Notes under the pieces: generated by a model
What the model saw: the letters and a program-made list of their open reading frames with translations, nothing else
What the model was told of the DNA's origin: nothing
The model's database searches: none
Source of the DNA: Nitrospira sp. KM1
GTDB taxonomy: Bacteria; Nitrospirota; Nitrospiria; Nitrospirales; Nitrospiraceae
Direction of reading: 5' to 3'
NCBI RefSeq assembly: GCF_011405515.1
Contig: NZ_AP022671.1
Coordinates: 248,001-312,000 of the forward strand
DNA length: 64,000 nucleotides
Translations under genes and position numbers: made by a program
Part shown: positions 1 to 64,000 of the stretch, one piece after another
Layout: each line of letters starts with the position of its first letter
Position numbering within the stretch: position 1 is the first letter of the stretch

Positions 1-186
1 TCATGCAGTCACCGATCGTTGTTTGGATTGACTATCTACATGGGGTCCACCGACCGATTGAGACGCTTCCTCATGATGAGAATCCTTACGTGCCGTCACC
101 TCTTCGGTCAGAACGGAAAAAGTCATGGCCCAAACCAGCCCTATGAGCCCCACGAGCAGCACGGCGAGAACAAGTTCCTGTGTCAT
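1..186 (-). CDS. Small single-span membrane protein, 61 aa
   Basis: Seen: a complete 61-residue reading frame with one strongly hydrophobic stretch (about residues 4-25), then a polar His/Glu/Ser-rich tail. The ATG at 186 was chosen because AGGAAAGG lies about 8 bases before it; an upstream extension to 372 has no such site and would add a non-hydrophobic leader. The predicted topology is a short N-terminus, one helix and a soluble tail of about 35 residues. I do not recognise a family; size and shape recall accessory subunits of respiratory complexes, but that is only analogy. A sigma-54 promoter (248-263) and a four-half-site upstream element (366-403) precede it, so it shares control with the lipid-oxidation operons further right. 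Any following genes of this transcription unit lie beyond the left edge. Confidence 0.75.
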   Translation of the reverse strand: MTQELVLAVLLVGLIGLVWAMTFSVLTEEVTARKDSHHEEASQSVGGPHVDSQSKQRSVTA

Positions 187-247
187 GGCGGATTCCTTTC
201 CTAATCTCAGTTGCGGGTTCATGACGAAGTAATTGATAGTCGCATTC

Positions 248-263
248 AGCAAGCTCTGTGCCT
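248..263 (-). promoter_or_regulatory. Sigma-54 (-24/-12) promoter of the 61-aa membrane protein gene
   Basis: On the minus strand the sequence is AGGCACAGAGCTTGCT. GG and GC are separated by exactly 10 bases and the -12 box is TTGC, as in the RpoN consensus TGGCAC-N5-TTGCW. It lies 62 bases before the ATG at 186, and a paired upstream element sits about 103 bp further upstream. Three other loci in the window have the same arrangement. Confidence 0.75.
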
Positions 264-365
264 TCTTTGTCGTACTGCGCGACCGCACTTCATCCAAGAA
301 ACATTGTAAATATTGGGAAATTTTAGATGAGAGGTATTCAAAAGACAGGGATGGCGAATGGCCGT

Positions 366-403
366 GAATCAAAATAGATTCTGCTCTGGATCAGAATTGA
401 TCT
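366..403. promoter_or_regulatory. Upstream activator array, four half-sites at 11-bp steps
   Basis: Half-sites start at 366 (GAATC), 377 (GATTC), 388 (GGATC) and 399 (GATCT). The first pair is a perfect inverted repeat, GAATC-N6-GATTC. The second pair, GGATC-N6-GATCT, lies exactly 22 bp (two helical turns) further on. The array is about 103 bp upstream of the sigma-54 promoter at 248-263, a normal distance for an enhancer-binding protein. Inference: two dimer sites for an NtrC-type activator. Confidence 0.65.
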
Positions 404-487
404 ACGAAACAATCTAGCAGGCAGTTTGTTTTGGATCCCGGAAAACACAGAGCCGGGTATGATCGCTGATCGGGTCGGAAGAGCTCA

Positions 488-765
488 CAGGATGTTCAAA
501 AAGGCTGGTTCTCACCCGCCCGCCCGCCCGCCGACTGCGGGGACAGTCGTCTTTTCGGGTCTCACCCGCCGCCCTGAGCGGCCCAAGCCGCTCTTACTCG
601 CCGTACGCTGAGCCTCTGAGGTTCACGCCGTGCCGAATAAGGCACGGCACGCCTGTGAACGTCGCCGAGATAGTGAGGCGACAGTGTCCCGCGAGAACAA
701 AGCCTGGTGAAGGCGTGTTTTGGCACGTCCGGGCGGGTGACATGAGCGACTTTTTCAACATCCTG
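488..765. repeat. Inverted-repeat-bounded intergenic element, copy 1
   Basis: The ends are 18-bp near-perfect inverted repeats: 488-505 (CAGGATGTTCAAAAAGGC) and 748-765, whose reverse complement differs at two positions. Inside are a nested pair TCACCCGCCCG (512-522) / CGGGCGGGTGA (730-740) and a strong hairpin GTTCAC..GTGAAC at 621-660. A shorter relative with the same ends lies at 21560-21683; both share core text around GCCGTACGCTGAG / CCCGTACGTTGAG. No gene is inside. It looks like a small non-autonomous mobile element or a REP-like dispersed repeat. Confidence 0.7.
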
Positions 766-810
766 CTAGACAAGTAGAGATGGATCAGGAAGGAAACAGT
801 GCGTTCGGAA

Positions 811-1590
811 TTACCGTGAGGTGGTTCGAATGGATCGCAGGTCCCATTCGGCGACGCCATGGAGACCGACCTGCTTCAACATCGCGGCTCGCTGTCGTCG
901 AAGGGGCACGTCAGAAGGGTTCGCGTCGATCAGTTCACAGAGGCAGGCCATCGCATCGTACCAGAACCCATGTCGCGCATTGTCCAATACGCTTTGCCCG
1001 TTACAGGTGAGGTTGGGTTGCATACCGGTAATGCATTCACTGAATTCACACCGCTCGATAATACCGCCGGCCACGATATCCTGGGACGGCGATTCGGGGT
1101 TGCGAATGATTGAGACATACCACCGATACTGCACATCCGGTTCAAGGGTCAGGCCTAGGTTCTTGAGATGAATCTGCTGGACGCCGGGTTCCTTCGGTGA
1201 GGAAATCGGCGCTTCATAGACTGGTTTGATCGATCGGCTGTCGACGAGGGTGAAATGGACCGGATGACTGGTCTGTTTCGAGAGAAACCAGTTCAACACA
1301 GGAGTCTCCCGAATCGTCAACGCCACATGGTCCGGTACCAATGCGACGAGTTCGGGATCGCTACCCTCTGTACCACGAAGTTCCCCGCCGACCCTGGCGC
1401 GCGGGCTGATTCGTTTAGGGGGGTTGTAGACGGGAAGCTCCGAATTGTCTGAAACAGCTTCAATCTGTTGATTTGATTGTTCGGAGAAGACCGGAGTCGA
1501 AGGCCATCCACATAGTAAAATTGATAAGATGGTCAGTCCCCTCCAAACTCGAGTCGGAACAGGTCCGAATGACATTGAGATTTTTTTCAT
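811..1590 (-). CDS. DUF928-type exported protein
   Basis: A 259-residue protein with an N-terminal signal peptide (basic residues, then a hydrophobic ILSILLCGW core), a low-complexity linker with PPKRISPRARVGGELRG, and then a domain resembling DUF928: LVALVPDHVALT, an ETPVLNWFLS motif, a beta-rich middle and a Cys-containing C-terminal third. DUF928 proteins are known mainly beside CHAT and filamentous-haemagglutinin genes in cyanobacteria, as here. Function is unknown; export to the periplasm is inferred. The ATG at 1590 gives a clean signal peptide. A TTG at 1647, only 7 bp past the CHAT stop codon, would add 19 residues and cannot be excluded. It is the last gene of the secretion/CHAT operon. 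Confidence 0.75.
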   Translation of the reverse strand: MKKISMSFGPVPTRVWRGLTILSILLCGWPSTPVFSEQSNQQIEAVSDNSELPVYNPPKRISPRARVGGELRGTEGSDPELVALVPDHVALTIRETPVLNWFLSKQTSHPVHFTLVDSRSIKPVYEAPISSPKEPGVQQIHLKNLGLTLEPDVQYRWYVSIIRNPESPSQDIVAGGIIERCEFSECITGMQPNLTCNGQSVLDNARHGFWYDAMACLCELIDANPSDVPLRRQRAAMLKQVGLHGVAEWDLRSIRTTSR

Positions 1591-1654
1591 GATGGCCGAA
1601 AGATTAAATAGATCCGATTGCCGTGTCGCATTGTAGCAAACCTTCAACTTCCAG

Positions 1655-3982
1655 TCATAGCCAGTTGTTTAACAACAAAAATGGCGACCAATAGGCCGGA
1701 TGCTCGTACACACGATCTTCCAGGAGCTTGATCTGTGCGCTTTGCATGGCCTTGGCCTTCGATACTCCAGGCGATCGAAGCTGACGATAGAATTCTGTGA
1801 CGAGAGTCGCTGAAGCCTCGTCATTGATGAACCAAAGCGTTGCCAATGCGCTCCTCGCCCCGGCCTTAATTGCTACACCGGCCAGGCCCAATGCCGCACG
1901 GTCGTCACCGACTCCCGTTTGGCAGGCGCTCAGGGTAAGCAGTTCGAGCGGATCCTGTCTAAATCGGAATAAACCGATTAAACGATCAAGATTGCTCATC
2001 GTGAGCTTTCCGTCGAAGGTGAGAAGAAACGAATCGTCGACATCGGTTGAGAATTTCCCATGTGTGGCAATGTGAAGAATCCCATACCTGCTTTCACGCA
2101 ATTCCTGTTCCAGCTTCGGAGTCCGAAACTCCTGGTTGAGCAGCTGATCGGCATCATAAAGAGTCCGGATAGATTTCACCTCTTCGGCGACGTAGGGAAG
2201 AGCCGGAAAGCCTTGGACGGAGTTAGTCAGTCCGCCTGCAAGAAACCGTATATTTTCACGGTTTAACGGACGTGGGTCGGTGAGGAAGAGACCCGGTGTC
2301 AATGCGACGGCATATTTTTGAATAAGAAACATGCTGCCGTCGTGCAGTGCCGACATGGGTATGGTCCGCAACACTCCGTCAGGTACAAATACAAGCGTTT
2401 CGATCTTCAGACGTATCAATTCGGATTCAATCGGACGGATCAGCCACTCATACATTTGCTGTGCATGAGGAAGATATTCCCGAGAGGTCCGTTTCTCAAC
2501 CGTTCGGCGGAACGCCCTGACTTCCTGCGTCAGGAGTTGAGCCGTCACGGGGACAGAAAAGCGCGTGAATGTCCCCGGCAAACTGACCAGTAGCTCCGTC
2601 CGATCGGGGAAGACGATCGGATAAATGACCGCCGTGGTTGGAGAGACCGTGTCCAGCCTGGTTAGTTTGCTCTGCAGCGTATCGACACATTGATCACGAA
2701 AGTAATCGCGAAGTTCCGCGGCCTTGTATGCTTCGATCGCATCACGGGCGCTGCGGAGATACTGCTCGGCTATTTTAGGATCAGCCGTCAAGGAAGCCCG
2801 TTTGAGCAGAAGGTCGGCGAACTCAAAGAACAATCCGCGAACCGAATCATCGCCTGTCACTGCTCCGAATTCAGAAGCGGCGGCGACTTCTTGCCGTATC
2901 GGACGAAGCGTCTCGGCGGCGGAAACGTAAGAGCTAATTGCTTCATCCAACTTTCCCGCTGCGGCCAGTTGGCGTCCCAATTGCCGCTGCCAGCGATACA
3001 ATGATTCCGGCGCATTGGCAGCTTGAGCGGAAAATACCGCCCGCCGGGTTAGATGCAGGGCCTCATCGTTTCTGAATTCTGTTTCATAGAGAAGTCCCAA
3101 ATAACCGTCTGCATAGGACTGCATTCTCTTGTCTCCGATATTGTGCGCTACGTTTGCGGCTTCGACCAACACGCCGGCAGAACGCAACAACAGAGGAGCA
3201 TGCATGGCGGGCATCAGTGGTATGAGCTGTTGATACCCTAAGCCAACTTCAATGAGGTCGAGGGATTGTTCATGAGAAGGATCGAACCGGGTGAGCACGT
3301 CAGACGAACGATCCAGATAGTCTCTGGCGTTTTCAGCCTGGTTCAACTTCAGCGCCATACGGGCGGCGTTGATATTCGCACGTGCAATGAGTGATCGATC
3401 GCCGGTAGCTTCGGCTCCATTTGCCGCCGCCAGAAACAATGAAAGTGCTTCACCATCCTGATGTTCCAGGACCGCGACAACCCCTAAATCATTTTGGATC
3501 AACGCCGTGAGTTGCCCATTTCCATCCGCCTCAGCCATCTCAAGCGCCTGCTTGAGCGTTGTCGTTGCTGCAGCTGAGTTTCGGGCGGCAATGTAGGTAC
3601 GTCCAAGATTCTCCAAGACGGAAGCCGTCCATGTGCGGTCACCTGCCTTTGATGCCAATGATAACGCGAGGTCCAGTTGTTGTAGCGCCTGGCTGGTTTG
3701 CCCCATTGATGCCGAGGCCTGCGCCGCTTGGACCAATGCCTGACTCTGCTCTTTGGTTCTGCCTTCTTGCTCATAGTGGGCTGCGGCTTGTTTCCACTCC
3801 GCCAGCGCGCGATCGAATGCGCCCTGACGGTAGGACCGAAGCCCCTGCGACATCAAGCTGTCCGGTGATGTGGACTCTCCGGCGCCGGTTACTGATATCA
3901 TTGGCAACACCAGGCTTCCAACCGATATGATGAGAATCACCAGCCAACAGCTCAACCGTTGTCTTTCATAGACGGTGCGCAT
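1655..3982 (-). CDS. TPR-CHAT protease-like protein, exported
   Basis: A 775-residue protein: a signal peptide or anchor (about residues 11-33), tandem TPR-like helical repeats (about 45-370), a linker, and a C-terminal CHAT domain (about 500-775). The caspase-fold catalytic pair is visible: His641 in HIATHGKF and Cys687 in LSACQTGVG, followed by the usual AGARSALATLW segment. CHAT domains are predicted cysteine peptidases of the caspase/separase clan. Here the protein is predicted to act outside the cytoplasm, which fits its place between the secretion genes and the DUF928 gene. GAAGGAAG precedes the ATG, and 16 bp separate it from the TpsB stop codon. Substrate is unknown; one of the adjacent TpsA exoproteins is a plausible but untested target. 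Confidence 0.88.
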   Translation of the reverse strand: MRTVYERQRLSCWLVILIISVGSLVLPMISVTGAGESTSPDSLMSQGLRSYRQGAFDRALAEWKQAAAHYEQEGRTKEQSQALVQAAQASASMGQTSQALQQLDLALSLASKAGDRTWTASVLENLGRTYIAARNSAAATTTLKQALEMAEADGNGQLTALIQNDLGVVAVLEHQDGEALSLFLAAANGAEATGDRSLIARANINAARMALKLNQAENARDYLDRSSDVLTRFDPSHEQSLDLIEVGLGYQQLIPLMPAMHAPLLLRSAGVLVEAANVAHNIGDKRMQSYADGYLGLLYETEFRNDEALHLTRRAVFSAQAANAPESLYRWQRQLGRQLAAAGKLDEAISSYVSAAETLRPIRQEVAAASEFGAVTGDDSVRGLFFEFADLLLKRASLTADPKIAEQYLRSARDAIEAYKAAELRDYFRDQCVDTLQSKLTRLDTVSPTTAVIYPIVFPDRTELLVSLPGTFTRFSVPVTAQLLTQEVRAFRRTVEKRTSREYLPHAQQMYEWLIRPIESELIRLKIETLVFVPDGVLRTIPMSALHDGSMFLIQKYAVALTPGLFLTDPRPLNRENIRFLAGGLTNSVQGFPALPYVAEEVKSIRTLYDADQLLNQEFRTPKLEQELRESRYGILHIATHGKFSTDVDDSFLLTFDGKLTMSNLDRLIGLFRFRQDPLELLTLSACQTGVGDDRAALGLAGVAIKAGARSALATLWFINDEASATLVTEFYRQLRSPGVSKAKAMQSAQIKLLEDRVYEHPAYWSPFLLLNNWL

Positions 3983-3998
3983 CTTCCTTCATCATCCT

Positions 3999-5798
3999 CT
4001 AGAAGAGGTTTACCACTACACCCAAATGCACGCCATGATCTTGGATGGTATTCCCTATTTTGGGTACGTGATTCAATTGCTGTCCCCAATAGACTTCGAA
4101 CGACGCTCGGTCCTTTGGGAGAATGTTCCATCGTAGGCCGACCCCCACGCTCGCCAATGTATCAGGAAAAGTGCTGATCGGAGCCGTGACCGATGGACGA
4201 TTTTGGCCGAGATTCCAACCATGAGCGACATCCACAAACGGCGCGAATTGAAACATCGGTTCGCCGCTCGCCCAACGATACAACGGAAAACGTGGCTCGA
4301 GCGATGCAATGAATGAATTGTCTCTGATGATCGTCACTTCCCTGTAGCCCCGGACACTATAGCGGCCGCCCATGGCGACCTGCTCGAGAGGGAAGAGAGG
4401 GGAGTTGGTCAGTTGAAGATCCATGCGGCCGAGCAGTTGCATGCCGAGCAGCTTTTCGCTGAACTGTTTGATGGCTTGTACTTGCCCGAGCCAAGAAAAG
4501 AACTGCCCGTCCGGAGTATCAGGATTCGAATTGATGGTAGCCCCAAGGACGTTTAAGCCGACGCTGAAGCGGGACCGCATAGCGAGCACCGTGTCGATGG
4601 TGCGATGCGTCCACTCCTGCGCAAGACGAAGCGCTGATACCGTCGCTGCGCCATTCTGAAATCCTGGAAAGATATTGAGCGTCATCTGGTCCGGGGTGCC
4701 ATAAAACAAAAATGACTGCGTGTACAAATGTTCCCCGGTTATCGAGAGCGCCACCTCGTCGGTGACAGTCTGATAGATCGGCTGACGGAGGGTCATACCG
4801 ATAATCTCCGTGTTGGTATGAATATCAAGCGGGCGGAACGGTTGTTCGATCAATTTGAAGTCGTAACGCCGGTAGTAGGGTGAGAAGGACGTGCCGTACT
4901 TCGTGAAGGGAAGTTCGTAGGAGCCAAACACAATAGGGAATGCACCGCTAGATTGCCCATAACTAATGCTGACCGGATCGCCATGCCCGGTCAAATTATC
5001 GTGGGTCAGCGTTCCGATACCTTTTATTTCACCCACAAGCGGTGTTTGGTAGTTGTTGACTTCAAGCCTTGCATGAAATGGTTGGTTGTCCGAGACTTTG
5101 ACATTGAGGACACTCTCGCCTTGCTTGTCCCCGGGACGGAGTTCCGCATTGACCCGTTCGATGCGGCGGTCCTGTTGTAAGAGTTGAAGCTGCTCCTGCA
5201 AGGGGCCAAGTGAGACGGGAGTTCGCTCGCCGAGTGAAATGCGGTCGCGAATGTAGGAAGACCTGAACCAACGATTTCCTTCGACGTTGATGCCGGACAA
5301 TGTGCCTTCCACGATGTGAACCGTCACGACTCCTGCAACGACATCTTGATCGGGGATGATCGCACCGGAGGTGATGTAACCTTTGTTGACATACAGAAGA
5401 GTGAGAGCCAGCCGAAGCCGCTCGAGGTCTTCGGTAAATAACATCCTGTTTTTATACGGATTCGTGACCTCGTTGATTTCTGCTTCACTAAAGACCGTAT
5501 TTCCGACGATCCAAATATCGCGGACAAAGACCTGCACAGTGCCGGGCCGCTGAGGAATTTCTGATTCTGGGGGAAGAGGAACGATTGGCAAGACAGGACT
5601 CGGTGGCGGTTGAGGACGTTCGAATTCTTCCTTAAGCGGGCCCGGCGGTTCTCCAGATCTACCGGTGGGATCAATCTGCGCAAAAGATGATGACACGCCG
5701 ACCAATGCCATAAGCACGCCGATGATCACGCAGGCAAAACAATCCCTTAAACGCGAAAGCCTGGACCGGGGCGCCGGTTCCCCAGCGCGATGTATCAT
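3999..5798 (-). CDS. TpsB outer-membrane transporter (ShlB/FhaC/HecB family)
   Basis: A 599-residue Omp85-superfamily transporter of two-partner secretion. A signal peptide is followed by a Pro-rich linker (about residues 45-85), POTRA-type domains (VFVRDIWIVGNTVFSEAEIN, then VVAGVVTVHIVEGTLSGINV) and a C-terminal beta-barrel. The barrel carries the signature GGRYSVRGYRE (VRGY, the L6 loop motif) and ends in a typical barrel strand, VVVNLF. It should export the two TpsA proteins encoded just upstream. The ATG at 5798 overlaps the TGA of the preceding TpsA gene (ATGA), so the two are translationally coupled; a TTG at 5807 is an unlikely alternative. Confidence 0.9.
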   Translation of the reverse strand: MIHRAGEPAPRSRLSRLRDCFACVIIGVLMALVGVSSSFAQIDPTGRSGEPPGPLKEEFERPQPPPSPVLPIVPLPPESEIPQRPGTVQVFVRDIWIVGNTVFSEAEINEVTNPYKNRMLFTEDLERLRLALTLLYVNKGYITSGAIIPDQDVVAGVVTVHIVEGTLSGINVEGNRWFRSSYIRDRISLGERTPVSLGPLQEQLQLLQQDRRIERVNAELRPGDKQGESVLNVKVSDNQPFHARLEVNNYQTPLVGEIKGIGTLTHDNLTGHGDPVSISYGQSSGAFPIVFGSYELPFTKYGTSFSPYYRRYDFKLIEQPFRPLDIHTNTEIIGMTLRQPIYQTVTDEVALSITGEHLYTQSFLFYGTPDQMTLNIFPGFQNGAATVSALRLAQEWTHRTIDTVLAMRSRFSVGLNVLGATINSNPDTPDGQFFSWLGQVQAIKQFSEKLLGMQLLGRMDLQLTNSPLFPLEQVAMGGRYSVRGYREVTIIRDNSFIASLEPRFPLYRWASGEPMFQFAPFVDVAHGWNLGQNRPSVTAPISTFPDTLASVGVGLRWNILPKDRASFEVYWGQQLNHVPKIGNTIQDHGVHLGVVVNLF

Positions 5799-8700
5799 GA
5801 TCGACAACCAACCTGAGTTTCGTGTGCGAACGCCTGTGTCAGAAGTCCTGCTGGGGATATTTGTCGCAAGGAGAGAATGGAAGGCACATCATCAGATGTA
5901 TTCGTGAGCGATTGTGGGACACTGGCGACGAGTGTCTCCGTGATCCCTGATGGTATTGAATCCGTGAGCCAGCTTCCAGGTTCAATCGGCAGACGATCTC
6001 TCCCCGCAAGCGTGAAGGTGCTGAATTCCCCTGCGACTTGTACCGCGCAAGGCTGACCGAGCAGTGCCGTTGGGATCAAAGGCTGTTGCGAAAGAGGGAT
6101 GATCTTCCCGCTGGCGGGAGCAATAGGGGATTGAATCGTGATGGAGCCATGTTGTCCGAGTTGTGAGGATGCCGAGATCGTGCTGTTCGAATCCGGAAGA
6201 AGAAGGTTTGTCGTGATGAAGATATTGCCACCAGGACCCTGCACCGCTTGAGCAAGAATCTGGCTATTCTGAAGCAACACGTACTGTGGATCGATATTTA
6301 CACTGCCTCCGCCGCCAGCTCCATTCAAGACCGACGCGCTGATCATGCTATTGATGAGCTGTACTGTCCCTTCGGGGGCAGTGGTAATCTTGATCACGCC
6401 CCCGCTGGCTTGATCGGCTTCTGTTGTCAAGGAGCTGTTCATGAGAGTGAATTGGCCACCACTGTTGACCGTGATATCGCCGGCATTGCCCGTTCCAGTG
6501 TTGCTGGCCGAAATACCCGAACCCGCCGCGGCGTTGATTGATCCTTGTGAAGTAATGGCGATGCTGCCGCTGTCCTGATTCCCATTCGAGCGACTTGAAA
6601 TCTGGCTGTTGAGCATCGAAAAGTTCCCGGCAGAAACAGCGATATTGCCGCCTTGGTCGGTGACATTTGCAGACTGTGGACGGACATCGTGTACATTGGA
6701 AGAAATGGTCGTGTTGTGCAGTTGAACAGGACCGCGTGAGTTGAGGAAAATTTGTCCTCCGAGTGCATCGCTCTTGGTATCCGTTAAGACATCGGTTCCG
6801 CTCAGACGGATGGAGGCTGCCGGCCGCAAGGGCGTCCCCTCAGGCGCCTGCACACTTTCTCCAGCGATGGTGATACTTCCTGCGCCACCTATTCCCGTGC
6901 TATTGGTTGAGATGACAACTCGGGTCGGATCCTGCGCATTGAGAATGCGTGGAGCTGCGAGCGTTCCTCCGGGTCTATTCCCTTGTTGAGTCGTCACCAC
7001 ATCCGCGGCCAATTCAATACGGCTGCCGATGCGGCTGCCCTGCGTGGGAGCATCGATTCCTCCACCGATGATGTCCAAGATCTTTGCGGACACGAGAATA
7101 GTTCCCTGAACATCCCGTCCATGTGCAAGAACTCGTCCCCTCTCGCCCGCACCGACGACGTCGATCGTTTCTCCATTGGGCTCTATCCCATTCGATACGT
7201 CGTTCACCTTCGAATTGAGAATCGAATGATCCATGATGACTTTATCGGCACGGATTCTGAGGTATCCTGGGAATCCCGTGCCTTGAGCCTCGACGGTAAT
7301 TTCCGAATTGGTCAATTTGACTAAATGGGTCGGAGGATCGGGGTAATCCGGCTCCCAGACGGCGCCGTACGAAAAGAAATTGTCTTTGATGATCTTCGTG
7401 ATGCCCGCCTGAGCCCTCCCTCGACTTGTATTCGTAATGTACGAGTTATCCGCAATAAGTGAATTTTGGACCCGCAACCAGATTTCCCCGGCGCTCGGCC
7501 CCTCGGTGCATGTGGGACAAGCTGCAAGATTGGAGACTTCCGCGTCTGCCTTGATCGAACTGTCTTTCAAGATGACATCGTTGGCAAAAATATCGATGCG
7601 ACTGAACCCTGCATTTCGCGCAAACTCTCCATTCGGCTTGTTTCCATTGATGTTGAAGTCTTGCGTTGCGACTGAGATATGGGTGTCCGTGAAGGAGGCT
7701 TGATTCTGAACCCTCATGATCACAGCCCCTCCGGGGGCATTGCCGATGGCCTCGGAGCGGATGTCCGTCCCGTGAAGATCGATATTCCGAGCGAGGGGGT
7801 ATTCGAAAACTTCTGTCGGCCCTCCTTCCGGATTGACGACCGACGTATACGTTTTGGTCACCGTCGGAGTCACACCCAAAACACCTTGAATGGTAATATC
7901 GCCGGCCTGGCCGCCTGCGCACCCCTGTGCACAAATACTCGTACTTGAGATCAGGACGCGACCATCAGGTCCGGCCCGAGTTTCCAGTGTTCCAACATTC
8001 AACGTAATTAATCCGGCATCTGCACCGCCGGTGGTATCTGCCGATAGGACCGTTCCATTGAGAAGCACGACCTTCTCGGCCGTTATCTCGATACCGTCGC
8101 TGGTAGGACCGGGAATGGTCGCCTCCGTCGCGTTTGCGATTACCTTCGTATTGCTGAGTGTAATCGTCTCCGCCCGCTGCCCTTCACGGCCTTTGATGAA
8201 GATGGTACCTGCAGTGCCTTGGCCATTGCTGTTGCTGGCAAAAGTCACGGGCCACGCATTGCTGAGCGGTTCGCCATCGCCTCCCAGATTACTGCGCAAC
8301 GATCCTACCTCGAAGATGATATTCCCCGCTTTCCCGGCACCGCTGGTAGACGTGGTAATCGTCGAGCCGTTGCTTAGATTTGCACTGTCTACTTGAATGG
8401 AAATGTCCCCTTGGGTGGTCGAGCCGGTAAATGCATTAGCGGTCTGGTATGAGCTATTTGCTTCGAGCGAAGCATTTTCCATTACAAATTGCCCGCCTCT
8501 AATTGAAATCGGCCCGGCATTCCCTCTGCTCGAACTCGTCTGCACCACGGATCCGGACAGAAGTTGAATTGTGCCGGTGCCAACTGCATTGGCGGGAGTC
8601 GAGAGACCGCTTACATCACCGGAAGTGCTGAGTTCTCCATTGCCTGCTAGACTCGCCAGAGTGATTTGACCACCCGGCGCGGTGAGCTTAGTTGCCTGAG

Positions 8701-9376
8701 TTGTACCACTGTCTGTTTTTGCTTTTTCTAAAGTGATATTCCCCCCGATTAAGGAGATGCCCGTTCCCTCTGAGACGGTTATCTGGCTGCCTTGAACCAT
8801 GATTGCCCCGGGATTGGAACCTAGGAATCCAAATGCAGCCACAGGAGCGGCACTGAGCAACGTATCCGTTATGGCATTCGAAGCGGCATTGAACCGTGCA
8901 CCATCCGCAAACCGGAGATAATCTGCACTCGTGAACGCCACCATGCCTCCGACGTTCACCGTGGCATTGGGTCCGAACAAGAACCCAGCGGGGTTCATAA
9001 GGAAGAGGTTCGCATTTCCAAAGCCGGTGGTCTGGATGCTTCCGTAAATATTGGAGACGTTTCCGCCGGTGACACGACCCAGGATATTGGCGGTAATTGG
9101 TAAGCTGCCATTCACCGGCGTATTGAGAAAGTTCGCAATTTGATTGGCCGGAATATTGAAATTGCCGAAGCTGTGAAACAGATTTGCCCCTGCCCTGGTT
9201 CCACCGATAATGTCATGCTGAAGTACTCCTCCAGCAATTTGTGATGAACTTATATGAGTATTGAGTCCGGAGGACGTAATGGGGGCGGTCGTCTGCGCCT
9301 CTGCTGAAAGTCCAATCACAATTCCCGATAAAAGGAGTGCACACAGCAGCCTTGAGCAGAATGATGCGTGTGACAT
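5795..9376 (-). CDS. TpsA exoprotein 1, filamentous-haemagglutinin type
   Basis: A 1193-residue secreted protein. A signal peptide is followed by the haemagglutination-activity (TPS) domain with its diagnostic text: NLFHSFGNFNI, ANILGRVTGG, NLFLMNPAGFLFGPNA and GGMVAFTSADYLRF (about residues 30-190). Long beta-helix repeats rich in Gly/Ser/Thr/Asn follow. The C-terminus has a conserved segment with a single Cys, FTLAGRDRLPIEPGSWL and LSLRQISPAGLLTQAF, shared with the next TpsA gene. It is probably a surface-exposed or released beta-helical adhesin or polysaccharide-binding protein exported by the adjacent TpsB. ATG at 9376 was preferred over TTG at 9382; no strong ribosome site is visible. 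Confidence 0.9.
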   Translation of the reverse strand: MSHASFCSRLLCALLLSGIVIGLSAEAQTTAPITSSGLNTHISSSQIAGGVLQHDIIGGTRAGANLFHSFGNFNIPANQIANFLNTPVNGSLPITANILGRVTGGNVSNIYGSIQTTGFGNANLFLMNPAGFLFGPNATVNVGGMVAFTSADYLRFADGARFNAASNAITDTLLSAAPVAAFGFLGSNPGAIMVQGSQITVSEGTGISLIGGNITLEKAKTDSGTTQATKLTAPGGQITLASLAGNGELSTSGDVSGLSTPANAVGTGTIQLLSGSVVQTSSSRGNAGPISIRGGQFVMENASLEANSSYQTANAFTGSTTQGDISIQVDSANLSNGSTITTSTSGAGKAGNIIFEVGSLRSNLGGDGEPLSNAWPVTFASNSNGQGTAGTIFIKGREGQRAETITLSNTKVIANATEATIPGPTSDGIEITAEKVVLLNGTVLSADTTGGADAGLITLNVGTLETRAGPDGRVLISSTSICAQGCAGGQAGDITIQGVLGVTPTVTKTYTSVVNPEGGPTEVFEYPLARNIDLHGTDIRSEAIGNAPGGAVIMRVQNQASFTDTHISVATQDFNINGNKPNGEFARNAGFSRIDIFANDVILKDSSIKADAEVSNLAACPTCTEGPSAGEIWLRVQNSLIADNSYITNTSRGRAQAGITKIIKDNFFSYGAVWEPDYPDPPTHLVKLTNSEITVEAQGTGFPGYLRIRADKVIMDHSILNSKVNDVSNGIEPNGETIDVVGAGERGRVLAHGRDVQGTILVSAKILDIIGGGIDAPTQGSRIGSRIELAADVVTTQQGNRPGGTLAAPRILNAQDPTRVVISTNSTGIGGAGSITIAGESVQAPEGTPLRPAASIRLSGTDVLTDTKSDALGGQIFLNSRGPVQLHNTTISSNVHDVRPQSANVTDQGGNIAVSAGNFSMLNSQISSRSNGNQDSGSIAITSQGSINAAAGSGISASNTGTGNAGDITVNSGGQFTLMNSSLTTEADQASGGVIKITTAPEGTVQLINSMISASVLNGAGGGGSVNIDPQYVLLQNSQILAQAVQGPGGNIFITTNLLLPDSNSTISASSQLGQHGSITIQSPIAPASGKIIPLSQQPLIPTALLGQPCAVQVAGEFSTFTLAGRDRLPIEPGSWLTDSIPSGITETLVASVPQSLTNTSDDVPSILSLRQISPAGLLTQAFAHETQVGCRS

Positions 9377-9432
9377 ATGCAAATTATTTGAAGATCAGTT
9401 CATATCCCGGATAAATGAATGCCGTTCCATGT

Positions 9433-12400
9433 TTATCCGCACTCCACTGATGGATCCGGAGCAAATGCCTGGCTTAAGAATCCCGCCGGCGCGATCTGTC
9501 TTAAAGCAAGAATCGGGGAGTCGCCAATTGAGTCATCATGGCCTGAATACTCGAGAGTTAGAAACGAAGGCGTAATCGGATTAAACATTGTTGGACTGGC
9601 AAGCCAGGTTCCTGGTTCAATCGGAAGGCGATCACGACCTGCGACTGTAAAGCTGCTCATTTCGCCGCTGGCGGCGAACACCGCGCAGCGTTGGCTGAGA
9701 AGCGTTGCCGCCGTGAGCGGACGTTGCGATAGTGGAATGATCTTTCCGCTGGCAGGGGAGATGGGGGACTGAATCATAATCGTTCCGTTCTGACCAAATT
9801 CAGAAGAGGCCTTTATAAGGCTGGTCGCATCGGGCAGCAGCAAATTCGTCGTGATCGAAATATTTCCGCCATTGCCTTGGACGGCATTCGCCAGGATCTG
9901 ACTGTTTTGTAGGAGCACAGTGTTTGGATCGATGGTGATATTTCCTCCACTGCCGGTGCCGCCGAGAACCGAGGTGCTGACGGCACTGCCTTGCAGGTTC
10001 ACAATATCCACCGCACGAATGTCGATATTACCTCCAGCCGCCTGCGCGGCCTCGGTGGTGATCGATCCCTTCTGCATGTTCAATTGCTGGCCGGCGTTGA
10101 TAAAGATATTCCCGGCATTGCCAGGGCCTGTACTACTGGCCGAGATAGTGGCGCCATTAGTAAGGTTGACCATTTGACTGGCTGTGATTGCAATGCTTCC
10201 ACCAGTTGCCTGAGATGCAGTGGTGCTAATGACTCCGGCATTACTAGAGAGGGAATTTGTGGAATTGATTACTATTGATCCGCCTGCACCCATACCTGTC
10301 GATGCTGCAGTAATAAGCCCACCGTTCATGAGATTGACTTGATTCGCGTTAACGGTTATCGCTCCGCCTGTGGCAGATGACGATATTCCAGACGTGGCTG
10401 CAGAGATCGTTCCACCATTCTGTACGGTCAAAGTCTGAGCCGCGATGTATGTATTTCCAGCTGTTCCAGTACCAACTGTATTGGTAAAGATACCGCTCCC
10501 GGCGCCATCAATCATCACCGTACTCGTCGAATTGCCTAGAGCATGAATATTGACCGTTCCACCCGCACCCGAAGGAACAACAGGCGTACCACGAACGGGG
10601 TCGATGCCAATCGTGCTAGGGCTCCTTATTTGTCCCCCACTTGTAAGTTGAAGGGTTTCAGTAACAATACTGAGTTGTCCGCCATTTCCTGAACTTCTGG
10701 ATTCAGTCGACAAGAAACTGGCATCAGTCAAACTAATATTGTTCGCTGTTATTGTCAGGTCAGCAGCACGGGCAGACCCTCGTGCCACGGTTTCGATGTG
10801 TGAGTCCCCACTGAGACTTAAGTGTCCTGGAAGAGATATAGAAATATTGCCTGGGGTCACAGTGCTAAAATTATTTCCAGCGATAATGGAGTTGTCGCTC
10901 AGTGTGAGGTTGTTGGATTCTATCTGAATCCCTTGTAGTGTTCCCCCGCGAAAGGTCAAATTAGAAACTTCGGAAGCGTCACCCAAAAGAATATCTCCCC
11001 TCGGCGCCTTCACTGCGATGGAGCCCGCGTTTCCGTCTGTGGCAGTCGCCTGAGAAAGGATGATGGTGGAACTGGCAAGAATATTTCCGTTTGTACTTAA
11101 TAGTTCAATATTTCCCGCATTACCTGTTGCATTGATAGATCCTGAAAAGACACTTCCGAAAACCATATCGATATTGTTATTTGCCTTCAGGAGAATATTG
11201 CCGGCGTCGCCTATACCTTCGGTCAGAGTTTCTAGACTACCGAAGTCTTTTAAAAGTATGGACCTGGCTTCGAGTTCGATGTTTCCACTTGGACCCCCCA
11301 TACTGTCTTTTGCGACGCTGGATTGGATAGTAGTAGGAGCAATAACTTCGGCATCACTGTCAAAGACGCCAAGAATCTCAATGCTCTCAGCTTTTACGCG
11401 TACTCCTCCGGACCCTAATCCTTTAAGCACGTCTTTGCCAACATTTGTTTCAATGACTGAGCCATTTTTGATGATCGCGTCTTGTACTACTTCAATGTCC
11501 ACACCTGCTCCAATTGGCGTCCGCAGCGGACCAGCTGCTGGGCCTGTCGTGTTTGCAGAGATAACGGAATCATCGATTAGAAAACGCCCACCTCGAATGA
11601 GTACTGTTCCACCTCCATCGCCGCTGACATCCAAGACAGATTTGTTAGAGATCTGAATATCCCCCAGCGATCCGAAGGATTTACCCGCAACATTCGCCGC
11701 TCGATCCAATGTTGTTGCCAGGAATTCTCCTGGGGATTTGGCGCTTGCCAGATGAATAGAACCGCTTGGAGCGGAAAGTTGCGCAGCCTGACCGCTATTG
11801 GGACCCACGGGTTCGCTCTCGATGGTAATGTCACCGCCTATCAGGGAGATGCCTTGTCCTTGCGAGACTGAGAAGCGACTCCCTTGGACGACGATAGCAC
11901 CTGGATTGGAGCCAAGAAACCCAAAGGCTGTAACAGGAGCACTTGTCAAGATACTTACCTGAGTTGGATCGGCATGAAAAACTCCAGAATTGAGAGTTCC
12001 TACTTGAGCAAGCCGAAGATAGTCGGCCGTTGTAAAGGCTACCATTCCTCCCGCACTAATCGCAGCATTTGGTCCGAAAAGAAACCCGGCGGGGTTCATG
12101 AGGAAAAGGCTGGCATTTGGAAAATAAGCGGCACTATCGATGGCTCCGAATATATTTGAAGGAAGCCCTCCTGTTACACGCCCAAGTATATTTCCCACCG
12201 TAATGTCCGGTGTGAGATTGGCAGTTTGGAACCTGGCGGTCTCTATGGAACCGACACTGAAGGTGCCAAAACTGTGATAGATGTTTGAGCCAGAGCGCGT
12301 GCCTTGAGTAATTTCGTACACATTGCCAACTTTGGTCACTTGGGTATTAAGTCCGTTGACTCCTGTCGTCGAGGTTACTTGGGCATGGCTAAAACTCACT

Positions 12401-12489
12401 AGGGAGCCAAAACCCAAAATAGGATGGACAATCAAGGGGAGACAAGAAAGACGAAAAGCAGTCAGCAAGAGTGAAATCGCCTGTTTCAT
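9433..12489 (-). CDS. TpsA exoprotein 2, filamentous-haemagglutinin type
   Basis: A 1018-residue paralogue of the following TpsA. It has a signal peptide, a TPS domain (IYHSFGTFSVGS, GNILGRVTGGLPSNIFG, LFLMNPAGFLFGPNA, GGMVAFTTADYLRL), beta-helix repeats, and the same C-terminal signature (SFTVAGRDRLPIEPGTWL, ILALRQIAPAGFLSQAF). GAGGACGG precedes the ATG at 12489. Only 56 bp separate it from exoprotein 1, so one TpsB probably serves both. The two copies are diverged within the repeats but closely similar at both ends, consistent with duplication followed by drift of the exposed stalk. Confidence 0.9.
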   Translation of the reverse strand: MKQAISLLLTAFRLSCLPLIVHPILGFGSLVSFSHAQVTSTTGVNGLNTQVTKVGNVYEITQGTRSGSNIYHSFGTFSVGSIETARFQTANLTPDITVGNILGRVTGGLPSNIFGAIDSAAYFPNASLFLMNPAGFLFGPNAAISAGGMVAFTTADYLRLAQVGTLNSGVFHADPTQVSILTSAPVTAFGFLGSNPGAIVVQGSRFSVSQGQGISLIGGDITIESEPVGPNSGQAAQLSAPSGSIHLASAKSPGEFLATTLDRAANVAGKSFGSLGDIQISNKSVLDVSGDGGGTVLIRGGRFLIDDSVISANTTGPAAGPLRTPIGAGVDIEVVQDAIIKNGSVIETNVGKDVLKGLGSGGVRVKAESIEILGVFDSDAEVIAPTTIQSSVAKDSMGGPSGNIELEARSILLKDFGSLETLTEGIGDAGNILLKANNNIDMVFGSVFSGSINATGNAGNIELLSTNGNILASSTIILSQATATDGNAGSIAVKAPRGDILLGDASEVSNLTFRGGTLQGIQIESNNLTLSDNSIIAGNNFSTVTPGNISISLPGHLSLSGDSHIETVARGSARAADLTITANNISLTDASFLSTESRSSGNGGQLSIVTETLQLTSGGQIRSPSTIGIDPVRGTPVVPSGAGGTVNIHALGNSTSTVMIDGAGSGIFTNTVGTGTAGNTYIAAQTLTVQNGGTISAATSGISSSATGGAITVNANQVNLMNGGLITAASTGMGAGGSIVINSTNSLSSNAGVISTTASQATGGSIAITASQMVNLTNGATISASSTGPGNAGNIFINAGQQLNMQKGSITTEAAQAAGGNIDIRAVDIVNLQGSAVSTSVLGGTGSGGNITIDPNTVLLQNSQILANAVQGNGGNISITTNLLLPDATSLIKASSEFGQNGTIMIQSPISPASGKIIPLSQRPLTAATLLSQRCAVFAASGEMSSFTVAGRDRLPIEPGTWLASPTMFNPITPSFLTLEYSGHDDSIGDSPILALRQIAPAGFLSQAFAPDPSVECG

Positions 12490-12523
12490 AATTCACCGTC
12501 CTCTATATGCAGCGCAATCCAGA

Positions 12524-12563
12524 TGTATTGAGTCGGATTTTGATACAGATCCGGCTCAATACA
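12524..12563 (-). terminator. Strong 15-bp hairpin between the small Cys-rich gene and the TpsA genes
   Basis: TGTATTGAGTCGGAT (524-538) pairs with ATCCGGCTCAATACA (549-563), with one mismatch and a 10-base loop. It lies 12 bp past the stop codon of the minus-strand gene ending at 12576 and before the TpsA start at 12489. There is no clear T-run after it on the minus strand, so it may be an imperfect terminator, an attenuator or an mRNA-stabilising stem. Confidence 0.5.
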
Positions 12564-12575
12564 TTTTCTGGTCCG

Positions 12576-13010
12576 TTATCGGGTCACGTTGACTGCAATC
12601 TCAATCAACGCCGCGCTGTCGTATGTAGTCTCCTCGGTCATGTCAAACCACCTAACTTCAAAAGGTTTTCCGGCATCACGGAGTATGGACAATGCGGAGT
12701 TTTGTCTGGCGCAATCACTGAGGCCTGACATTTGCGACAGTCTGTCAGTACTGTCCAAGCTGCGCGCAGTCCTAATATCTATTCTCACATCGCTGATGGG
12801 AGTGTAGGCCTGCAACGCATCTTGATTAGGGGAAGAAGATCGCATGTAGGGACAGTTTCCCTGACCAGGACAAGAACAATGAGGGAAATATGAGCATTTG
12901 TTCCACGCACAACAGATGTGTCCTGCATCTGTGCGACTAACGTGCAAGAGGACCTGCGCGCCGGTAAGCAGACAAATCAGAATGATAGGGAAGAACCTAA
13001 TCACACGCAT
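12576..13010 (-). CDS. Small exported Cys-rich protein, unknown
   Basis: A 144-residue protein with an N-terminal hydrophobic signal (FFPIILICLLTGAQVLL), then a cluster of six cysteines within about 25 residues (HICCAWNKCSYFPHCSCPGQGNCPY) and a C-terminal half that looks like a small beta-rich fold. An ideal ribosome site (AAGGAGG, 5 bases spacer) fixes the start. The cysteines suggest disulphides or metal binding in the periplasm, an inference only. It follows the small lipoprotein gene by 33 bp and is probably the last gene of the cytochrome/GMC operon. No family was recognised. Confidence 0.75.
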   Translation of the reverse strand: MRVIRFFPIILICLLTGAQVLLHVSRTDAGHICCAWNKCSYFPHCSCPGQGNCPYMRSSSPNQDALQAYTPISDVRIDIRTARSLDSTDRLSQMSGLSDCARQNSALSILRDAGKPFEVRWFDMTEETTYDSAALIEIAVNVTR

Positions 13011-13043
13011 CTCGCACCTCCTTGAAGATGTTTGGGTTTATGT

Positions 13044-13421
13044 TCAAGGAACCTGAATGGGTCCTCCAGGAAGAAGCTCAAGGTACGCAGAGTTCCCTAT
13101 CCTTACAAATTCATAGGTCTTGTTCTGTTCCAACTGGTTTCCAAGCTTGTCTAAATCATGAACCCGAAAAGTAAACGGCTGGCCAGCAAACTTACTTTTA
13201 TCCGTTGGATACTTTGATTCTTTATCATCCTTCTCATAAACTATGGATGGAAGTTTGGCCGTTACTTGGTATTTGTTCATGTCCACATTGGTAATTGTAA
13301 GCTGGTAAAAACAACTTATTACCGGATCGTCGGCAAGCAGACCAGGCGGCGCACATGGCACTGCGCAACCAGTCAGAAAAATAATAAACCCGAAGGCGAC
13401 AAGAGGACCAGGCTTGATCAT
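13044..13421 (-). CDS. Small predicted lipoprotein, unknown
   Basis: A 125-residue protein with a type II signal peptide: hydrophobic stretch then lipobox LTGC (Cys19). The mature part is small, charged and probably beta-rich, with no domain I recognise. GGAGG before the ATG supports the start. It lies 18 bp after the GMC oxidoreductase stop codon, so it is most likely co-transcribed. A role as an accessory to the GMC enzyme or its cytochrome partner is a guess from context. Confidence 0.78.
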   Translation of the reverse strand: MIKPGPLVAFGFIIFLTGCAVPCAPPGLLADDPVISCFYQLTITNVDMNKYQVTAKLPSIVYEKDDKESKYPTDKSKFAGQPFTFRVHDLDKLGNQLEQNKTYEFVRIGNSAYLELLPGGPIQVP

Positions 13422-13439
13422 GTGCGCACCTCCTCATGA

Positions 13440-15479
13440 CTATGTGTGAACCGACGTCAGTATCACCTCACTCGCTTTCTCCGCGATCATATAAATCGGT
13501 GTCACGATGAAAAACCCCGGGATGTACGGAAAGACCGATGCATCGACCACCCGTAGGTTTGTCGTGCCCCGCACTTTGAAGTTGCTGTCCAGTACTGCCA
13601 TTGCATCGTCCATCGCTCCCGCTTTACATGAACATGACGCGTGATGCCCCCAAGCTTCATTCATGATCCAATCCCGTAATGCATCATCGACTATGCCAGG
13701 TCCCGGCCAAATCTCTTCTGCCTGTCCCTCGGCCGTGAGCCGGCTCATCATCTTGCGAATCCAGGTCACGGCTTCGACCATCGCCTCAAGGTCTTCTCTT
13801 CCCTTATTGGCGTCGTTGCCCTCTTCGAAATATTTGAAGTTGATGTCCGGTGTATCGCGGGGATCGTTGGATCGCAGCGTAACTTCCCCTCCGCTATTGC
13901 GGGTATGGGCCTTGAGAACAAGCCAGGTGAAATGGTTCTTGATCGTAATGTTCTTGGTATAACCTTGTTCGTACCCGCGAAAATCAGATGGCAGGCCGAA
14001 GATGAATAAGTCAGGATCTTGTTTCATATTCTTGGCGACGCTCGAACGTTTCAATACCGCAATGACCACGCCGTTGCTGGAGTACAGAAATCCCTTTCCA
14101 TCACGACGTTCATCGGGGCTGGCTTCTTTCCATTCACGGTAGGCGGGATCGGTCTGTTCGTCGGCCTCGAATTTCGCATCGGCCAGCGTCGATAGATCCT
14201 CTTTCATCTTGAAGACGATTCCGACCTCATAGCGATCCTGCAGATTCTTCCCCACGCCCGGCAGGTCGATCTGTACAGGAATACTATGCCGCTCTAATTG
14301 TGACTTAGGCCCAATTCCTGACAGCATGAGCAGTTGAGGACTGTTGAACGCACCGGCCGAGAGAATCACCTCGCGCCTGGCTCGTACTGTCTTTACCCCC
14401 AGCCATGTCGCGACGTTCTTTGGGTCCGCCCGATAGAGGTGTGCCCCCTCGTAACATTCCACGCCCACTGCTTTGCGAAGCCCTGAGGAGGATGTACTTG
14501 CATTGCCGAGTAGCACCTTGCCGACGAGAACGTTGGGTTTGACGGTCAGCCGGCCAGGACAGTTCTGTTGCACCTCTCGAATCCGATCTCGAACGCCGGC
14601 TCGCGTTCCTCCATTAGTGGCCAGCGGCGTGAGATACAGACCCTCCGGCCGGTCTTTGATGGAATCCATGTGATTGATGTCTTTCTTCAAAGCGGCACTG
14701 AACAATTTGGGAATCGCCTGACGGATCAATGCCTCGGGAACTGATCCTGGCAGGTCTTCCAAGGTCGTGAGCGCGACGGCGGCGAGAATCCGCTGGAGCT
14801 GCGGATCTTGTTTCACGAACCGCTCCAGCGTCTCCTGCCTGGGCCGTTCGGTCGAGAGCCAGCCGTTGAACCCATGACGCCCTCCGGTTAGGGTATCCCA
14901 AGTGCGTGATGTGTATTGGCAGCGTTCGACGAGTTGAAAATACTTTCGCATCTTGTCCGATGACCACGAGGCGTCACCGGTGATCGCGGCGATCCGGTCC
15001 CAGTCGCTCTCGTGCGGGTAGACGGTGATCATGGCATTGTGGGCGGTGCAGCCCCCCAACGTGCCTGCTCTGGGATACCAGATGCCTTTTCCACTTTTAT
15101 CCCGCTTGGTGTCATTGCTCTGTCGACTATCGTTAGCATAGTGCCGCACGAAATAATTCCATTGCAGGTTCTGGTCCTCGGTTGATAATGGGTGAAACGC
15201 CGGGACGGAGTAGTTCGCGTCTTCGTAGGCGCCCCCGGCTTCGAGCAAAAGCACGCTATATCCGGCTTCAGCCAGGTTTGCTGCCACAGGGCCGCCACCA
15301 GCCCCGGAGCCGATCACGATGTAATCGAATTCCGTGTCGCCAGGAGATCCTGGGACTGAGCACTGGTCGGACTTCGGCCTAGCTGGGAGAGGGGAGAGAA
15401 GCGAGCAGCTTCCCAGAGAGAACGTCAAGCTGGTTACGCTCGCCAACTTCAAGAAGGTTCGCCGTGAAATGGGTTCCAT
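13440..15479 (-). CDS. Tat-exported GMC-family FAD oxidoreductase, predicted lipoprotein
   Basis: A 679-residue flavoenzyme of the glucose-methanol-choline family. Residues 5-11 (SRRTFLK) are a twin-arginine motif; LGSC at 22-25 looks like a lipobox, so a folded FAD enzyme is probably exported and lipid-anchored. The FAD-binding motif GSGAGGG is at 57-63, followed by VLLLEAGG. Later signatures include AGTLGGCTAHNAM, ILSAGAFNSPQLLMLSGIG and the C-terminal HHASCSCKAG...VVDASVFPYIPG block with the catalytic His. GMC enzymes oxidise alcohols or aldehydes and pass electrons to O2 or a cytochrome; the di-haem cytochrome gene 25 bp upstream is the obvious partner. The substrate is inferred, from the oxygenase-rich neighbourhood, to be a fatty alcohol or aldehyde. 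Confidence 0.9.
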   Translation of the reverse strand: MEPISRRTFLKLASVTSLTFSLGSCSLLSPLPARPKSDQCSVPGSPGDTEFDYIVIGSGAGGGPVAANLAEAGYSVLLLEAGGAYEDANYSVPAFHPLSTEDQNLQWNYFVRHYANDSRQSNDTKRDKSGKGIWYPRAGTLGGCTAHNAMITVYPHESDWDRIAAITGDASWSSDKMRKYFQLVERCQYTSRTWDTLTGGRHGFNGWLSTERPRQETLERFVKQDPQLQRILAAVALTTLEDLPGSVPEALIRQAIPKLFSAALKKDINHMDSIKDRPEGLYLTPLATNGGTRAGVRDRIREVQQNCPGRLTVKPNVLVGKVLLGNASTSSSGLRKAVGVECYEGAHLYRADPKNVATWLGVKTVRARREVILSAGAFNSPQLLMLSGIGPKSQLERHSIPVQIDLPGVGKNLQDRYEVGIVFKMKEDLSTLADAKFEADEQTDPAYREWKEASPDERRDGKGFLYSSNGVVIAVLKRSSVAKNMKQDPDLFIFGLPSDFRGYEQGYTKNITIKNHFTWLVLKAHTRNSGGEVTLRSNDPRDTPDINFKYFEEGNDANKGREDLEAMVEAVTWIRKMMSRLTAEGQAEEIWPGPGIVDDALRDWIMNEAWGHHASCSCKAGAMDDAMAVLDSNFKVRGTTNLRVVDASVFPYIPGFFIVTPIYMIAEKASEVILTSVHT

Positions 15480-15504
15480 CCAATGTCCTTCGCGTACGAG
15501 CGTG

Positions 15505-18084
15505 TCAGAATGTTTTTAAAAACTCGATGAGCGCGCGTTTATCTTGCTCGCTCAGTCCGGGCTCGTTCTCTGCCTTGCTCAACCGATCCGTTCCGAAGTA
15601 GTGGCCGCGATTTGGGACAAAGTCCGGGCATTTGCTGAGCTCGAGTAGCGGTTCCACGAGGTCTTTTTCCAAAAACACCTTTCGCGCTTCTTCGTCACTC
15701 GCATTTAGCGGCAAGGCTTTGAGGGCCTTCTTGACCTTTATCAGGAGTTTGGCCAACTTCCGTTTGTGCGCGATCTTCTGGAAAAATCCTGCATCATCCG
15801 GGAGCATGTCCAGATTTGCGAGGAGGTTGACGGGTGTTCCCTTGGGGATCGGTCCCACTTCGATACCGGCTTCCTTAAAGATCGGTGGAAGGACCTGTAC
15901 GTCGGGGAGAATCTTCTCTTCCAGTTCTATGACGTCCTGCAAGAAGTCTGGAAGAAATCCCTTTGGGATTCGGAGATAGCTGGTCGCGGTTGTGCGGTCG
16001 ATGACCCCTGGTACCTTGTTGCCGAGGATGGGATCGTTGTCTCTCTTTTCCGGCCAGAGCATCTGTTCGATCGAACTCTGAAATGAAGTCATGCGGGCAT
16101 CGACGCTCGGACTCGGATTGAAGCGGCCGACACTGTTGTTCAGAAGGTAGGGAGCGGTGGACCACAGGCTCACCAGAGACGTCACGCGTGTATAGCCCCG
16201 GCCACCTGCCGGCATCTGATAGGACCGGGCTTCTCCGGTGATCGGATGGTGCACGGTGATCGTGCCGACCGAGGGGAGGTCTTTATACGATCGTGATGAG
16301 AAGTTGTCCCAAATATTGTTCTCGATGGCGTTGGTGGCGAGCGGGCTGCAGGCATTCGTCTCGAGCAGCGTCACCGGCACTCTCATGTCGTTCGACAGGA
16401 AGTTGTTTTCAAGGAAGTTATCCGCCAAGACGATCTTCCTCATCTCGCGCTTGAACTCCTCGGTCTTGGTCGATTGCCAATATTTATTCCAGCAGTTCAA
16501 ATAGTCCGAACCGGCGCAACCATGCGGATCGAGGCCGCTTATTTGTGTCGGCAGTTTACTCGAATGGCAACGAGCGCACCGTTCCGCAAACACTTCCTTG
16601 CCGTGCAGAAGCAGCTCGGCGTTTGGTGTCATGTACTTGCCGCCGTCGGGGGCATCCTTGAGTTTGTGCGCCCCTGTGGTCTTCAGAAAGAAGAGGGCCA
16701 GATTCGGCGTCTGTGCCTCCGTCGACTCCCAATAGCTGGAGTTGTTTCGAGCGTCGCGGATCATGATGGGCGTGATCGGTTCTCCGCCGATCAGGGGTTT
16801 AAAGTGCAAGAGCCACTCTTCACTGAAGAGGCCAATGTTGAGAAATACGCGGTTGAGCGCGCCCAATGCTCCCACGGAGTCCGAGCCGTCTTTCAAGACA
16901 CGGGTTGTCCAGACGGTGGCAGGAGCTTTGAAAAATGAATTGGCAAATTCTGCTGTGCGGCCGGTCTTGTCATATTGCCTCAACGCTTGTTCATAATCGT
17001 TGAACTGGCGATTATTCAGGCTGCCGCCGTCCAACAGTTCATGACCCCAGCGTTTGGCCATCTCCAGGCGTGCGCCCAGCTCATACACTGCATTCATCGT
17101 TCGTGGATTGTTGATGCTGTCCGTCGAGACCAGCGAGGTATCGAGGGCACCGGGGCGCGATGTCCTGAATATTTGATAGGGAAAGCTGGTCTGATCCGCT
17201 TCCCAAGAAAAGATGCGATCGATCCAAAAATATTGTGCGCCAACGTTCGAACTCAAATGTTTCCATTCTGGATGTTCAGCATCCGTTGGCGGCTTTGTTG
17301 GAATTGGCCCCACGTGACAGAATGCACAGGACATTCCAACGCGGTACGGTTTAACTAGATTTTTTGCCAGATAGTAGCTTGGATCTTCGTAATAGCGTTT
17401 GGGATCCCATTGCTTGGCTGCTTCTTCATCGAAATCGGGATTGGGGAACAGGCGAAGACCCACGATGCCTGTGGCATATCCGTAGAATGAGCCTACCGGC
17501 AGGTTTCTGCCGCGAGCCCCGGTCTTGACGCCCGGATACTTTGCTTCATTTTCGAACGGATCGGCCTGACAGTCTGGACTCGCGATGCGCTTATCCAGCC
17601 ACAGCCCGAATCGCGAAGGATCAGGTCCGGTGGCCTTTTCAAAACAGGGTTCATTGACCAGACCCAGGTAAGACCATCTGTTGTCCCGGCTGAATTTGAG
17701 ATTTGGATGGGAAGAGAGCGTTTTGAGGAAATCCAGCGTTCCGAAACTGCGTCGCGAGAGATCATCCCAGAATTTGTCATTGCCTCCGGTCCAGACGATC
17801 CAGGTATTGCGACCTTTGACTTCCGCCGGAGACAGTGCCGCGCCGCCATCCATGTCTTTAAAATAATCCTCGTCTGCCGGTGGAAAGGATGCGGCGTTCC
17901 GATTGGCTCGACGAGCTTCATCGACGACCTGTCCGGGGGTGCCAGACGACTTATTCAAGGACAATGTATCGCAGCTCATGAGAAGGACGATTGACAGGAT
18001 CACAAGCGATCCGGATTTCATCGATTGATCTGACATGATCGTTCGTAGACGAGACCGGTTGTTGATGACACAGAGATTTTTCAT
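15505..18084 (-). CDS. Large di-haem cytochrome c (peroxidase/RoxA-like), exported
   Basis: An 859-residue c-type cytochrome. Two CxxCH haem sites are visible, CAFCH in the first third and CARCH in the second half, with long intervening regions. A segment SLWSTAPYLLNNSVGRF near the C-terminus resembles the APYLHNGSVP motif of di-haem cytochrome c peroxidase and RoxA-type dioxygenase families. The N-terminus has a signal with possible lipobox LLMSC. AGGAG about 11 bases before the ATG supports 18084, although an internal Met at about residue 22 would give a shorter signal. It starts the operon with the GMC gene and is preceded by a sigma-54 promoter (18333-18348). Role: electron transfer or peroxidase/oxygenase activity in the periplasm; which of these is not decidable here. 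Confidence 0.85.
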   Translation of the reverse strand: MKNLCVINNRSRLRTIMSDQSMKSGSLVILSIVLLMSCDTLSLNKSSGTPGQVVDEARRANRNAASFPPADEDYFKDMDGGAALSPAEVKGRNTWIVWTGGNDKFWDDLSRRSFGTLDFLKTLSSHPNLKFSRDNRWSYLGLVNEPCFEKATGPDPSRFGLWLDKRIASPDCQADPFENEAKYPGVKTGARGRNLPVGSFYGYATGIVGLRLFPNPDFDEEAAKQWDPKRYYEDPSYYLAKNLVKPYRVGMSCAFCHVGPIPTKPPTDAEHPEWKHLSSNVGAQYFWIDRIFSWEADQTSFPYQIFRTSRPGALDTSLVSTDSINNPRTMNAVYELGARLEMAKRWGHELLDGGSLNNRQFNDYEQALRQYDKTGRTAEFANSFFKAPATVWTTRVLKDGSDSVGALGALNRVFLNIGLFSEEWLLHFKPLIGGEPITPIMIRDARNNSSYWESTEAQTPNLALFFLKTTGAHKLKDAPDGGKYMTPNAELLLHGKEVFAERCARCHSSKLPTQISGLDPHGCAGSDYLNCWNKYWQSTKTEEFKREMRKIVLADNFLENNFLSNDMRVPVTLLETNACSPLATNAIENNIWDNFSSRSYKDLPSVGTITVHHPITGEARSYQMPAGGRGYTRVTSLVSLWSTAPYLLNNSVGRFNPSPSVDARMTSFQSSIEQMLWPEKRDNDPILGNKVPGVIDRTTATSYLRIPKGFLPDFLQDVIELEEKILPDVQVLPPIFKEAGIEVGPIPKGTPVNLLANLDMLPDDAGFFQKIAHKRKLAKLLIKVKKALKALPLNASDEEARKVFLEKDLVEPLLELSKCPDFVPNRGHYFGTDRLSKAENEPGLSEQDKRALIEFLKTF

Positions 18085-18493
18085 TGCTCGATTAACTCCT
18101 GTTATGGACTAGGCTTGGAAACTCAATTGCCGTATGGCTTTTCAGCCGCCTAGCTATGCCATTAACAGGAATGTGGCAATAACCCTTACGATTAGGGCCG
18201 GATTTCAGTAATACGTGCATTTTTGTTTGGTGAGTCTGACTTAGCTTCAGACAATTGAATCATGGCTGCTGCAAAGGAGGCCCATAGCCGACTGCAAGGT
18301 CTTGATTAACAGGGGAAGTCGATCGAGATGTCAGCAATGACTGTGCCGTTGCCGATACCGACGTGCACTCAGAATAGAAAAATCATGAACCGTGTATTAG
18401 GAGAGGACTAGATTGCTTTGTAGCTGGAACCAATATGGCTGGAAAGACCTATCGAGGGGGAGTCAAATAGAATCAAAAAGTAGGTACCATGAA
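18085..18493. other. Control region of the cytochrome/GMC operon
   Basis: No convincing gene is seen. The stretch holds the sigma-54 promoter at 18333-18348 and most of an upstream array that runs into the 3' end of the neighbouring peroxidase gene (18470-18506). A small hairpin GTCTGA..TCAGAC lies at 18234-18252. A long leader of roughly 240 bases would separate the promoter from the cytochrome ATG. Confidence 0.5.
18333..18348 (-). promoter_or_regulatory. Sigma-54 promoter of the cytochrome/GMC operon
   Basis: On the minus strand CGGCACAGTCATTGCT: GG-N10-GC spacing is exact, with -24 GGCAC and -12 TTGC. The distance to the paired array at 18470 is about 122 bp. The gene start is at 18084, so the leader is about 240 bases. 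Confidence 0.72.
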
Positions 18494-18506
18494 TCAGTTT
18501 GGATTC
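18470..18506. promoter_or_regulatory. Upstream activator array, half-sites at 11/10/11-bp steps
   Basis: GAATC at 18470, a degenerate TAGGT at 18481, GAATC at 18491 and GATTC at 18502. The last two form a perfect inverted repeat, GAATC-N6-GATTC. The step pattern 11/10/11 is identical to the array before fadL (36229-36265). It overlaps the last codons of the haem peroxidase gene, so it serves the cytochrome operon downstream on the minus strand. Confidence 0.6.
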
Positions 18507-21421
18507 ACGTTGCATGTCCTCTGAGCTGAGTTCGATTGAAAATCGGGATCTGATGTCGCATCAGCCCTGGGGATCCACGTCAGGCTGTAATATTCACAGC
18601 GGTCCCTTGCCCATGGATCGAACACATTGACGACATGTTTCAATTCAGATCGTAATTCTGGAATCGTTCGCATGAGCACCCGTTTCAACGGAGATACCTC
18701 CACCGTTCGGCCGTTCGATTTCTCCGGTTCATACAGCTTTCCGTCCGGCCCGTTATTGTTCACCCATTCGATCCCAAGTGTTGAATAGAATTCGGGCCGG
18801 AAGCTGGATGTAAAGAACCGGTCACTGAACAGACGCCGCGAAGCATTCAATATGAAGACTTGAAACTGGGTCTCTGAAATGGCAAATCCATGCGGCCGTA
18901 TTGGCTCTGCCAGCCACCCGACGACGGTATCAAGATCCTCGATATTATCCACAACGAGCGCCCTGTGGGAGCCCTGATTTTTCTCATGGCCCAAGCAATC
19001 GTTGATGGGTGTTCCGTCCTCATTGGTTTGCGCCCTGGTAATGGTCTTGCGCGGATCGCATGTGTGGGTGCCATAGATTTCTCGCAAGCTGATTACGAGA
19101 TCTTTCTGCCGCTTTAACTCAGGAGTGTTCTCGCCGAGGGTTCGATCGATAAAGTCGTCAAAACCGGTCAAGGTTCTCAGGCCATACTGCCGGCGGAATT
19201 CATTGAAGCGCGGAACGCCTCGTTCACGATCCCGTATGAGATCCAATGCCGCAACGTCGATCCGATTAGCTTTTCCGAGCCGATCGAGCGGCAGGTTTTG
19301 CAGAAACTGGGGGTGATTGTTGAGAGTGAGTCTGCCCAGACGTTGACGGCCCATCGACAGAGCCCAGTTCGCCAACCCCTTTTCACGCATGTACGCGGTC
19401 GCGTTACGCCCGACTGTTCGCACGACGGGTATCTTGCGCTGTATTTGGTTTGAAGTGTCGGCAGCGTCATCGGCCAATTCCCGGTAGTTGAGTAGATCCG
19501 GCACCATGGGATGCAACCGGTAGACCGTCACGAACTCTTCGGGAAAATTAAACGGTGAGCCGAAATGGTTTGTCCCGCCGTTGATGTCCTGTCTGTTGGC
19601 GATATTCCAGCGGTCGAGCAGATTCCAGCAGCGTGTGAACCACAACCGGCAATGTTGATTGCCCTGCCCGATGATTCCAGGCCCTGCCGCAAACGCGGAA
19701 TATAACTGTTCTTTCTCATCATGCTTGACGCCGGCAGATTTCAATATGGTCTTCAAGGCGGAGGCGACAATCGGCTCTTGAGTGTCGAACAGTCCCAACC
19801 AGGTCCCGGCATATAACCCATTCCAGTTGGCGGTCATCGCCTTATAAAGGGGTTCGTCGTATAAAAGCTGTGCCGTCCATTCAATGGTATGAATTTTCGC
19901 AATTTCGGCTGAGATGACGAGCCTCGTGACTTCGAAGAGATCGTCGTCGGTGACGTCCCACCAACGGATCACTTTGCGCGGCTCGTCGGGATTGCGCAGA
20001 CCGCTGTCATCATCGCTTTCGTCAACAGTCGCCTTTGCTCTGAGGGCACGTTCCTTAAAGGCTTCGACGAAACGATTGTGCTCACGAGCGAACACATTGT
20101 GATAAAAACTTAACCCGATGGACCAATTATCAGGAAAAGCCGTCGCCTCTTGCCCGGCCCATTGCGGGCTTGCCGGTACATCCGTGAGATCCAAGACCGG
20201 CAGGTAGCCCTGACTGTCTTGACGTTGTGACGCGATCTGCACCGTTTGTAAGCGTGACCGGTCCTGAGGATCGCGCTTCACCCGCATGGATGAAATCTGG
20301 TCATAGCCGTAAACTTGTGATGCATCCCACCAAGCAGTGACATGATTGTTTGTGGTCTTGTACGCCTGCGCAAGACGACCCGATCCGTCGGAGAATGGTT
20401 TCCCTGCCTCAGTAAGATCAGAACGATCTATTCGCCGGCTCGATCGGCCGATCGGCATTACGTCAGGTTGTCCATCAGCCAGGCGGTTATGGCCATCCTT
20501 GAGATGGGAGAACCAGTCATGGGTCATGAATTGAATCCAAAAAGCGGCGAGCACATTGAAGGAATTTGCCATCTGGTAATCGCAGGTCGCTTCCGGTGCA
20601 CTGCCTGGTAAGCCTTCGCATGTGTTTAGCGGACTTTGCAGGCGGGTGAATAATCTATGGCTAATCAACTGAGGATCTGGTTTCAATAACCCGATTCGGC
20701 CTCCATGCCGATTTCGTGAGAGTTCATCTCTGGCCTCGTCTGGAAACGTCGTTTCAAACTGAACGTTCCTGGCGAATGGTTGTCCCGTGGATCCCATCAA
20801 TGGATTGTCGATGTCATTGCACATTCCATCGAGACGGCGAAAGCGAATCGCTTGCCCCGTGCAACTCTGAGAATCATGCCCTTGAAGATGAAGCCACTGT
20901 TTTATAGCCGTGCCATCGGTCCCATCACCGGCAGGGCCGCGAATGTACTGTTCGTAGCTCCCACCGTTATCGAACAAATTGAACCTGATCATCTCCATCC
21001 GCTGATATTCGAGATCGAGCAATGCGCCTCGAATTCCTCTCCGATCCGGCGCCAGAATGCGGACTGTTTCCAAGGCATCTTGAAAAAGCTCCGGCAGGGA
21101 TTGGATCAGCCGTGATGCGCGGCTATGTCTGGAGTGGCTGTCGCCTGCAGCCCAATAATTCTGCCAGTCGACCCAAGGCAAGCTCCGTTGGGACACAGCC
21201 TTGTCTCCACCACGGCAACGAGCCGTTTCTTCCCGGACTTTTCCTAGAAAGCGAGTACTCCTCTCATGCGCGAGTTGTCGGGGACCGTCGAGATCCTTTT
21301 TTGCACAAGCGACAAGATCTTCGGCGTCGTTGCAGCCACTAACGGCCAGCACGGCTAACAAGGTCCACCAAAGGCATCGCTGCCTGTGGGTTGGTCTTTG
21401 ACTGCAATGAGATGACGGCAT
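18494..21421 (-). CDS. Animal-type haem peroxidase, alpha-dioxygenase-like, predicted lipoprotein
   Basis: A 975-residue protein with a signal peptide and lipobox VSGC (Cys30), an N-terminal region of about 180 residues with no recognised domain, and a haem peroxidase/dioxygenase domain. Signatures: NPLMGSTGQPFARN; distal His301 in WIQFMTHDWFSH; proximal His637 in EEFVTVYRLHPMVPD, with Tyr634 three residues before it. That Tyr-x-x-His pattern is what cyclooxygenases and plant alpha-dioxygenases use to abstract hydrogen from fatty acids; plain peroxidases lack it. Predicted activity: oxygenation of a fatty acid (2-hydroperoxidation if truly alpha-DOX-like) on the periplasmic face. ATG at 21421 was chosen for the lipoprotein signal; a longer frame from a TTG at 21676 runs into a repeat element and is rejected. 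No promoter was found. Confidence 0.87.
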   Translation of the reverse strand: MPSSHCSQRPTHRQRCLWWTLLAVLAVSGCNDAEDLVACAKKDLDGPRQLAHERSTRFLGKVREETARCRGGDKAVSQRSLPWVDWQNYWAAGDSHSRHSRASRLIQSLPELFQDALETVRILAPDRRGIRGALLDLEYQRMEMIRFNLFDNGGSYEQYIRGPAGDGTDGTAIKQWLHLQGHDSQSCTGQAIRFRRLDGMCNDIDNPLMGSTGQPFARNVQFETTFPDEARDELSRNRHGGRIGLLKPDPQLISHRLFTRLQSPLNTCEGLPGSAPEATCDYQMANSFNVLAAFWIQFMTHDWFSHLKDGHNRLADGQPDVMPIGRSSRRIDRSDLTEAGKPFSDGSGRLAQAYKTTNNHVTAWWDASQVYGYDQISSMRVKRDPQDRSRLQTVQIASQRQDSQGYLPVLDLTDVPASPQWAGQEATAFPDNWSIGLSFYHNVFAREHNRFVEAFKERALRAKATVDESDDDSGLRNPDEPRKVIRWWDVTDDDLFEVTRLVISAEIAKIHTIEWTAQLLYDEPLYKAMTANWNGLYAGTWLGLFDTQEPIVASALKTILKSAGVKHDEKEQLYSAFAAGPGIIGQGNQHCRLWFTRCWNLLDRWNIANRQDINGGTNHFGSPFNFPEEFVTVYRLHPMVPDLLNYRELADDAADTSNQIQRKIPVVRTVGRNATAYMREKGLANWALSMGRQRLGRLTLNNHPQFLQNLPLDRLGKANRIDVAALDLIRDRERGVPRFNEFRRQYGLRTLTGFDDFIDRTLGENTPELKRQKDLVISLREIYGTHTCDPRKTITRAQTNEDGTPINDCLGHEKNQGSHRALVVDNIEDLDTVVGWLAEPIRPHGFAISETQFQVFILNASRRLFSDRFFTSSFRPEFYSTLGIEWVNNNGPDGKLYEPEKSNGRTVEVSPLKRVLMRTIPELRSELKHVVNVFDPWARDRCEYYSLTWIPRADATSDPDFQSNSAQRTCNVNPN

Positions 21422-21559
21422 AGGTTTGAGGCGACTCGATCGGTCGAAACCTGCACAGGCGAATATGGCGATAGCCGTGAAGCAGTATGTTGACAAACCC
21501 TGTGACAACTTCGGAAATGGTATCGTGTCCGAGGTCACAGGCGCCAGCAGTCTGCCCTG

Positions 21560-21683
21560 CAGGCTGTTCAGAAAGGCCGTCCAGCAAGGCCGCAGCGAGT
21601 GAAGAGGCGAAGCGTACTCTGTCCCGTACGTTGAGTCTCTGAGCGATGCGAGAACGCCGCTGGCGGACTTTGTCAACAGCCTG
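21560..21683. repeat. Inverted-repeat-bounded intergenic element, copy 2
   Basis: The ends CAGGCTGTTCAGAAAGGC (from 21560) and GACTTTGTCAACAGCCTG (to 21683) are inverted repeats of each other and match the ends of the element at 488-765. The internal text CGCAGCGAGTGAAGAGG..CCCGTACGTTGAGTCTCTGAGCGATGCGAG partly matches the core of copy 1. At 124 bp it is less than half the length of copy 1. The remaining intergenic DNA here (21422-21559, 21684-21739) holds nothing I recognise. Confidence 0.65.
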
Positions 21684-21739
21684 GAAGGTAGCTTATGACA
21701 TGGACGAGAAAAAGTTGCCAGTCATTGAAGCTCGAAAAG

Positions 21740-21773
21740 AAGGCCGCGCTCCCGTTAATGGATGCGCGGCCTT
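21740..21773 (-). terminator. GC-rich hairpin after the 64-aa gene
   Basis: AAGGCCGCGC (740-749) and GCGCGGCCTT (764-773) form a perfect 10-bp stem with a 14-base loop. On the minus strand the stem is followed by CTTTTCG, a weak T-run. It lies 36 bp past the stop codon of the minus-strand gene at 21809-22003, so a rho-independent terminator for that gene is likely. Confidence 0.6.
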
Positions 21774-21808
21774 ACGGGCGTTGAGGCAACCGCTGAGTTC
21801 TGGAAGGG

Positions 21809-22003
21809 TCAGGACCAGAACCAGTCAGGTCGTTTGCTGTCGGTAGCCAGCACTGACCATCGGTCGGCTCCGCGCCACAGTCGCTCGACGAGAATGTATC
21901 CTCGAATCATGCTCCTATTGCTTGCCAGTATTTCGTTCCCTTTCGCCTTCAGTTTCGACCATTCTCGCCCGATAAAGCCCAAGAGATCTCCACTTCTAGG
22001 CAT
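21809..22003 (-). CDS. Small basic protein, 64 aa, unknown
   Basis: A 64-residue protein beginning MPRSGDLLGFIGREWSKLKAKG, rich in Arg/Lys/Trp, with no membrane span or Cys. The start is fixed by an ideal AAGGAG 5 bases before the ATG at 22003, the best ribosome site in this stretch. A GC-rich hairpin (21740-21773) follows. A possible weak sigma-54 promoter, CGGTCAGAGAGTTGCT on the minus strand, lies at 22184-22199 with GACTC/GATTC half-sites at 22280 and 22302. It resembles the other sigma-54 units here but less well. No family recognised; it may be an amphipathic peptide or a regulator. Confidence 0.6.
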   Translation of the reverse strand: MPRSGDLLGFIGREWSKLKAKGNEILASNRSMIRGYILVERLWRGADRWSVLATDSKRPDWFWS

Positions 22004-22017
22004 GAAAGCTCCTTCGC

Positions 22018-22359
22018 ATGTTGACGTTGTCATGGCACGTGCTGTTAGTTGTATTCATCATCGTGCTATCCGGTTGTGCAGGACACTCATCCGTACAGAA
22101 TTCCGTGCTGCCTGCTGAATCAGCCATGGGTATAAACGTCTTTGCACAAAGTCCATTTCTTTCGAGTCATTCATTGGTTCTTGAGCAACTCTCTGACCGA
22201 CGGGTTCTCGTTCGAACACAGATTCCCGTTGATTCGTCGCGGTCAGCCATTGATCAAAGCAGTCTGTTCACCGGCTCGCGACTCGGATATGTGAGTGAGG
22301 CGATTCGGCCATTTCTGTTTCCATTCTGTGAAGCCTTCCCAGAAGCATCACTTCCATAG
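22018..22359 (+). CDS. Doubtful small lipoprotein frame
   Basis: A plus-strand frame of 113 residues begins with a hydrophobic stretch and a textbook lipobox, LSGC (about Cys20), which is why it is listed. Against it: no ribosome site before the ATG, no repeat of this strand's use nearby, and it overlaps the likely upstream region of the well-supported minus-strand gene at 21809-22003. The rest of the sequence is low in recognisable features. Probably a chance frame. If it is not a gene, 22004-22389 holds only possible control sites. Confidence 0.25.
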   Translation: MLTLSWHVLLVVFIIVLSGCAGHSSVQNSVLPAESAMGINVFAQSPFLSSHSLVLEQLSDRRVLVRTQIPVDSSRSAIDQSSLFTGSRLGYVSEAIRPFLFPFCEAFPEASLP

Positions 22360-22389
22360 GCAAGGAGTACATTCTGTCTTCCATACGCG

Positions 22390-22476
22390 TCAGTCCTGCC
22401 AAATCCTCGCTACGATGATGTAAATAATTATCGCCATGAGGGTGTTGCTCAGTACTAGAATCGCTCCGAATTCCAT
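22390..22476 (-). CDS. 28-residue membrane micropeptide
   Basis: A very short frame, MEFGAILVLSNTLMAIIIYI then IVARIWQD, consisting of a single hydrophobic helix with a short charged tail. It would normally be missed on length. Three features support it: AAGGAG 6 bases before the ATG; a near-perfect sigma-54 promoter at 22544-22559, about 55 bases upstream of the start; and an activator array at 22665-22702. The 61-residue membrane protein at 1-186 has the same layout, so both are probably members of one stress or metabolite response. Inner-membrane insertion is inferred; partner unknown. Confidence 0.65.
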   Translation of the reverse strand: MEFGAILVLSNTLMAIIIYIIVARIWQD

Positions 22477-22543
22477 CGTGGTCTCCTTCTCGCTTCCCTT
22501 GCGAGCCGGAATATTGATGATGGACCCTTCGCCGAGTTTAGTC

Positions 22544-22559
22544 AGCAATCACCGTGCCA
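22544..22559 (-). promoter_or_regulatory. Sigma-54 promoter of the 28-aa micropeptide gene
   Basis: On the minus strand TGGCACGGTGATTGCT, which matches the RpoN consensus TGGCACG-N4-TTGCW at every fixed base. The expected transcription start is near 22533, about 55 bases before the ATG at 22476. This is the best sigma-54 match in the window. Confidence 0.85.
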
Positions 22560-22664
22560 CGATCATCCCATTCGGGATTAGAGCTGGCCCCATATATCCC
22601 AGAGGTTTAGATTGTAAGTATTTGCCAGATCACTGAATAGGAAAGAGAAGGGGGTAATATTTAT

Positions 22665-22702
22665 GAATCTGTTTTGCGGCCGTCAGGGATCAAAATGGAT
22701 TC
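22665..22702. promoter_or_regulatory. Upstream activator array, half-sites at 11-bp steps
   Basis: GAATC at 22665, a degenerate GCGGC at 22676, GGATC at 22687 and GATTC at 22698; the last two form GGATC-N6-GATTC. The array starts about 106 bp upstream of the sigma-54 promoter at 22544-22559. The 12-mer ATCAAAATGGAT inside it recurs in the fadL array. Confidence 0.6.
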
Positions 22703-22749
22703 AGTGATGGCCAGTCGGATAGAAGAGTATCTAGAGGCATCTGTCGCGG

Positions 22750-24972
22750 CTATACGGCATGAGACGATTGTTCTTTTTTTGGCTGTTGAGCAATAGGCAG
22801 TGTGAATGTGAATGTGCTGCCCTTTCCGAGTGTGCTAGTAACCAGAATTTGACCGCCATGAAGTTCGACCAGACTCTTTACGATTGCCAACCCCAAACCC
22901 GCCCCTCGCTGATTGGAACTATGTGCCGCGCTTTTGAAAAACTTATCGAACACCCTGGGGATCTCTTCGATGGGGATGCCGCATCCGGTGTCGGAGATGC
23001 TAAATTCAACTGTCGTGTCTTGTTCTTTGTGCGTGACGGTGACACGAACCCTCCCTGTTGCGGGAGTAAACTTGAAGGCATTGCCGATCAAGTTAGTCAG
23101 AATCTGGGTTAACTTATCTTTGTCCACTTCGATCCTGGGAAGATTACCTATGAATGCCGATTCAAGAGACAAAGACTTTTCAGCTGCCAATGATCGAAGA
23201 GTATCAAGCGTGTCAGTAACGAATTCCTGCACAGAGATTGTTTGCGAATGCAACTCCACTCTTCCCGCCTCTATCCGTGACAAATCGAGGAGATCATTGA
23301 TCATGCGACTCAAACGATCGATGTTTACAAGCATACGGCTGAGATACTTGGATTGTTGATCATTGATGGTGCCTGTCAGCCCGTCCATCATATTTTCAAC
23401 ATACACTCGTATGGAAGTCATGGGGGTCCTAAGCTCATGCGACACCATTGAGACAAATGATGACTTGAGCTGATTCAGTTCCTGCAGCTGCTTATTTGCC
23501 AATTCGAGTTGAACCGTTCGCTCGTGCACTTTATCTTCAAGACCGACATTCAGCTCTTCGATCTCGCGATACGCTGAGACATTGTCGAGCGCGATCGCCA
23601 ATTGATTCGCAAAGGTCACCATCAGCTTAAGATCCTCTTGAGTCAAGCTGTCGGCCTTGCTTCGATCTACAGTAATTGCACCCAAGACTGAATGCTGTAG
23701 TTTTAATGGAACAGACAAAAAGGAAACCGTGTGTGTTTGCAGCGCAAGCTCACGATAGAGAGGATGCAAACGATCTACAATGTCGTCGATATTCCGCACG
23801 AGAATCGGCTCTCCTCTAAGAAGAACGGTTCCTTCGATTGTTGTGGGATCGGTGACTGGAACTTCAATCTTTTTGGCGAGATCTGCGACCTCCGCAGTCA
23901 CTCCCACTAGTCTCGCGCTGTGGGCCACATGTCGAGCGTCGTCATAAAATGAGATCATGACTCGGTCATAGGACAGTTTATGTATTAACGTTTCCAATGC
24001 GCATTTAAGAATATCCTCTCTATCACGCGTCGAAGTAAATGCTAGTCCGGTTTCGTGCAACGTGGTTAAATGATCAACACGCCGCCGCAATTCGGCCGTC
24101 AATTGCTGTTGTTGAACATATGATTTTTGTAATTCATCATGCCAGGCGTCAAGTGAGCGAGCCTGCTCCTCAATGATCTTCTGCCCTTCCTCGATACGCC
24201 GTGTTGACCCAGGTTTCCGGAACCATGTTGACGGTTGCCAGAAGCGAAGACGAGACTCGTGTACCGGCCAGACCACCTCCCATTCACAAAAGTCATCGCC
24301 CTCGGCAATACAGCTGCGATCAGTTACCCGCGCCGGCGGAAGTTTGTGAAAAATCTCAGGCACTCCGACGAAATAGCCCTTGACGGCTGTGCACCACAAT
24401 TTCGCACATGCACGACGGTACGGGCCAAAGTGTTTATGCGCACGTTCACTGAATTCAAATCGAAGAATGGCCCATCGATCCGAGGACGTGACCGTTTCCA
24501 CGTAGAAACAATTCCTGGAATATCTCTGCGCGATATAGATAGACATGCCATAGATCTGTTGAACCGAAAAACGGCGCAGCAGAATTTGAATAATCGGAGA
24601 GATGGCTTTTTTTCTTGCCATGTTGAATTGGAGATCGGGATCGCTGGATATGTCCGAGCAGAACTGGGTAAAGAAGGCTGAGAACTCGGTCGAGTAACTG
24701 TTCCAGGGATTCGTGATGAAATCTTCTGTCACGTGAAATGCAGGATCGGGTATGCGTTCGTTGAGCCGGGACACGAGTTCCTGAATCGCCTGTTTTCCGG
24801 CTTCGGGGCCGTCTCGTGCTGCGATGTATTCCTCGAGTTCTTCGACGCAGGCCCGTATGACCACACCGCTCAAGTCGCGGATCTTTGTCCCATCGGGCTC
24901 GTTGCCGAAAGGCTGAAATTCCATCAATCCCTTCTCTGTAATGGGATGATCTTTGGTAAGCAGCATAGTCAC
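22750..24972 (-). CDS. Sensor histidine kinase with V4R-like and GAF input domains
   Basis: A 740-residue soluble sensor kinase. Residues about 90-235 form a globular input domain ending [17 protein letters not shown], which resembles the C-terminus of V4R-type small-molecule sensors. A coiled coil (about 260-300) is followed by a GAF domain (about 305-465), another coiled coil, and a HisKA/HATPase core: phospho-acceptor His512 in SHELRTP, N-box [11 protein letters not shown] (about 627-637), G-boxes DTGCGIP (661-667) and [11 protein letters not shown] (689-699). No membrane span and no receiver domain are seen. It lies 48 bp after the cytochrome gene and closes the fadL-phospholipase-oxygenase operon, so it probably senses a substrate or product of that pathway. 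Its response regulator is not in the window; a sigma-54 activator would fit. GTG at 24972 or ATG at 24966. Confidence 0.88.
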
Positions 24973-25020
24973 GGGTTATGTTTTGGCAGCGCGTTGCTTG
25001 TTAAGCCCATATCGTACAGA

Positions 25021-26556
25021 CTACAGGGTTTTGAGGTACTCGATCAGGGCGCGTTTCTCCTGGTCGGGCAGTTCTGTTCCGTACGTATGTCCGCCATTTC
25101 CGTTGCCCTGCAACGCCGTATCATATTTGAAAAACCCTGGGCACTGCTCGTCGGTCAATTCCCATGCAAATCCTACATTCTCCCAATCGTATAAATCGTT
25201 GCCTCTGCAAAATCTCTTGGGGCGCCATTCTGGCTTCTGAAGGAGATGCCAGAGTGTCGGGACCGATCCATTGTGCAGGTATGGAGCACGAAGCCAGATG
25301 CCCGTCAGTAAAAGATTGGCGTACCCATAAGTTTTTCGATAATTTTCAAGTTTCCACATGGAGAGATGTCTCACTTCGTTGAGTTTGTCGCGTAACGCTT
25401 CAGAGAACGTTTCCAAACGGGCTCGATCCGTTCCGATTTCATCGATTCCGACAAGTCCACTCGTATGAACCCAGTATGCGGCGTGACAGTGCTTGCAGTT
25501 TTTGTCGAAGATATTCGCACCCTGGGACGCCAGCGTCTTGAACAGCACAGGATCGGGTTTAGGGTTCGGCGCTATCTCATGATAGGTCTCGACCTGATAA
25601 TCGGGTGACTCAAACCACTGGGAAATGCGCGTCACTGCAGGAAGGTCAAGCGTCGCAGGAGTCGCACCAGCTCCCAAAGCAGCAGTAATATTCCGTTCTT
25701 GAACACTCTGGTTATTGCCGTCCCAGTGAAGGAAGCCGTTGTCAGTTTTTTCCCTCCAGAGAGCGGGGAAATCAGCCAGGCCGGCCAATGATCCAGGATC
25801 CATTTCAATCGTATAACGGCCGAATCTCGGCAGCTTTTCAAACAGCCAGAAAGAGTCTTGGAGTTTGTGGACCTTGTAATACGCCCACGTATCTACCCTG
25901 CCGGGACCGAAGGGTGTCGGCCTCCGATCGAGAAAACCGAATTCGTGTTTCATTCTCTTGCCGCCGTCGCGAAATGCCGGAATAAGAACATACCGATGGA
26001 TAAATGTTTGCCAATAGCCAAGTTGCCCTTTTTTCTGTATGTGCCTGAGCACATTGTCCGCTGTAAATTTAGGATCTTCGACGACGGCAAATAAGAAGCG
26101 GAAAAACGATTCGGCATTGACCTTGTTTGCGGGCATGCCCAGGATAATTCTTGGATAGCTGTCCGGGGTCGGCCGCACGGTGGAGACGTGGCAGAACGCA
26201 CAATTGATACCGACGGTATATCCGATTCCGAGGCGCCAGCGTTTGGAAAGCCCAATCGGTCGATCGACCGAGCTGTTAGGGTCGCGCGTGAGTCCGAAGG
26301 CCTCATAACTCTTCGGTTTGCCACATGGGAGATGTTCGGGAAACATTTCAGGCAGTACCTGCCAGATTCGATACGGAAAACCTCGGCTCAGGTTGTCGGA
26401 TCCGATAGAGCCGTACTTGAAATGCATCGCACGATCATCATATGTCACCGGGTGTCCGTCCAGCACCAGATCGTTCAACAGATAGCAAACGACTGCGACG
26501 ATTCCCAGTCCCACCAATAATCTCTTGCCAGACTTAGGAGACCGATCGTGCTCCAT
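25021..26556 (-). CDS. Di-haem cytochrome c (peroxidase/RoxA-like), membrane-anchored
   Basis: A 511-residue c-type cytochrome with an N-terminal uncleaved-looking span (LLVGLGIVAVVCYLL). Haem sites are CAFCH (about residue 120) and CKHCH (about residue 350). The C-terminal motif GIWLRAPYLHNGSVPTLWHLL and the closing QEKRALIEYLKTL are typical of di-haem cytochrome c peroxidase-like and RoxA-like proteins. It is a shorter paralogue of the cytochrome at 15505-18084; both share the CAFCHV motif and the terminal D/EKRALIE.LKT. The gene sits 52 bp after the peroxidase-lipoxygenase fusion. It may supply or remove electrons for that enzyme, or act as an oxygenase itself. GAGGA before the ATG supports the start. 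Confidence 0.85.
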   Translation of the reverse strand: MEHDRSPKSGKRLLVGLGIVAVVCYLLNDLVLDGHPVTYDDRAMHFKYGSIGSDNLSRGFPYRIWQVLPEMFPEHLPCGKPKSYEAFGLTRDPNSSVDRPIGLSKRWRLGIGYTVGINCAFCHVSTVRPTPDSYPRIILGMPANKVNAESFFRFLFAVVEDPKFTADNVLRHIQKKGQLGYWQTFIHRYVLIPAFRDGGKRMKHEFGFLDRRPTPFGPGRVDTWAYYKVHKLQDSFWLFEKLPRFGRYTIEMDPGSLAGLADFPALWREKTDNGFLHWDGNNQSVQERNITAALGAGATPATLDLPAVTRISQWFESPDYQVETYHEIAPNPKPDPVLFKTLASQGANIFDKNCKHCHAAYWVHTSGLVGIDEIGTDRARLETFSEALRDKLNEVRHLSMWKLENYRKTYGYANLLLTGIWLRAPYLHNGSVPTLWHLLQKPEWRPKRFCRGNDLYDWENVGFAWELTDEQCPGFFKYDTALQGNGNGGHTYGTELPDQEKRALIEYLKTL

Positions 26557-26608
26557 AGTGCATCATCCTCGTACATTGTTGACTGCATCGTTGAAGTGAA
26601 TAATCGGT

Positions 26609-29600
26609 TCACGCATTGATGTTCGCTTCCAGCATCGCGGGATAAATCTTCCAGACCTCCCATGGATCTTTCTCCATCGTCGCTTGAAGCTGATGAAGAT
26701 CATGGCGAAATCTGGTAAAGGCAACTGCGCCTCGGTCGTCCAAAGCCAGATAGGAGAAATCATCCATGAGGGAGCGCCGGGAAACATTGAGATTGAAGTT
26801 CGCATTGATCAGCCGCTGATAGACATCTAGAGGTTCTCGCCGACCGTTGGTATAGACACGGACGGGTTGGCGATGCGTCCAGAGTTGATAGTTCCAGAGG
26901 GACGTCCCTGCCATCTCGTGCTGGACAGTAACCATATAAATCAACCGGGCGATCAGACGAGACAAGGATGCGCGTGTCAGCCGGTCGCCGGGCAATTCCA
27001 GTCCGTTTCGGACCAGGTGTTTCATGTCTTGAAGCCATGTTTCGATCTCTCTGTCTTCTTGTAAGCGAGCATCAGTAGGGTAGTAGGCAGCAATATATCG
27101 GCGGCAGTGTTTCAGAAACACGGCAAAAAGCTGTCTCAGATTATTCTGGGTCGGTGTGTTCAACGATACCTGCCGCTGCCGCCCCCCTCTCTTAGCAATT
27201 CCACGTGCCCGGGCGTCTAAAGAAGGATCATTTATGAGGATGGTATACGTGGAGAAAGTCTGTGAAAACAGGCGGCACATCTCCTCATAGGTGAAACTGA
27301 AGATTTCCTCGAAGTCGCCGTGTTGCGTCATTTGCACGCGGGTGACCATGTAATTGCTCTGTTGTGTGCCGTAAATGTGCGGCCACAATAAGCGGCAGAT
27401 CGGGTGATCAGACGACAGGCGATTTCTGGTGGCAAGAGCCAAGGGTTCACTGCCGGCCAGATGCACCCAGTTAAAATGCCGGACGAGAGACAGGTGTGTC
27501 GTTGCCGTGCAGAGAGCGAGTTTCTTGGCAAGTTGCCAGTTCGGGTCACCCGGCTTGGAGGTACCCAAGATACTCTCTATGAAACAAGGAGTGAGTCTCC
27601 CGGTGACAGGATCGTGAGAAAAGCCTACACGGGCTCCCAGGCGATAGAGGCCTTTGTGGCATGCGTAATCCTCAAGAGCACGGAAATCCCACAAATATAG
27701 GAGGTCATCGATCCGTTCCGTATAGCATGCATAAGGTCCTTTCACTGCAAGCGATCCCAGATCGGGGCTGCCTTCGTAGTCCGGAGGCAGTTCCGGAGGA
27801 TCAAAGGCCCGCCGCTGCAAAAAACTGTACGCATTCCTGATGGCTTTAAAAGGATCTGCTGATATGGCGGGTAGCGGATGGTCTGGCTGCATTGGCGAGA
27901 AGGTGGCGGTGAGCCGGACTTGAATCTGTGAGAAGAACTCTTTGAGTCCGGCCCGTTCGTCGGGCGCAACCGATTTTGAAACTCGGATGTTCGTGATCGG
28001 AATGTCAAATCGATCTGAGAATTGAACGTCGGGAATCCGGTCGAGTGCTTTCATTGCTTGAGAACGGTGCAGGCATGCATCAAGCCGGCTTTTGACGCAG
28101 TTCAAAAAATTTTCGAGGCTGCTTCCTCGCTGCCGAGCAAGCTTCGCATGCTTCTCGGCCAAAAACTTAATCCGCACTGCTTGCTTCCACCACCAGCGTC
28201 GCCGAGGCGGCGGGATTGGCACGGGTCGATTGCCTATAAATTTGACCCAGCAGAATAACCTCCAGAATAGGCCTCGGATACCCCAGGTCACTTCGGCGGT
28301 ACGGACCATCCAGACCGAGCCCACGAAGAGGGCAAAAATAAGCCCTCCCCATAGTGCTGAACGGCTTGTAGAGGCAGCCCAAATCAAGGAACAGAAACCC
28401 TCGTTCGAAGCTTTCTTCAATAGCGAGAGAATGACGCCGGCCGAAAGCCCCAGGACCGTGCCGCGTAAACCCCATATGACCGCCCAAGTCCAATCACGGA
28501 CGAGAACGAATGTCGTGCTGAATCCCACGAGCGTTCCGAGAACGAGTCCCGTCTCTGCCTGATCTGATAACAAGGCTTCAAACAACTGGATCTCATGGTT
28601 GAAAATCAGATGGGCAACTGTGCCGAACAACCATCCACATGCAGCGGCTATGGCGACCCACCCCGACATCGCGAGTATGAGCCCTGCGGCAGCACCGATA
28701 ACAACACCTCCCACGAGATGAAAACTCACTATATCTAATACCGTGAGACCTCTCTCTATAATGGGGAAGAATCCGCCGACAATCTCGATCAGTACCAAAG
28801 GAAGACCTCCTATAATAATGGCGGCTAACGCGCCAAGGAGGAAGCCGTCACGCAGTTGATGCTTTGATCGAACCACTGCATCCCGCAATACGGTCGCAGC
28901 TGCCACAATGGCGATTGCGCCGGCTACCATCGTAAGAACCTCTGTGAACGGCCAAAAATTTTCTGCCAAACTCAGTATCACTCCAACAATGAATCCAATA
29001 ACCCCTCCCCCCAGTGCTCCGAACAGGAATCCATAGGCTGAACGGGATAGATATTTGACCATACCGGAACCGCTGAAAACAGTTCGCAACGACTGCCGTC
29101 CCGCATAGATGATCGCAACCGCTGCTCCGCAGAATGCAGCAATGAGCGCCTCCGGTTCAGCGAGTGCCTCAAACAGAGGCAGAAGGTCCTGTTTGAGCGG
29201 AACAAAAGACACCTGCCGGAGCCAAAGGAACGCTACCGCACCCATAATCCAACCGATGGAGGCCCCGAGAATCACGCCAGCAGGACGTTGTGCTCGAACA
29301 TAACCGAGGACAATCCCCAACAACGCTCCAAGAAAGGCGGCTTTTGTCTCCAGTGCAGAAATGACGGTCGTCATAACTTCCCAGACGCCCCCAAACGTAG
29401 ATCCTCGTATGAGAGTGTAAACGACGGCACCGAGGATCCAGCCTATGGGAGCACCGACTCCGGCGGCTGTCTGCATCTGCTCCCGGAGCGTAAATTCCCG
29501 TGTCGCGAGGTAGCTGACCATGTACAGGGTTGCCAAACATGCCCCGCCCAGAATTGCGCCGATTGCGGTTCCATGAGCTGCTGATCCGGTGCCGAGCGAC

Positions 29601-31834
29601 TGCAGGAACTGCCCGGTCGTAAAACCCTCCGGAGACGCAGCGGCTCCCACTCCCGCTCCCACAAGCCAGCCGATAAATGCGCCGCCGAAGATGGGCATCT
29701 GGAAGATCGAAACACGCCGCATGTCTGGACGAGGATCGGCCGCAGCGGGGTTGGGATCCACCGGTTCGGGAGAGGGGCGTTCCGTGCGTTGCCACGGAGT
29801 GAATGCATTCTTGATATCGTCAAGCGCAGGGGCAAGATCTGGATAGTGACGCAGAAGGACGGTTTTAAAGTCGTTGTGCTCTACCCACTCCATGCCGACC
29901 GGTGTATACACGTCGGCGTTGAAGTCAGTGGTGATGAATCGATCGCTTTTCAGACGACGCGGGGCCATCAGAACAAATATCCGGAATGCCGTATCGCTGA
30001 ATCCGAATCCTTTCGGGAGTTCTTCTGCATGAAGTCCGACCATGAGGTCGAGATCTTCTTTGTTCGGATACCATCTCTTCAGCTGGCGAACCCACGTCTT
30101 TCGCTCCTCGATTTGGCGATTCGTGAGACCGCTGAACCATTTTAGGATCGGCACTCCCACGAGTCGACTGTACGAGATACACGGAGACATCATGAGCATC
30201 CGGCGAAAATTGTTATAGCGGGGAATGGCGCGCTCGCGGTCGCGCATGATATCGATCGTTCCCAAGTCAAGTGCTTCGCCTGGAGCCGGAAAGGTGTAGC
30301 CGTCTTCCCTAGTTCTTCGCAAATTCTGTAAGGCTCGCGGGAAATTGTTTAATGTGACGGCACCAGGATGAGCTACGCCGAATGAATACAGCAGATTCGT
30401 CACACCGGATTGCTGCACGAAGTTGCGCGTCTGATTGCCTTGAAGATCTTGGAACCGACACGCTATCTTGAGTTCGTCTGTATGCAGATCATAGATACGA
30501 TAATCGTCTGGGATTAACGGATGCATTCGGTATACCGAAACAAACTCTTCAGTAAGATAAAAAGGGGATGCGTGGTGATCTTGTTCCGATGCTGGGATTC
30601 CTGTGACTTCTTCTTGCAGGTCTCGCAAAATTCGCAACCGCCCAATGATCTTGGTGAAGCGCTGGGTGAGGATCCCCCACCAGTTCGCCCGCATTCCAAG
30701 GTATAGGGTGGGATGGCCCAAAACGGCCGGCGTCCATTCGACTGTGTGAATTTTGGCGATCAAAGCGGTATTGATCAGCCGTGCTGTTTGGAAAAGGCGC
30801 TCTCCCCTCCAATGAGGGTATGCCATTTTTAGCCGATCACATATCGCGTTATGCTCCAAAGCAAAAAGCGTGTGAATGAGATTAAGTCCTGCCCACCAGT
30901 TATCGTTAAAACCCGTCAAGTCGATGCCATTCTGAGTATCATCGGGCGGCAACGACCTGTCTACAGTATGTAATTTCCCGCTCTCGTCGCCTTCACGCAG
31001 CAACATCTGTTTGTCCAGGCTGCTTCCATAGAGCTGGGATCCATCCCACCAATGTGTCTCTGAATTCCGGTAAACTGGAAAGTCTCGAAGGCCTTCAAAT
31101 TTTCCGCCTGGGTCAAAGTCGCTGCTCGTCCGATCGACCGTATCATCTGGAAGCGTATCTCGAATAACCATCGTGGTTTGGTCCGGACTTCGTCCGGACC
31201 AGTTATCCTCGGGGTCCAACTCGACAGGAGGAAGAGTGTTCTCCCTTGGAGGGAAGGTTTGTCCAGCAGGGTTAGGAGGACGCCGGCGGTGATTGACCCA
31301 ATCATGGACCTGGAATTGGATCCAGGCGGCAGCGAAGAGGTTTAATGAGGATGCCGGTCTGAATCGGTCTCTGGTCAGAAGCGTGCGACTGATGTTCCGT
31401 GGGTTCGGCGAGAGAAGATTTTGAGACCTGTCCGCAACCTGTTCTTTGAACAAGTCATTGAGCCGCTTGAGCGGAAAATTTCTGGCAAACCGGGTTCCCG
31501 CACTGCCCATGAGAGGATCCTGCAGATCGTTGAAGGTTCCGTCGGCCGTGCGTGCAGTTCTGTAGGAAGGATTCCATGGCCACGTCCGAGGATCGGGCCG
31601 GGGCGGTCGTGTTGGCAGCAGCGACGTGTCGTAGAGGTTGCGCTTCCGCATGATAAAGCGGTGCATGGCGAGATTCCAGATGCCGATATGGCGCCAGAGG
31701 CGATGCCAGGGTACGAGCAGGTTGAGAAGGAGAAAGCATGCAGCCAGGACCCAGAAGAGCATGGCCGCGGTAACACCGAGCAACCCAAATACAAGCTTTC
31801 TCAGGAGGTCCCAGAGATACAATCGGTCAGTCAT
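26609..31834 (-). CDS. Alpha-dioxygenase-like haem peroxidase / membrane / lipoxygenase-like fusion protein
   Basis: A 1741-residue single reading frame with three parts. (1) After an N-terminal membrane span (about residues 13-40) comes an animal-type haem peroxidase/dioxygenase domain (about 80-690): DPLMGSAGTRFARN, distal His177 in WIQFQVHDW, and EEFVSVYRMHPLIPD with Tyr435 and proximal His438, close to plant alpha-dioxygenases. (2) About 710-1195 is a hydrophobic region of many glycine-rich helices, with the repeat GAxIGWxxGA seen three times (about 718, 794, 857). (3) About 1320-1741 is lipoxygenase-like: WQLAK, iron ligands His1453 and His1458 in HFNWVH, EPLALATRN..HPIC.LLWPH, YYPTDARLQEDRE, and His1639 at the third ligand position. 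The fourth ligand (Asn in soybean) is Gly1643 and the C-terminal residue is Ala, not Ile. Predicted role: two-step fatty-acid oxygenation at the membrane. It starts 36 bp after the phospholipase gene. Confidence 0.85.
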   Translation of the reverse strand: MTDRLYLWDLLRKLVFGLLGVTAAMLFWVLAACFLLLNLLVPWHRLWRHIGIWNLAMHRFIMRKRNLYDTSLLPTRPPRPDPRTWPWNPSYRTARTADGTFNDLQDPLMGSAGTRFARNFPLKRLNDLFKEQVADRSQNLLSPNPRNISRTLLTRDRFRPASSLNLFAAAWIQFQVHDWVNHRRRPPNPAGQTFPPRENTLPPVELDPEDNWSGRSPDQTTMVIRDTLPDDTVDRTSSDFDPGGKFEGLRDFPVYRNSETHWWDGSQLYGSSLDKQMLLREGDESGKLHTVDRSLPPDDTQNGIDLTGFNDNWWAGLNLIHTLFALEHNAICDRLKMAYPHWRGERLFQTARLINTALIAKIHTVEWTPAVLGHPTLYLGMRANWWGILTQRFTKIIGRLRILRDLQEEVTGIPASEQDHHASPFYLTEEFVSVYRMHPLIPDDYRIYDLHTDELKIACRFQDLQGNQTRNFVQQSGVTNLLYSFGVAHPGAVTLNNFPRALQNLRRTREDGYTFPAPGEALDLGTIDIMRDRERAIPRYNNFRRMLMMSPCISYSRLVGVPILKWFSGLTNRQIEERKTWVRQLKRWYPNKEDLDLMVGLHAEELPKGFGFSDTAFRIFVLMAPRRLKSDRFITTDFNADVYTPVGMEWVEHNDFKTVLLRHYPDLAPALDDIKNAFTPWQRTERPSPEPVDPNPAAADPRPDMRRVSIFQMPIFGGAFIGWLVGAGVGAAASPEGFTTGQFLQSLGTGSAAHGTAIGAILGGACLATLYMVSYLATREFTLREQMQTAAGVGAPIGWILGAVVYTLIRGSTFGGVWEVMTTVISALETKAAFLGALLGIVLGYVRAQRPAGVILGASIGWIMGAVAFLWLRQVSFVPLKQDLLPLFEALAEPEALIAAFCGAAVAIIYAGRQSLRTVFSGSGMVKYLSRSAYGFLFGALGGGVIGFIVGVILSLAENFWPFTEVLTMVAGAIAIVAAATVLRDAVVRSKHQLRDGFLLGALAAIIIGGLPLVLIEIVGGFFPIIERGLTVLDIVSFHLVGGVVIGAAAGLILAMSGWVAIAAACGWLFGTVAHLIFNHEIQLFEALLSDQAETGLVLGTLVGFSTTFVLVRDWTWAVIWGLRGTVLGLSAGVILSLLKKASNEGFCSLIWAASTSRSALWGGLIFALFVGSVWMVRTAEVTWGIRGLFWRLFCWVKFIGNRPVPIPPPRRRWWWKQAVRIKFLAEKHAKLARQRGSSLENFLNCVKSRLDACLHRSQAMKALDRIPDVQFSDRFDIPITNIRVSKSVAPDERAGLKEFFSQIQVRLTATFSPMQPDHPLPAISADPFKAIRNAYSFLQRRAFDPPELPPDYEGSPDLGSLAVKGPYACYTERIDDLLYLWDFRALEDYACHKGLYRLGARVGFSHDPVTGRLTPCFIESILGTSKPGDPNWQLAKKLALCTATTHLSLVRHFNWVHLAGSEPLALATRNRLSSDHPICRLLWPHIYGTQQSNYMVTRVQMTQHGDFEEIFSFTYEEMCRLFSQTFSTYTILINDPSLDARARGIAKRGGRQRQVSLNTPTQNNLRQLFAVFLKHCRRYIAAYYPTDARLQEDREIETWLQDMKHLVRNGLELPGDRLTRASLSRLIARLIYMVTVQHEMAGTSLWNYQLWTHRQPVRVYTNGRREPLDVYQRLINANFNLNVSRRSLMDDFSYLALDDRGAVAFTRFRHDLHQLQATMEKDPWEVWKIYPAMLEANINA

Positions 31835-31870
31835 GGAGACCTTTCTAGAGGTATCTCTTCTCCTTGGACA

Positions 31871-34387
31871 TTAGTGCCGTTCAGGCCAACATGTTTCGAT
31901 ATATTGAGCGAGCGTCTGCGTTATTGTCGGTTTGCATTTTGCAAACGTTGCATCCAACTGATCGTCTACTTCTTGAGTCGATTCATCAGAAAGAACCCAG
32001 CCCAATGGAAGATTTGACGAGCTTGCCCGAAGCTGGAACCGAAGGTATCTTGCGGGGAGGATCTTCTCGTATGCGGTTTGACGCTGAAGGTGAAGTGAGG
32101 CATGACGGCCACGAGCCTGTTGCGATTTATACATCGTGGTCAGCGGTGCAAACACTTCGTCGAGATAGGTGAGACCAGACTCAATCACGTCTACAACAGT
32201 ATCCTGACGGTCAAGCCGGAATGTGTAATGTCTCTTCTCCACGAGCCTATCTCTAACGGACTTTGTTGCCAGCAACAATGTCTGATTTGGCAGTCCCGGA
32301 GCGGATCGGCCGCAGTGCGGATTGGAGCCGGAAAATCCGTCAGGAACGCGTCCCTGAATTTCAACCCTTATACATTCGGGAATAATGGCGGAGTTATGCG
32401 TCTCGGTTATACCGAGATAGTGAACGCCGAGTGTCAAATACTCCGGATCGTTTCCAATGTAGATGACAACCGGTACGATCGTTCTTTGCTGGGCTCGACG
32501 GGCACGCCATTCGGTGAATTTTTGACTCATTATCGGGATCACCTCTCGATAGACTTCTTCCAAGGAGGTCATGCCGGAATTTTCGAAATACCCTCCGTCG
32601 ACGATACGAAGGCGATCGTGCAGTGTCCCCGCCGGACTGATAAACGAAAATCTGGCACTGTTGTTGACCGCAGTACTTAGCCGAACGGTCCGTGGGTGGG
32701 AATGATCGTCGCGATGATCAACGCACTTGGGAGTATTCAAAGTTTCAGAAAAGTCAATGACATCATCGAATACACCGATCACTCTTCCTGTCCATGAGTC
32801 CACACATCGACCTGCGTCTTCCGGTTGTGATATTCGCAAATTGCTGATCAGCACGCGATTACCGCCTTCGACTGATGTCATATTCAGAATCAAACCGGGA
32901 ACCTTGGGGGCGTTTGGGCCTTTCCAGAGATTTTCGAAGGAGTCCTCAAACCGGTTCAGTCGATTCTTTGTGATTCTGTTCCATTGCCGTTCCCAACTCA
33001 TTTCCAGTGTCTGTCCCCGGTCCCAATACTCAATCGGGAAAAGCAGGAAGCGTTGCAAAAGGTCCGGATAGAGAAGCGTACCGAATGTGGCTGAAAGATA
33101 ATCCTGTTTCAGCAGGTCTCTAGCGCATCCGGGGAAATCAGCAGCACTGGTGCATGAGGTGGAGCTACCCTCATCGGCCAGGAGAGCCGAGAAGATTGCG
33201 GCGCCCAAACTGCCTCCAGATACCGCGCTGATCACGAAGACATGTGATCCAAATCCGGGCATGTCCCGTTGAATTCTTGTAAGGATCGAGGCGGTCCAAT
33301 AGGCGGCTCGTATACCGCCACCCTCGGCCGCGACGAATATCACAGGGACCGAATCCGCATTGCGACGAACGAGGGAGTCCTCAAGGCGATGATCGAGCCA
33401 TGAATTGAAGTGATCGGGTAATGGCTGCTTGATCTCTGGGGGATCGTTGCGTGGAAGGGTCCGAATGGCGTGATTGTCGTTATAGGGACTAATCACTGCA
33501 ACATATACGAACAAGATTGTCAGAATTGGAATACGATGCCAGAGACTCCAATAGACGAGGGTAGTTCCGGGCGGTATCCAGGACGCCGCAGCAAGGAGGA
33601 TAATAGAGCCGGATCCGACTACGGGTGCAATGCATAGATTGACGCCTCGAGTTTGGAACACCACCAAGGGAATAATGAAGAGAAGCAAGAAGGACCAACC
33701 GAGAGCTTTGCGCGTCGGACCAGGCAGTGCATAGCTGTCGTGATAAAAAACACCAAATCGTGGATTGTCCGAATCAGAGAGGGGCGGGAGGAGTATTCTG
33801 TTCGCCAAGAAGAAATTCTGCCGCAGGCGTGCAGCCCAATCCCGGCGTTTCCGGACCACAAATGCAAAAATGACAGCGCATATAAGGTAGAGCACTCCGT
33901 TGCTGACGACAGGCCGCATCGCATTTCTGACGTCTAAGGACCTAAAAAATCCTACTGCGACGACCAGAATGGCAATGACACCGAGGGCACGAGGCACCAT
34001 GCGATGGTATCGCATGATTCGCTCGACTCTCCCTGACGGTTCAGAGGGCGGCCAATCACGAAATTGGAAGGATACGATGACTCGTGACCAATACCAAACT
34101 GCCCAAGCCCATACAAACACGCTTACGAAAAAAGCCATATTTTGGATGAGCCACCCGTCATCCTGTAGTGTCTGCAATCTGATCAGGACCTCCTGACCCT
34201 GAGAAGACCCTATAAAGAGGATGGCTACCAAGGCGATCGTCAAGACAGCGAAGCGACATAGCTTGAGTACTTGCCAAAGATCGAGCAGCGGTTCGAGAAA
34301 CTCCCTGACCGCGATTCCGAGGCCGTCAAAGAAGCTCCGACACCGAGTGAGATTATCTGATGATCTCACTGAGAATGGCTCCATCAT
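31871..34387 (-). CDS. Membrane-bound patatin-like phospholipase
   Basis: An 838-residue protein. The first about 300 residues carry several predicted membrane helices (about 45-62, 85-103, 133-150, 160-178, 230-246, 255-272, 285-300). The rest is a patatin-like hydrolase: oxyanion loop GGGIR (356-360), nucleophile Ser390 in AVSGGSLG (the first Gly of GxSGG is Ala) and catalytic Asp in DGGYFENSG (about residue 615). Patatin-like enzymes are Ser-Asp dyad acyl hydrolases that release fatty acids from phospholipids. Its position between fadL and the oxygenase fusion (45 and 36 bp gaps) makes supply of free fatty acid to the oxygenases the natural reading. A regulatory or signalling lipase role is the alternative. 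Confidence 0.88.
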   Translation of the reverse strand: MMEPFSVRSSDNLTRCRSFFDGLGIAVREFLEPLLDLWQVLKLCRFAVLTIALVAILFIGSSQGQEVLIRLQTLQDDGWLIQNMAFFVSVFVWAWAVWYWSRVIVSFQFRDWPPSEPSGRVERIMRYHRMVPRALGVIAILVVAVGFFRSLDVRNAMRPVVSNGVLYLICAVIFAFVVRKRRDWAARLRQNFFLANRILLPPLSDSDNPRFGVFYHDSYALPGPTRKALGWSFLLLFIIPLVVFQTRGVNLCIAPVVGSGSIILLAAASWIPPGTTLVYWSLWHRIPILTILFVYVAVISPYNDNHAIRTLPRNDPPEIKQPLPDHFNSWLDHRLEDSLVRRNADSVPVIFVAAEGGGIRAAYWTASILTRIQRDMPGFGSHVFVISAVSGGSLGAAIFSALLADEGSSTSCTSAADFPGCARDLLKQDYLSATFGTLLYPDLLQRFLLFPIEYWDRGQTLEMSWERQWNRITKNRLNRFEDSFENLWKGPNAPKVPGLILNMTSVEGGNRVLISNLRISQPEDAGRCVDSWTGRVIGVFDDVIDFSETLNTPKCVDHRDDHSHPRTVRLSTAVNNSARFSFISPAGTLHDRLRIVDGGYFENSGMTSLEEVYREVIPIMSQKFTEWRARRAQQRTIVPVVIYIGNDPEYLTLGVHYLGITETHNSAIIPECIRVEIQGRVPDGFSGSNPHCGRSAPGLPNQTLLLATKSVRDRLVEKRHYTFRLDRQDTVVDVIESGLTYLDEVFAPLTTMYKSQQARGRHASLHLQRQTAYEKILPARYLRFQLRASSSNLPLGWVLSDESTQEVDDQLDATFAKCKPTITQTLAQYIETCWPERH

Positions 34388-34432
34388 CCACCGTTCCCTT
34401 GGGCTTGATGTTCCTCTCCAGGAATCACGTCG

Positions 34433-35815
34433 CTAAAAACTCATTCGGAGATTGACTGATCCGATGTGCAATAAGGTTCTATATGTACCGTCAACCGTCG
34501 GGTTAATATTTCCTACTATGGTCCGCGATTCATAGATTTGAGCCTGGTAAGCCAAATCCAACCCGAGTGATCCGCGTCCTTTTTTGCCGAAGTGTCCGCA
34601 CGGAATTGATCCAAAAAGATGACCCTTGTCCTTACAAAGTAAGCCAAGTCCGATTGTGATGCCGTTGAAGTCGGATTCAGGAATCACCGGTGAAAACGTG
34701 GCGTCTGGAATCGGACTCTGTGAACGAATGTATCCGCCTCGAATTGCGACCTCCCATTGAGGCAGTCCTTCCACCTGCAGCCAGCGATGTTCAGTGCCGA
34801 TCATGACGACAACGCTGTTTTTCCAGTTTTGTGGAAATGGCAGCGTTGCTCCATTGGAGAGGTGGATATCCAGGTTACGGAAGGACTTCCATCCCACGTA
34901 GTCCAGATCGAATTCGAGCTTCCACTCTCTTTCATCATTACGCACAGGCCAGATTGCCACTCCGCCGGAATAAATTTGCGGCAACACCGATGTGAAGGCC
35001 GTGTCTGCGACCGCCGCTCCGTTGACCATGAATTGGCCTTTGAGATGAAACGTGGCTTGAGATCTATACACTAGACCGATGTTTACGAGTGGTTTGCCGG
35101 CTTCATTTCGGATGGGGGTGTACAACATGCTGATGTTAAAGCCTGCCGTCGTGTTGTTTCCGTTAATTTCCAATGGTGCACCGGAAGGAATGCCCGGAAT
35201 TCCCGGATTGTTAAATTTCTGTTCGAATTGGCCCTCTCCGATGAAGCTGGCAAATGTATAGATATCGGCGCCTATACCGAAAGAAAGTTGGTCATTGAGT
35301 TTAAAGCCGAGAGTTGGCTTGATATCCAGCAACGGTAATTGAGCGCTGGTCACAGCCGACGAGAAGGGACCGTCATTTGGATACCGGACATTCAGGCCGA
35401 ATGGTGATGTGACTCCGAGACCTAAAACAGTATTGCCAAGGCTGGAAAAACCGAGATCTTTGAGGTTCGCCGTAAGGTACAGGTTGCTCGGTGGAGGAAC
35501 GGCAACACTTCCTCCTACATCGCCGTGGACATCGACTCCTGCCGGGCTTCGGTACGAAACCCCGCCTCCGACCAGCGTAGTTCCTACAGATACCTGGAAT
35601 CCTTGTAATTGGGTCATCCCTGCCGGGTTATAATGTATGGCGGAAGGATCGTCGGCCTGAGCTATAAAAGCATTGCCTTGACCGTGAGCCGAGGCACTTT
35701 GAGGCATTATCCGAAAGGCTTCCCCGTACGCCTCATGTACTCCCCAGTGCAGTGCGGTAAGAAGAACGACGGGGACAAATGCAGCCTTCCAACGACGAGT
35801 CAATGCTCGAAGCAT
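34433..35815 (-). CDS. fadL: FadL/TodX-family outer-membrane fatty-acid channel
   Basis: A 460-residue outer-membrane barrel. A signal peptide ends at about AYG-EAF. The mature N-terminus has the FadL hatch-domain motifs GNAFIAQADDPSAIHYNPAGM (NPAGM at 63-67), and the C-terminus ends in a typical barrel strand with terminal Phe (NLRMSF). FadL proteins let long-chain fatty acids or other hydrophobics cross the outer membrane by lateral diffusion. ATG at 35815 was chosen because GGAGGG lies 5 bases before it; a longer frame from 35857 lacks a site. It is the first gene of the phospholipase-oxygenase-cytochrome-kinase operon, behind a sigma-54 promoter at 36118-36133. Direction of transport (import of fatty acid or export of oxidised product) cannot be told. 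Confidence 0.9.
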   Translation of the reverse strand: MLRALTRRWKAAFVPVVLLTALHWGVHEAYGEAFRIMPQSASAHGQGNAFIAQADDPSAIHYNPAGMTQLQGFQVSVGTTLVGGGVSYRSPAGVDVHGDVGGSVAVPPPSNLYLTANLKDLGFSSLGNTVLGLGVTSPFGLNVRYPNDGPFSSAVTSAQLPLLDIKPTLGFKLNDQLSFGIGADIYTFASFIGEGQFEQKFNNPGIPGIPSGAPLEINGNNTTAGFNISMLYTPIRNEAGKPLVNIGLVYRSQATFHLKGQFMVNGAAVADTAFTSVLPQIYSGGVAIWPVRNDEREWKLEFDLDYVGWKSFRNLDIHLSNGATLPFPQNWKNSVVVMIGTEHRWLQVEGLPQWEVAIRGGYIRSQSPIPDATFSPVIPESDFNGITIGLGLLCKDKGHLFGSIPCGHFGKKGRGSLGLDLAYQAQIYESRTIVGNINPTVDGTYRTLLHIGSVNLRMSF

Positions 35816-36117
35816 ATCGACCCTCCACAAACTCGATGAATGTAGGTCTACGCGCATATCCTGTTTAATGAAGTAAGAACTAAAGAATTGCTTGTCCGAT
35901 CTTTAAAGACAAACGATTTATTGCGAGGATTCAAGATGTCTGCGCGATGAAGTTGTAGAAGATCCTGTCGATTGGCTGGAGTGCGCATTAGCTAGAGAAC
36001 TAGAAAACAGAGCCAGGGTATTTGGCCCGCTGTTGACTTGATGAAACTATTCCAGAGGCAAGGCTTCATCCTAGGACCCACACATTCAGTTCCGGAGTGA
36101 TGAACGGTTCTGCCGTC

Positions 36118-36133
36118 AGCAATCTATGGACCA
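36118..36133 (-). promoter_or_regulatory. Sigma-54 promoter of the fadL operon
   Basis: On the minus strand TGGTCCATAGATTGCT: TGG and TTGCT are kept with exact GG-N10-GC spacing, but the -24 box is GGTCC rather than GGCAC. This makes it the weakest of the four listed sigma-54 promoters, supported chiefly by the paired array about 96 bp upstream. Confidence 0.6.
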
Positions 36134-36228
36134 AGATCAATTTATGGGATTTATGTAAAAATTGAGGCTGTTTCATTGCTATTGCTAAATATCAGGGGAT
36201 TAATTGCTCCGAATGACACTCACAGACT

Positions 36229-36265
36229 GAATCGTTTTAGGTCCATCCAGAATCAAAATGGATGC
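36229..36265. promoter_or_regulatory. Upstream activator array, half-sites at 11/10/11-bp steps
   Basis: GAATC at 36229, GGTCC at 36240, GAATC at 36250 and GATGC at 36261. The second pair reads GAATC-AAAATG-GATGC and shares ATCAAAATGGAT with the array at 22665-22702. The stepping equals that of the array at 18470-18506. Confidence 0.6.
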
Positions 36266-36323
36266 TATTGTCACCTAACAACACCTAGTTGGTTCTGAAT
36301 GTACTTTCGGCTACACTCATCCA

Positions 36324-36905
36324 ATGAAATTGATGCTTCCTGCCTCCTGTGAGCCTGCTCTCCTCGAACGCTTCCTCAAGGCCGAGGCCATGGCCTTATG
36401 GTCGGTCCGGGCGGCCCAAGCCAAGAACGTCCCGAAGGGTGTGCTGGAATTTCTCCTCCGCCATGAAGAGGAGGAAGCTCAACATCTCAAGGAGTTCGAA
36501 GCGAGACTGGGTGTTATTTCCCATCAGCGGGAGAAGCTTCCCCGTGTGCCGAGTCAATGGTATGCCCTCGTCATCCATCTATTCGGCTATGAAGCCCTCG
36601 GGTTGGAATTTGCCAAGTTGCTCGTTCAGGTTCAGCCGGAACTGATATCCATCCTTGAAGATGAAAAGGTGCATGTCGGATTCTTCGAACATGAAGTTCG
36701 AAAAGTGGTAGAGCAGGGCGGGACGACTGCGGAGGCTGCAAGGCAATCTGCCGGAGCGTGGTGGCGCCGGCTCCCGCCCACGGTCGAACGCTATCTCGAA
36801 GGCTCCGAATTCGATCCGTACCGAGATCAATTGCGGAAGATCATCTTAACCTCCATCGAAGAGCGATTCATGAACGTAGGATTGCTGGATCCGGTCATGA
36901 GTTGA
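36324..36905 (+). CDS. Ferritin-like di-iron protein
   Basis: A 193-residue all-helical protein with a complete di-iron ligand set for a four-helix bundle: Glu21, Glu51-x2-His54, Glu90 and Glu114-x2-His117. This is the pattern of ferritin-like and di-iron oxidase/hydroxylase proteins. There is no signal peptide. It might store iron, scavenge peroxide or hydroxylate a substrate; the sequence does not decide. It lies 12 bp before sixA and points away from the fadL operon. Confidence 0.8.
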   Translation: MKLMLPASCEPALLERFLKAEAMALWSVRAAQAKNVPKGVLEFLLRHEEEEAQHLKEFEARLGVISHQREKLPRVPSQWYALVIHLFGYEALGLEFAKLLVQVQPELISILEDEKVHVGFFEHEVRKVVEQGGTTAEAARQSAGAWWRRLPPTVERYLEGSEFDPYRDQLRKIILTSIEERFMNVGLLDPVMS

Positions 36906-36917
36906 GAATAGAGAATC

Positions 36918-37445
36918 ATGGATTGTGTGCTGTTGAGACATGGGATTGCGGTTGACCGGGAACAGTGGGAAGGGACGGACGGGGACCGGCCGTTGACTGA
37001 CCGGGGTGCCAAACGGGTGGAGCAGGTGGCTTCCGGGTTGAAGTGGCTCGAAATCCAACCAACTCACGTTCTGACGAGTCCGTTGGTGCGTGCGATGGAA
37101 ACGGCGAAAATTATTCATACCTCTTTGAAGGGTCGGTCCGCATTGCAAGTGGTGAATGAGCTGCTACCAGACGCCGCGCCGGAGCAGCTTCTCACCCTTC
37201 TATCGGATCTGCCGCGGGAAACCTCCGTTCTCTGCGTCGGTCATGAACCCCATTTGAGTCTCACGGCGAGCCTCATGCTGGCGGGAAAACCGTCCATGTC
37301 GTTTCCATTCAAGAAGGCGGGAGCGTGTCTCATCGAGATGCCGACGCCGCTCAAGCCCAGCCGAGGGACGTTACGTTGGTGGATGGGGCCGTCGCAGTTG
37401 CGTGCCCTGAGGAAAAAAGGGTCAAAGGTGCCCGCAGATTGGTAG
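36918..37445 (+). CDS. sixA: SixA-type phosphohistidine phosphatase
   Basis: A 175-residue histidine phosphatase. The RHG motif is at 7-9 (His8 is the phospho-acceptor), the second catalytic His is His109 in CVGHEPHLS, and SPLVRAMETA gives the phosphate-binding Arg. Length and the short N-terminus match SixA, which dephosphorylates histidine-phosphotransfer proteins. It follows the ferritin-like gene by 12 bp, so the two are probably co-transcribed, and converges on the kinase-like gene downstream with only 8 bp between stop codons. Confidence 0.85.
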   Translation: MDCVLLRHGIAVDREQWEGTDGDRPLTDRGAKRVEQVASGLKWLEIQPTHVLTSPLVRAMETAKIIHTSLKGRSALQVVNELLPDAAPEQLLTLLSDLPRETSVLCVGHEPHLSLTASLMLAGKPSMSFPFKKAGACLIEMPTPLKPSRGTLRWWMGPSQLRALRKKGSKVPADW

Positions 37446-37453
37446 GAGCCTTG

Positions 37454-38215
37454 TCAGATCGGAGGACTCAATTCTGGATGAACAGCCTCTGATTGGATTT
37501 GATCAGCCATAGGAGCCGGCAAGGGACCGCTGTGAGTCAACAGCCGGTGAATCTGATTTCGTAACTCATCTTGAATTTCCTCCAATGACTTTCTCGCGTC
37601 GACGACCTCAAATTTGAACTCTTCCGCCATCTTGTCGAATTCTTCGATGAGCAACGACTGATACTTCTTGAAGCTGTCGTAGAGATCGTTGCCCAGCCGG
37701 AGATCCATACCTGATTCCCAGAAATTCATCGCCTTTGTCTCGATCACGCGGAGAACCAGGGTTTCCACGTCGATGCGCAGGTAGCAGACCAAATCTGGTA
37801 CCAGCGCAAATCCAAAGACGTCCCGAATCCATCGGCGGTCGCTGCTCCGAACAAAATCTCGGGCAAACGCCGTAAAGATGTACCGGTCGGCCAGCACGAT
37901 GAATCCGGACCGCAGGGCGGGGATAATTTGATGCTCAAGGCGGTCGGCAAAATCCGTCGCATACAGGAGGCTCAGTGACCACCGGTCGATAATATTGCCT
38001 TCTTTTGCGACCTCGATCGTTTTGGACATGAGATTGGATCGCGTCCAGCCGGTCGTGATCACGCCATAGCCCTGCACTTCGAGCCACTCCTGCAGCATTT
38101 CGATATGCGTGGAGCGGCCGACTCCGTCCGTCCCCTCGATGGCGATCAGCTTGCCCTTGAGGTCACTCGGATTTAGGTACGTTAAACCGTCGCCAAAATA
38201 GTGAGCGTCGCCCAT
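37454..38215 (-). CDS. Thymidylate-kinase-like protein with altered P-loop
   Basis: A 253-residue protein of the thymidylate kinase fold: P-loop GTDGVGRST (28-36), LADRY, and helices typical of Tmk. The invariant P-loop Lys is Arg34. The ATG at 38215 (GAAGGGGAA before it) lies inside the upstream paralogue, an unusual 53-base overlap in different frames; a later start would cut off the P-loop. True dTMP kinases have DRYxxSxxAYQ; here it is DRYIFTAFARD, so the substrate may not be dTMP. Neighbours (SixA, Ppx/GppA) hint at phosphate or polyphosphate metabolism, an inference. Confidence 0.75.
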   Translation of the reverse strand: MGDAHYFGDGLTYLNPSDLKGKLIAIEGTDGVGRSTHIEMLQEWLEVQGYGVITTGWTRSNLMSKTIEVAKEGNIIDRWSLSLLYATDFADRLEHQIIPALRSGFIVLADRYIFTAFARDFVRSSDRRWIRDVFGFALVPDLVCYLRIDVETLVLRVIETKAMNFWESGMDLRLGNDLYDSFKKYQSLLIEEFDKMAEEFKFEVVDARKSLEEIQDELRNQIHRLLTHSGPLPAPMADQIQSEAVHPELSPPI

Positions 38216-38912
38216 GGGTTCCCCTTCGCGGTTTATAGTCCTTGAGTGCTTCATCGACGAGCCGGCGCATGACTTCCTGCTGCTCGGCAATGTCTTTTGT
38301 GGCATCCATTGTGATGAGCTGGTATTCGTCCACAATCTTATCGTACTGGGCCAGGATGCGGGATTGAAAGATTCGAAAACTCTCCGTCACGTCCTGGCTG
38401 ATGTTCATGTCCATCCCGGCTTCGTAATATTTGAATTGACCTCTCGTCCCGCCGAGCAGCCTGGAGATCGCCACTTCGATCGGGACTTTGAAATAAAAAG
38501 CCATGTCCGGCTTGATGGCAAAACTGTAGAGCTTGCGAACCCAATCGGCAGATACGCCACGCACGACGTCGCGGGCAAACGCGGTGTACATGTACCGGTC
38601 GGCCAGGACCAGCATGCCGGCCTTGAGCGGCGGAAGGATCTCATGGTAGAGCCGGCTCGCAAAGTCCGTGGCATGCAACAAGCTGAACGTCGTCGGGGTG
38701 AGACTCTTGTTCTTTTTGCCTCGCTTGGTCGTGTCTTTGACCAACTCCGAAGAATTCCATTCGGTGAAGAATACTTTGTGCCCTTTGGATTCGAGCCACT
38801 TGTGCAAGAGCAACAACTGCGTGCTCTTGCCCGACCCGTCGATGCCTTCAACAATGATGAGCTTTCCTGGATAGGGGTGGGGAGCGTTCAATGCGGGGCT
38901 CTGATCTGTCAT
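38163..38912 (-). CDS. tmk: Thymidylate-kinase-like protein
   Basis: A 249-residue paralogue of the following gene. The P-loop VEGIDGSGKST (21-31) is complete, and LADRYMYTAFARD replaces the DRYxxSxxAYQ of classical dTMP kinase. The C-terminus is longer than usual and very basic (KPRRGTHGRRSLFWRR), and its last codons overlap the start of the next kinase. The ATG overlaps the stop codon of ppx/gppA by ATGA, so the three genes form one operon. dTMP kinase activity is possible but not assured; no other Tmk is visible in the window. Confidence 0.75.
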   Translation of the reverse strand: MTDQSPALNAPHPYPGKLIIVEGIDGSGKSTQLLLLHKWLESKGHKVFFTEWNSSELVKDTTKRGKKNKSLTPTTFSLLHATDFASRLYHEILPPLKAGMLVLADRYMYTAFARDVVRGVSADWVRKLYSFAIKPDMAFYFKVPIEVAISRLLGGTRGQFKYYEAGMDMNISQDVTESFRIFQSRILAQYDKIVDEYQLITMDATKDIAEQQEVMRRLVDEALKDYKPRRGTHGRRSLFWRRFNVPKSE

Positions 38913-40459
38913 GCCGTATCCTCTTGTGGAGTCAGGTTCAATTGTACGCGCCGGCGGAATACACGTTCGAACAGGTCAGCGCGCCCTCTGGCTGCCCAGG
39001 CTTCAAGTTCCGCATCTCCCGAGACAGTGGCCGTAATGGTGACCGAGGGGCCGATCTTCACGTCGAGTGAACGGACGACGGAAAAATGTGTCCGGTCCAG
39101 GCCATCCGCGATACGAAGGAGCGAGGAGAGGATACGGACCACGCGTTGGAATCTTGGTGCCAAGACATCGAATCCGTCGTGCTTGGAGTGAGGCACGGCG
39201 CGCCGGTGGTATCGGGCCACATTGGCGATAATGTGCAATTCGTCGCTCGACAGGCCGCCGATGTCACTATGGGTGATCAAGTAGTACGCGTGCTTGTGAT
39301 GTTGGCGTTCATTGATCAGATATCCGATGTCATGCAGGATCGCTGCGTATTCCAGCCAATCTCGCTCCAGGCTGCCTAGACCATGCAGCCGCTTCGTCTG
39401 GTCGAACAGGCGTAGGGCGAGACTGGCGACTTGAAGGCTGTGAACGTCCGGAGCATGGCAGCGCTTGGCCAATGCGATGACGTTGCGCCGGCGCAGATCG
39501 GGAATTTCCGCTTCGGCCTTGAGACGGTCCCGATGGCGCACGGTGAAGTCATAGATAACCCCTTCGCGAATGGCTTTATCGCAGAGGACGATTTCATCGC
39601 GGCCGGACAGTTCCATGAGGCGGCGCAGCACGATGGTCGCGGGAAAGAGCGTATCGACCCGCTTGGGATCCAACCCGGGAAGAGCCAGCCGTTCCTTGAT
39701 CGTAGATGTTCTCAATTCCTGTTCGATTTCCTTCACGTCCTTGATCGATACCGTGGCCAGGTTCAGCTGCGGAAGAGGCCGGTTGGTCTTTTTGAGATGA
39801 ATCACTTCGGCCAGGTTTCCCGCCATGCCGGAGGTCGCGATGAGCGAGTCGTAGCGCTTCGTCTTGAATGTCTCGAGTGCCGCCTTCAATTGGCTCGAAA
39901 CAGATTCCTCCAAGGAATGGAGCATACCGTCGGACGGGGGGGTTCGCTTCAGGAATTCGTCGGCCAGCCTGATCGCACCGAGCTTTAAGCTCTTGGCATG
40001 CAGCAGTTGATCGCGGTTGCCGACCATGAGCTCGACCGATCCGCCTCCCACGTCAACGGCAAGCACGGGCTGATCCGACATCGGCACGCTGTTTTTGATA
40101 CCCAGAAAAATCAGGCGAGCTTCTTCAGGCCCGGAAATCACCCGAATCTTCAAACCTGTTTGTTCGGCAACGAGATCGATGAAGTCGCCGCCGTTTTTTG
40201 CCTCGCGCACCGCACTGGTCGCTACGGCAATGATGCGCTCGTAACCCTTATTCCTCGCAAGAGTCACCAGATTACGGAGCACGTCGAGGCCCCGGGCCAT
40301 GGCTTCATCGGACAAGCGGAGTGTGGTGAACGTCCCGTTCCCAAGACGGGTCATGTCCTTGAATCGATCGAGGATCTTGTACGTCCCATCCGGTTGGACA
40401 TCGGCCAGCACCATATGGATGGAGTTGGTTCCAATATCGATGACAGCGAGCCTGGTCAT
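38909..40459 (-). CDS. Ppx/GppA family exopolyphosphatase / guanosine pentaphosphatase
   Basis: A 516-residue protein. An actin-like phosphatase half starts right at the Met with AVIDIGTNSIHMVLADV (GTNS at 10-13), then the second phosphate motif VDVGGGSVELM, and continues into a C-terminal HD-type helical half (YAAILHDIGYLINERQHHKHAYYLI). This is the two-part layout of long Ppx/GppA proteins that hydrolyse polyphosphate or pppGpp. ATG at 40459 was chosen because family members begin just before the GTNS motif; an extension to 40570 adds an unlike leader. First gene of the operon with the two kinase-like genes. Confidence 0.87.
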   Translation of the reverse strand: MTRLAVIDIGTNSIHMVLADVQPDGTYKILDRFKDMTRLGNGTFTTLRLSDEAMARGLDVLRNLVTLARNKGYERIIAVATSAVREAKNGGDFIDLVAEQTGLKIRVISGPEEARLIFLGIKNSVPMSDQPVLAVDVGGGSVELMVGNRDQLLHAKSLKLGAIRLADEFLKRTPPSDGMLHSLEESVSSQLKAALETFKTKRYDSLIATSGMAGNLAEVIHLKKTNRPLPQLNLATVSIKDVKEIEQELRTSTIKERLALPGLDPKRVDTLFPATIVLRRLMELSGRDEIVLCDKAIREGVIYDFTVRHRDRLKAEAEIPDLRRRNVIALAKRCHAPDVHSLQVASLALRLFDQTKRLHGLGSLERDWLEYAAILHDIGYLINERQHHKHAYYLITHSDIGGLSSDELHIIANVARYHRRAVPHSKHDGFDVLAPRFQRVVRILSSLLRIADGLDRTHFSVVRSLDVKIGPSVTITATVSGDAELEAWAARGRADLFERVFRRRVQLNLTPQEDTA

Positions 40460-40624
40460 GACGGGTTGTGTGGGCCAGTGGTGATCAAGATTGATGGCAA
40501 CGTAGGAAGAAAACCGGATCAGAATTGGAATTTCCGAGCCGACCATAATGAAAGGCCGGATTGCTGTCAAGATTACCAGGGTTAATTTTCTGTTACAATC
40601 GATGCCTTAAACCGGACATCACCG

Positions 40625-41494
40625 ATGCAGCTCGATCTCTACGACCGATTCGTCATGATTACCGGAGCTTCGACCGGCATCGGAGCGGCCTGCGCGCTGG
40701 CTTGCGCGCAACGAGGCATGAATGTGTTTGCAGGAGTGCGCACTCGGGAGGCAGGAGAGCTCCTGCAACAGCAGCCAGATGGAAAGCGCGTGACGCCTGT
40801 ATATCTGGATGTCACTGATACTCAATCGATCGCATGCGCCGCCGATATCGTAAGAAATGCCGCCGGGCTCGCCGGGCTGGCCGGCTTGATTAACAATGCC
40901 GGCATCGCCATCGGCAGTCCCTTGGAAGTCATCCCGTTGGCGGCACTTCGCCGGCAAATGGAGGTCAATGTGATCGGCCAGATTGCCGTCACCCAGGCCT
41001 TTCTGCCGCTGATTCGTCAAGCAAGCGGACGAATTGTGAACATGGGATCAATCGCCGGACGGGGCACGATCCCTATGATGGGCCCCTATTCAGCTTCGAA
41101 GCACGCGCTGGAAGCGTTGACGGATGCCTTGCGTCTCGAACTCCGGCAATGGGGCATTCATGTCTCCATCATTGAACCGGGGGCGGTGGCAACGCCCATT
41201 TGGGAGAAATCACTCAAGACCTCCTCCGCGGTCGAAGAGGAAGTGACCGCGGAGGCGAAGGCATTGTACGGGGAGGCGGCGCGCCGAATTCGCGAGTCTG
41301 TCGATCAGGCCTCGAGGCGGGCGATTTCGACTGACGCGGTCGCAGAGGCCGTATGGCATGCGCTAACGGCAAAACAGCCGAAGACGCGCTATTTAGTCGG
41401 TGTGGACGCCAGAATTCGGGCCCTCATGGTGAAGTGGTTACCCGACCGATTGCAGGACTGGATTCTGACGAAGGTACTGCACCTGCCGCAATAG
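40625..41494 (+). CDS. Short-chain dehydrogenase/reductase
   Basis: A 289-residue classical SDR. The NAD(P)-binding TGASTGIG motif is at 13-20, NNAG at 90-93, and the catalytic Ser142, Tyr155 and Lys159 (YSASK) are all present. The C-terminal part is about 40 residues longer than the minimal SDR, as in 11-beta-HSD/retinol-dehydrogenase-like members (family SDR28C-like). Substrate unknown. It is divergent from ppx/gppA and stands alone. Confidence 0.88.
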   Translation: MQLDLYDRFVMITGASTGIGAACALACAQRGMNVFAGVRTREAGELLQQQPDGKRVTPVYLDVTDTQSIACAADIVRNAAGLAGLAGLINNAGIAIGSPLEVIPLAALRRQMEVNVIGQIAVTQAFLPLIRQASGRIVNMGSIAGRGTIPMMGPYSASKHALEALTDALRLELRQWGIHVSIIEPGAVATPIWEKSLKTSSAVEEEVTAEAKALYGEAARRIRESVDQASRRAISTDAVAEAVWHALTAKQPKTRYLVGVDARIRALMVKWLPDRLQDWILTKVLHLPQ

Positions 41495-41658
41495 GCGAGG
41501 CGCATGGCCTCGACGACTGCCCGGAGTTCTTCCAATACGGCTACAGCAACCCGTGCCTTGGCGCGGATACTTCCCCGCAACTGTTCATGTCGATATGGAA
41601 GGGAAGGCTCCGACCTTGCGTGAGAGGATGAGGCTACGGGAAAGAAGGTAAGAGAAAA

Positions 41659-42132
41659 TCAGCCGACGAGGTCCGGGTTCAGACGATTCAACGATTTGAT
41701 GGAAAGGGCTTTGATCTCATTATAAATGATGACTCTTCCGGCTTGGCGCAACCGGGAGAAGATACCTTCGACGATGACCTGATCGCCTTCTTTCACCTCC
41801 GCCTGTCCGAGTGCGATGACTTTGATCGTTCCGGCATTGTCCTTTAAAAGAAACCCATACGCGGGTTGACCCTGCCTGTTGGTGGCCAATTGCACGTTGG
41901 TGACCTCTCCCATCACCACCACTTCCTGCCGGTCATACTGTTCAGGGTGGGAAATCAAATCGGCAAGATCCAGCATGTCGGCGAAGGCCGGAGTCGTGAC
42001 TGACATTACAAATAGAACGGACAGAAGCAGGGGAAGTTTCTGCGAATGACGAGGCGAACATGAGTGTGAGTGGAGAAGAAATGATGGCGAGCACATAAGT
42101 CTCGTTATACCCTTCGATCGATTCGATTTCAA
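41659..42132 (-). CDS. Exported OB-fold protein
   Basis: A 157-residue protein with a hydrophobic export signal (LPLLLSVLFVMSVTTPAFA) and a C-terminal OB-fold-like domain: EVVVMGEVTNVQLATNRQGQ, AGTIKVIALG, GDQVIVEGIFSR. It resembles the nucleic-acid/ligand-binding OB domains found in cytochrome maturation and other periplasmic proteins. The start is uncertain: TTG at 42132 lies 4 bp past the previous stop codon, ATG at 42096 gives a shorter signal. It follows the unknown 397-aa gene and is probably co-transcribed. Confidence 0.72.
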   Translation of the reverse strand: MKSNRSKGITRLMCSPSFLLHSHSCSPRHSQKLPLLLSVLFVMSVTTPAFADMLDLADLISHPEQYDRQEVVVMGEVTNVQLATNRQGQPAYGFLLKDNAGTIKVIALGQAEVKEGDQVIVEGIFSRLRQAGRVIIYNEIKALSIKSLNRLNPDLVG

Positions 42133-42136
42133 GCTC

Positions 42137-43330
42137 TTACCACTTACCTCCCCCGTACAGATCGGGATGCTGCTCGCCGAACATACTCTTCAAGACGTGT
42201 TCCCTCATTTGATTAGCCTCGGAGTCAGCCGGATTGGCCTCGGTCAGCTGTGCCGGTTCCTCCTTCGACTTCGGCGTCACACGAGCCATCAGCACTTCGT
42301 CCAATGTTTCAGGCGTGGCATCCGTGTCGTTCAGGATGGCGTCGAACCGTTGAAGGCCGAAAAGATTGCGCGTGATCTCAGAATGAACGGCGTTGGTGCT
42401 GGCTCCCTGAACGATCGATAACCAGAATTTCGTTTCGGCATCTTCGGCCATCGTACCAGCGGCCAGTGCGGTCAACTTTTCATTGAGGTTGGATTCAGTG
42501 CGCTCGAGACCATCGTATGTCGGCAGCGAACGTTCAACGGGCCTGGTCGCCAGGATGGCAAAGGTTTCTTTCCAAAGGTCGATGGGAACCTGGATCGCAT
42601 CGGCGGAAGGGTGTTCCGCGTGCATGGCTGTCTGCAAATTCTGGAGAAACTGCGCCATATATTTGACTTTGCGCGCGGCGAGACTTCCGGCTGGAATACC
42701 CCAGATGTGGCCGAGTTCGTGGTCCTGCAAGGGGGTGTGATCGGCGCCCTGACGCTCGCGTTGAGCGAGATCGAGCCGTTTACGGTATTTTTCGGCCATG
42801 CGCAGGTGAAATTGCATTTCGATTCCCAGCCGCTGCCGTTGATAGTCCTCCGAGGAGATTTCACTCGCTTCCCATCGTTGATCCAATGCCCGTACGGCAG
42901 GTCTGGGTACGGCGGTTCTGGCCTGGGACTTCAATTCGGCGATGGTGTCGGCAGGAACAGAGAATTTTGCGGACAAGAGCGATTCGGCACGCTCAGCCGT
43001 CGCCATCCGAAGGGCGAGCAGTTTTTTCAAGGTTTCGCATTGCAGCCAAGTCCGTTCACGCTTGAGGCGCACTTGACGAAGGTATTGGTCGCGCCGATCT
43101 CTGACGGCTTTGATGGCTTCCTGGGTCAGGATGTTATGGATCGGCTTGCTGCCGGCCACGCATCGAGGATCCGGACGGTCGGCTGCCATGTACTGAACAT
43201 CTTCTTCGGTTACGTCGAAATGCTGCAGAAGGATCAGGCGCATCATGATACGCCCCTGAACCGGTAACGCATTGACGACGGATTCGATCAGTGATGGCGA
43301 AAGCAGGGCAGGCGTTTGAGTGCTCATCAT
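42137..43330 (-). CDS. Conserved-looking hypothetical protein, 397 aa
   Basis: Soluble, mainly helical, charged protein without signal peptide or membrane span. The middle (about 75-220) is predicted as long helices rich in Arg/Glu/Gln, possibly coiled coil; the C-terminus is acidic and ends FGEQHPDLYGGGKW. No catalytic motif or known domain is seen. It lies 5 bp after the 70-aa gene and 4 bp before the OB-fold gene, so all three likely form one operon. Function unknown. Confidence 0.7.
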   Translation of the reverse strand: MMSTQTPALLSPSLIESVVNALPVQGRIMMRLILLQHFDVTEEDVQYMAADRPDPRCVAGSKPIHNILTQEAIKAVRDRRDQYLRQVRLKRERTWLQCETLKKLLALRMATAERAESLLSAKFSVPADTIAELKSQARTAVPRPAVRALDQRWEASEISSEDYQRQRLGIEMQFHLRMAEKYRKRLDLAQRERQGADHTPLQDHELGHIWGIPAGSLAARKVKYMAQFLQNLQTAMHAEHPSADAIQVPIDLWKETFAILATRPVERSLPTYDGLERTESNLNEKLTALAAGTMAEDAETKFWLSIVQGASTNAVHSEITRNLFGLQRFDAILNDTDATPETLDEVLMARVTPKSKEEPAQLTEANPADSEANQMREHVLKSMFGEQHPDLYGGGKW

Positions 43331-43335
43331 GTTGA

Positions 43336-43548
43336 TCAGGCTGTTCCTAATGGCCGAGTTTCGAGATAACTGGCTACGTATTCACGGACTTCCTGTACGG
43401 TTCCACTGGAAAACAATTCACGGGGAATTTCGACGCGCGTCAGGGCCGAGGGATCGATCCCGCGGTCTTTCGCATATTCTTCGTCGATGTAGAGGCTGAC
43501 GGAACCGTCTGCGTGACGTATGGCATAGAGGGCATTCGTATCAGACAT
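43336..43548 (-). CDS. Small hypothetical protein, 70 aa
   Basis: A compact acidic protein (ALYAIRHADGSVSLYIDEEYAK...) with predicted beta-beta-alpha-alpha layout and no Cys or membrane span. It lies directly upstream of the 397-aa gene with a 5-bp gap, and GAAGG lies about 12 bases before the ATG. Not recognised; the tight spacing supports it being real. Confidence 0.68.
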   Translation of the reverse strand: MSDTNALYAIRHADGSVSLYIDEEYAKDRGIDPSALTRVEIPRELFSSGTVQEVREYVASYLETRPLGTA

Positions 43549-43621
43549 ACTTGATGGAGCCTTCCGTCACTGCTTCTACAGGTACCATAGCGGTGCTTCG
43601 GCTGTCAAAGTTGCAACTGCG

Positions 43622-44302
43622 CTAATCCTCACGGTTTGTCAGAAGGATTCGCCTCCTCCACCAGACATAGAGAGTGGAAACAATGATGGCGACCAAGAGC
43701 GTGTTTCTAATTCGTCCCGGGCCAAAGCAGGTCAGGTTCACCATGCCGTTTGTGAACCCATATGCGGCGTAGACGAAGTACAGAAACAGCGACCAGCGTC
43801 TGTGTTTCATAAAGCCGTAACCGACTGCCATATGTAGGGCAGGAGACAAAGCCTTTGGAAAGAAACCAAGGGCGCCGGCAGGTTTGGTGCAATAAAACGG
43901 CATGGAGTAATCGAGATTGGCAAGAATGATGTAGGTGTCGTTCAGTGCACTGACGAAAAGCAAAAAACCGAGAAACCGAATATCATGCCCGGCCCGCCAC
44001 ACTGTCCGCCAGGTTCTTGACCAGCCGAATCCGTGTGATGGAGGGCCGAGCCAGGCGTCGTACGTTTGGAAGACCCACCAGGGGAGAGCCAGGATCATGA
44101 AGAAAAAAACTTCTGCCGCGCGACCGGAGATACGTCCCAAACTCAAGCTGCCGGCAATGAGGACACCTGAGAGAAGGAGCGTCGCCGTTCCATCGAGAAA
44201 CCGCCGTTGGAGGACCTGCCCGAGACCGGGCAGACAGACGGACGCTATAGCTGCCACAAGCGGCGTGTGAACAGGCGAACTCTCAGTATCCGCCTGAGGC
44301 AT
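43622..44302 (-). CDS. Polytopic membrane protein, unknown
   Basis: A 226-residue protein with about six hydrophobic helices. The N-terminal LVAAIASVCLPGLGQVLQRRFLDG resembles the PGLGQ..G start of small TM2/DUF5683-type membrane proteins. A Cys and many aromatic residues are in the third quarter. No catalytic motif. It stands between the hemQ terminator and the 70-aa gene; no clear ribosome site was seen before the ATG. Confidence 0.7.
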   Translation of the reverse strand: MPQADTESSPVHTPLVAAIASVCLPGLGQVLQRRFLDGTATLLLSGVLIAGSLSLGRISGRAAEVFFFMILALPWWVFQTYDAWLGPPSHGFGWSRTWRTVWRAGHDIRFLGFLLFVSALNDTYIILANLDYSMPFYCTKPAGALGFFPKALSPALHMAVGYGFMKHRRWSLFLYFVYAAYGFTNGMVNLTCFGPGRIRNTLLVAIIVSTLYVWWRRRILLTNRED

Positions 44303-44373
44303 TTAACGGGACAATGCGGTTATGGTGGTCATGGGGTGAAACAGCCGGGAATGTACGGACGGAGAATCCAAAA

Positions 44374-44413
44374 ATGACAAGGCCTCCAATCGGATGATCG
44401 GAGGCCTTGTCAT
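44374..44413 (-). terminator. Rho-independent terminator after hemQ
   Basis: ATGACAAGGCCTCCAATC (374-391) pairs with GATCGGAGGCCTTGTCAT (396-413) with one mismatch and a 4-base loop. On the minus strand the stem is followed by TTTTTGG. It lies 20 bp past the hemQ stop codon. Confidence 0.85.
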
Positions 44414-44433
44414 GACTCACACGTGAAACAGAC

Positions 44434-45156
44434 TCATCCGCCAAGGGTATCGAGCGATTCCTTTAAGCTGCGACGGATGCAGGTGAAGATGGGCGTGTCG
44501 CGAAGCGTATAGCGCGATCCCTCGGTTTCTCGCAAAGCCATCACGAGGTCCAAGAAATCTTCCGGTTTATCGCTCTCGAAGGCGACGACCCATTCTTGGT
44601 CGTCAAGCCCGAACGAGTAAGTCGTATTGAGTTTCACCGAAGGGAACCGGTGTCCGACCTCGATATGTTCATCCATCATTCCCTGGCGGGCTGCTTTGGT
44701 AAGCAGGAACCACTCCCGTGTTTTCAAGAACGGGTACACGAAAATGTATTTGCTTTTGCCGGGGACCACGGTCAAACGCTTGCTTTCCTGACCTTCATGC
44801 GAATGGTTGTCCACATAGATCGAACGCTTGGTCATGGACAGATAGGAATACGGCGTTGTGAGATACTTCCCCAGGCCTGAGGCGAAGATCTTCATGGTCA
44901 TTTCTTGGAACAACTCCAAGTCATAACTGATCCGCCACAGCATGATGTCGCAATCGCCCCGGATGCCCACGGCGGAGTAGGCGATGACGAGGACCTTTCC
45001 AGTGTAGTCTTCGACGGCGCGAATGAATTCCTGTTTTCCCCTTGTCCGTTCATCCTCGGGGAGCCTGCGCCAAGCTGGATCAATTTTATAGAATACGAAG
45101 TTGACGTACTGGCGTTTCGGCGGCTGCTGCGCCGGCTGTTGTTCGGGGCCTGCCAT
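44434..45156 (-). CDS. hemQ: HemQ-type coproheme decarboxylase (chlorite-dismutase superfamily)
   Basis: A 240-residue member of the chlorite dismutase fold. It carries the coproheme decarboxylase signature YPFLK (Tyr141, Lys145) and the proximal haem ligand His164 in MMDEH. At the place of the distal Arg of true chlorite dismutases (the motif VKRKLYHSTGLDD) it reads VKLNTTYSFGLDD, so Leu176 replaces Arg and chlorite dismutation is unlikely. HemQ turns coproheme III into haem b with H2O2 in the coproporphyrin-dependent pathway. GGAGGAA, 5 bases from the ATG, fixes the start. It has its own promoter (45209-45238) and terminator (44374-44413), so it is a single-gene unit. It would serve the many haem proteins encoded nearby. 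Confidence 0.85.
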   Translation of the reverse strand: MAGPEQQPAQQPPKRQYVNFVFYKIDPAWRRLPEDERTRGKQEFIRAVEDYTGKVLVIAYSAVGIRGDCDIMLWRISYDLELFQEMTMKIFASGLGKYLTTPYSYLSMTKRSIYVDNHSHEGQESKRLTVVPGKSKYIFVYPFLKTREWFLLTKAARQGMMDEHIEVGHRFPSVKLNTTYSFGLDDQEWVVAFESDKPEDFLDLVMALRETEGSRYTLRDTPIFTCIRRSLKESLDTLGG

Positions 45157-45208
45157 GGAATTTCCTCCGTGTAACGTCTTGATAATGCAGATTAAGTGAA
45201 GAATGCAG

Positions 45209-45238
45209 TTCTTAGCACTTCATGTTTTGCTTTGTCAA
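45209..45238 (-). promoter_or_regulatory. Sigma-70-type promoter of hemQ
   Basis: On the minus strand TTGACA (45233-45238) and TAAGAA (45209-45214) are separated by 18 bases. The predicted transcription start is near 45202, about 45 bases before the hemQ ATG. Confidence 0.5.
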
Positions 45239-45301
45239 CGGCTGGAGTCTCTCCTCAATGTCTCGTTGACAGAACATGGCCGATCTGATACTCGCGTCGG
45301 C

Positions 45302-45904
45302 ATGCGAGGCCGGCACGTACCGCAGATTTGGATCGGAGTGATCGCGGTGATGCTGGCCGCGTTCGCCATACCCGCAGCCGCCATCGAAATTCAACCTTCA
45401 TCGGATCAAATTCTCGCCGCCCTCCAATCGGGAAAAGAGGCGGCGCGGCAGCACAGTCCTCCGGATTCGTTCTACGTCAGGTTCGGTGCGATGGACGATC
45501 TTCATCCCAATGGATTTCTCATCACAAAACTCGGTGCGCTGTCGGTCATGGCCACGCATATGGCGCTTCGGGGAATGGAGCCAAGTGACCCTGACGTGAC
45601 TCAGGTTCTTGACGGAAAGACCATGTTGATCAGCGCCGTCATCTTTGGAGACGTGCCGACGTTCGCTGTCGACAGCTACATGGTGTTGGACCAAGAAGGA
45701 CATACGATCAAACCAGTCACCGTCCGCTTTGACGCGCAAGCCAATCGCAGCGCGGCATGGCCGGAGAGTCCGCGTTTCAAAGCCAAGGTCGTCGCTTCGT
45801 TCAACTATGCCGATTTCAATCCTTCGTCCGCCACGACGATCACCGTGTATCCTGCCAATGGGGGAGAGGCCGCCTTCCACGTCGACTTTTCCAAGATCAA
45901 TTAG
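45302..45904 (+). CDS. Exported protein of unknown function
   Basis: A 200-residue protein with a clear signal peptide (IWIGVIAVMLAAFAIPAAA, cut near AAA-IEI) and a beta-rich mature part with no known motif. ATG at 45302 was preferred because it puts the signal at the N-terminus; an upstream extension to 45203 gives an unlikely leader. It lies 15 bp before cinA and may be co-transcribed. Divergent from hemQ, 145 bp apart. Confidence 0.7.
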   Translation: MRGRHVPQIWIGVIAVMLAAFAIPAAAIEIQPSSDQILAALQSGKEAARQHSPPDSFYVRFGAMDDLHPNGFLITKLGALSVMATHMALRGMEPSDPDVTQVLDGKTMLISAVIFGDVPTFAVDSYMVLDQEGHTIKPVTVRFDAQANRSAAWPESPRFKAKVVASFNYADFNPSSATTITVYPANGGEAAFHVDFSKIN

Positions 45905-45919
45905 GACATCATTTCTTAC

Positions 45920-47215
45920 ATGGCCCAGAGGCGTCACGGTCCACAATCTTCCATCGTTGCGGAAACGATTGCCGTCGGGTCCGAATTGATCGTCGGGGGA
46001 CGATCCGACAGCAACTCCTGTTTCATAGTCGATCAACTCGGTCTTCTCGGCATCGAAGCGCGCTATAAAACGATCGTCGGCGACGATGAATCGGATATCG
46101 CAACCGAGTTGCGGAGTGCCGCGAAGCGGGCATGCATTATCGTGGTAACCGGCGGGCTGGGTCCGACCGTCGATGACCTCACCAGGGAAGCAGTCGCGAG
46201 GGCCACAGGCCGTAAGTTGGCCAGGCGGAAAGAAGCATTGGATGCCGTCAAGTCCAGGCTTGCCCTATGGGGGAGAGTTCCAAATGCCGGTCAACGGCGG
46301 CAGGGCCTTGTTCCAACCGGCGCGACCGTGATTGGAAATCCCGTAGGGTCGGCCCCGGGATTCTGGATGGTCTGGCATCGGGTGATCCTGTTTGTTTTGC
46401 CGGGCGTACCCCGCGAGATGGAAGCCATGATGAAGGAGGGAGTGGTTCCGGTCCTTCAGGCTTATCTGCAGCAACGGCGACGGGTATCACAGCCGTTGAG
46501 CCGCCAGGTGTTCCATATATATGGCCTGGCTGAATCCGAAGTAGATGAACGCCTTTCCGGGATTGTTCCCCATGGAGCGGCCATCGATCTAGGGCTCTTG
46601 GCTGCACCGTCCGGGGTTCTGGTTTCACTCACGACCAACGGCAAGAAAAACCTCTCCTCTTCAGAGTTGAACGGTTACGCCGATGAACTGCGTTTGAGGC
46701 TTAAAGATTGGATTTTTGCCGAAGGCGACCACACGATGGAAGAAGTGGTCGGTCGTGCCCTGACCGAATTGGACCTGACGGTTGCGGTCGCGGAATCCTG
46801 CACGGGCGGCCTCATCGGGCACCGGCTCACTCAAGTGCCGGGTTCCTCCTCGTATTTCGAGCGAGGAGTGATCTGCTATAGCAATAGAGCGAAAGTCGAG
46901 TTGCTAGGCGTGCCCGCGGATACCATTGAACAATTCGGGGCGGTCAGTTCTGAAGTCGCCGCCGCCATGGCGCAGGGAATCTGCGAGAGGAGTAGGGCCT
47001 CCCTCGGATTAAGCGTCACCGGAATCGCCGGTCCCGGCGGAGCCACCCCCAACAAGCCGGTCGGCCTGGTCTACATCGGTCTGTATGAGCAGAACGGCAA
47101 CTCTGTGACAAAGGAATACCGCTTTCACGGCGATCGATCCGTCATCAAGCAGCGGGCGTCACAAGCTGCGCTTGATATGCTGCGCCGATGGTGCAAGGAC
47201 AGAACCGTTGCATGA
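45920..47215 (+). CDS. cinA: CinA family nicotinamide-nucleotide amidase / ADP-ribose pyrophosphatase
   Basis: A 431-residue two-domain CinA. The N-terminal MoCF-like half contains TIAVGSELIVG, VTGGLGPTVDDLTREAVA and VLPGVPREMEAMM. The C-terminal amidase half contains the motif VAESCTGGLIGHRLTQVPGSS..FERGVICYSN and SVTGIAGPGG. Known role: repair of pyridine nucleotides and deamidation of NMN. Its stop codon overlaps the ATG of thpR (ATGA), and recA follows 2.4 kb on; cinA-thpR-recA neighbourhoods are common in bacteria. Confidence 0.92.
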   Translation: MAQRRHGPQSSIVAETIAVGSELIVGGRSDSNSCFIVDQLGLLGIEARYKTIVGDDESDIATELRSAAKRACIIVVTGGLGPTVDDLTREAVARATGRKLARRKEALDAVKSRLALWGRVPNAGQRRQGLVPTGATVIGNPVGSAPGFWMVWHRVILFVLPGVPREMEAMMKEGVVPVLQAYLQQRRRVSQPLSRQVFHIYGLAESEVDERLSGIVPHGAAIDLGLLAAPSGVLVSLTTNGKKNLSSSELNGYADELRLRLKDWIFAEGDHTMEEVVGRALTELDLTVAVAESCTGGLIGHRLTQVPGSSSYFERGVICYSNRAKVELLGVPADTIEQFGAVSSEVAAAMAQGICERSRASLGLSVTGIAGPGGATPNKPVGLVYIGLYEQNGNSVTKEYRFHGDRSVIKQRASQAALDMLRRWCKDRTVA

Positions 47216-47817
47216 TACGGGCGTTCGTTGCCTTTGAACCGGATGAAGCCACCCGCCGTTCGCTTGCCGGACTGCAACAGGAACTCAAGAGACTGGTCGA
47301 ACGGGCCTGCGTGAGAAACGTCGGGATTTCCTGGACCCGCCCTTCTTCCATTCACCTCACCGTGAAATTTCTCGGCGATATCAATGAAGGACAAGTCCCG
47401 CTTTTGCAGCGAAGAATCACGGACGCCATTGCTCATCATCCGCCGTTTCATATTCCGCTCGAGCGGCTGGGAGCATTTCCTCGAATCGAGCAGCCCCGTG
47501 TGCTGTGGGCCGGTCCGGCGGACCAATGGGAGCGAGGGGACGATGCCATGAACCTCTTGTCGCTGCATCGCGCCGTCGAATCATGCTGCCAAGCGCTCGG
47601 ATTCGTCTCTGACCCCCGCATGTTGAAACCACACCTTACGCTGGCAAGGATCAAAGAGGGTGGGCGAATGGTGGGGCAAATCCTTGCCGGAAGCGGAATC
47701 ATCGATCGGATAATTGAAGGCGCGACTCTGCCGGTAGAAGCCATCGTCTTGCTGAAGAGTGAATTGAACCCGACGGGTTCGGTCTACACGAAGCTGTGGG
47801 ATTTACGGTTAAGGTGA
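47212..47817 (+). CDS. thpR: ThpR, RNA 2',3'-cyclic phosphodiesterase (LigT family)
   Basis: A 201-residue 2H phosphoesterase with both HxT motifs: His48-Leu-Thr50 in HLTVKFLG and His141-Leu-Thr143 in HLTLARIK. The family hydrolyses 2',3'-cyclic phosphate on RNA ends. The ATG at 47212 overlaps the cinA stop codon, and AAGGA lies upstream; an upstream Met at 47188 is inside cinA and not needed. Confidence 0.9.
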   Translation: MIRAFVAFEPDEATRRSLAGLQQELKRLVERACVRNVGISWTRPSSIHLTVKFLGDINEGQVPLLQRRITDAIAHHPPFHIPLERLGAFPRIEQPRVLWAGPADQWERGDDAMNLLSLHRAVESCCQALGFVSDPRMLKPHLTLARIKEGGRMVGQILAGSGIIDRIIEGATLPVEAIVLLKSELNPTGSVYTKLWDLRLR

Positions 47818-47830
47818 GTAATGCCGATTG

Positions 47831-48940
47831 TCAGGATTGAGGAGGCTGCTCACGCATGGTGGTGCAGAACAATTGGGTCAGCTCCGGGTCGAAGCATGTA
47901 GCGGCTTGTTTCTCGATACAGTCGATGGCTTCGCTCATCGAGAGCCTGGTGCCTCCTCCTGGTTTTTCCGCCGTCAGATCGTCGAACGTCTGGGCCAAAG
48001 AGACAATCCGAGCCAGCAGAGGGATACGGGAACCCTCCAAGCCGAAAGGATGTCCTGTCCCGTCCCATCGCTCATGATGCAATGCGATGATCTGCACCGC
48101 ATCGGCAGGCAATCCTAGCGCCCGTCCGATCCGTGCCCCCATGTCGGTGCGGTGGCGGGTATCATGGTCATCCAACCCAAAGGCGGTCCCGTCTGCCGGG
48201 GCGATGAGATCGAGGTCATGTGCGAGGGCTCCGAGGGAAAGCAAATGTTGTTCCGCCAACGACAATTCAAGTCTATTTCCGACCAGAGTGGCATAAAAGC
48301 TCACCCGGTTCCCGTGATTGACGAGATGCCGATCCTTTGCCTCGAGGAGATCGGAAACCAGGTGGATCAAAGGCGAAGGATCATGCCCATGGGCCGGCGG
48401 CAGCATGCCTTGTTTGAGAAGTGCGGTATACCGGGCGGCGAGAGCTTGCCATGCCGCGGTGCAGGCTGGTTCAGGACCCCAGAGAACGTCGTTGTCAGTG
48501 AGCGCGGCGCGCAGTACGTCAAGCCGCTGCTTTTTTCGCGACGTCTGCAGGCTGATGGTCAACAATTCGGACGCGTTAAACGGTTTGAGAAGAAAGCCGG
48601 CAGCACCGTGCCGGATGCAGTCCATGGCCGACGTCAAGGTGCCGTAGGCGGTCACCATGATCACTTCGATCGTTGCGTGGGTGCGCTTGATTTCGTCCAG
48701 CAGATCGGCTCCGTTCCGGTCTGGAAGTCGAAGATCGAGCGTGACGAGATCGACGCCGTGATCGTGCAGCACGGCCAAGGCTTTGGTCGCATTCTCAGCG
48801 GTAAGAATATTGAAATCCTGCCGGAGGATTTGTGTGAGCGCGGCGCGTGGCGCCGCCTCATCGTCCACGATGAGAACCGTCGGTTTGGCATCGGAAGGGA
48901 TGTCGAGCGCTGAACCCATATTTCTCACGTGTAAGCCCAT
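47831..48940 (-). CDS. Response regulator with degenerate HD-GYP output domain
   Basis: A 369-residue regulator: receiver domain (about 20-140) with VLIVDDEAAPR and the phospho-Asp in VTLDLRLPD, and KPF near its end. A linker is followed by an HD-GYP-like domain (about 190-355). The HD pair is in LAHDLDLI and HHERWDGTGHP is kept, but GYP reads GHP and the late metal-binding VAD motif reads LAQ. Cyclic-di-GMP phosphodiesterase activity is therefore uncertain. Start at 48940 or Met8 (48919). No sensor kinase is adjacent. It faces thpR, 13 bp apart. Confidence 0.82.
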   Translation of the reverse strand: MGLHVRNMGSALDIPSDAKPTVLIVDDEAAPRAALTQILRQDFNILTAENATKALAVLHDHGVDLVTLDLRLPDRNGADLLDEIKRTHATIEVIMVTAYGTLTSAMDCIRHGAAGFLLKPFNASELLTISLQTSRKKQRLDVLRAALTDNDVLWGPEPACTAAWQALAARYTALLKQGMLPPAHGHDPSPLIHLVSDLLEAKDRHLVNHGNRVSFYATLVGNRLELSLAEQHLLSLGALAHDLDLIAPADGTAFGLDDHDTRHRTDMGARIGRALGLPADAVQIIALHHERWDGTGHPFGLEGSRIPLLARIVSLAQTFDDLTAEKPGGGTRLSMSEAIDCIEKQAATCFDPELTQLFCTTMREQPPQS

Positions 48941-49125
48941 ACCCGTATTTCGTCAAGGAAACCGCAATACCTTGCCTGGCTGATTTATTGAAATATGGTG
49001 ACAGGTCGAATGGCGTTTTTTAGGAACCCTACCATTGGTACGAGATCAATTTCTATTCGCTATGGCACTGACGAACGCACATTCGCATCTTGACCTGCAA
49101 ACGATCGGCAGATACAGTGTCTCAC

Positions 49126-49515
49126 ATGCTTCCAGGTATTACGCTCTGTCTGGCAGTGGTCTTGTCGGCTGCAACAGCGGCGGCCGGTGAACGCGACCGA
49201 TTCGACCCTGGCCAGCCATTCAAGCAATTATTTGATCGCCATCTCCTGGAGTCGTTCGTTGAGCAGGCTCAGGATATCCTTCTGGACCATTTCGAACTTT
49301 CCGGAAGTCTTGATGGAGAGGGAGGGCAAGGCGATCACCCTCGCTCCTTTCAGTTCAAATTCTATCCTGAAGGCAAATCAAAGTCGGATCGACATATTTC
49401 GGCAGAAGGGCGGCTGGGTCCATCAGACAATTTAAAGCGACAGGAATTTCATTTCGACTTTACCTTTCCTCGGTCTTCACCTGAGCCGGCTCCGTTACCA
49501 GATAACGTTCTCTAG
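49126..49515 (+). CDS. Small exported protein, unknown
   Basis: A 129-residue protein with a signal peptide (LPGITLCLAVVLSAATAAAG) and a charged mature part rich in Asp, Phe and Pro, ending EPAPLPDNVL. No domain recognised. ATG at 49126 was chosen because an upstream TTG at 49090 gives a polar leader. It lies 142 bp before recA and is separated from it by a likely promoter. Confidence 0.6.
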   Translation: MLPGITLCLAVVLSAATAAAGERDRFDPGQPFKQLFDRHLLESFVEQAQDILLDHFELSGSLDGEGGQGDHPRSFQFKFYPEGKSKSDRHISAEGRLGPSDNLKRQEFHFDFTFPRSSPEPAPLPDNVL

Positions 49516-49657
49516 GCACTCGTTAATTCACAAAATGCTTTCATAAGCGGTGTTCCGTTCTCTTGCGCCGCTCGCATTTCCATAATCCGTGCTAGGCATC
49601 CTTCCCCAAATTTCGGTATAATCCGCCCCTCTCAATCCGATCAGGAGGACTGCTCTC

Positions 49658-50746
49658 ATGGCCGAAAAAGAAGACAGGAAGCGTGCGCTGGATCTGGCCC
49701 TGTCCCAGATTGAAAAGCAATACGGGAAGGGCGCCATCATGAAGCTCGGTGATGCCGAGGCGCCTGCCGACATCCCTGCTATCTCGACCGGGTCGCTCGG
49801 TCTGGATATTGCCCTTGGGGTAGGAGGATTCCCCCGCGGACGGGTCATCGAAGTTTTCGGCCCTGAAGCGTCGGGCAAGACCACGCTCACCCTCCATGCC
49901 ATCGCCGAAGTGCAGAAAACAGGAGGAGTGGCCGCGTTCATCGATGCCGAACATGCGCTTGACCTGAACTACGCCAGAAAACTCGGTGTCCAGGCCGATG
50001 ACTTGCTGGTTTCGCAGCCGGATACGGGCGAACAGGCATTGGAGATAGCCGAGACGCTGGTCCGGAGCGGGGCGATCGATCTGATCGTCGTGGATTCAGT
50101 CGCCGCATTGACCCCACGCGCGGAGATCGAGGGTGAAATGGGGGATGCCCATATGGGCTTGCAGGCGCGATTGATGTCGCAGGCGCTTCGCAAGCTGACC
50201 GGCGCCATTTCCAAATCCCAGACGACCGTGATCTTCATCAACCAAATACGCATGAAGCTCGGCGTGATGTTCGGCAACCCGGAAACGACGACCGGTGGCA
50301 ATGCCTTGAAATTCTATTCATCGGTCCGGTTGGACATCCGACGGATTGAATCAATTAAAGAGGGCCAGGAGGTCGTGGGCAGCCGCGTACGCGTCAAAGT
50401 CGTTAAAAACAAAATGGCTCCTCCATTCAAACAGGCAGAATTCGATATCCTGTTTGCTCAGGGCATCTCGAAATCCGGTGAATTGGTGGACTTGGGAGTG
50501 GATAAAAAGGTTCTCGAAAAATCAGGAGCCTGGTACTCCTACCGAGCTGAGCGTCTGGGCCAGGGCCGCGACGCGGTGCGCGATTTTCTGCTGGCCAATC
50601 AGCCCCTCGCCCGTGAAATCGAAGGGAAAATTCGCGAGCTAGCCGGCCTCAAGGGCCGAGCCCAGGAGAAAACGGCACCCGTCAAGGAGGAGAAGCGGGC
50701 TGAAGACAAGCGGGAAGATCGCAAAGCCCATAAGGTGGGGGCCTAG
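49658..50746 (+). CDS. recA: RecA recombinase
   Basis: A 362-residue RecA with Walker A GPEASGKT (68-75), Walker [11 protein letters not shown], and DNA-binding loops L1 ([22 protein letters not shown], partial) and L2 ([22 protein letters not shown], partial). The C-terminal tail is long and charged. AGGAGG precedes the ATG. A TATAAT at 49617-49622 is a likely -10, though no good -35 is seen, and no clear LexA box was found. It leads the run recA-recX-alaS-ruvX-mltG. Confidence 0.97.
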
Positions 50747-50764
50747 GGTCCCAACAACCGAGGA

Positions 50765-51247
50765 ATGACAGGATGCACGGGGATGCTTCCGCTCCAGCCT
50801 GAGCGATGGCTCCAATCCGCAGTGCGATATCTGGCACGATTCGATCGAACGACCGCTCAGCTCGAACGGTTCTTGCGCAATAAAGGTGCTTCTCCTTCTC
50901 AGGCCAAGCAGACCGTCGAACGCCTGGTCGAACTCAAATATGTCGACGACCTGGCCTATGCTGAACGCTGGATCGAGAACCGGCTGAACCGAAAACCCGT
51001 TGGAAGAGCGCGCTTGAAGGCAGAGCTCTTGGCTCGAAGCGTACCGGAATCGCCAGCCGCGCGCGCCATCCAGAACGTCCTTGACGGGATCGATGAGGAG
51101 ACGCTCGCGCGGCAAGCCTTGCGCGCGCGAAGCCGGCGCGGCGCCAGTGTCTCTCCGCAGCGCGTTCCGCAACTCCTACGTCAGTGGGGTTTCGAAGACG
51201 AGACGATCGAACGTATTATGGGAGAGTATACTGAGCCTGAAGGATGA
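50765..51247 (+). CDS. recX: RecX, regulator of RecA
   Basis: A 160-residue helical protein with the three-helix repeats of RecX: YLARFDRTTAQLERFLRNKG, VERLVELKYVDDLAYAERWI and the repeat starting LLRQWGFEDETIERIM. RecX binds and modulates RecA filaments. It lies 18 bp after recA and overlaps the start region of alaS. The start is either 50765 or the Met at 50783; both have imperfect ribosome sites. Confidence 0.88.
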   Translation: MTGCTGMLPLQPERWLQSAVRYLARFDRTTAQLERFLRNKGASPSQAKQTVERLVELKYVDDLAYAERWIENRLNRKPVGRARLKAELLARSVPESPAARAIQNVLDGIDEETLARQALRARSRRGASVSPQRVPQLLRQWGFEDETIERIMGEYTEPEG

Positions 51248-51252
51248 TACCA

Positions 51253-53886
51253 ATGAAGAACGGGGCACATGATCTACGCCAGGATTTTCTAAGGTACTTT
51301 GAAGCGCAAGGACACCGTGCGGTGACGAGTTCCGCACTCATTCCGCAAGCCGATCCTACGCTCCTCTTTACGAACGCGGGGATGAATCAGTTTAAACGCG
51401 TGTTCCTAGGAGAAGAAACTCGGCCTTATAAGAGGGCCGTGACAGTTCAAAAGTGTCTGCGGGCCGGTGGCAAGCACAATGACCTGGAAAACGTCGGGTA
51501 CACCCGCCGACACCATACCTTCTTTGAGATGCTCGGAAATTTTTCGTTCGGCGATTATTTCAAGGAAGACGCGATTCGGTTCGGGTGGGAATTCCTGACC
51601 CAGACCGTAGGTCTGGATCGGTCGCGGCTCTGGATTACCATCTTCCGCGAGGACGCTGAGGCAGGCCGGATATGGCAAAAGATCGGCGTCGCTCCGTCCC
51701 GCATCGTCCGTTGCGATGAAAAGGATAACTTCTGGCAAATGGCTGATACCGGTCCCTGTGGCCCCTGCTCAGAGATTCATTTTGATCAGGGACCTTCCGT
51801 GCCAGGTGATGATACCCCCAATGGAGAAGGCGACCGGGTCATCGAGATCTGGAACCTCGTGTTTATGCAGTTCAACCGGGATGCATCCGGGACATTGCAC
51901 CCGCTTCCTGAGCCGAGCATCGATACCGGCATGGGCCTCGAGCGCCTGGCCGCCGTCGCGCAAGGCGTCTACAGCAACTACGACAGCGATTTGTTCACGC
52001 CGCTTCTTGCCGCCATCGGACGTCGTGCACATACGACATATGGGAAGACCGAGGAACATGACCGATCGATGAGGGTCATCGCCGACCATCTTCGCGCTAT
52101 CACATTTTTGATGACGGACGGTGTCCTTCCTTCGAACGAGGGCCGCGGCTATGTTCTCCGCCGGATTCTTCGCCGCGCCGCGCGACACGGCAGGCTGCTG
52201 GGCATTGTGGAGCCGTTTCTGCACGAATTGACCCCGACCGTCGTGGAACAAATGGGTACCGCCTATCCGGAAATCAGGGCTGCCGCGGACACGGTCACGG
52301 AGGCGACGCGCGGGGAAGAGGAGCGGTTCATCGCCACGCTCGATCAGGGTCTTCCGATCTTGAATGACATGATTTCGAAGGCCCGAGCGGCCGGCCGGCC
52401 GGTGCTTACCGGACCTGATGTGTTCAAGCTGTATGACACGTACGGCTTTCCAATCGACCTGATGAGCGAAGCCTGTCGCGAGCAGGGCATGACGTTGGAC
52501 GAACGGGGATTCGATCAGGCGATCGAGGAACAGCGGAATCGGGCCAGAAAGACCAGTGGGTTCGAGCAAGAGATTACGAGGCCCGTGGTCGCCGATGTGG
52601 CCGGACGGTTCGGCTCGACGAAGTTCATTGGATACGATCGGTTGGAGTCCGAGGGTGTGTTGCAGGCTATCCTCAAAGGCGACACAATCGTGAAGGAAGC
52701 CATTGCGGGCGATGAAGTTGAAGTGGTGCTCGACGTCACCCCTTTCTATGCGGAAGGGGGAGGCCAGGTCGGCGATCAGGGTACCCTGACCGGTTCGGAA
52801 GGTCGGATCGAAATCAAAGAGACCACACGACCGATTCCTACGCTGATTCTTCACAAAGGCACCGTCACCGCAGGGCGTATTCGCAAGGGCGAGCCCTTAC
52901 GGATGGCGGTCAATCATTCGACAAGACAGGATGCGGCCAGAAACCACACCGCCACGCATCTGGTCCATGCGGCGCTGCGCGATCTCCTCGGTCCTCATGT
53001 CAAACAGTATGGCTCGCTGGTGGCACCGAACCGCCTCCGATTCGACTTCGCACATTTCAGGCCCTTGTCCTCACGGGATATCGACGACATCGAATCCACC
53101 GTCAACGGCGAGATCCGCAAAAACGAATCGGTTCGTACGGAAGTCATGAATATTCAGGAAGCGGTGGCGAATGGAGCCCTCGCATTCTTTGGCGATAAGT
53201 ACGGTGAACAGGTCCGGGTCGTCACGGTGGAATCCTTTAGCAAGGAACTCTGCGGAGGCACACACTGCCGGCATACCGGTGAAATCGGATTGTTCCGAAT
53301 CGTCTCCGAGACCGGTGTGGCGGCAGGCGTGCGCCGCCTCGAAGCGCAGACCGGCAGCGGAGCCGTCGCGCTGATGAAGAAGCTGGAAGCCGATGTCCGC
53401 GAGCTGTCCGATCTGCTGAAGGTCGGCCCCTCCGAGCTCGTTGCCAAAACGCGCAAGGTGATGACTCAGCTCAAGGACAAAGAGCGTGAATTGGAAGAAC
53501 TGAAACTGAAGATGGCGAGTGGATCCCCCGATCACTCGTCCGTGAAGACCGTAGCCGGCGTGCAAGTTCATGTGCAGCGCACGGATGGCCTGGATATGAA
53601 CGGCATGCGGGCATTGGCCGACCGGCTTCGGGACAAACTGAAGAGCGGGGTTGTGGCGCTGGGAGGAGCGACTGAGGACGGAAAAGTTTCGCTGCTGGTC
53701 GTCGTCACGAAAGATTTGATTGCCGCGATCAAAGCCGGAGATCTCATCAAAGCCATGGCTGCCGAGGTTGGCGGTACGGGCGGCGGGCGGCCGGAAATGG
53801 CCCAGGCCGGCGGTAAGGATCCCTCGAAGCTGGACGCGGCGTTGGGTAAAGTCTTTGAGCTGGTCGAAACCATTCGGCGAGGGTAA
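51253..53886 (+). CDS. alaS: Alanyl-tRNA synthetase
   Basis: An 877-residue AlaS with all parts. Catalytic core: LRQDFLRYFEAQGH, KCLRAGGKHNDLENVG, HTFFEMLGNFSFGDYFK and GMGLERLA. Editing domain: HTATHLVHAALR and CGGTHCRHTGEIG with the zinc-binding Cys/His. C-Ala domain at the end, with the GGRPEMAQAGG motif. ATG at 51253 was chosen over 51244 because AAGGA then has a normal 8-base spacing. It lies at the end of recX, as in many genomes. Confidence 0.96.
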   Translation: MKNGAHDLRQDFLRYFEAQGHRAVTSSALIPQADPTLLFTNAGMNQFKRVFLGEETRPYKRAVTVQKCLRAGGKHNDLENVGYTRRHHTFFEMLGNFSFGDYFKEDAIRFGWEFLTQTVGLDRSRLWITIFREDAEAGRIWQKIGVAPSRIVRCDEKDNFWQMADTGPCGPCSEIHFDQGPSVPGDDTPNGEGDRVIEIWNLVFMQFNRDASGTLHPLPEPSIDTGMGLERLAAVAQGVYSNYDSDLFTPLLAAIGRRAHTTYGKTEEHDRSMRVIADHLRAITFLMTDGVLPSNEGRGYVLRRILRRAARHGRLLGIVEPFLHELTPTVVEQMGTAYPEIRAAADTVTEATRGEEERFIATLDQGLPILNDMISKARAAGRPVLTGPDVFKLYDTYGFPIDLMSEACREQGMTLDERGFDQAIEEQRNRARKTSGFEQEITRPVVADVAGRFGSTKFIGYDRLESEGVLQAILKGDTIVKEAIAGDEVEVVLDVTPFYAEGGGQVGDQGTLTGSEGRIEIKETTRPIPTLILHKGTVTAGRIRKGEPLRMAVNHSTRQDAARNHTATHLVHAALRDLLGPHVKQYGSLVAPNRLRFDFAHFRPLSSRDIDDIESTVNGEIRKNESVRTEVMNIQEAVANGALAFFGDKYGEQVRVVTVESFSKELCGGTHCRHTGEIGLFRIVSETGVAAGVRRLEAQTGSGAVALMKKLEADVRELSDLLKVGPSELVAKTRKVMTQLKDKERELEELKLKMASGSPDHSSVKTVAGVQVHVQRTDGLDMNGMRALADRLRDKLKSGVVALGGATEDGKVSLLVVVTKDLIAAIKAGDLIKAMAAEVGGTGGGRPEMAQAGGKDPSKLDAALGKVFELVETIRRG

Positions 53887-53890
53887 ACTG

Positions 53891-54448
53891 ATGACTGGTC
53901 CGCGCATACTCGCGCTGGATTATGGAACCAAGCGGGTCGGTGTTGCTCTCAGCGACGAGTTGAGATGGACGGCGCAACCCCTTGAAACATTTGAACGTCG
54001 CACGCTCGATCGTGACATCGCACATATTGCCTCGCTGGTTGAACTGCACGATGTGGGCCTCGTACTGCTCGGCCTCCCGTTACAATTGGACGGGCGAGAA
54101 GGCCCCGCAGTCGAAGCCATGCGGGAGTTCGTCGCCGGGCTCGAGAACGGTCTAACGGTTCCGCTCGTCCGATGGGACGAACGGATGACGACCAAAGCGG
54201 CTGAAGATTTGCTGATCGCAGCCGATGTGAGTAGAAAGAAGCGGAAGGGGGCGATTGATCGTGTCGCCGCCGCAATTCTGCTGCAAAGTTACCTGGCAAG
54301 CCTGGACAACCCGGAAGCAGAACCGGGAGGAGGGCTTGAGGAAGGAACGCTAGACACACCTCATGAGGTGGCGGAGTCTCCTCGCATGTCTCCTGATCGC
54401 AGGACTCGCGGCCGTGATCGGCGGGTATCTGACGATCAAATGGGCTAA
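53891..54448 (+). CDS. ruvX: RuvX/YqgF pre-16S rRNA nuclease with C-terminal extension
   Basis: A 185-residue RNase-H-fold protein: catalytic Asp10 in LALDYGTKRVGVAL, GLPLQLDGREGPAVEAMREF, WDERMTTKAAEDLL and a late catalytic Asp in IDRVAAAILLQSYL (about residue 120). The family matures the 5' end of 16S rRNA. It starts 4 bp after alaS. Family members usually end near residue 140; here about 45 further low-complexity residues overlap the start of mltG by 86 bases, which is odd. Confidence 0.87.
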   Translation: MTGPRILALDYGTKRVGVALSDELRWTAQPLETFERRTLDRDIAHIASLVELHDVGLVLLGLPLQLDGREGPAVEAMREFVAGLENGLTVPLVRWDERMTTKAAEDLLIAADVSRKKRKGAIDRVAAAILLQSYLASLDNPEAEPGGGLEEGTLDTPHEVAESPRMSPDRRTRGRDRRVSDDQMG

Positions 54449-55397
54449 GGGTCCCGCTGTTTCTCCATTACAACACCCTGCCCCCCGCATCATCACCATC
54501 CCTGACGGGTCGTCATTTCAACAAGTGGCCGCATTGCTCGAGCACGAGCGCCTCATAAAAAGCCGCTTGGCATTCATCCTATTGGGGCGATCACTCTCCG
54601 CGGATCGAAAGATCCGCTCCGGGGAGTACGAGCTCAATGCCGGAATGCCTCCCGCGGACATACTGGCTAAACTCATCAACGGGCAGGTCGTACTCCATCC
54701 GGTTACCATTCCTGAAGGCTTGACCATCGTCCAGATCGGGGACCTGCTTGCCCTCTACAATGTCACCGACCGTGGGGAGTTCCTCCGCTTGGCTCTCGAC
54801 CGCGCCTACGCTGCATCGTTGGGAATCACCGCCGAGACGCTTGAAGGCTATCTCTACCCGGACACATACAAGTTCCCCCGCCAGGTCAAGGCAAAAGAAG
54901 TCCTGACGACGATGGTCGATCACTGGAAACAGGCGTTTGGCATCGATCTGCGCGCCCGCACCGTGGAGTTAAGGATGACGGTGCACGAGGTCATGACCTT
55001 GGCCTCGGTGATTGAAAAGGAAACAGGCGCCGGCCATGAACGGGCCGAGATCTCGGCGGTCTTTCACAACCGCCTGAGGAAGCACATTCCGCTGCAAAGC
55101 GATCCGACCGTGATTTACGGTCTGCCGGATTTTGACGGAAATATTCACAAAAAAGATCTTTCCAGCCCGAGTCCGTACAATACCTATCGGGTGCAGGGCT
55201 TACCTCCTGGACCGATTGCGAACCCCGGCATCCAAGCGATCCAGGCAGCGCTGTATCCCTCCGGGTCCCGCGCCTTGTACTTTGTTTCAAAAAATGACGG
55301 TACCCATCAATTTTCAAGCACGCTCGAGCAACACAACGAAGCGGTAGAAAAGTACCAAAAACGTCCGTTCAGGCGACAGCATCTCCGCCGCACCTAA
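54363..55397 (+). CDS. mltG: MltG, endolytic murein transglycosylase
   Basis: A 344-residue YceG-like protein: an N-terminal membrane anchor (LLACLLIAGLAAVIGGYLTI), a LysM-like region, and the transglycosylase domain with SVIEKETGAGHERAEISAVFHNRL (catalytic Glu), LQSDPTVIYGL and SPYNTYRVQGLPPGPIANPG. It cuts nascent peptidoglycan to end chain growth. It overlaps ruvX by 86 bases; the start is fixed by the membrane anchor. Last gene of the recA run. Confidence 0.93.
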   Translation: MRWRSLLACLLIAGLAAVIGGYLTIKWAKGPAVSPLQHPAPRIITIPDGSSFQQVAALLEHERLIKSRLAFILLGRSLSADRKIRSGEYELNAGMPPADILAKLINGQVVLHPVTIPEGLTIVQIGDLLALYNVTDRGEFLRLALDRAYAASLGITAETLEGYLYPDTYKFPRQVKAKEVLTTMVDHWKQAFGIDLRARTVELRMTVHEVMTLASVIEKETGAGHERAEISAVFHNRLRKHIPLQSDPTVIYGLPDFDGNIHKKDLSSPSPYNTYRVQGLPPGPIANPGIQAIQAALYPSGSRALYFVSKNDGTHQFSSTLEQHNEAVEKYQKRPFRRQHLRRT

Positions 55398-55443
55398 AAC
55401 CTGTCGTTTATCAAAGCCGACGAAATTGCTATAAAGGAGCACG

Positions 55444-56124
55444 ATGAATCCAAAACCGTGGGATCTGCCTGCCCTGATCGACCACACGATACTCAGACCC
55501 GAAGCGACTCGGCCGGACATCTTGAAGATATGTCAGGAGGCGAGGGAGCTGGGCTTTGTTGTGATCTTCATTCCACCCTGTTATGCCAAAGAAGCTGCGG
55601 ATGCCACGGCCGGCACTCGAATCCGGATCGGCATCCCGGTAGGTTTTCCCCTTGGAGGGCAGCGAACGGGAATAAAAGTCGCGGAAGCGGTGGATGGCGT
55701 CGATCAAGGGGCAACGATCCTGGACATGGTCGTCAACGTCAGCCGTCTGAAGTCCGGCGATTACGACGCGGTCCGCCAGGACATTTACGAAGTCGTACAG
55801 GCCACGCCTCGAGCGGAGCATAAAGTGATCATTGAAACCTGCTATTTGACCGACCAAGAGAAGTTAACCGCCTGCCGGCTGGTGGTTGAAGCCGGAGCCG
55901 ACTATGTCAAGACATCGACGGGGTTTGGGCCGGCGGGGGCGACGGTTCCAGATGTGAGGTTATTGAAGGCAGCCGTGAATGGGAAGGCCAACGTGAAGGC
56001 ATCAGGAGGAATAAGAGATTGGGCTGCCGCCGAAGCGTTACTTGCCGCCGGGGCTGACCGCATTGGAACGAGTGCGAGTCTGACGATCCTGGAACAGTGG
56101 AGAGCGGCTAAAACCGGAAAGTGA
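55444..56124 (+). CDS. deoC: Deoxyribose-phosphate aldolase
   Basis: A 226-residue DeoC. Schiff-base Lys156 is in YVKTSTGF, with Lys185 in VKASGGI and Asp94 region LDMVVN. It splits deoxyribose 5-phosphate to glyceraldehyde 3-phosphate and acetaldehyde. AAGGAG precedes the ATG. It pairs with deoB 48 bp downstream in nucleoside breakdown. Confidence 0.93.
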   Translation: MNPKPWDLPALIDHTILRPEATRPDILKICQEARELGFVVIFIPPCYAKEAADATAGTRIRIGIPVGFPLGGQRTGIKVAEAVDGVDQGATILDMVVNVSRLKSGDYDAVRQDIYEVVQATPRAEHKVIIETCYLTDQEKLTACRLVVEAGADYVKTSTGFGPAGATVPDVRLLKAAVNGKANVKASGGIRDWAAAEALLAAGADRIGTSASLTILEQWRAAKTGK

Positions 56125-56172
56125 GTTTCCTCGCGCAATATTTCAGAGAATTCTTTTTGCCATAGACTTCGT

Positions 56173-57330
56173 ATGATCAATCGAGTCTTTCTCTTTGTCA
56201 TCGACGGAATGGGTGTCGGCGAGGCCCCGGATGCATCGAAGTACCAGCATGCGGGAGTAAACACTCTGGCCCATCTTGCCGACCGAGCGGGCGACCTTCA
56301 TCTTCCGACATTGGAGTCACTGGGACTCGGACATGTGACGAATGCCAAAGGGTTGCGCCAGATGGCGCAGCCGCATGCCTGCTTCGGCCGGCTGGCCTTC
56401 TGCTCAACGGAGGTGGACTCGCTGACAGGAAATTGGGAAATCGCCGGCTGTGTGTACACATCCGACCGTCCGGTTTATGCAGAGCGCTTTCCGGACTCAA
56501 TCATCACCGAAATCGATCGTATTTTCGGCCGGAATGTGCTGGGCAATACGGCGGCTTTCGGTCCCGAGGTTCTGCACCGGTATGGCAAGCAATCCATTTC
56601 TCACGCCGCTCCGATCATATGGACGGACGGACGCCGAAGCTGTCATATTGCCGCCCACGAGAGGGTGCTTCGCATCGAAGAGCTCTATCAGCATTGCCGC
56701 GAGGCACGAAAATCTCTGAAGGAAACCACCGGACTCATCAGAATTGTGGCGCACCCCCTTGAGGGCGAAGCAGCCGCGATCAGATTCAAGCCGGCAAGGC
56801 GAGACTTTGCCATCGAGCCACCCCATCAAACAATGCTGGACGTGTTGAACCGCGCAAGTCAGATTCTCATCGGTGTGGGAAAAATCGGAGATCTTTTCAG
56901 TGGGCGTGGGCTGACCCGTTCGACGCCGGTGACGTCATGGAGTGCGGCGTTCGATGAAGTGAAAGGGATGCTGACCAAGGTTCCCAGAGGTCTGATCTAT
57001 GCCGGTCTCGACCTGTTCCATACCGGTCCGCATGAAACCGCGGCATCGCTGACGGAGTTTGACGGTCGTCTCCCCGAGCTACTCGAGCAATTGCGTCCCG
57101 GCGATCTCTTCATCCTGACCGGCGACCACGGACGAGACATGAGCAGGACGCCGTATTTGCCGACCCGTGAGTATGTGCCGCTCTTGGTCACAGGCCCGAA
57201 GCTGTCCCAAGGTGTGAATCTCGGAACGAGATCGAGCGCTGCCGACTTGGCTCAAACCATCGTCGAGGTGCTGCGTGGCGCACCGTTGCCGGTGGGCGAC
57301 AGCTTTATTGACGCGCTTCAAGCCGGTTGA
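56173..57330 (+). CDS. deoB: Phosphopentomutase
   Basis: A 385-residue alkaline-phosphatase-superfamily mutase. N-terminal metal-binding VFLFVIDGMGVGEAPDA, later GNWEIAG, DLFHTGPHET and the metal-binding TGDHGRDMSRTPYLPTREYVPLL are present. It interconverts (deoxy)ribose 1- and 5-phosphate and so supplies the DeoC substrate. It follows deoC by 48 bp. Confidence 0.92.
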   Translation: MINRVFLFVIDGMGVGEAPDASKYQHAGVNTLAHLADRAGDLHLPTLESLGLGHVTNAKGLRQMAQPHACFGRLAFCSTEVDSLTGNWEIAGCVYTSDRPVYAERFPDSIITEIDRIFGRNVLGNTAAFGPEVLHRYGKQSISHAAPIIWTDGRRSCHIAAHERVLRIEELYQHCREARKSLKETTGLIRIVAHPLEGEAAAIRFKPARRDFAIEPPHQTMLDVLNRASQILIGVGKIGDLFSGRGLTRSTPVTSWSAAFDEVKGMLTKVPRGLIYAGLDLFHTGPHETAASLTEFDGRLPELLEQLRPGDLFILTGDHGRDMSRTPYLPTREYVPLLVTGPKLSQGVNLGTRSSAADLAQTIVEVLRGAPLPVGDSFIDALQAG

Positions 57331-57387
57331 TCACGACATTTCCACTCCGCCGTAGAATATTGACTCATAACAGAGGAGGCATGCCGA

Positions 57388-57846
57388 GTGTCGTACGAAC
57401 GCAAATTGGATGAACTGAACATCACCTTGCCGCCGGCTCCAAAGCCGGTCGCCACCTACATTCCCGCAGTGCGCGCAGGGGAGCTGCTGTTCCTGTCCGG
57501 TGTCCTCCCGATGCGGGATGGTCAGTTGGCGTATAGCGGAAAACTCGGTCGTGAGCTGACGCTTGAGCAGGGGACGGAAGCTTCGAAACTCGCCCTGCTC
57601 AACGCGTTGGCCATTGCCCGCCAGGAATTAGGATCCCTGGACCAGATCGTACGGGTCGTCAAAGTTGTCGGCCATGTCGCTTCTGCCGAAGGATTCAATG
57701 ACCAACCGCAGGTGCTCAATGGTGCGTCGGATCTTCTCGTAAAGATATTCGGTGAGGCCGGACGCCATGCTCGTGTCGCGATCGGAGCTGCGGAGCTGCC
57801 TCGAAAAGCGGCCGTTGAAATCGAGTTGATTCTGCACGTGTCCTAA
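57388..57846 (+). CDS. ridA: RidA-family enamine/imine deaminase
   Basis: A 152-residue YjgF/RidA-like protein of the longer subfamily, with LFLSGVLPMRDGQLAYSGKLG, NALAIARQELGSLDQIVRVVKVVG and the closing ARVAIGAAELPRKAAVEIELILH. RidA removes reactive 2-aminoacrylate; the key Arg is in HARVAIG. The start is GTG at 57388 with AGGAGG upstream. It follows deoB by 57 bp. Confidence 0.87.
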   Translation: MSYERKLDELNITLPPAPKPVATYIPAVRAGELLFLSGVLPMRDGQLAYSGKLGRELTLEQGTEASKLALLNALAIARQELGSLDQIVRVVKVVGHVASAEGFNDQPQVLNGASDLLVKIFGEAGRHARVAIGAAELPRKAAVEIELILHVS

Positions 57847-57894
57847 ACCGGGAAATCATCTCCGCGTGATAGGTCCGATCTCACGTTCATCGTC

Positions 57895-57924
57895 TTGACA
57901 CGTTAAAAAACAGCTTGTTATAGT
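57895..57924 (+). promoter_or_regulatory. Sigma-70-type promoter of the IPT gene
   Basis: TTGACA (57895-57900) and TATAGT (57919-57924) with an 18-base spacer. The expected transcript start is near 57931, about 117 bases before the ATG at 58048. Confidence 0.55.
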
Positions 57925-58047
57925 CGATTGTCCCTTCGGTCGGTTCACGTTGTACCCCCGATTTTCATCCTGCTCCGGTGCGCGGGGTTCTCGTGCCACG
58001 CGCAGGGATCATTTTCCCAACGACATAAGTCGGAGACTTAACCGGTA

Positions 58048-59730
58048 ATGAACATCCATCTTCCTGCCTGTTGCATGGTACTTCTCCTGTCGTGGGGCGG
58101 TGAAGCCATCGCCGCAGGAGCATCCTCAAAACTCGAATTGCATCCACAAACCGGTGTTCCCGGCTCCACTGTGTCGATTGTCGGCAAAGGCCTGGGAGCG
58201 TTTAAGTCGGTCCAGGTGAATCGCGTGACGTTCGGTGGAGTGCCCGCATTAATCCAACGCTGGGACCCCGACGTCATCGAGGTGAAAGTTCCCTCCAAGG
58301 CCGCGACCGGCCCCGTGGTGGTGTCTATCGGCAAGAAGACTCTTCAAGCTGGAAGTTTTACGCTGGTCTATCCCAAGATCACATCCATACAACCGGCTGA
58401 AATCGAACCGGGGCACAGCGTAGAAATCCTCGGGGAGCATTTCGGCCTGACTGCGGGTCCGAGAGACCCGAATACGATGTTCGGGGTCAACGACGTCGTC
58501 GTCGGCGGTCTCGTCGTGCGTCCCAGGAGATGGAAGGACGACAGGATTGAAGTCGAAATTCCAGCGAATGCGACGTCGGGCGACATGGCCATACGTTTGG
58601 CTTCCTCCGATCCGCTCCCCGATGGCTCCTGCTGTACGCCGGTGGAGCATACAGTCAGCAACCGCGTCGCATTGACGTTGATTCCAAGCGTCCGGGTGGA
58701 TCCGCTGAAAGGTCCGGTAGGCACCAAAGTAGTCTTGTTCGGTAAAGAATTCGGCGCTTCACAAGGGCAGGGGGACAGCGTCTCGTTTGGAGGCCATGCC
58801 GGCGTCATCGCACAATGGACCGATACCACGATCGTGACTCATCTGCCGGTCGATGCCGAAACGGGACCGGTGGTCTTGAGAGCTAACGGCCGCGACAGAA
58901 CGGTCGGAACCTTTACCGTTCATATCCCAAAAGTCTCCGAGATCGTGCCGCCCGCGGCTCCTATCGGTACGCTGTTGAAGATCAAAGGCGAAAATTTCGG
59001 GATCTATTCGGAGAGCGGTGACAGTCCGTTCGCATTCGCCGATTTCAACACGGGCGAGAACCGGGTCGAAATAGGCGGAGTCCCTGCCGTCATTTATCGC
59101 TGGCAGAACGACCGCATCGATGTCTGGGTGCCATACAGCGCCAAGAGCGGTCCGGTGACCGTGTATCGCGGAGCGACAAAACCAAATGCCGACGGGTCCT
59201 GCTGCGCGACCAAGGGCGTACTCACGACGCCGGCCGGTACCTTCACGCTCGTTACGCCATCCATCGAGTCCTATGCACCGAAATCTGCAGGGTTGGATGA
59301 GCTTGTGACGATCAAAGGGGCTGGATTCGGGACCTTCTTGATGACCGCCGAACACGCCTATTTGGGGATCAATCAGAAAGCGTATAAACGGCGCGAAGAC
59401 GTCGAACTCAATGAGAATGTCTCTCGTACGGAAGTCCTGTTCAATGGCATCGCCGCGCAGGTGGTGTCATGGACGGATAACGAGATTGTTGCACGCGTTC
59501 CGCATCGAAATCTCTATGGGGTCGGGAAAAAAGGAGAGTTCTTCGACAATCTCTCCAAAGGACCGCTTGTTGTCCGGCGCGGTTCCTGGGACATGTTGCC
59601 TGACGGCACCTGCTGTACGCCGAAGAAGTGGATTACGCTGGAGGCGGGGACGTTCACCATCGAGGCGAAGGGCATGCCCGATCCGACATACTTTGAGTCG
59701 ATTCATCCGGAAGATCACACCTCGCAATGA
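58048..59730 (+). CDS. Exported IPT/TIG-repeat protein
   Basis: A 560-residue protein with a signal peptide and a chain of IPT/TIG immunoglobulin-like domains, each with the pattern PxxGxxVxIxGxxFG...VxFGG..A.I..W.DD.IxVxVP. At least five repeats are seen. A vicinal-Cys motif, DG[ST]CC[TA], occurs three times (DGSCCTP, DGSCCAT, DGTCCTP). IPT domains usually bind carbohydrate or other proteins on the cell surface. The gene overlaps the following YCF48-like gene by ATGA. The two are probably exported partners of unknown role. Confidence 0.82.
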   Translation: MNIHLPACCMVLLLSWGGEAIAAGASSKLELHPQTGVPGSTVSIVGKGLGAFKSVQVNRVTFGGVPALIQRWDPDVIEVKVPSKAATGPVVVSIGKKTLQAGSFTLVYPKITSIQPAEIEPGHSVEILGEHFGLTAGPRDPNTMFGVNDVVVGGLVVRPRRWKDDRIEVEIPANATSGDMAIRLASSDPLPDGSCCTPVEHTVSNRVALTLIPSVRVDPLKGPVGTKVVLFGKEFGASQGQGDSVSFGGHAGVIAQWTDTTIVTHLPVDAETGPVVLRANGRDRTVGTFTVHIPKVSEIVPPAAPIGTLLKIKGENFGIYSESGDSPFAFADFNTGENRVEIGGVPAVIYRWQNDRIDVWVPYSAKSGPVTVYRGATKPNADGSCCATKGVLTTPAGTFTLVTPSIESYAPKSAGLDELVTIKGAGFGTFLMTAEHAYLGINQKAYKRREDVELNENVSRTEVLFNGIAAQVVSWTDNEIVARVPHRNLYGVGKKGEFFDNLSKGPLVVRRGSWDMLPDGTCCTPKKWITLEAGTFTIEAKGMPDPTYFESIHPEDHTSQ

Positions 59731-60686
59731 TGCTGCTGCAGCGAGTCAGCCTTGTGCTGGCAATCCTTTTCTCCGTTTCGATCGTCTCCGCCTCGGATGC
59801 CCCTCTCATGGTCACTCTCCAATCGACGCATACCGAATCGACTCTCCTGGGCCTGTATTTTCGCACCCCTCAATTGGGATGGTCGGTGGGTTCTGCCGGA
59901 ACAATATTGAAAACAACCGATGGAGGGAAGCGGTGGAAAAAAGTCACCAGCGGCACCTCCGCCTTGTTGACGAACGTATTTTTCCTGGATGAGAAGAAGG
60001 GGTGGGTCGTCGGCGGAAACGGCACGATACGGGTGAGCCGTGACGGAGGAGAATCCTGGACTCCCCAGATTGCCGATACGCAGGTTCCGCTCTATGGAAT
60101 GTCGTTTGTGTCGGCCGGCGAAGGGTGGGTCGTCGGCGGCAACGGCACGATCCTGCATACCACCGACGGAGGAGCGCAGTGGTCTGAACAGACGAGCAAG
60201 ACGAACTCCGCGCTGTACTCCGTGCAATTTACCTCGGAGAAGCACGGTGTCGCCGTTGGAGCAGTCGGCACAGTTTTGGTCACTCAGGACGGAGGATCCA
60301 CATGGCTTCCCTTGGAATCGCTCGGAGCCGTGACGTTTTTTGACGTGCATTTCTCGGACGCCGCCACGGGATGGGCCGTCGGAAATGCAGGAGCCCTTTT
60401 TCAGACCACGGATGCCGGGCAGCATTGGATAGACCGGACGCTGCCTTGTTCCAGAACTTGCACGAAACTCACGGATCTGCTGCACATCCGTTTTACCGAC
60501 GCCCAGACCGGATGGATCGTCGGTGAACGAGGCATGCTGTATCGAACATCCGATAGCGGATACACCTGGCAGGAGCACGGTTCGATCGCGAAGGTATCGC
60601 TCTTCAATCTTTCATTCCCCGACCCGTCGCATGCATGGGCGAGCGGAGATAAGGGCACGATCGTGCAGTTGAAGATCGGAAAGTAA
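59727..60686 (+). CDS. YCF48-like beta-propeller protein, exported
   Basis: A 319-residue protein with a signal peptide and about six repeats of the pattern GWxVGxxGTIxxTxDGGxxW (first LGWSVGSAGTILKTTDGGKRW). This is the seven-bladed propeller of YCF48/HCF136, which in plants and cyanobacteria helps assemble photosystem II. In non-photosynthetic bacteria such proteins are exported and of unknown role, often in complex assembly. ATGA overlap with the IPT gene means translational coupling. Confidence 0.85.
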   Translation: MMLLQRVSLVLAILFSVSIVSASDAPLMVTLQSTHTESTLLGLYFRTPQLGWSVGSAGTILKTTDGGKRWKKVTSGTSALLTNVFFLDEKKGWVVGGNGTIRVSRDGGESWTPQIADTQVPLYGMSFVSAGEGWVVGGNGTILHTTDGGAQWSEQTSKTNSALYSVQFTSEKHGVAVGAVGTVLVTQDGGSTWLPLESLGAVTFFDVHFSDAATGWAVGNAGALFQTTDAGQHWIDRTLPCSRTCTKLTDLLHIRFTDAQTGWIVGERGMLYRTSDSGYTWQEHGSIAKVSLFNLSFPDPSHAWASGDKGTIVQLKIGK

Positions 60687-61041
60687 CCGGGCTCGGCCTC
60701 CTGTACACTCCCGCACCTCATCCCCCTACTACACTTCATCTCAGCTCGTTTGTGCAACTCGTTCCATTCCCTGCTTTGCAGAAATGAAATGGACCATCAA
60801 CCAATGCTCGCCGTCGTGAAGCACGACCCCTTCGGCTCAGCAAGTCCAGGACCGGATTCGAACGCAAGTCGCGGGCTTAGTGTCCGAGTTGTCTACAACC
60901 CTTCCAGCCACGCCCGCCAATTGAAGATCCTCAATTCAGAACGTTGGCAATAAAAAATGGACTAGGTTGTTTCCGTAGGACCTGTTCCGTCACACTCTGC
61001 CGCTACAATCCGGAGCTCAAAGACGACGGAGGTATAGAGCC
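60687..61041. other. Intergenic stretch without a supported gene
   Basis: No gene or RNA is supported. A 67-codon frame (60750-60953) has no ribosome site and no recognisable composition. A GGATTCGAACGC-like piece near 60855 recalls a tRNA T-arm, but the stem does not pair. GGAGG before 61042 belongs to the next gene. Confidence 0.4.
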
Positions 61042-61293
61042 ATGAAGAATTTGCAGGGCCATGAAGACGGATTCATCTACATCAACTGGAGAGGTAAATC
61101 CTTCACGATCGACGAACGGTACGCGGAGGGATTGAGAAATTACCTGGTCGAAGAAGCCGGGTGTACCCCGCAAGAGGTATCGGATATCACGTCTGAAAAG
61201 CTTATAAGGGATGTGCCTGCCATAGAGTCGATTCGGAGGCTCGTTCAACTGGAGGAGATGTGGGAGATGCCGGATGCCAAGACGGACCGATAA
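61042..61293 (+). CDS. Small hypothetical protein upstream of the WYL gene
   Basis: An 83-residue acidic protein (MKNLQGHEDGFIYINWRGKS start) with alpha/beta character, no membrane span and one Cys. GGAGG lies about 10 bases before the ATG. Its end overlaps the start of the WYL regulator gene by 20 bases, so the two are coupled. Not recognised; it may be a partner or antidote-type small protein, which is speculation. Confidence 0.7.
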   Translation: MKNLQGHEDGFIYINWRGKSFTIDERYAEGLRNYLVEEAGCTPQEVSDITSEKLIRDVPAIESIRRLVQLEEMWEMPDAKTDR

Positions 61294-62310
61294 ACACAGT
61301 GTGAAGAGCACGGAGCACTCAGGACGTAATGAGCGCAAGGACCTAAACCCTGGAGCGCGAATGGTGCGGATGATCCGGACCCTTTGCTCTCGCGGGATGA
61401 CCAGAGCTGAATTGGAAGAGGAGTTCCAAGTCGATCGGCGGCATATTTATGACTACCTTCAGGCCATCGAGCAACTGGGGTATGTATTCGAGGATCACGA
61501 TGGAACCGGTGAACGGCTCTGGCGCATCGACGGCGGTTACCTGGGAATCAAACCTGAGCCGGCGAGTATTGCCGAACTCATGGCGTTCTATCTCGCCAAG
61601 GCCCATATCGACTATCTGTCCGGAACTCCGTTTATAGCCGACCTCGAGAGACTGAGCCGGAAGATAGAGGCAGGCCTTCCCGAAAAGACTGCCGCCAAGA
61701 TCAAACAGATGGTGCAGGTGTTTCTTCCTGCCCAACGCCCCCAACGATCTTACGCCAAGCAGAACGAGATTCTTTCAGAATTACAGAAGGGCTTGCTCTT
61801 TCAACGGCCGGTTCGGATTACCCATCGTGCTCTGAGCTATCCCAAGCCGGTCGCCCATCATGTCGAGCCATATGGTTTACAGCTCTTTGATTACGGTCTA
61901 TACCTCGTCGGCTATTCCGACCGAGCCAAGGACTTTCGGCGTTTTGCCATCGAGCGAATTCAATCGGCAAAGGCGGACATGACTGCCGATCCATTTACCG
62001 TCAGGCCTGAGTACCAGCAGCGCCTGAAGTCCAGAAAAGCCTTCGGCCTGATCGAGGATGATGTAATGGACGTGAAAGTCCAATTCTCAAAAGAAGTCGC
62101 CGACTACTTCAAAGAGCGGCAATGGCACCCGACGCAGAAGGTGAAGCAGCTCAAAACGGCGATGTCATTGTGTCGTTTCAAGCAGGAGGGATGGATGAGA
62201 TTGTGTCGTGGATTTTGTCATGGGGTAGCCATGCCAGAGTTCTGAGTCCTTCTACACTTATCGAGGCAATTAAAAGCCATCTCCGAGAAATGGACCGACA
62301 GTATACATAA
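61274..62310 (+). pseudogene. WYL-domain transcriptional regulator, frameshifted near its C-terminus
   Basis: The N-terminal part is a winged helix-turn-helix (IRTLCSRGMTRAELEEEFQVDRRHIYDYLQAIEQLGY), then a WYL domain (EPYGLQLFDYGLYLVGYSDRAKDFRRFAIERI; the name motif reads GLYL). The frame then runs to a premature end at 62245 with an unlike tail (TAMSLCRFKQEGW). In the -1 frame the expected WYL C-terminal extension continues (NGDVIVSFQAGGMDEIVSWILSWGSHARVL..) to a stop codon at 62310. The switch is at the A4 run at 62153-62156; one more A restores a full 345-residue protein. No slippery heptamer in the reading frame is present. Such regulators often control defence islands. Sequencing error or true decay cannot be told apart. 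Confidence 0.8.
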
Positions 62311-62334
62311 CTAGCAGGAGACAAAGGAGTCGTC

Positions 62335-62596
62335 ATGGCAACGAAGTGCAAATATTGCGGGTCACCTGCCTTCGGTTCTGGTTGCTATGCCAGCCCGCAC
62401 AAACACCATGAGCATACTGGAGTAGATGGCAACCATTGCATCTTTTGCGGATCTGTGACATATGGCCTTTGGGTGTTTTAATTCTCCCTCGAAAGCCCAT
62501 CGGCATGGGAGTGACGGGCGTAAGTGCGTGTATTGCGGTTCTACCGCAATGGGCGCCGGATGTTTCTATAGTCCACAGAAAACTCACGAACGCTAA
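62335..62596 (+). pseudogene. Three-repeat CxxCGS zinc-finger-like gene, frameshifted
   Basis: With one base removed, the frame encodes about 86 residues made of three copies of C-x2-CGS-x4-G-x-GC-x2-SP-x-K-x-H: KCKYCGSPAFGSGCYASPHK, then HCIFCGSVTYGLGCFNSPSK, then KCVYCGSTAMGAGCFYSPQK. The actual frame stops after 48 residues (62481) because of an extra T in the T3 run near 62468-62470; removing it restores repeat 2 exactly to the consensus and opens repeat 3 to the stop codon at 62594-62596. The paired Cys and following His suggest three small zinc-binding fingers. AAGGAG, 5 bases from the ATG, supports the start. I do not know a named family. Confidence 0.7.
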
Positions 62597-62603
62597 AGAA
62601 TCA

Positions 62604-62762
62604 GAATGCAGTGGGAATGAGATCAATCGTGGGTGCTTGTCGTGGGGAGCGAGTGCTAAGGTACTGACACCTCCAGCATTGATCAACAGCATTGCCGAAG
62701 AATTGAAAGAAATACGACGCAATTATGATATGAATCCAAATAGTCTGCTGAAAGTCAATTGA
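62604..62762 (+). pseudogene. Remnant of a second WYL C-terminal tail
   Basis: The frame reads SGNEINRGCLSWGASAKVL then TPPALINSIAEELKEIRRNYD. It matches the tail of the WYL gene 400 bp upstream (DEIVSWILSWGSHARVL then SPSTLIEAIKSHLREMDRQY) at many positions. No DNA-binding or WYL core is present, so it is a fragment, either of a duplicated regulator or of a larger fusion. The fragment ends 1 bp before the ATG of the nuclease-like gene. Protein-level resemblance is clear by eye; DNA identity is low, so any duplication is old. Confidence 0.6.
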
Positions 62763-62763
62763 T

Positions 62764-64000
62764 ATGAACTTAAATATTTGGGAAGCCATAGAATCTTGGA
62801 CGGAAGAGTGGAAGACACTTGATGGAATTGTTCGCAAGCAGTTCGCCAACCTTCTGCAATGTTCTGATCGTGTCTTAAGTCCTTTATCCGACCCCTTTAA
62901 TTTGAACCTTGAAGCAACTCGTCTGTTTTCAGCGGCTCGAGAAGAAACATATTCGGACTGGCTGGCTCTGATACTTAAGGATTTAGCCTCTACTCTTGGG
63001 GCCATGACAGCTACTCGGCGGATTCTCGGCGTTAATGATGAGAAGTTGCATGAGCTTAGTGGTGACTTTGAGGTAAAACGTGAACAGGTAGTGCCGCATG
63101 GTCACGAAGGACATGCTGGCAGGGTCGACATCTTGATCTTCTATAATTCCACTAAACATGTTCTCCTCATTGAGGTAAAAAGTACACCATTGGGCGAGGA
63201 GGACTCGGGTCTGAAAAAAAAAATAGTGGCTATATTGCATCGCTCAAGGAGCTATACCCTAATTTTGAACCACTCGAGCCAATACTTTTAGTAACAGATG
63301 CGCTGGTCTCAAAGGATAAGGACTTTCGTGTAATTACGTGGCTCTATGTGTCGAAAAATTTGCGTTCGCTAGCTTCTGATCACGCCGTACTTAAGAAGCA
63401 ACCATTATTAGCTGCTTTAATGCTTCTGTTTGCGGGAATCATCGAACAAACACTATATAGATTTTCGTGTGTCACCGGACCAACGATAAAGAGGCCACAT
63501 ATAAAAGCCATTACATATCTTCGGGAATGCATCACGGATCTGAATAAGGAAGGAATAACAATGCTCGAAACGAAAGTGACAACCAGCACCGTCAGCATTT
63601 TGTGAAAGAGGGGGTGCGATTGTATTCCCAGACGCTCTCTGCAATCAAGGATTTCAGGCAGGAGATTCTTGACCGCAGCAAAAAGGTAGTGGAAAGCAAC
63701 TTGTCCGATCTAGCGAGTGCCATCGATTATGATTTGAATCCCACCAAAATAGTTCCATACAAGTATGAGCATCCTGAAGGAAAATGGATTGCGAGTAGGA
63801 TTGTCCTCGAGAAATACGGCATAAATTTTTACTTCGGAATGATTTGGAAGGTCAATCCGCACAGACAGATCGATTCCCAATTTGTAGTAACAGTCATGGA
63901 TGTTAGGTCGAAAGACAAAGCAAGCGTATTGCTGGATTTTGCAAGAAAATGTAATACCTTAAGCAGATCAAATCGTATTTGCTTGTATTTACCCCATGAA
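62764..64000 (+). pseudogene. PD-(D/E)XK nuclease-like gene, multiply frameshifted, cut by window end
   Basis: The first frame (to 63291) has the nuclease core: Glu60-Glu61 in AREETYSDWLALIL, Asp122 in GRVDILIFYN and Glu137-Val-Lys139 in LLIEVKST, the PD-(D/E)XK pattern. At an A10 run (63214-63223) the sense moves to the -1 frame (NSGYIASLKELYPN..., VITWLYVSKNLRS, LLFAGIIEQTLYRF) up to 63605, and between about 63548 and 63601 it moves once more to a third frame (FVKEGVRLYSQTLSAIKDFR..) that stays open to the right edge. Both shifts would be undone by adding one base. The stretch is clearly more A/T-rich than the rest of the window. Probably a restriction- or defence-type nuclease in decay; the end lies outside the window. 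Confidence 0.65.

Follow-up and report, generated by a model that had tools for sequence, protein, structure and literature searches.

The question raised by a block of about 22 kb in the genome of Nitrospira sp. KM1 is whether its genes for a fatty-acid channel, a lipase, several oxygenases and a sensor kinase encode one route of fatty-acid oxygenation or are neighbours of different purpose. The block lies in a window of 64,000 nucleotides, the whole stretch of DNA that was analysed (GCF_011405515.1, NZ_AP022671.1, positions 248,001-312,000 of the forward strand), and positions below are those of the window. Judged from gene content, catalytic residues, conserved linkages and export signals, the two adjacent operons probably specify fatty-acid oxygenation in the cell envelope together with a coupled sensor, a counterpart to the oxylipin system of Pseudomonas aeruginosa; we favour this reading with some reserve.

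Two units on the minus strand

All genes named in the original prediction are present on the minus strand and profile matches uphold their family assignments, but the single block that it described is composed of two units about 1.3 kb apart, the second of which extends past position 13440 down to position 811. Unit 1 comprises, in order, a FadL/TodX-family outer-membrane channel of 474 aa (34433..35857; PF03349, 5.5e-33), a membrane patatin-like phospholipase of 838 aa (31871..34387; PF01734, 2e-7), an alpha-dioxygenase/lipoxygenase-like fusion (26609..31834; PF03098, 6e-97; PF00305, 7e-16), the RoxA-like di-haem c-type protein RoxL1 of 511 aa with an N-terminal membrane anchor (25021..26556; PF21419, 2.6e-15) and a GAF histidine kinase of 740 aa (22750..24972; HisKA, HATPase and GAF). 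Intergenic gaps in this unit are 36-52 bp, and the patatin and RoxL1 genes lie inside it. The patatin-like protein is estimated to have a polytopic N-terminus with several TM-like segments ahead of the patatin domain, which scored 31.7 bits against a cut-off of 27.7 and carries a VDGG motif.

Unit 2 opens with aDOX2, a predicted lipoprotein of 975 aa from its likely start (18494..21421; PF03098, 2e-63), followed by the di-haem c-type predicted lipoprotein cytc2 of 859 aa (15505..18084; CXXCH at 253 and 503) and a Tat-exported GMC flavoenzyme of 679 aa (13440..15479; PF00732, PF05199; Tat signal SRRTFLK). Two small proteins come next, a predicted lipoprotein of 125 aa starting 18 bp after the GMC gene (13044..13421; weak LPAM_1) and an exported Cys-rich protein of 144 aa (12576..13010). 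The unit continues with two-partner-secretion genes, namely two TPS-domain exoproteins (5795..12489; PF05860; gaps of 50-86 bp) and a TpsB-type transporter (3999-5807; PF03865), then a TPR-CHAT protein (1655-3982; PF12770), and ends with a DUF928 protein (811-1647; PF06051). A dispersed repeat sits in the gap between the units, and the listed reading frame of aDOX2 (TTG at 21676) starts within it; the true start is likely the Met at 21421, which would give a lipoprotein signal with the lipobox LAVSGC. Scans for promoters and terminators returned fewer sites than in shuffled sequence and were discarded.

Oxygenase-family, di-haem and putative sensor domains

The fusion consists of an N-terminal TM segment, an alpha-dioxygenase domain (~40-690), a polytopic linker of ~540 residues and a lipoxygenase-like domain (~1243-1741). 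For both alpha-dioxygenases the top PDB matches were the plant enzymes 4hhr/4kvj from rice and Arabidopsis (1e-92 and 3.6e-58; 4kvj for aDOX2), with peroxidases and COX far behind. The catalytic residues are present in the fusion (distal H177, proximal H438, radical Y435, carboxylate-handling H363 and R627) and in aDOX2 (distal H301, proximal H637, radical Y634, carboxylate-handling H511 and R863), the carboxylate-handling pair being referred to His311/Arg559 in rice, and every catalytic residue checked is kept in both KM1 proteins and 11 relatives. The two fatty-acid-dioxygenase-like haem enzymes that had been proposed are thus borne out. The same fusion occurs in N. moscoviensis (L021). No convincing Pfam family was found for the KM1 linker, and the sole Pfam match of the N. 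moscoviensis linker was a Gly-zipper model, below cut-off.

The lipoxygenase-like domain stands as a family assignment, with 58.3 bits to PF00305 against a curated cut-off of 23.6 and profile matches to the solved lipoxygenases 3vf1 (7e-19) and 1lox (1.1e-17), but it departs in three respects from the canonical metal site (Hx4H, a further His, an Asn/His/Ser fourth ligand and a C-terminal Ile). His residues are conserved, but the domain has Hx5H, its fourth ligand is replaced by Gly and its last residue is Ala, all three invariant across 11/11 aligned sequences, and because of these departures it is assigned as a divergent lipoxygenase-like domain and not as a lipoxygenase. A structure model built with 7 sequences was of unusable quality (pLDDT 44), and assessment of the metal site relied on the alignment. 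Three fatty-acid-desaturase-family genes occur in the KM1 genome, which do not imply synthesis of polyunsaturated fatty acids.

RoxL1 has CXXCH at 119 and 354, exceeds the PF21419 cut-off and scored 159.7 bits to NF040606 against a cut-off of 150 in a protein search, while against the RoxA/RoxB/RoxC equivalogs it reached 56-72 bits where the cut-offs are 900-1000. Matches of cytc2 are weak, both to NF040606 (3.8e-11) and to CytoC_perox/RoxA. Two di-haem cytochromes had been predicted, and both proteins do carry two CXXCH motifs, but they belong to, or are similar to, the type of RoxA and the P. aeruginosa fatty-acid dioxygenases and so may be oxygenases and more than electron carriers. A role for cytc2 in electron transfer alone was not favoured, though not disproved, in view of its size, two haem sites and constant GMC partner.

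The kinase N-terminus may, tentatively, be a V4R/H-NOX-like sensor domain. It scored 12.4 bits to Pfam V4R against a cut-off of 31 (E 0.17) and a PDB profile search with the sensor region gave no match; a low-confidence model (pLDDT 61) matched H-NOX at 8e-5 by Foldseek, and VIA comparison of the same model gave Z 6-8 to H-NOX, Bet3, PoxR and MopR. C194, D218, C221 and C229 are invariant in the kinase alignment, with Ser replacing the last Cys in a further relative (L106). Compared with the zinc ligands of DmpR (Cys151, Glu172, Cys177 and Cys185), the CX7C spacing is identical but the acidic residue is shifted.

Linkage within and beyond Nitrospiraceae

One or both of the alpha-dioxygenase and lipoxygenase-like genes occur in 22 of 175 Nitrospiraceae genomes, and in all genomes holding both (12/12) they are adjacent or fused. 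A kinase gene adjoins the lipoxygenase-like gene in every Nitrospiraceae neighbourhood examined and overlaps it in several; dioxygenase, lipoxygenase-like and kinase genes are a conserved block in this family. FadL homologues of 49-53% identity adjoin the lipoxygenase-like and kinase genes in three relatives (L101, L103 and L104). Linkage in relatives, which the original prediction asked to have checked, holds for these genes, but the full eight-gene set was seen in no genome besides KM1. Relatives with the lipoxygenase-like gene mostly have no patatin, GMC or di-haem genes beside it, aDOX2 is present in two relatives of the same genus (L148, L149) with none of the other cluster genes adjoining, and di-haem genes of the same type are clustered without alpha-dioxygenase in other Nitrospiraceae (L150-L153, L159 and L160).

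Beyond Nitrospirota, where a check had likewise been suggested, Cyanobacteria and Alphaproteobacteria have GMC, di-haem, patatin and alpha-dioxygenase genes together in differing combinations. Rhizobium johnstonii pRL11 and Sinorhizobium fredii have the order OYE, RoxL, small, RoxL, cytc2, GMC, patatin, and in Mesorhizobium a GMC-patatin fusion gene follows cytc2. A plasmid of Calothrix PCC 6303 carries alpha-dioxygenase, GMC and patatin together, its GMC being 49% identical to that of KM1; an alphaproteobacterial MAG (L050) has alpha-dioxygenase, GMC and cytc2, and a cyanobacterium (L045) OYE, RoxL, RoxL and alpha-dioxygenase. Tandem RoxL pairs are found in cyanobacteria, rhizobia and Nitrospiraceae. 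Catalase-alpha-dioxygenase fusions were found at many loci; in Roseibium, Mesorhizobium and R. phaseoli the fusion gene lies immediately upstream of one for a di-haem protein.

Homologues of cytc2 at 44-45% identity over 95% lie next to GMC on Rhizobium/Sinorhizobium plasmids, and among 72,556 plasmids 21 records carried cytc2 homologues and 23 carried this GMC, the counts per genus agreeing and the coordinates lying close together. The unit 1 patatin showed no similarity to rhizobial patatins by tblastn at 1e-4, the link being at Pfam level only. Di-haem genes no more than 3 kb from an alpha-dioxygenase (80 genome loci) were enriched in the right direction, weakly and with phylogenetic clustering, and the cross-phylum argument therefore rests on distinct lineages. 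Functional linkage is supported because the oxygenase/kinase block is conserved and the partner genes recur across phyla.

Readings of the locus and comparison with known systems

In the system that we favour, the patatin-like enzyme would release acyl chains and/or FadL would import long-chain fatty acids or export oxygenated ones. The fused alpha-dioxygenase domain would add O2 at C2 to give a 2-hydroperoxide and from it a 2-hydroxy acid or Cn-1 aldehyde, and the tethered lipoxygenase-like domain, if active, would introduce another hydroperoxide group into a polyunsaturated chain. RoxL1 might be a further oxygenase or a hydroperoxide isomerase, by analogy with the 10S-DOX/diol-synthase pair of P. 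aeruginosa. Unit 2, with its predicted lipoprotein and Tat-exported enzymes, would follow the same theme in the periplasm through aDOX2, cytc2 and GMC, the last acting on an alcohol or aldehyde. The kinase would detect a hydrophobic product or substrate and set expression, product sensing being suggested by its conserved place and the tentative V4R/H-NOX-like domain.

Alternatively, the locus could serve catabolic alpha-oxidation or lipid scavenging, exogenous fatty acids being shortened or detoxified and the kinase merely inducing the genes when lipid is present, with no signalling. Alpha-dioxygenases elsewhere lie near ThDP-enzyme and FAD-linked-oxidase genes (on a Streptomyces plasmid and at many loci), which fits the logic of converting a 2-hydroxy acid to a Cn-1 aldehyde, and an FAD-linked oxidase gene follows the kinase in N. 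moscoviensis; no ThDP enzyme is however seen in the KM1 cluster, plain chain shortening accounts less well for a lipoxygenase-like domain that has a conserved kinase of its own, and Nitrospira are chemolithoautotrophs, all of which leaves this scheme rather unlikely. A lower probability is given to oxidation of isoprenoids or hydrocarbon polymers, with RoxA-like proteins and GMC cleaving and oxidising terpenoid or rubber-like lipids beside incidental alpha-dioxygenase genes. RoxA (4b2n) is the sole solved relative of RoxL1 found by sequence, and given the di-haem clusters without alpha-dioxygenase and the locus L120, where a cytc2-GMC pair lies downstream of an Lcp/MpaB-like oxygenase gene, the di-haem and cytc2-GMC parts may act on isoprenoids; against this, the RoxA match is confined to the C-terminal part, the equivalog scores are far too low, and fatty acyl substrates are suggested by the repeated occurrence of these genes next to those for alpha-dioxygenases, catalase-related proteins and patatins. 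That a conserved dioxygenase/lipoxygenase/kinase core was joined independently by an unrelated patatin, RoxL1 and aDOX2 unit would suit the uniqueness of the complete set and the repeat-holding gap, but is very improbable with patatin and RoxL1 so closely spaced within unit 1 and the same partners recurring in other phyla, even as a GMC-patatin fusion.

Within the favoured fatty-acid oxygenation system, a bolder and still doubtful version is that Nitrospira both make and sense oxylipins, the fusion channelling one fatty acid through two oxygenations, the di-haem proteins and GMC finishing the product and the kinase reading it. If true, bacteria would have a second system of oxylipin signalling, with enzymes different from those of Pseudomonas; to our knowledge, detailed understanding of such signalling in bacteria is essentially limited to one pathogen. 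As an arrangement for oxygenating fatty acids in tandem the fused enzyme would also be new, and a conserved oxygenase/kinase unit in globally important nitrifiers would make the bacterial chemistry of oxygenated lipids accessible to experiment. Plants and algae use oxylipins among their own hormones and animals also have oxylipin signals; the lipase/di-haem/GMC/alpha-dioxygenase set, which legume symbionts and cyanobacteria share with nitrifiers, hints that bacteria have a counterpart that has escaped study, with possible cross-talk with algae and plants.

The original prediction named no described bacterial cluster with this set, and the literature covered, most subscription journals lying outside its scope, agrees: neither the fused architecture nor the linked set was found described, and nothing relevant came up on oxylipins in Nitrospira, on gene clusters with alpha-dioxygenase or on RoxA together with patatin/GMC. 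Nitrospirota are not among the five bacterial phyla named for alpha-dioxygenases (PMC8720084). With the plant and cyanobacterial enzymes (rice and Arabidopsis alpha-DOX, CalDOX and LepDOX; PMC8720084) the KM1 proteins have the catalytic domain and all key residues in common, but one copy is membrane-linked to a lipoxygenase-like domain and the other is a predicted lipoprotein. Fusions of catalase with lipoxygenase or haem dioxygenase are known from coral AOS-LOX, Acaryochloris and cyanobacterial DOX (PMC11719350) and likewise unite in a single chain two oxidising domains that serve the same fatty-acid pathway, whereas in KM1 the haem partner is an alpha-dioxygenase and the linker polytopic. 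The rubber dioxygenase RoxA shares the di-haem c-type architecture and the PF21419 segment with RoxL1, which is shorter, far under the RoxA/B/C cut-offs and different in haem spacing (235 versus 199 residues). In P. aeruginosa, periplasmic RoxA-group di-haem fatty-acid dioxygenases are encoded beside their oxylipin receptor (PMC4496055, PMC6377657). The locus PA2076-PA2078 (FadCcp; oleate-diol synthase, oxylipin-dependent quorum sensing), likened to KM1 here by description, similarly has genes for RoxA-group di-haem proteins, there oxygenases, next to a regulator gene; KM1 adds the alpha-dioxygenases, lipoxygenase-like domain, GMC, patatin and FadL, and its regulator is a histidine kinase where that of P. 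aeruginosa is a LysR protein.

Gene content and units

Every member of the gene list in the original prediction was found on the minus strand of the window, and gene spacing separates two units. In unit 1, FadL, the patatin, PxLOX (an alpha-dioxygenase/lipoxygenase-like fusion), RoxL1 (a RoxA-like di-haem protein) and the kinase are spaced by gaps of 45, 36, 52 and 48 bp. A spacer of about 1.3 kb, containing a dispersed repeat, lies between this unit and unit 2, which comprises the second alpha-dioxygenase aDOX2 and, after 409 bp, the second di-haem c-type protein cytc2, the flavoenzyme GMC and the small proteins h125 and h144, the remainder being two TPS exoproteins, TpsB, CHAT-TPR and DUF928 (window 811-12489, minus strand). 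Gaps from cytc2 to DUF928 are at most 86 bp. The listed aDOX2 ORF runs in frame through the dispersed repeat (21470-21676, minus strand), and a lipoprotein signal is predicted from the likely aDOX2 start. More copies of the repeat, possibly a structured intergenic element, occur in the same genome and in most Nitrospiraceae genomes, and many copies at other sites are interrupted by stops.

The surrounding genome is a single contig of 4.5 Mb. Its TPS proteins are confined to four places, and a third haem-peroxidase-family match lies outside the window (G000:C1:790307-790891). TPS, TpsB and CHAT genes also flank the aDOX2 homologue in another genome (G127); in G137, cytc2-GMC has CHAT and DUF928 in its vicinity.

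The predicted oxygenases and their linked kinase

For the N-terminal part of PxLOX, plant alpha-dioxygenases were the best match (1e-92), with peroxidases and COX far behind, and aDOX2 matched the plant enzymes at 3.6e-58. The distal His, proximal His and radical Tyr are present in both proteins and in eleven relatives, as are the equivalents of rice His311 and Arg559, two residues that the title of a reference in PMC8720084 singles out as key. Fatty-acid alpha-dioxygenase activity was characterised for two recombinant cyanobacterial members of the family (PMC8720084).

The C-terminal domain of PxLOX scored above the Pfam cut-off for lipoxygenase, and its profile matched solved lipoxygenases. 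Across 11 aligned sequences the metal-site His residues are invariant, yet the site departs from the canonical pattern in its Hx5H first pair, in Gly at the fourth ligand position and in an invariant Ala at the C-terminus. The domain forms a coherent conserved subfamily of putative enzymes. Relatives with the whole fused protein are Nitrospira, the fusion being found in this genome and N. moscoviensis, where the two halves are joined by a polytopic linker (about 540 or 370 residues). Other relatives have the domain as a separate protein, and the copy examined shows no predicted TM segments.

One or both halves of PxLOX were matched in 22 of 175 Nitrospiraceae genomes, and were adjacent or fused in all 12 that hold both. 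In all Nitrospiraceae neighbourhoods examined, the kinase and lipoxygenase genes adjoin each other, with slight overlap in several (12232 and 12225 in L161), the exception being the window, where RoxL1 intervenes. FadL is the next gene at three loci (L101, L103, L104). At L165:9116-10948 (G227) the dioxygenase gene has four in-frame stops and the adjoining lipoxygenase and kinase genes are open. In Archangium (L070:5602-17618), lipoxygenase-like and alpha-dioxygenase genes lie side by side, bracketed by two large proteins that belong to the same family; the one scanned is a kinase/ATPase/TPR protein.

In the kinases of relatives the sensor region is followed by a hydrophobic stretch, and there is also a receiver domain; the window kinase lacks both. 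C194, D218, C221 and C229 are invariant in the sensor alignment, and their spacing resembles that of the zinc site in DmpR, a sensor of phenol (Cys151, Glu172, Cys177, Cys185; PMC7264223). Together with matches of a low-confidence sensor model to H-NOX, Bet3 and PoxR/MopR folds, this spacing suggests that the sensor may detect a small hydrophobic ligand.

Related modules in other lineages

Homologues of cytc2 on Rhizobium and Sinorhizobium plasmids (44-45% over 95% of length) occur in the order NADH:flavin oxidoreductase, RoxL, small gene, RoxL, cytc2, GMC, patatin; the record counts are Rhizobium-dominated and the records not independent. The cytc2-GMC adjacency on plasmids was taken from records opened and from neighbouring coordinates in both homologue tables. 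The Sinorhizobium B11 copy has no patatin beside GMC, and on a Mesorhizobium onobrychidis plasmid cytc2 is followed by GMC and a patatin-like segment, just under the Pfam cut-off, in a single protein of 1562 residues (L179:11780-16468).

Alpha-dioxygenase genes join such sets on a Calothrix plasmid (followed by GMC and patatin), in an alphaproteobacterial MAG (L050; adjoined by GMC and cytc2), in a cyanobacterium (L045; with OYE and two RoxL genes) and in Qingshengfaniella (close to RoxL). In Roseibium, Mesorhizobium and R. phaseoli a di-haem gene directly follows a catalase-related/alpha-dioxygenase fusion. G137, of the same order, has an Lcp/MpaB-like oxygenase gene, cytc2, GMC and then a weakly catalase-like predicted lipoprotein. 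The RoxL tree holds a well supported clade of tandem-pair partners from three phyla; RoxL1 is on a long branch whose position the tree does not settle.

A separate conserved Nitrospiraceae cluster (L150-L153, L159, L160) encodes four di-haem c-type proteins without alpha-dioxygenase, its members being cytc2-like, an unknown of about 290 residues, another di-haem, RoxL, RoxL. Symbiotic plasmid pNGR234a (L188:8001-14948) has a short RoxL-like gene and catalase-related, di-haem and patatin genes in series.

Alternatives and functional precedent

From the observed sequences, linkage and export signals we infer all else about the cluster, and they favour reading it as an envelope fatty-acid oxygenation system, which would have been put together in Nitrospira sp. 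KM1 from modules also found apart. The main rival is catabolic alpha-oxidation, given that genes for ThDP-enzymes and FAD-oxidases adjoin alpha-dioxygenase genes at other loci. Second comes action of the di-haem proteins on an isoprenoid substrate. For the favoured fatty-acid oxygenation, the nearest functional precedent is found in P. aeruginosa, where oxylipins are made by periplasmic di-haem enzymes and sensed by an adjacent regulator (PMC6377657). RoxL1 is a member of the RoxA-like di-haem group, to which the 10S-dioxygenase and diol synthase of P. aeruginosa were also assigned (PMC4496055).

Follow-up and report, generated by a model that had tools for sequence, protein, structure and literature searches.

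A membrane protein of Nitrospira sp. KM1 joins an α-dioxygenase domain to a divergent lipoxygenase homologue

The stretch of DNA analysed here, referred to as the window, comprises 64,000 nucleotides of Nitrospira sp. KM1 (NZ_AP022671.1, positions 248,001 to 312,000). On its minus strand a single reading frame of 1741 codons runs from the ATG at 31834 to the stop at 26609, and encodes, from the N- to the C-terminus, an α-dioxygenase (α-DOX) domain, a membrane block and a domain homologous to lipoxygenases (LOXs). The fusion gene is the third member of an operon-like run on one strand (35857..22750), in which the genes for a FadL-type transporter, a patatin-like protein, the fusion, a RoxA-like protein and a histidine kinase are separated by gaps of 36-52 nt. 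About 5-11 kb further downstream, counted from the fusion gene, are the genes for a second α-DOX-like and a second RoxA-like protein. The features of the locus are the following:

34433..35857, minus strand: FadL-type fatty-acid transporter of the outer membrane, with which the run begins (PF03349, 5.5e-33)
31871..34387, minus strand: membrane protein with a patatin-like phospholipase domain (PF01734, 2.1e-7; GxSxG-like 'AVSGGSLG')
26609..31834, minus strand: the whole fusion gene, 1741 aa (open frame; full-length relative in N. moscoviensis)
31712..31768, minus strand: N-terminal hydrophobic segment of the fusion, residues 23-41 (hydropathy; also present in N. moscoviensis, residues 19-37)
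29834..31552, minus strand: α-DOX domain, residues 95-667, with H177/H438, Y435, H363, T368 and R627 (PF03098, E 6.3e-97; plant α-DOX 4hhr, E 4.9e-94)
28052..29764, minus strand: membrane block, residues 691-1261, 12-14 predicted helices with GxxxG/GAxIGW motifs (hydropathy, loop charges)
26612..28051, minus strand: LOX-homologous domain, residues 1262-1741 (PF00305, E 7e-16; profile against PDB LOXs, 6.8e-19; hhalign E 8.4e-30)
27461..27478, minus strand: His1453 and His1458 (HFNWVH), putative first two iron ligands, aligned with the canonical HxxxxH and invariant in the clade
26906..26920, minus strand: His1639, putative third ligand, and Gly1643 at the canonical Asn position (HE..G or HD..G in 22/22 clade members)
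26612..26614, minus strand: C-terminal Ala1741, at the place of the canonical Ile/Val carboxylate ligand (Ala 20/22, Thr 2/22)
25021..26556, minus strand: dihaem RoxA-like cytochrome c peroxidase (PF21419, 2.6e-15; NF040606, 1.5e-46; RoxA 4b2n, 5.9e-12)
22750..24972, minus strand: cytoplasmic sensor histidine kinase with an H-NOX/V4R-like N-domain (weak), GAF, HisKA and HATPase domains (Pfam; Foldseek on a model of pLDDT 61)
18494..21676, minus strand: second α-DOX-like protein, 1060 aa (PF03098, 2.1e-63; α-DOX 4kvj, 3.6e-58)
15505..18084, minus strand: second RoxA-like dihaem protein, 859 aa (NF040606, 3.8e-11, below cut-off; CAFCH at 253, CARCH at 503)

The original prediction had described the single frame and its coordinates correctly, leaving out its minus-strand orientation; read on the plus strand, the interval contains many stops. 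Among 84,980 species genomes searched, the best match to the fusion was a 1592-aa protein of N. moscoviensis, which has the same domain order and aligns over fusion residues 1-1741. An assembly or frame error merging two genes would fit the fact that split DOX and LOX genes are the rule in relatives, but deserves hardly any credit, because the frame is continuous, the GC content by codon position is similar throughout its three parts, and the N. moscoviensis protein is an independent full-length fusion encoded in a complete genome.

By every feature examined the N-terminal half is, at the level of sequence, an α-DOX. The profile match to PF03098 (residues 95-667) is above the cut-off, and among solved structures the closest is the plant enzyme 4hhr, whereas lactoperoxidase and cyclooxygenases match this half only at 1e-11 to 1e-6. 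A cyclooxygenase identity was rejected, since α-DOXs match far better. The haem domain being of the PF03098 family, the catalase-like haem domain of other LOX fusions was not found in this protein. In the characterised α-DOXs (PMC8720084) the residues corresponding to His177 and His438 are the distal and proximal haem ligands, Tyr435 is catalytic and is flanked by Phe431 and Phe620, His363 and Arg627 bind the carboxylate, and Thr368 positions the α-carbon. All eight of these residues are invariant in 12 aligned sequences. Among the aligned homologues are some from Calothrix and from Leptolyngbya, two genera in which α-DOXs have been characterised (CalDOX and LepDOX; PMC8720084). The DOX half is 46-48% identical to cyanobacterial homologues.

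The C-terminal half is more difficult to classify. The homology to LOXs is clear: residues 1432-1657 match PF00305 above the cut-off, a profile built from seven members of the clade matches solved LOXs in the PDB, and hhalign against 28 bacterial LOXs (prob 99.8) covers the catalytic domain up to the last residues. The three putative metal-binding histidines align with the canonical ligands and are invariant in the clade, which consists of 22 sequences from Nitrospirota, Myxococcota and one member of the Acidobacteriota. They occupy, like Tyr435, His438 and His177 of the haem domain, the positions that had been claimed for them. The rest of the predicted metal site departs from the canon. According to a 2026 review the features common to all LOXs are three His, one His, Asn or Ser, and the terminal carboxyl, which usually belongs to Ile and very occasionally to Val (PMC13059375). 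At the fourth-ligand position all 22 clade members carry Gly, whereas Asn is found in 28/28 canonical bacterial LOXs; hhalign allows an alternative reading, in which a 5-residue insertion would bring Asn1648 to the canonical Asn position. The last residue is Ala in 20 and Thr in two of the 22 clade members, as against Ile in four and Val in 24 of the 28 canonical enzymes, and the terminal carboxylate of the clade still lies at the right end of the alignment despite the Ala/Thr. Another property of all 22 sequences is an invariant Glu/Asp directly after the third His. A long branch sets the clade apart from the canonical LOXs in the tree (split at 100/100). An AlphaFold model of the LOX part, made with 7 alignment rows, had a mean pLDDT of 41.5, too low for use. 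Thus, of the lipoxygenase-like C-terminus originally predicted, the homology and the three histidines stood, while the fourth-ligand Gly and the C-terminal Ala/Thr, both clade-wide, set it apart. Because of these replacements and the long-branch split we call this half a divergent LOX homologue and not a lipoxygenase; it may not belong among the functional LOXs, and with Gly for Asn and Ala for Ile the oxygenase chemistry may have been lost.

The glycine-rich, multi-helix region noticed earlier between the two domains corresponds to 12-14 hydrophobic segments in residues 715-1177, the number varying with the hydropathy threshold. At 1e-5 this block had no match elsewhere in 172 genomes of the family, and the similarity between the blocks of the window protein and the N. 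moscoviensis protein was not significant (Smith-Waterman score 99; shuffled mean 63, sd 12, highest shuffle 125). The loops carry 35 and 6 K/R on the two sides, a positive-inside bias, which drops to 13 vs 6 once both flanking stretches are excluded; in N. moscoviensis the topology suggested by the loop charges is ambiguous. The bias points to the DOX and LOX parts lying on one side, the cytoplasmic side, of the inner membrane.

The LOX clade is present in 20 of 175 genomes of the family to which the window belongs, in two further families of the same order, in 5/195 Myxococcota (two of these representing a deeper branch) and in 1/396 Acidobacteriota; 386 cyanobacterial genomes yielded none at 1e-40. 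The two sequences of the deeper myxobacterial branch (L128, L129) end in ...SVST and have HENVG at the third His, and there is no DOX near them. A fused DOX-LOX protein was found only in the window genome and in N. moscoviensis. Where enough sequence is visible, most Nitrospirota have the two as separate genes 40-245 nt apart, and they are adjacent also in three loci of Myxococcota (L055, L126, L127); in Archangium and a second myxobacterium the LOX precedes the DOX. In one genome (G045; L088 / L134) the LOX-adjacent DOX is broken by three TGA and one TAG codons, while the LOX and the kinase are intact. Five loci (L121-L123, L135, L169) have the LOX without a visible DOX, thus neither obligatorily accompanies the other. 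The trees of the two halves conflict: the DOX domains of the window and of N. moscoviensis are sisters (100/99), whereas in the LOX tree N. moscoviensis joins other Nitrospirota (96/95) and the window LOX falls outside. In view of this conflict, and of membrane blocks without significant similarity, the candidate histories are two separate fusions or a swap of the LOX part.

Among the neighbours, the first RoxA-like protein has CAFCH at 119, CKHCH at 354 and APYLHNGSVP, a form of the MauG-type PYxHNGSVP motif, and scores 159.7 bits with NF040606 (cut-off 150). It has these features in common with the 10S-dioxygenase and the diol synthase of P. aeruginosa (PA2077/PA2078), which are dihaem proteins with two CXXCH and PY(F/L)HNGSVP (PMC4496055) and whose products are quorum signals (PMC6377657). 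In the 4.5-Mb genome both DOXs, the sole LOX of the clade and both NF040606 matches are located within 16.3 kb, and at the thresholds used there were no further α-DOX-like or RoxA-like members. The second oxygenase group (13440-21676, minus strand) consists of the 1060-aa α-DOX-like protein, which has all key residues, the 859-aa RoxA-like protein and a GMC oxidoreductase; relatives of this α-DOX-like protein with about 970 aa are common in the family. FadL orthologues (49-54% identity) stand beside the LOX-kinase pair, after the kinase, in five other loci. Scans for promoters and terminators found fewer sites than in shuffled sequences. The window also contains a two-partner-secretion block (811-12489, minus strand) with two TPS exoproteins, a ShlB transporter, a CHAT-TPR protein and a DUF928 protein, and a gene of the chlorite dismutase family (44437-45156, minus strand), which fits a Nitrospira-type genome.

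The linkage between the LOX and the kinase is conserved: a kinase of the same type follows the LOX on the same strand in all 16 Nitrospirota loci examined, even where the DOX is absent, and in the window the RoxA-like gene sits between the two. On a weak model (pLDDT 61) the N-domain of the kinase most resembles H-NOX and XylR/DmpR-type phenol sensors (Foldseek, H-NOX E 1e-4, prob 1.0, TM about 0.4); profile searches gave a sub-threshold V4R match (E 0.13) and no match to the H-NOX family. Folds of the H-NOX/V4R type serve haem or small hydrophobic ligands. The sensor family, whose N-domain carries the motif CIxxGDxxCEWEVxW, occurs in 137 of 172 Nitrospiraceae genomes, mostly without a LOX, and has a second copy in this genome (G000:C1:870869-871585). 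This distribution weakens the idea of a LOX-specific receptor and makes the kinase a paralogue that was recruited, and the linkage is no proof of oxylipin sensing.

We favour the view, with a probability of roughly 55%, that the fusion is an inner-membrane, cytoplasm-facing oxylipin synthase, supplied by FadL and the patatin-like protein and carrying out a two-step lipid oxidation. What the analysis demonstrates is the set of domains, the conserved residues, the operon-like gene order and the conserved linkage of LOX and kinase; the activities, reaction order, topology, product and signalling that we infer would be as follows. FadL would import long-chain fatty acids, to which the patatin-like protein would add acyl chains freed from membrane lipids. 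In the α-DOX domain a haem-generated radical on Tyr435 would allow O2 to be placed onto carbon 2, giving a 2-hydroperoxide that would decay to the shorter aldehyde. An even-numbered helix block would tether the LOX-fold domain on the same side of the membrane as the DOX, where it could act on the same lipid or hydroperoxide by means of a metal site made of three His and the C-terminal carboxylate. In the periplasm the RoxA-like dihaem protein may modify product that has been exported. The cytoplasmic kinase encoded next door plausibly responds to the lipid substrate or product. We count in favour of this oxylipin synthase the domain matches, the retention of all functional residues of the α-DOX, the invariant His and fixed C-terminal end of the LOX clade, the occurrence of DOX with LOX, fused or adjacent, in two phyla, the short intergenic gaps, the positive-inside bias and the clustering of the oxygenase domains. 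Against it count the off-canon metal site of the LOX part, the decrease of the loop-charge bias without the flanks, the LOXs without a visible DOX and a kinase family that occurs mostly without a LOX.

It is possible, although we hold this only tentatively, that the LOX-like domain is a LOX-fold hydroperoxide isomerase, which would isomerise or dehydrate the α-DOX hydroperoxide by way of a looser metal site. The clade-wide changes from Asn to Gly and from Ile to Ala/Thr, together with the three retained His and the new acidic residue after the third of them, would be consistent with such a converter, and so would its frequent pairing with a hydroperoxide-forming enzyme; by analogy with other fusions, the partner domain may process the hydroperoxide made by the first one. 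Nitrospira is not known to contain the polyunsaturated fatty acids which LOXs need, and this also speaks for conversion. It is harder to reconcile with the loci L121-L123 and L135, where the LOX stands beside the kinase and FadL and no DOX is visible.

Equally tentative, in our opinion, is an explanation by fatty-acid catabolism or detoxification: the operon would break down imported or damaged lipids by α-oxidation and play no part in signalling, and the fusion would merely co-localise two enzymes. FadL, patatin and DOX do make sense as uptake and breakdown, and the kinase could simply regulate the operon; but there were no aldehyde-dehydrogenase or beta-oxidation genes among the neighbours examined, and the dedicated kinase stays with the LOX even in the absence of the DOX. 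We consider it improbable that the LOX-like domain is a catalytically dead adaptor for lipid binding or signalling with the kinase as its real partner. The linkage of the LOX to the kinase is indeed tighter than that to the DOX, and the LOX ligands are altered, but the three His and the exact C-terminal end are invariant at roughly 45% identity across three phyla, which is hard to explain unless a metal is needed.

The oxylipin synthase proposed here can be compared with several known systems. The α-DOXs AtDOX1, OsDOX, CalDOX and LepDOX (PMC8720084) resemble the fusion in the whole N-terminal domain, in the haem ligands, the catalytic Tyr and the carboxylate-binding His/Thr/Arg, but stand alone, whereas the fusion adds an N-terminal hydrophobic segment, the membrane block and the LOX homologue. 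Fusions of haem enzymes with LOXs in corals and cyanobacteria, and of peroxidase-type dioxygenases with oxidases in fungi, are already known (PMC5617202, PMC11719350, PMC13049297). The AOS-LOX and HPL-LOX of the coral Capnella (PMC5617202) and the catalase-LOX proteins of Anabaena and Acaryochloris (PMC11719350) likewise combine a haem enzyme with a C-terminal LOX; in these, however, a catalase-related haem part uses up what the LOX makes, whereas the fusion has an α-DOX of the peroxidase-cyclooxygenase superfamily and a LOX part that belongs to a different clade and has altered ligands, the two being separated by a large membrane block. In the fungal DOX-CYP proteins (linoleate diol synthase, PMC13049297) a dioxygenase of the peroxidase-cyclooxygenase superfamily is also joined to a second oxidative domain, which is a P450 instead of a LOX homologue. 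The P. aeruginosa LOX, Cyanothece CspLOX2 and the Myxococcus LOXs (PMC6612559) share with the fusion the LOX fold by profile, the HxxxxH pair and the third His; bacterial and mini LOXs carry H...N and a C-terminal Ile/Val (28/28), where the clade of the fusion has Gly and Ala/Thr. Finally, the oleate-diol synthase operon of P. aeruginosa with OdsR (PMC4496055, PMC6377657) also has RoxA-like dihaem proteins and an adjoining regulator of its own, but there the dihaem proteins are themselves the dioxygenase and the diol synthase and the regulator is of the LysR type, whereas the window has an α-DOX, a LOX-like domain and a histidine kinase.

The domain order, which had seemed new from the sequence, was not found described in open-access papers, and the same literature held no description of the α-DOX/LOX pairing, of the internal membrane block, of the altered LOX ligand set or of any oxylipin biology in Nitrospira. 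Beside the known fusions this looks like a variation, and the case for anything beyond that is no more than plausible. Speculatively, the clade could be a LOX-fold branch of metalloenzymes not seen before, whose site would consist of three His and a C-terminal Ala/Thr carboxylate, without the Asn, His or Ser. Together with the α-DOX, to which it is in places joined as a single membrane megaenzyme, and with a kinase dedicated to lipid sensing, it would form a bacterial producer-sensor module for oxylipins; its chemistry, the conversion of α-hydroperoxides by a LOX fold, would be one not yet described.

Fusions between haem enzymes and LOXs have been a key to new oxylipin pathways, and those that we found described pair the LOX with catalase-related proteins. 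The combination of α-DOX with LOX, encoded side by side in two phyla and within a single membrane protein in two genomes, leads us to predict a two-step lipid oxidation of a new kind. Since the LOX clade lacks two of the features that every LOX is said to share, it can serve as a natural test of the metal-site residues on which LOX chemistry depends. Nitrospira play a central part in nitrification in soil, sewage and drinking water. Our results suggest that a member of this nitrite-oxidising lineage has a bacterial pathway by which oxidised lipids are produced and possibly also sensed.
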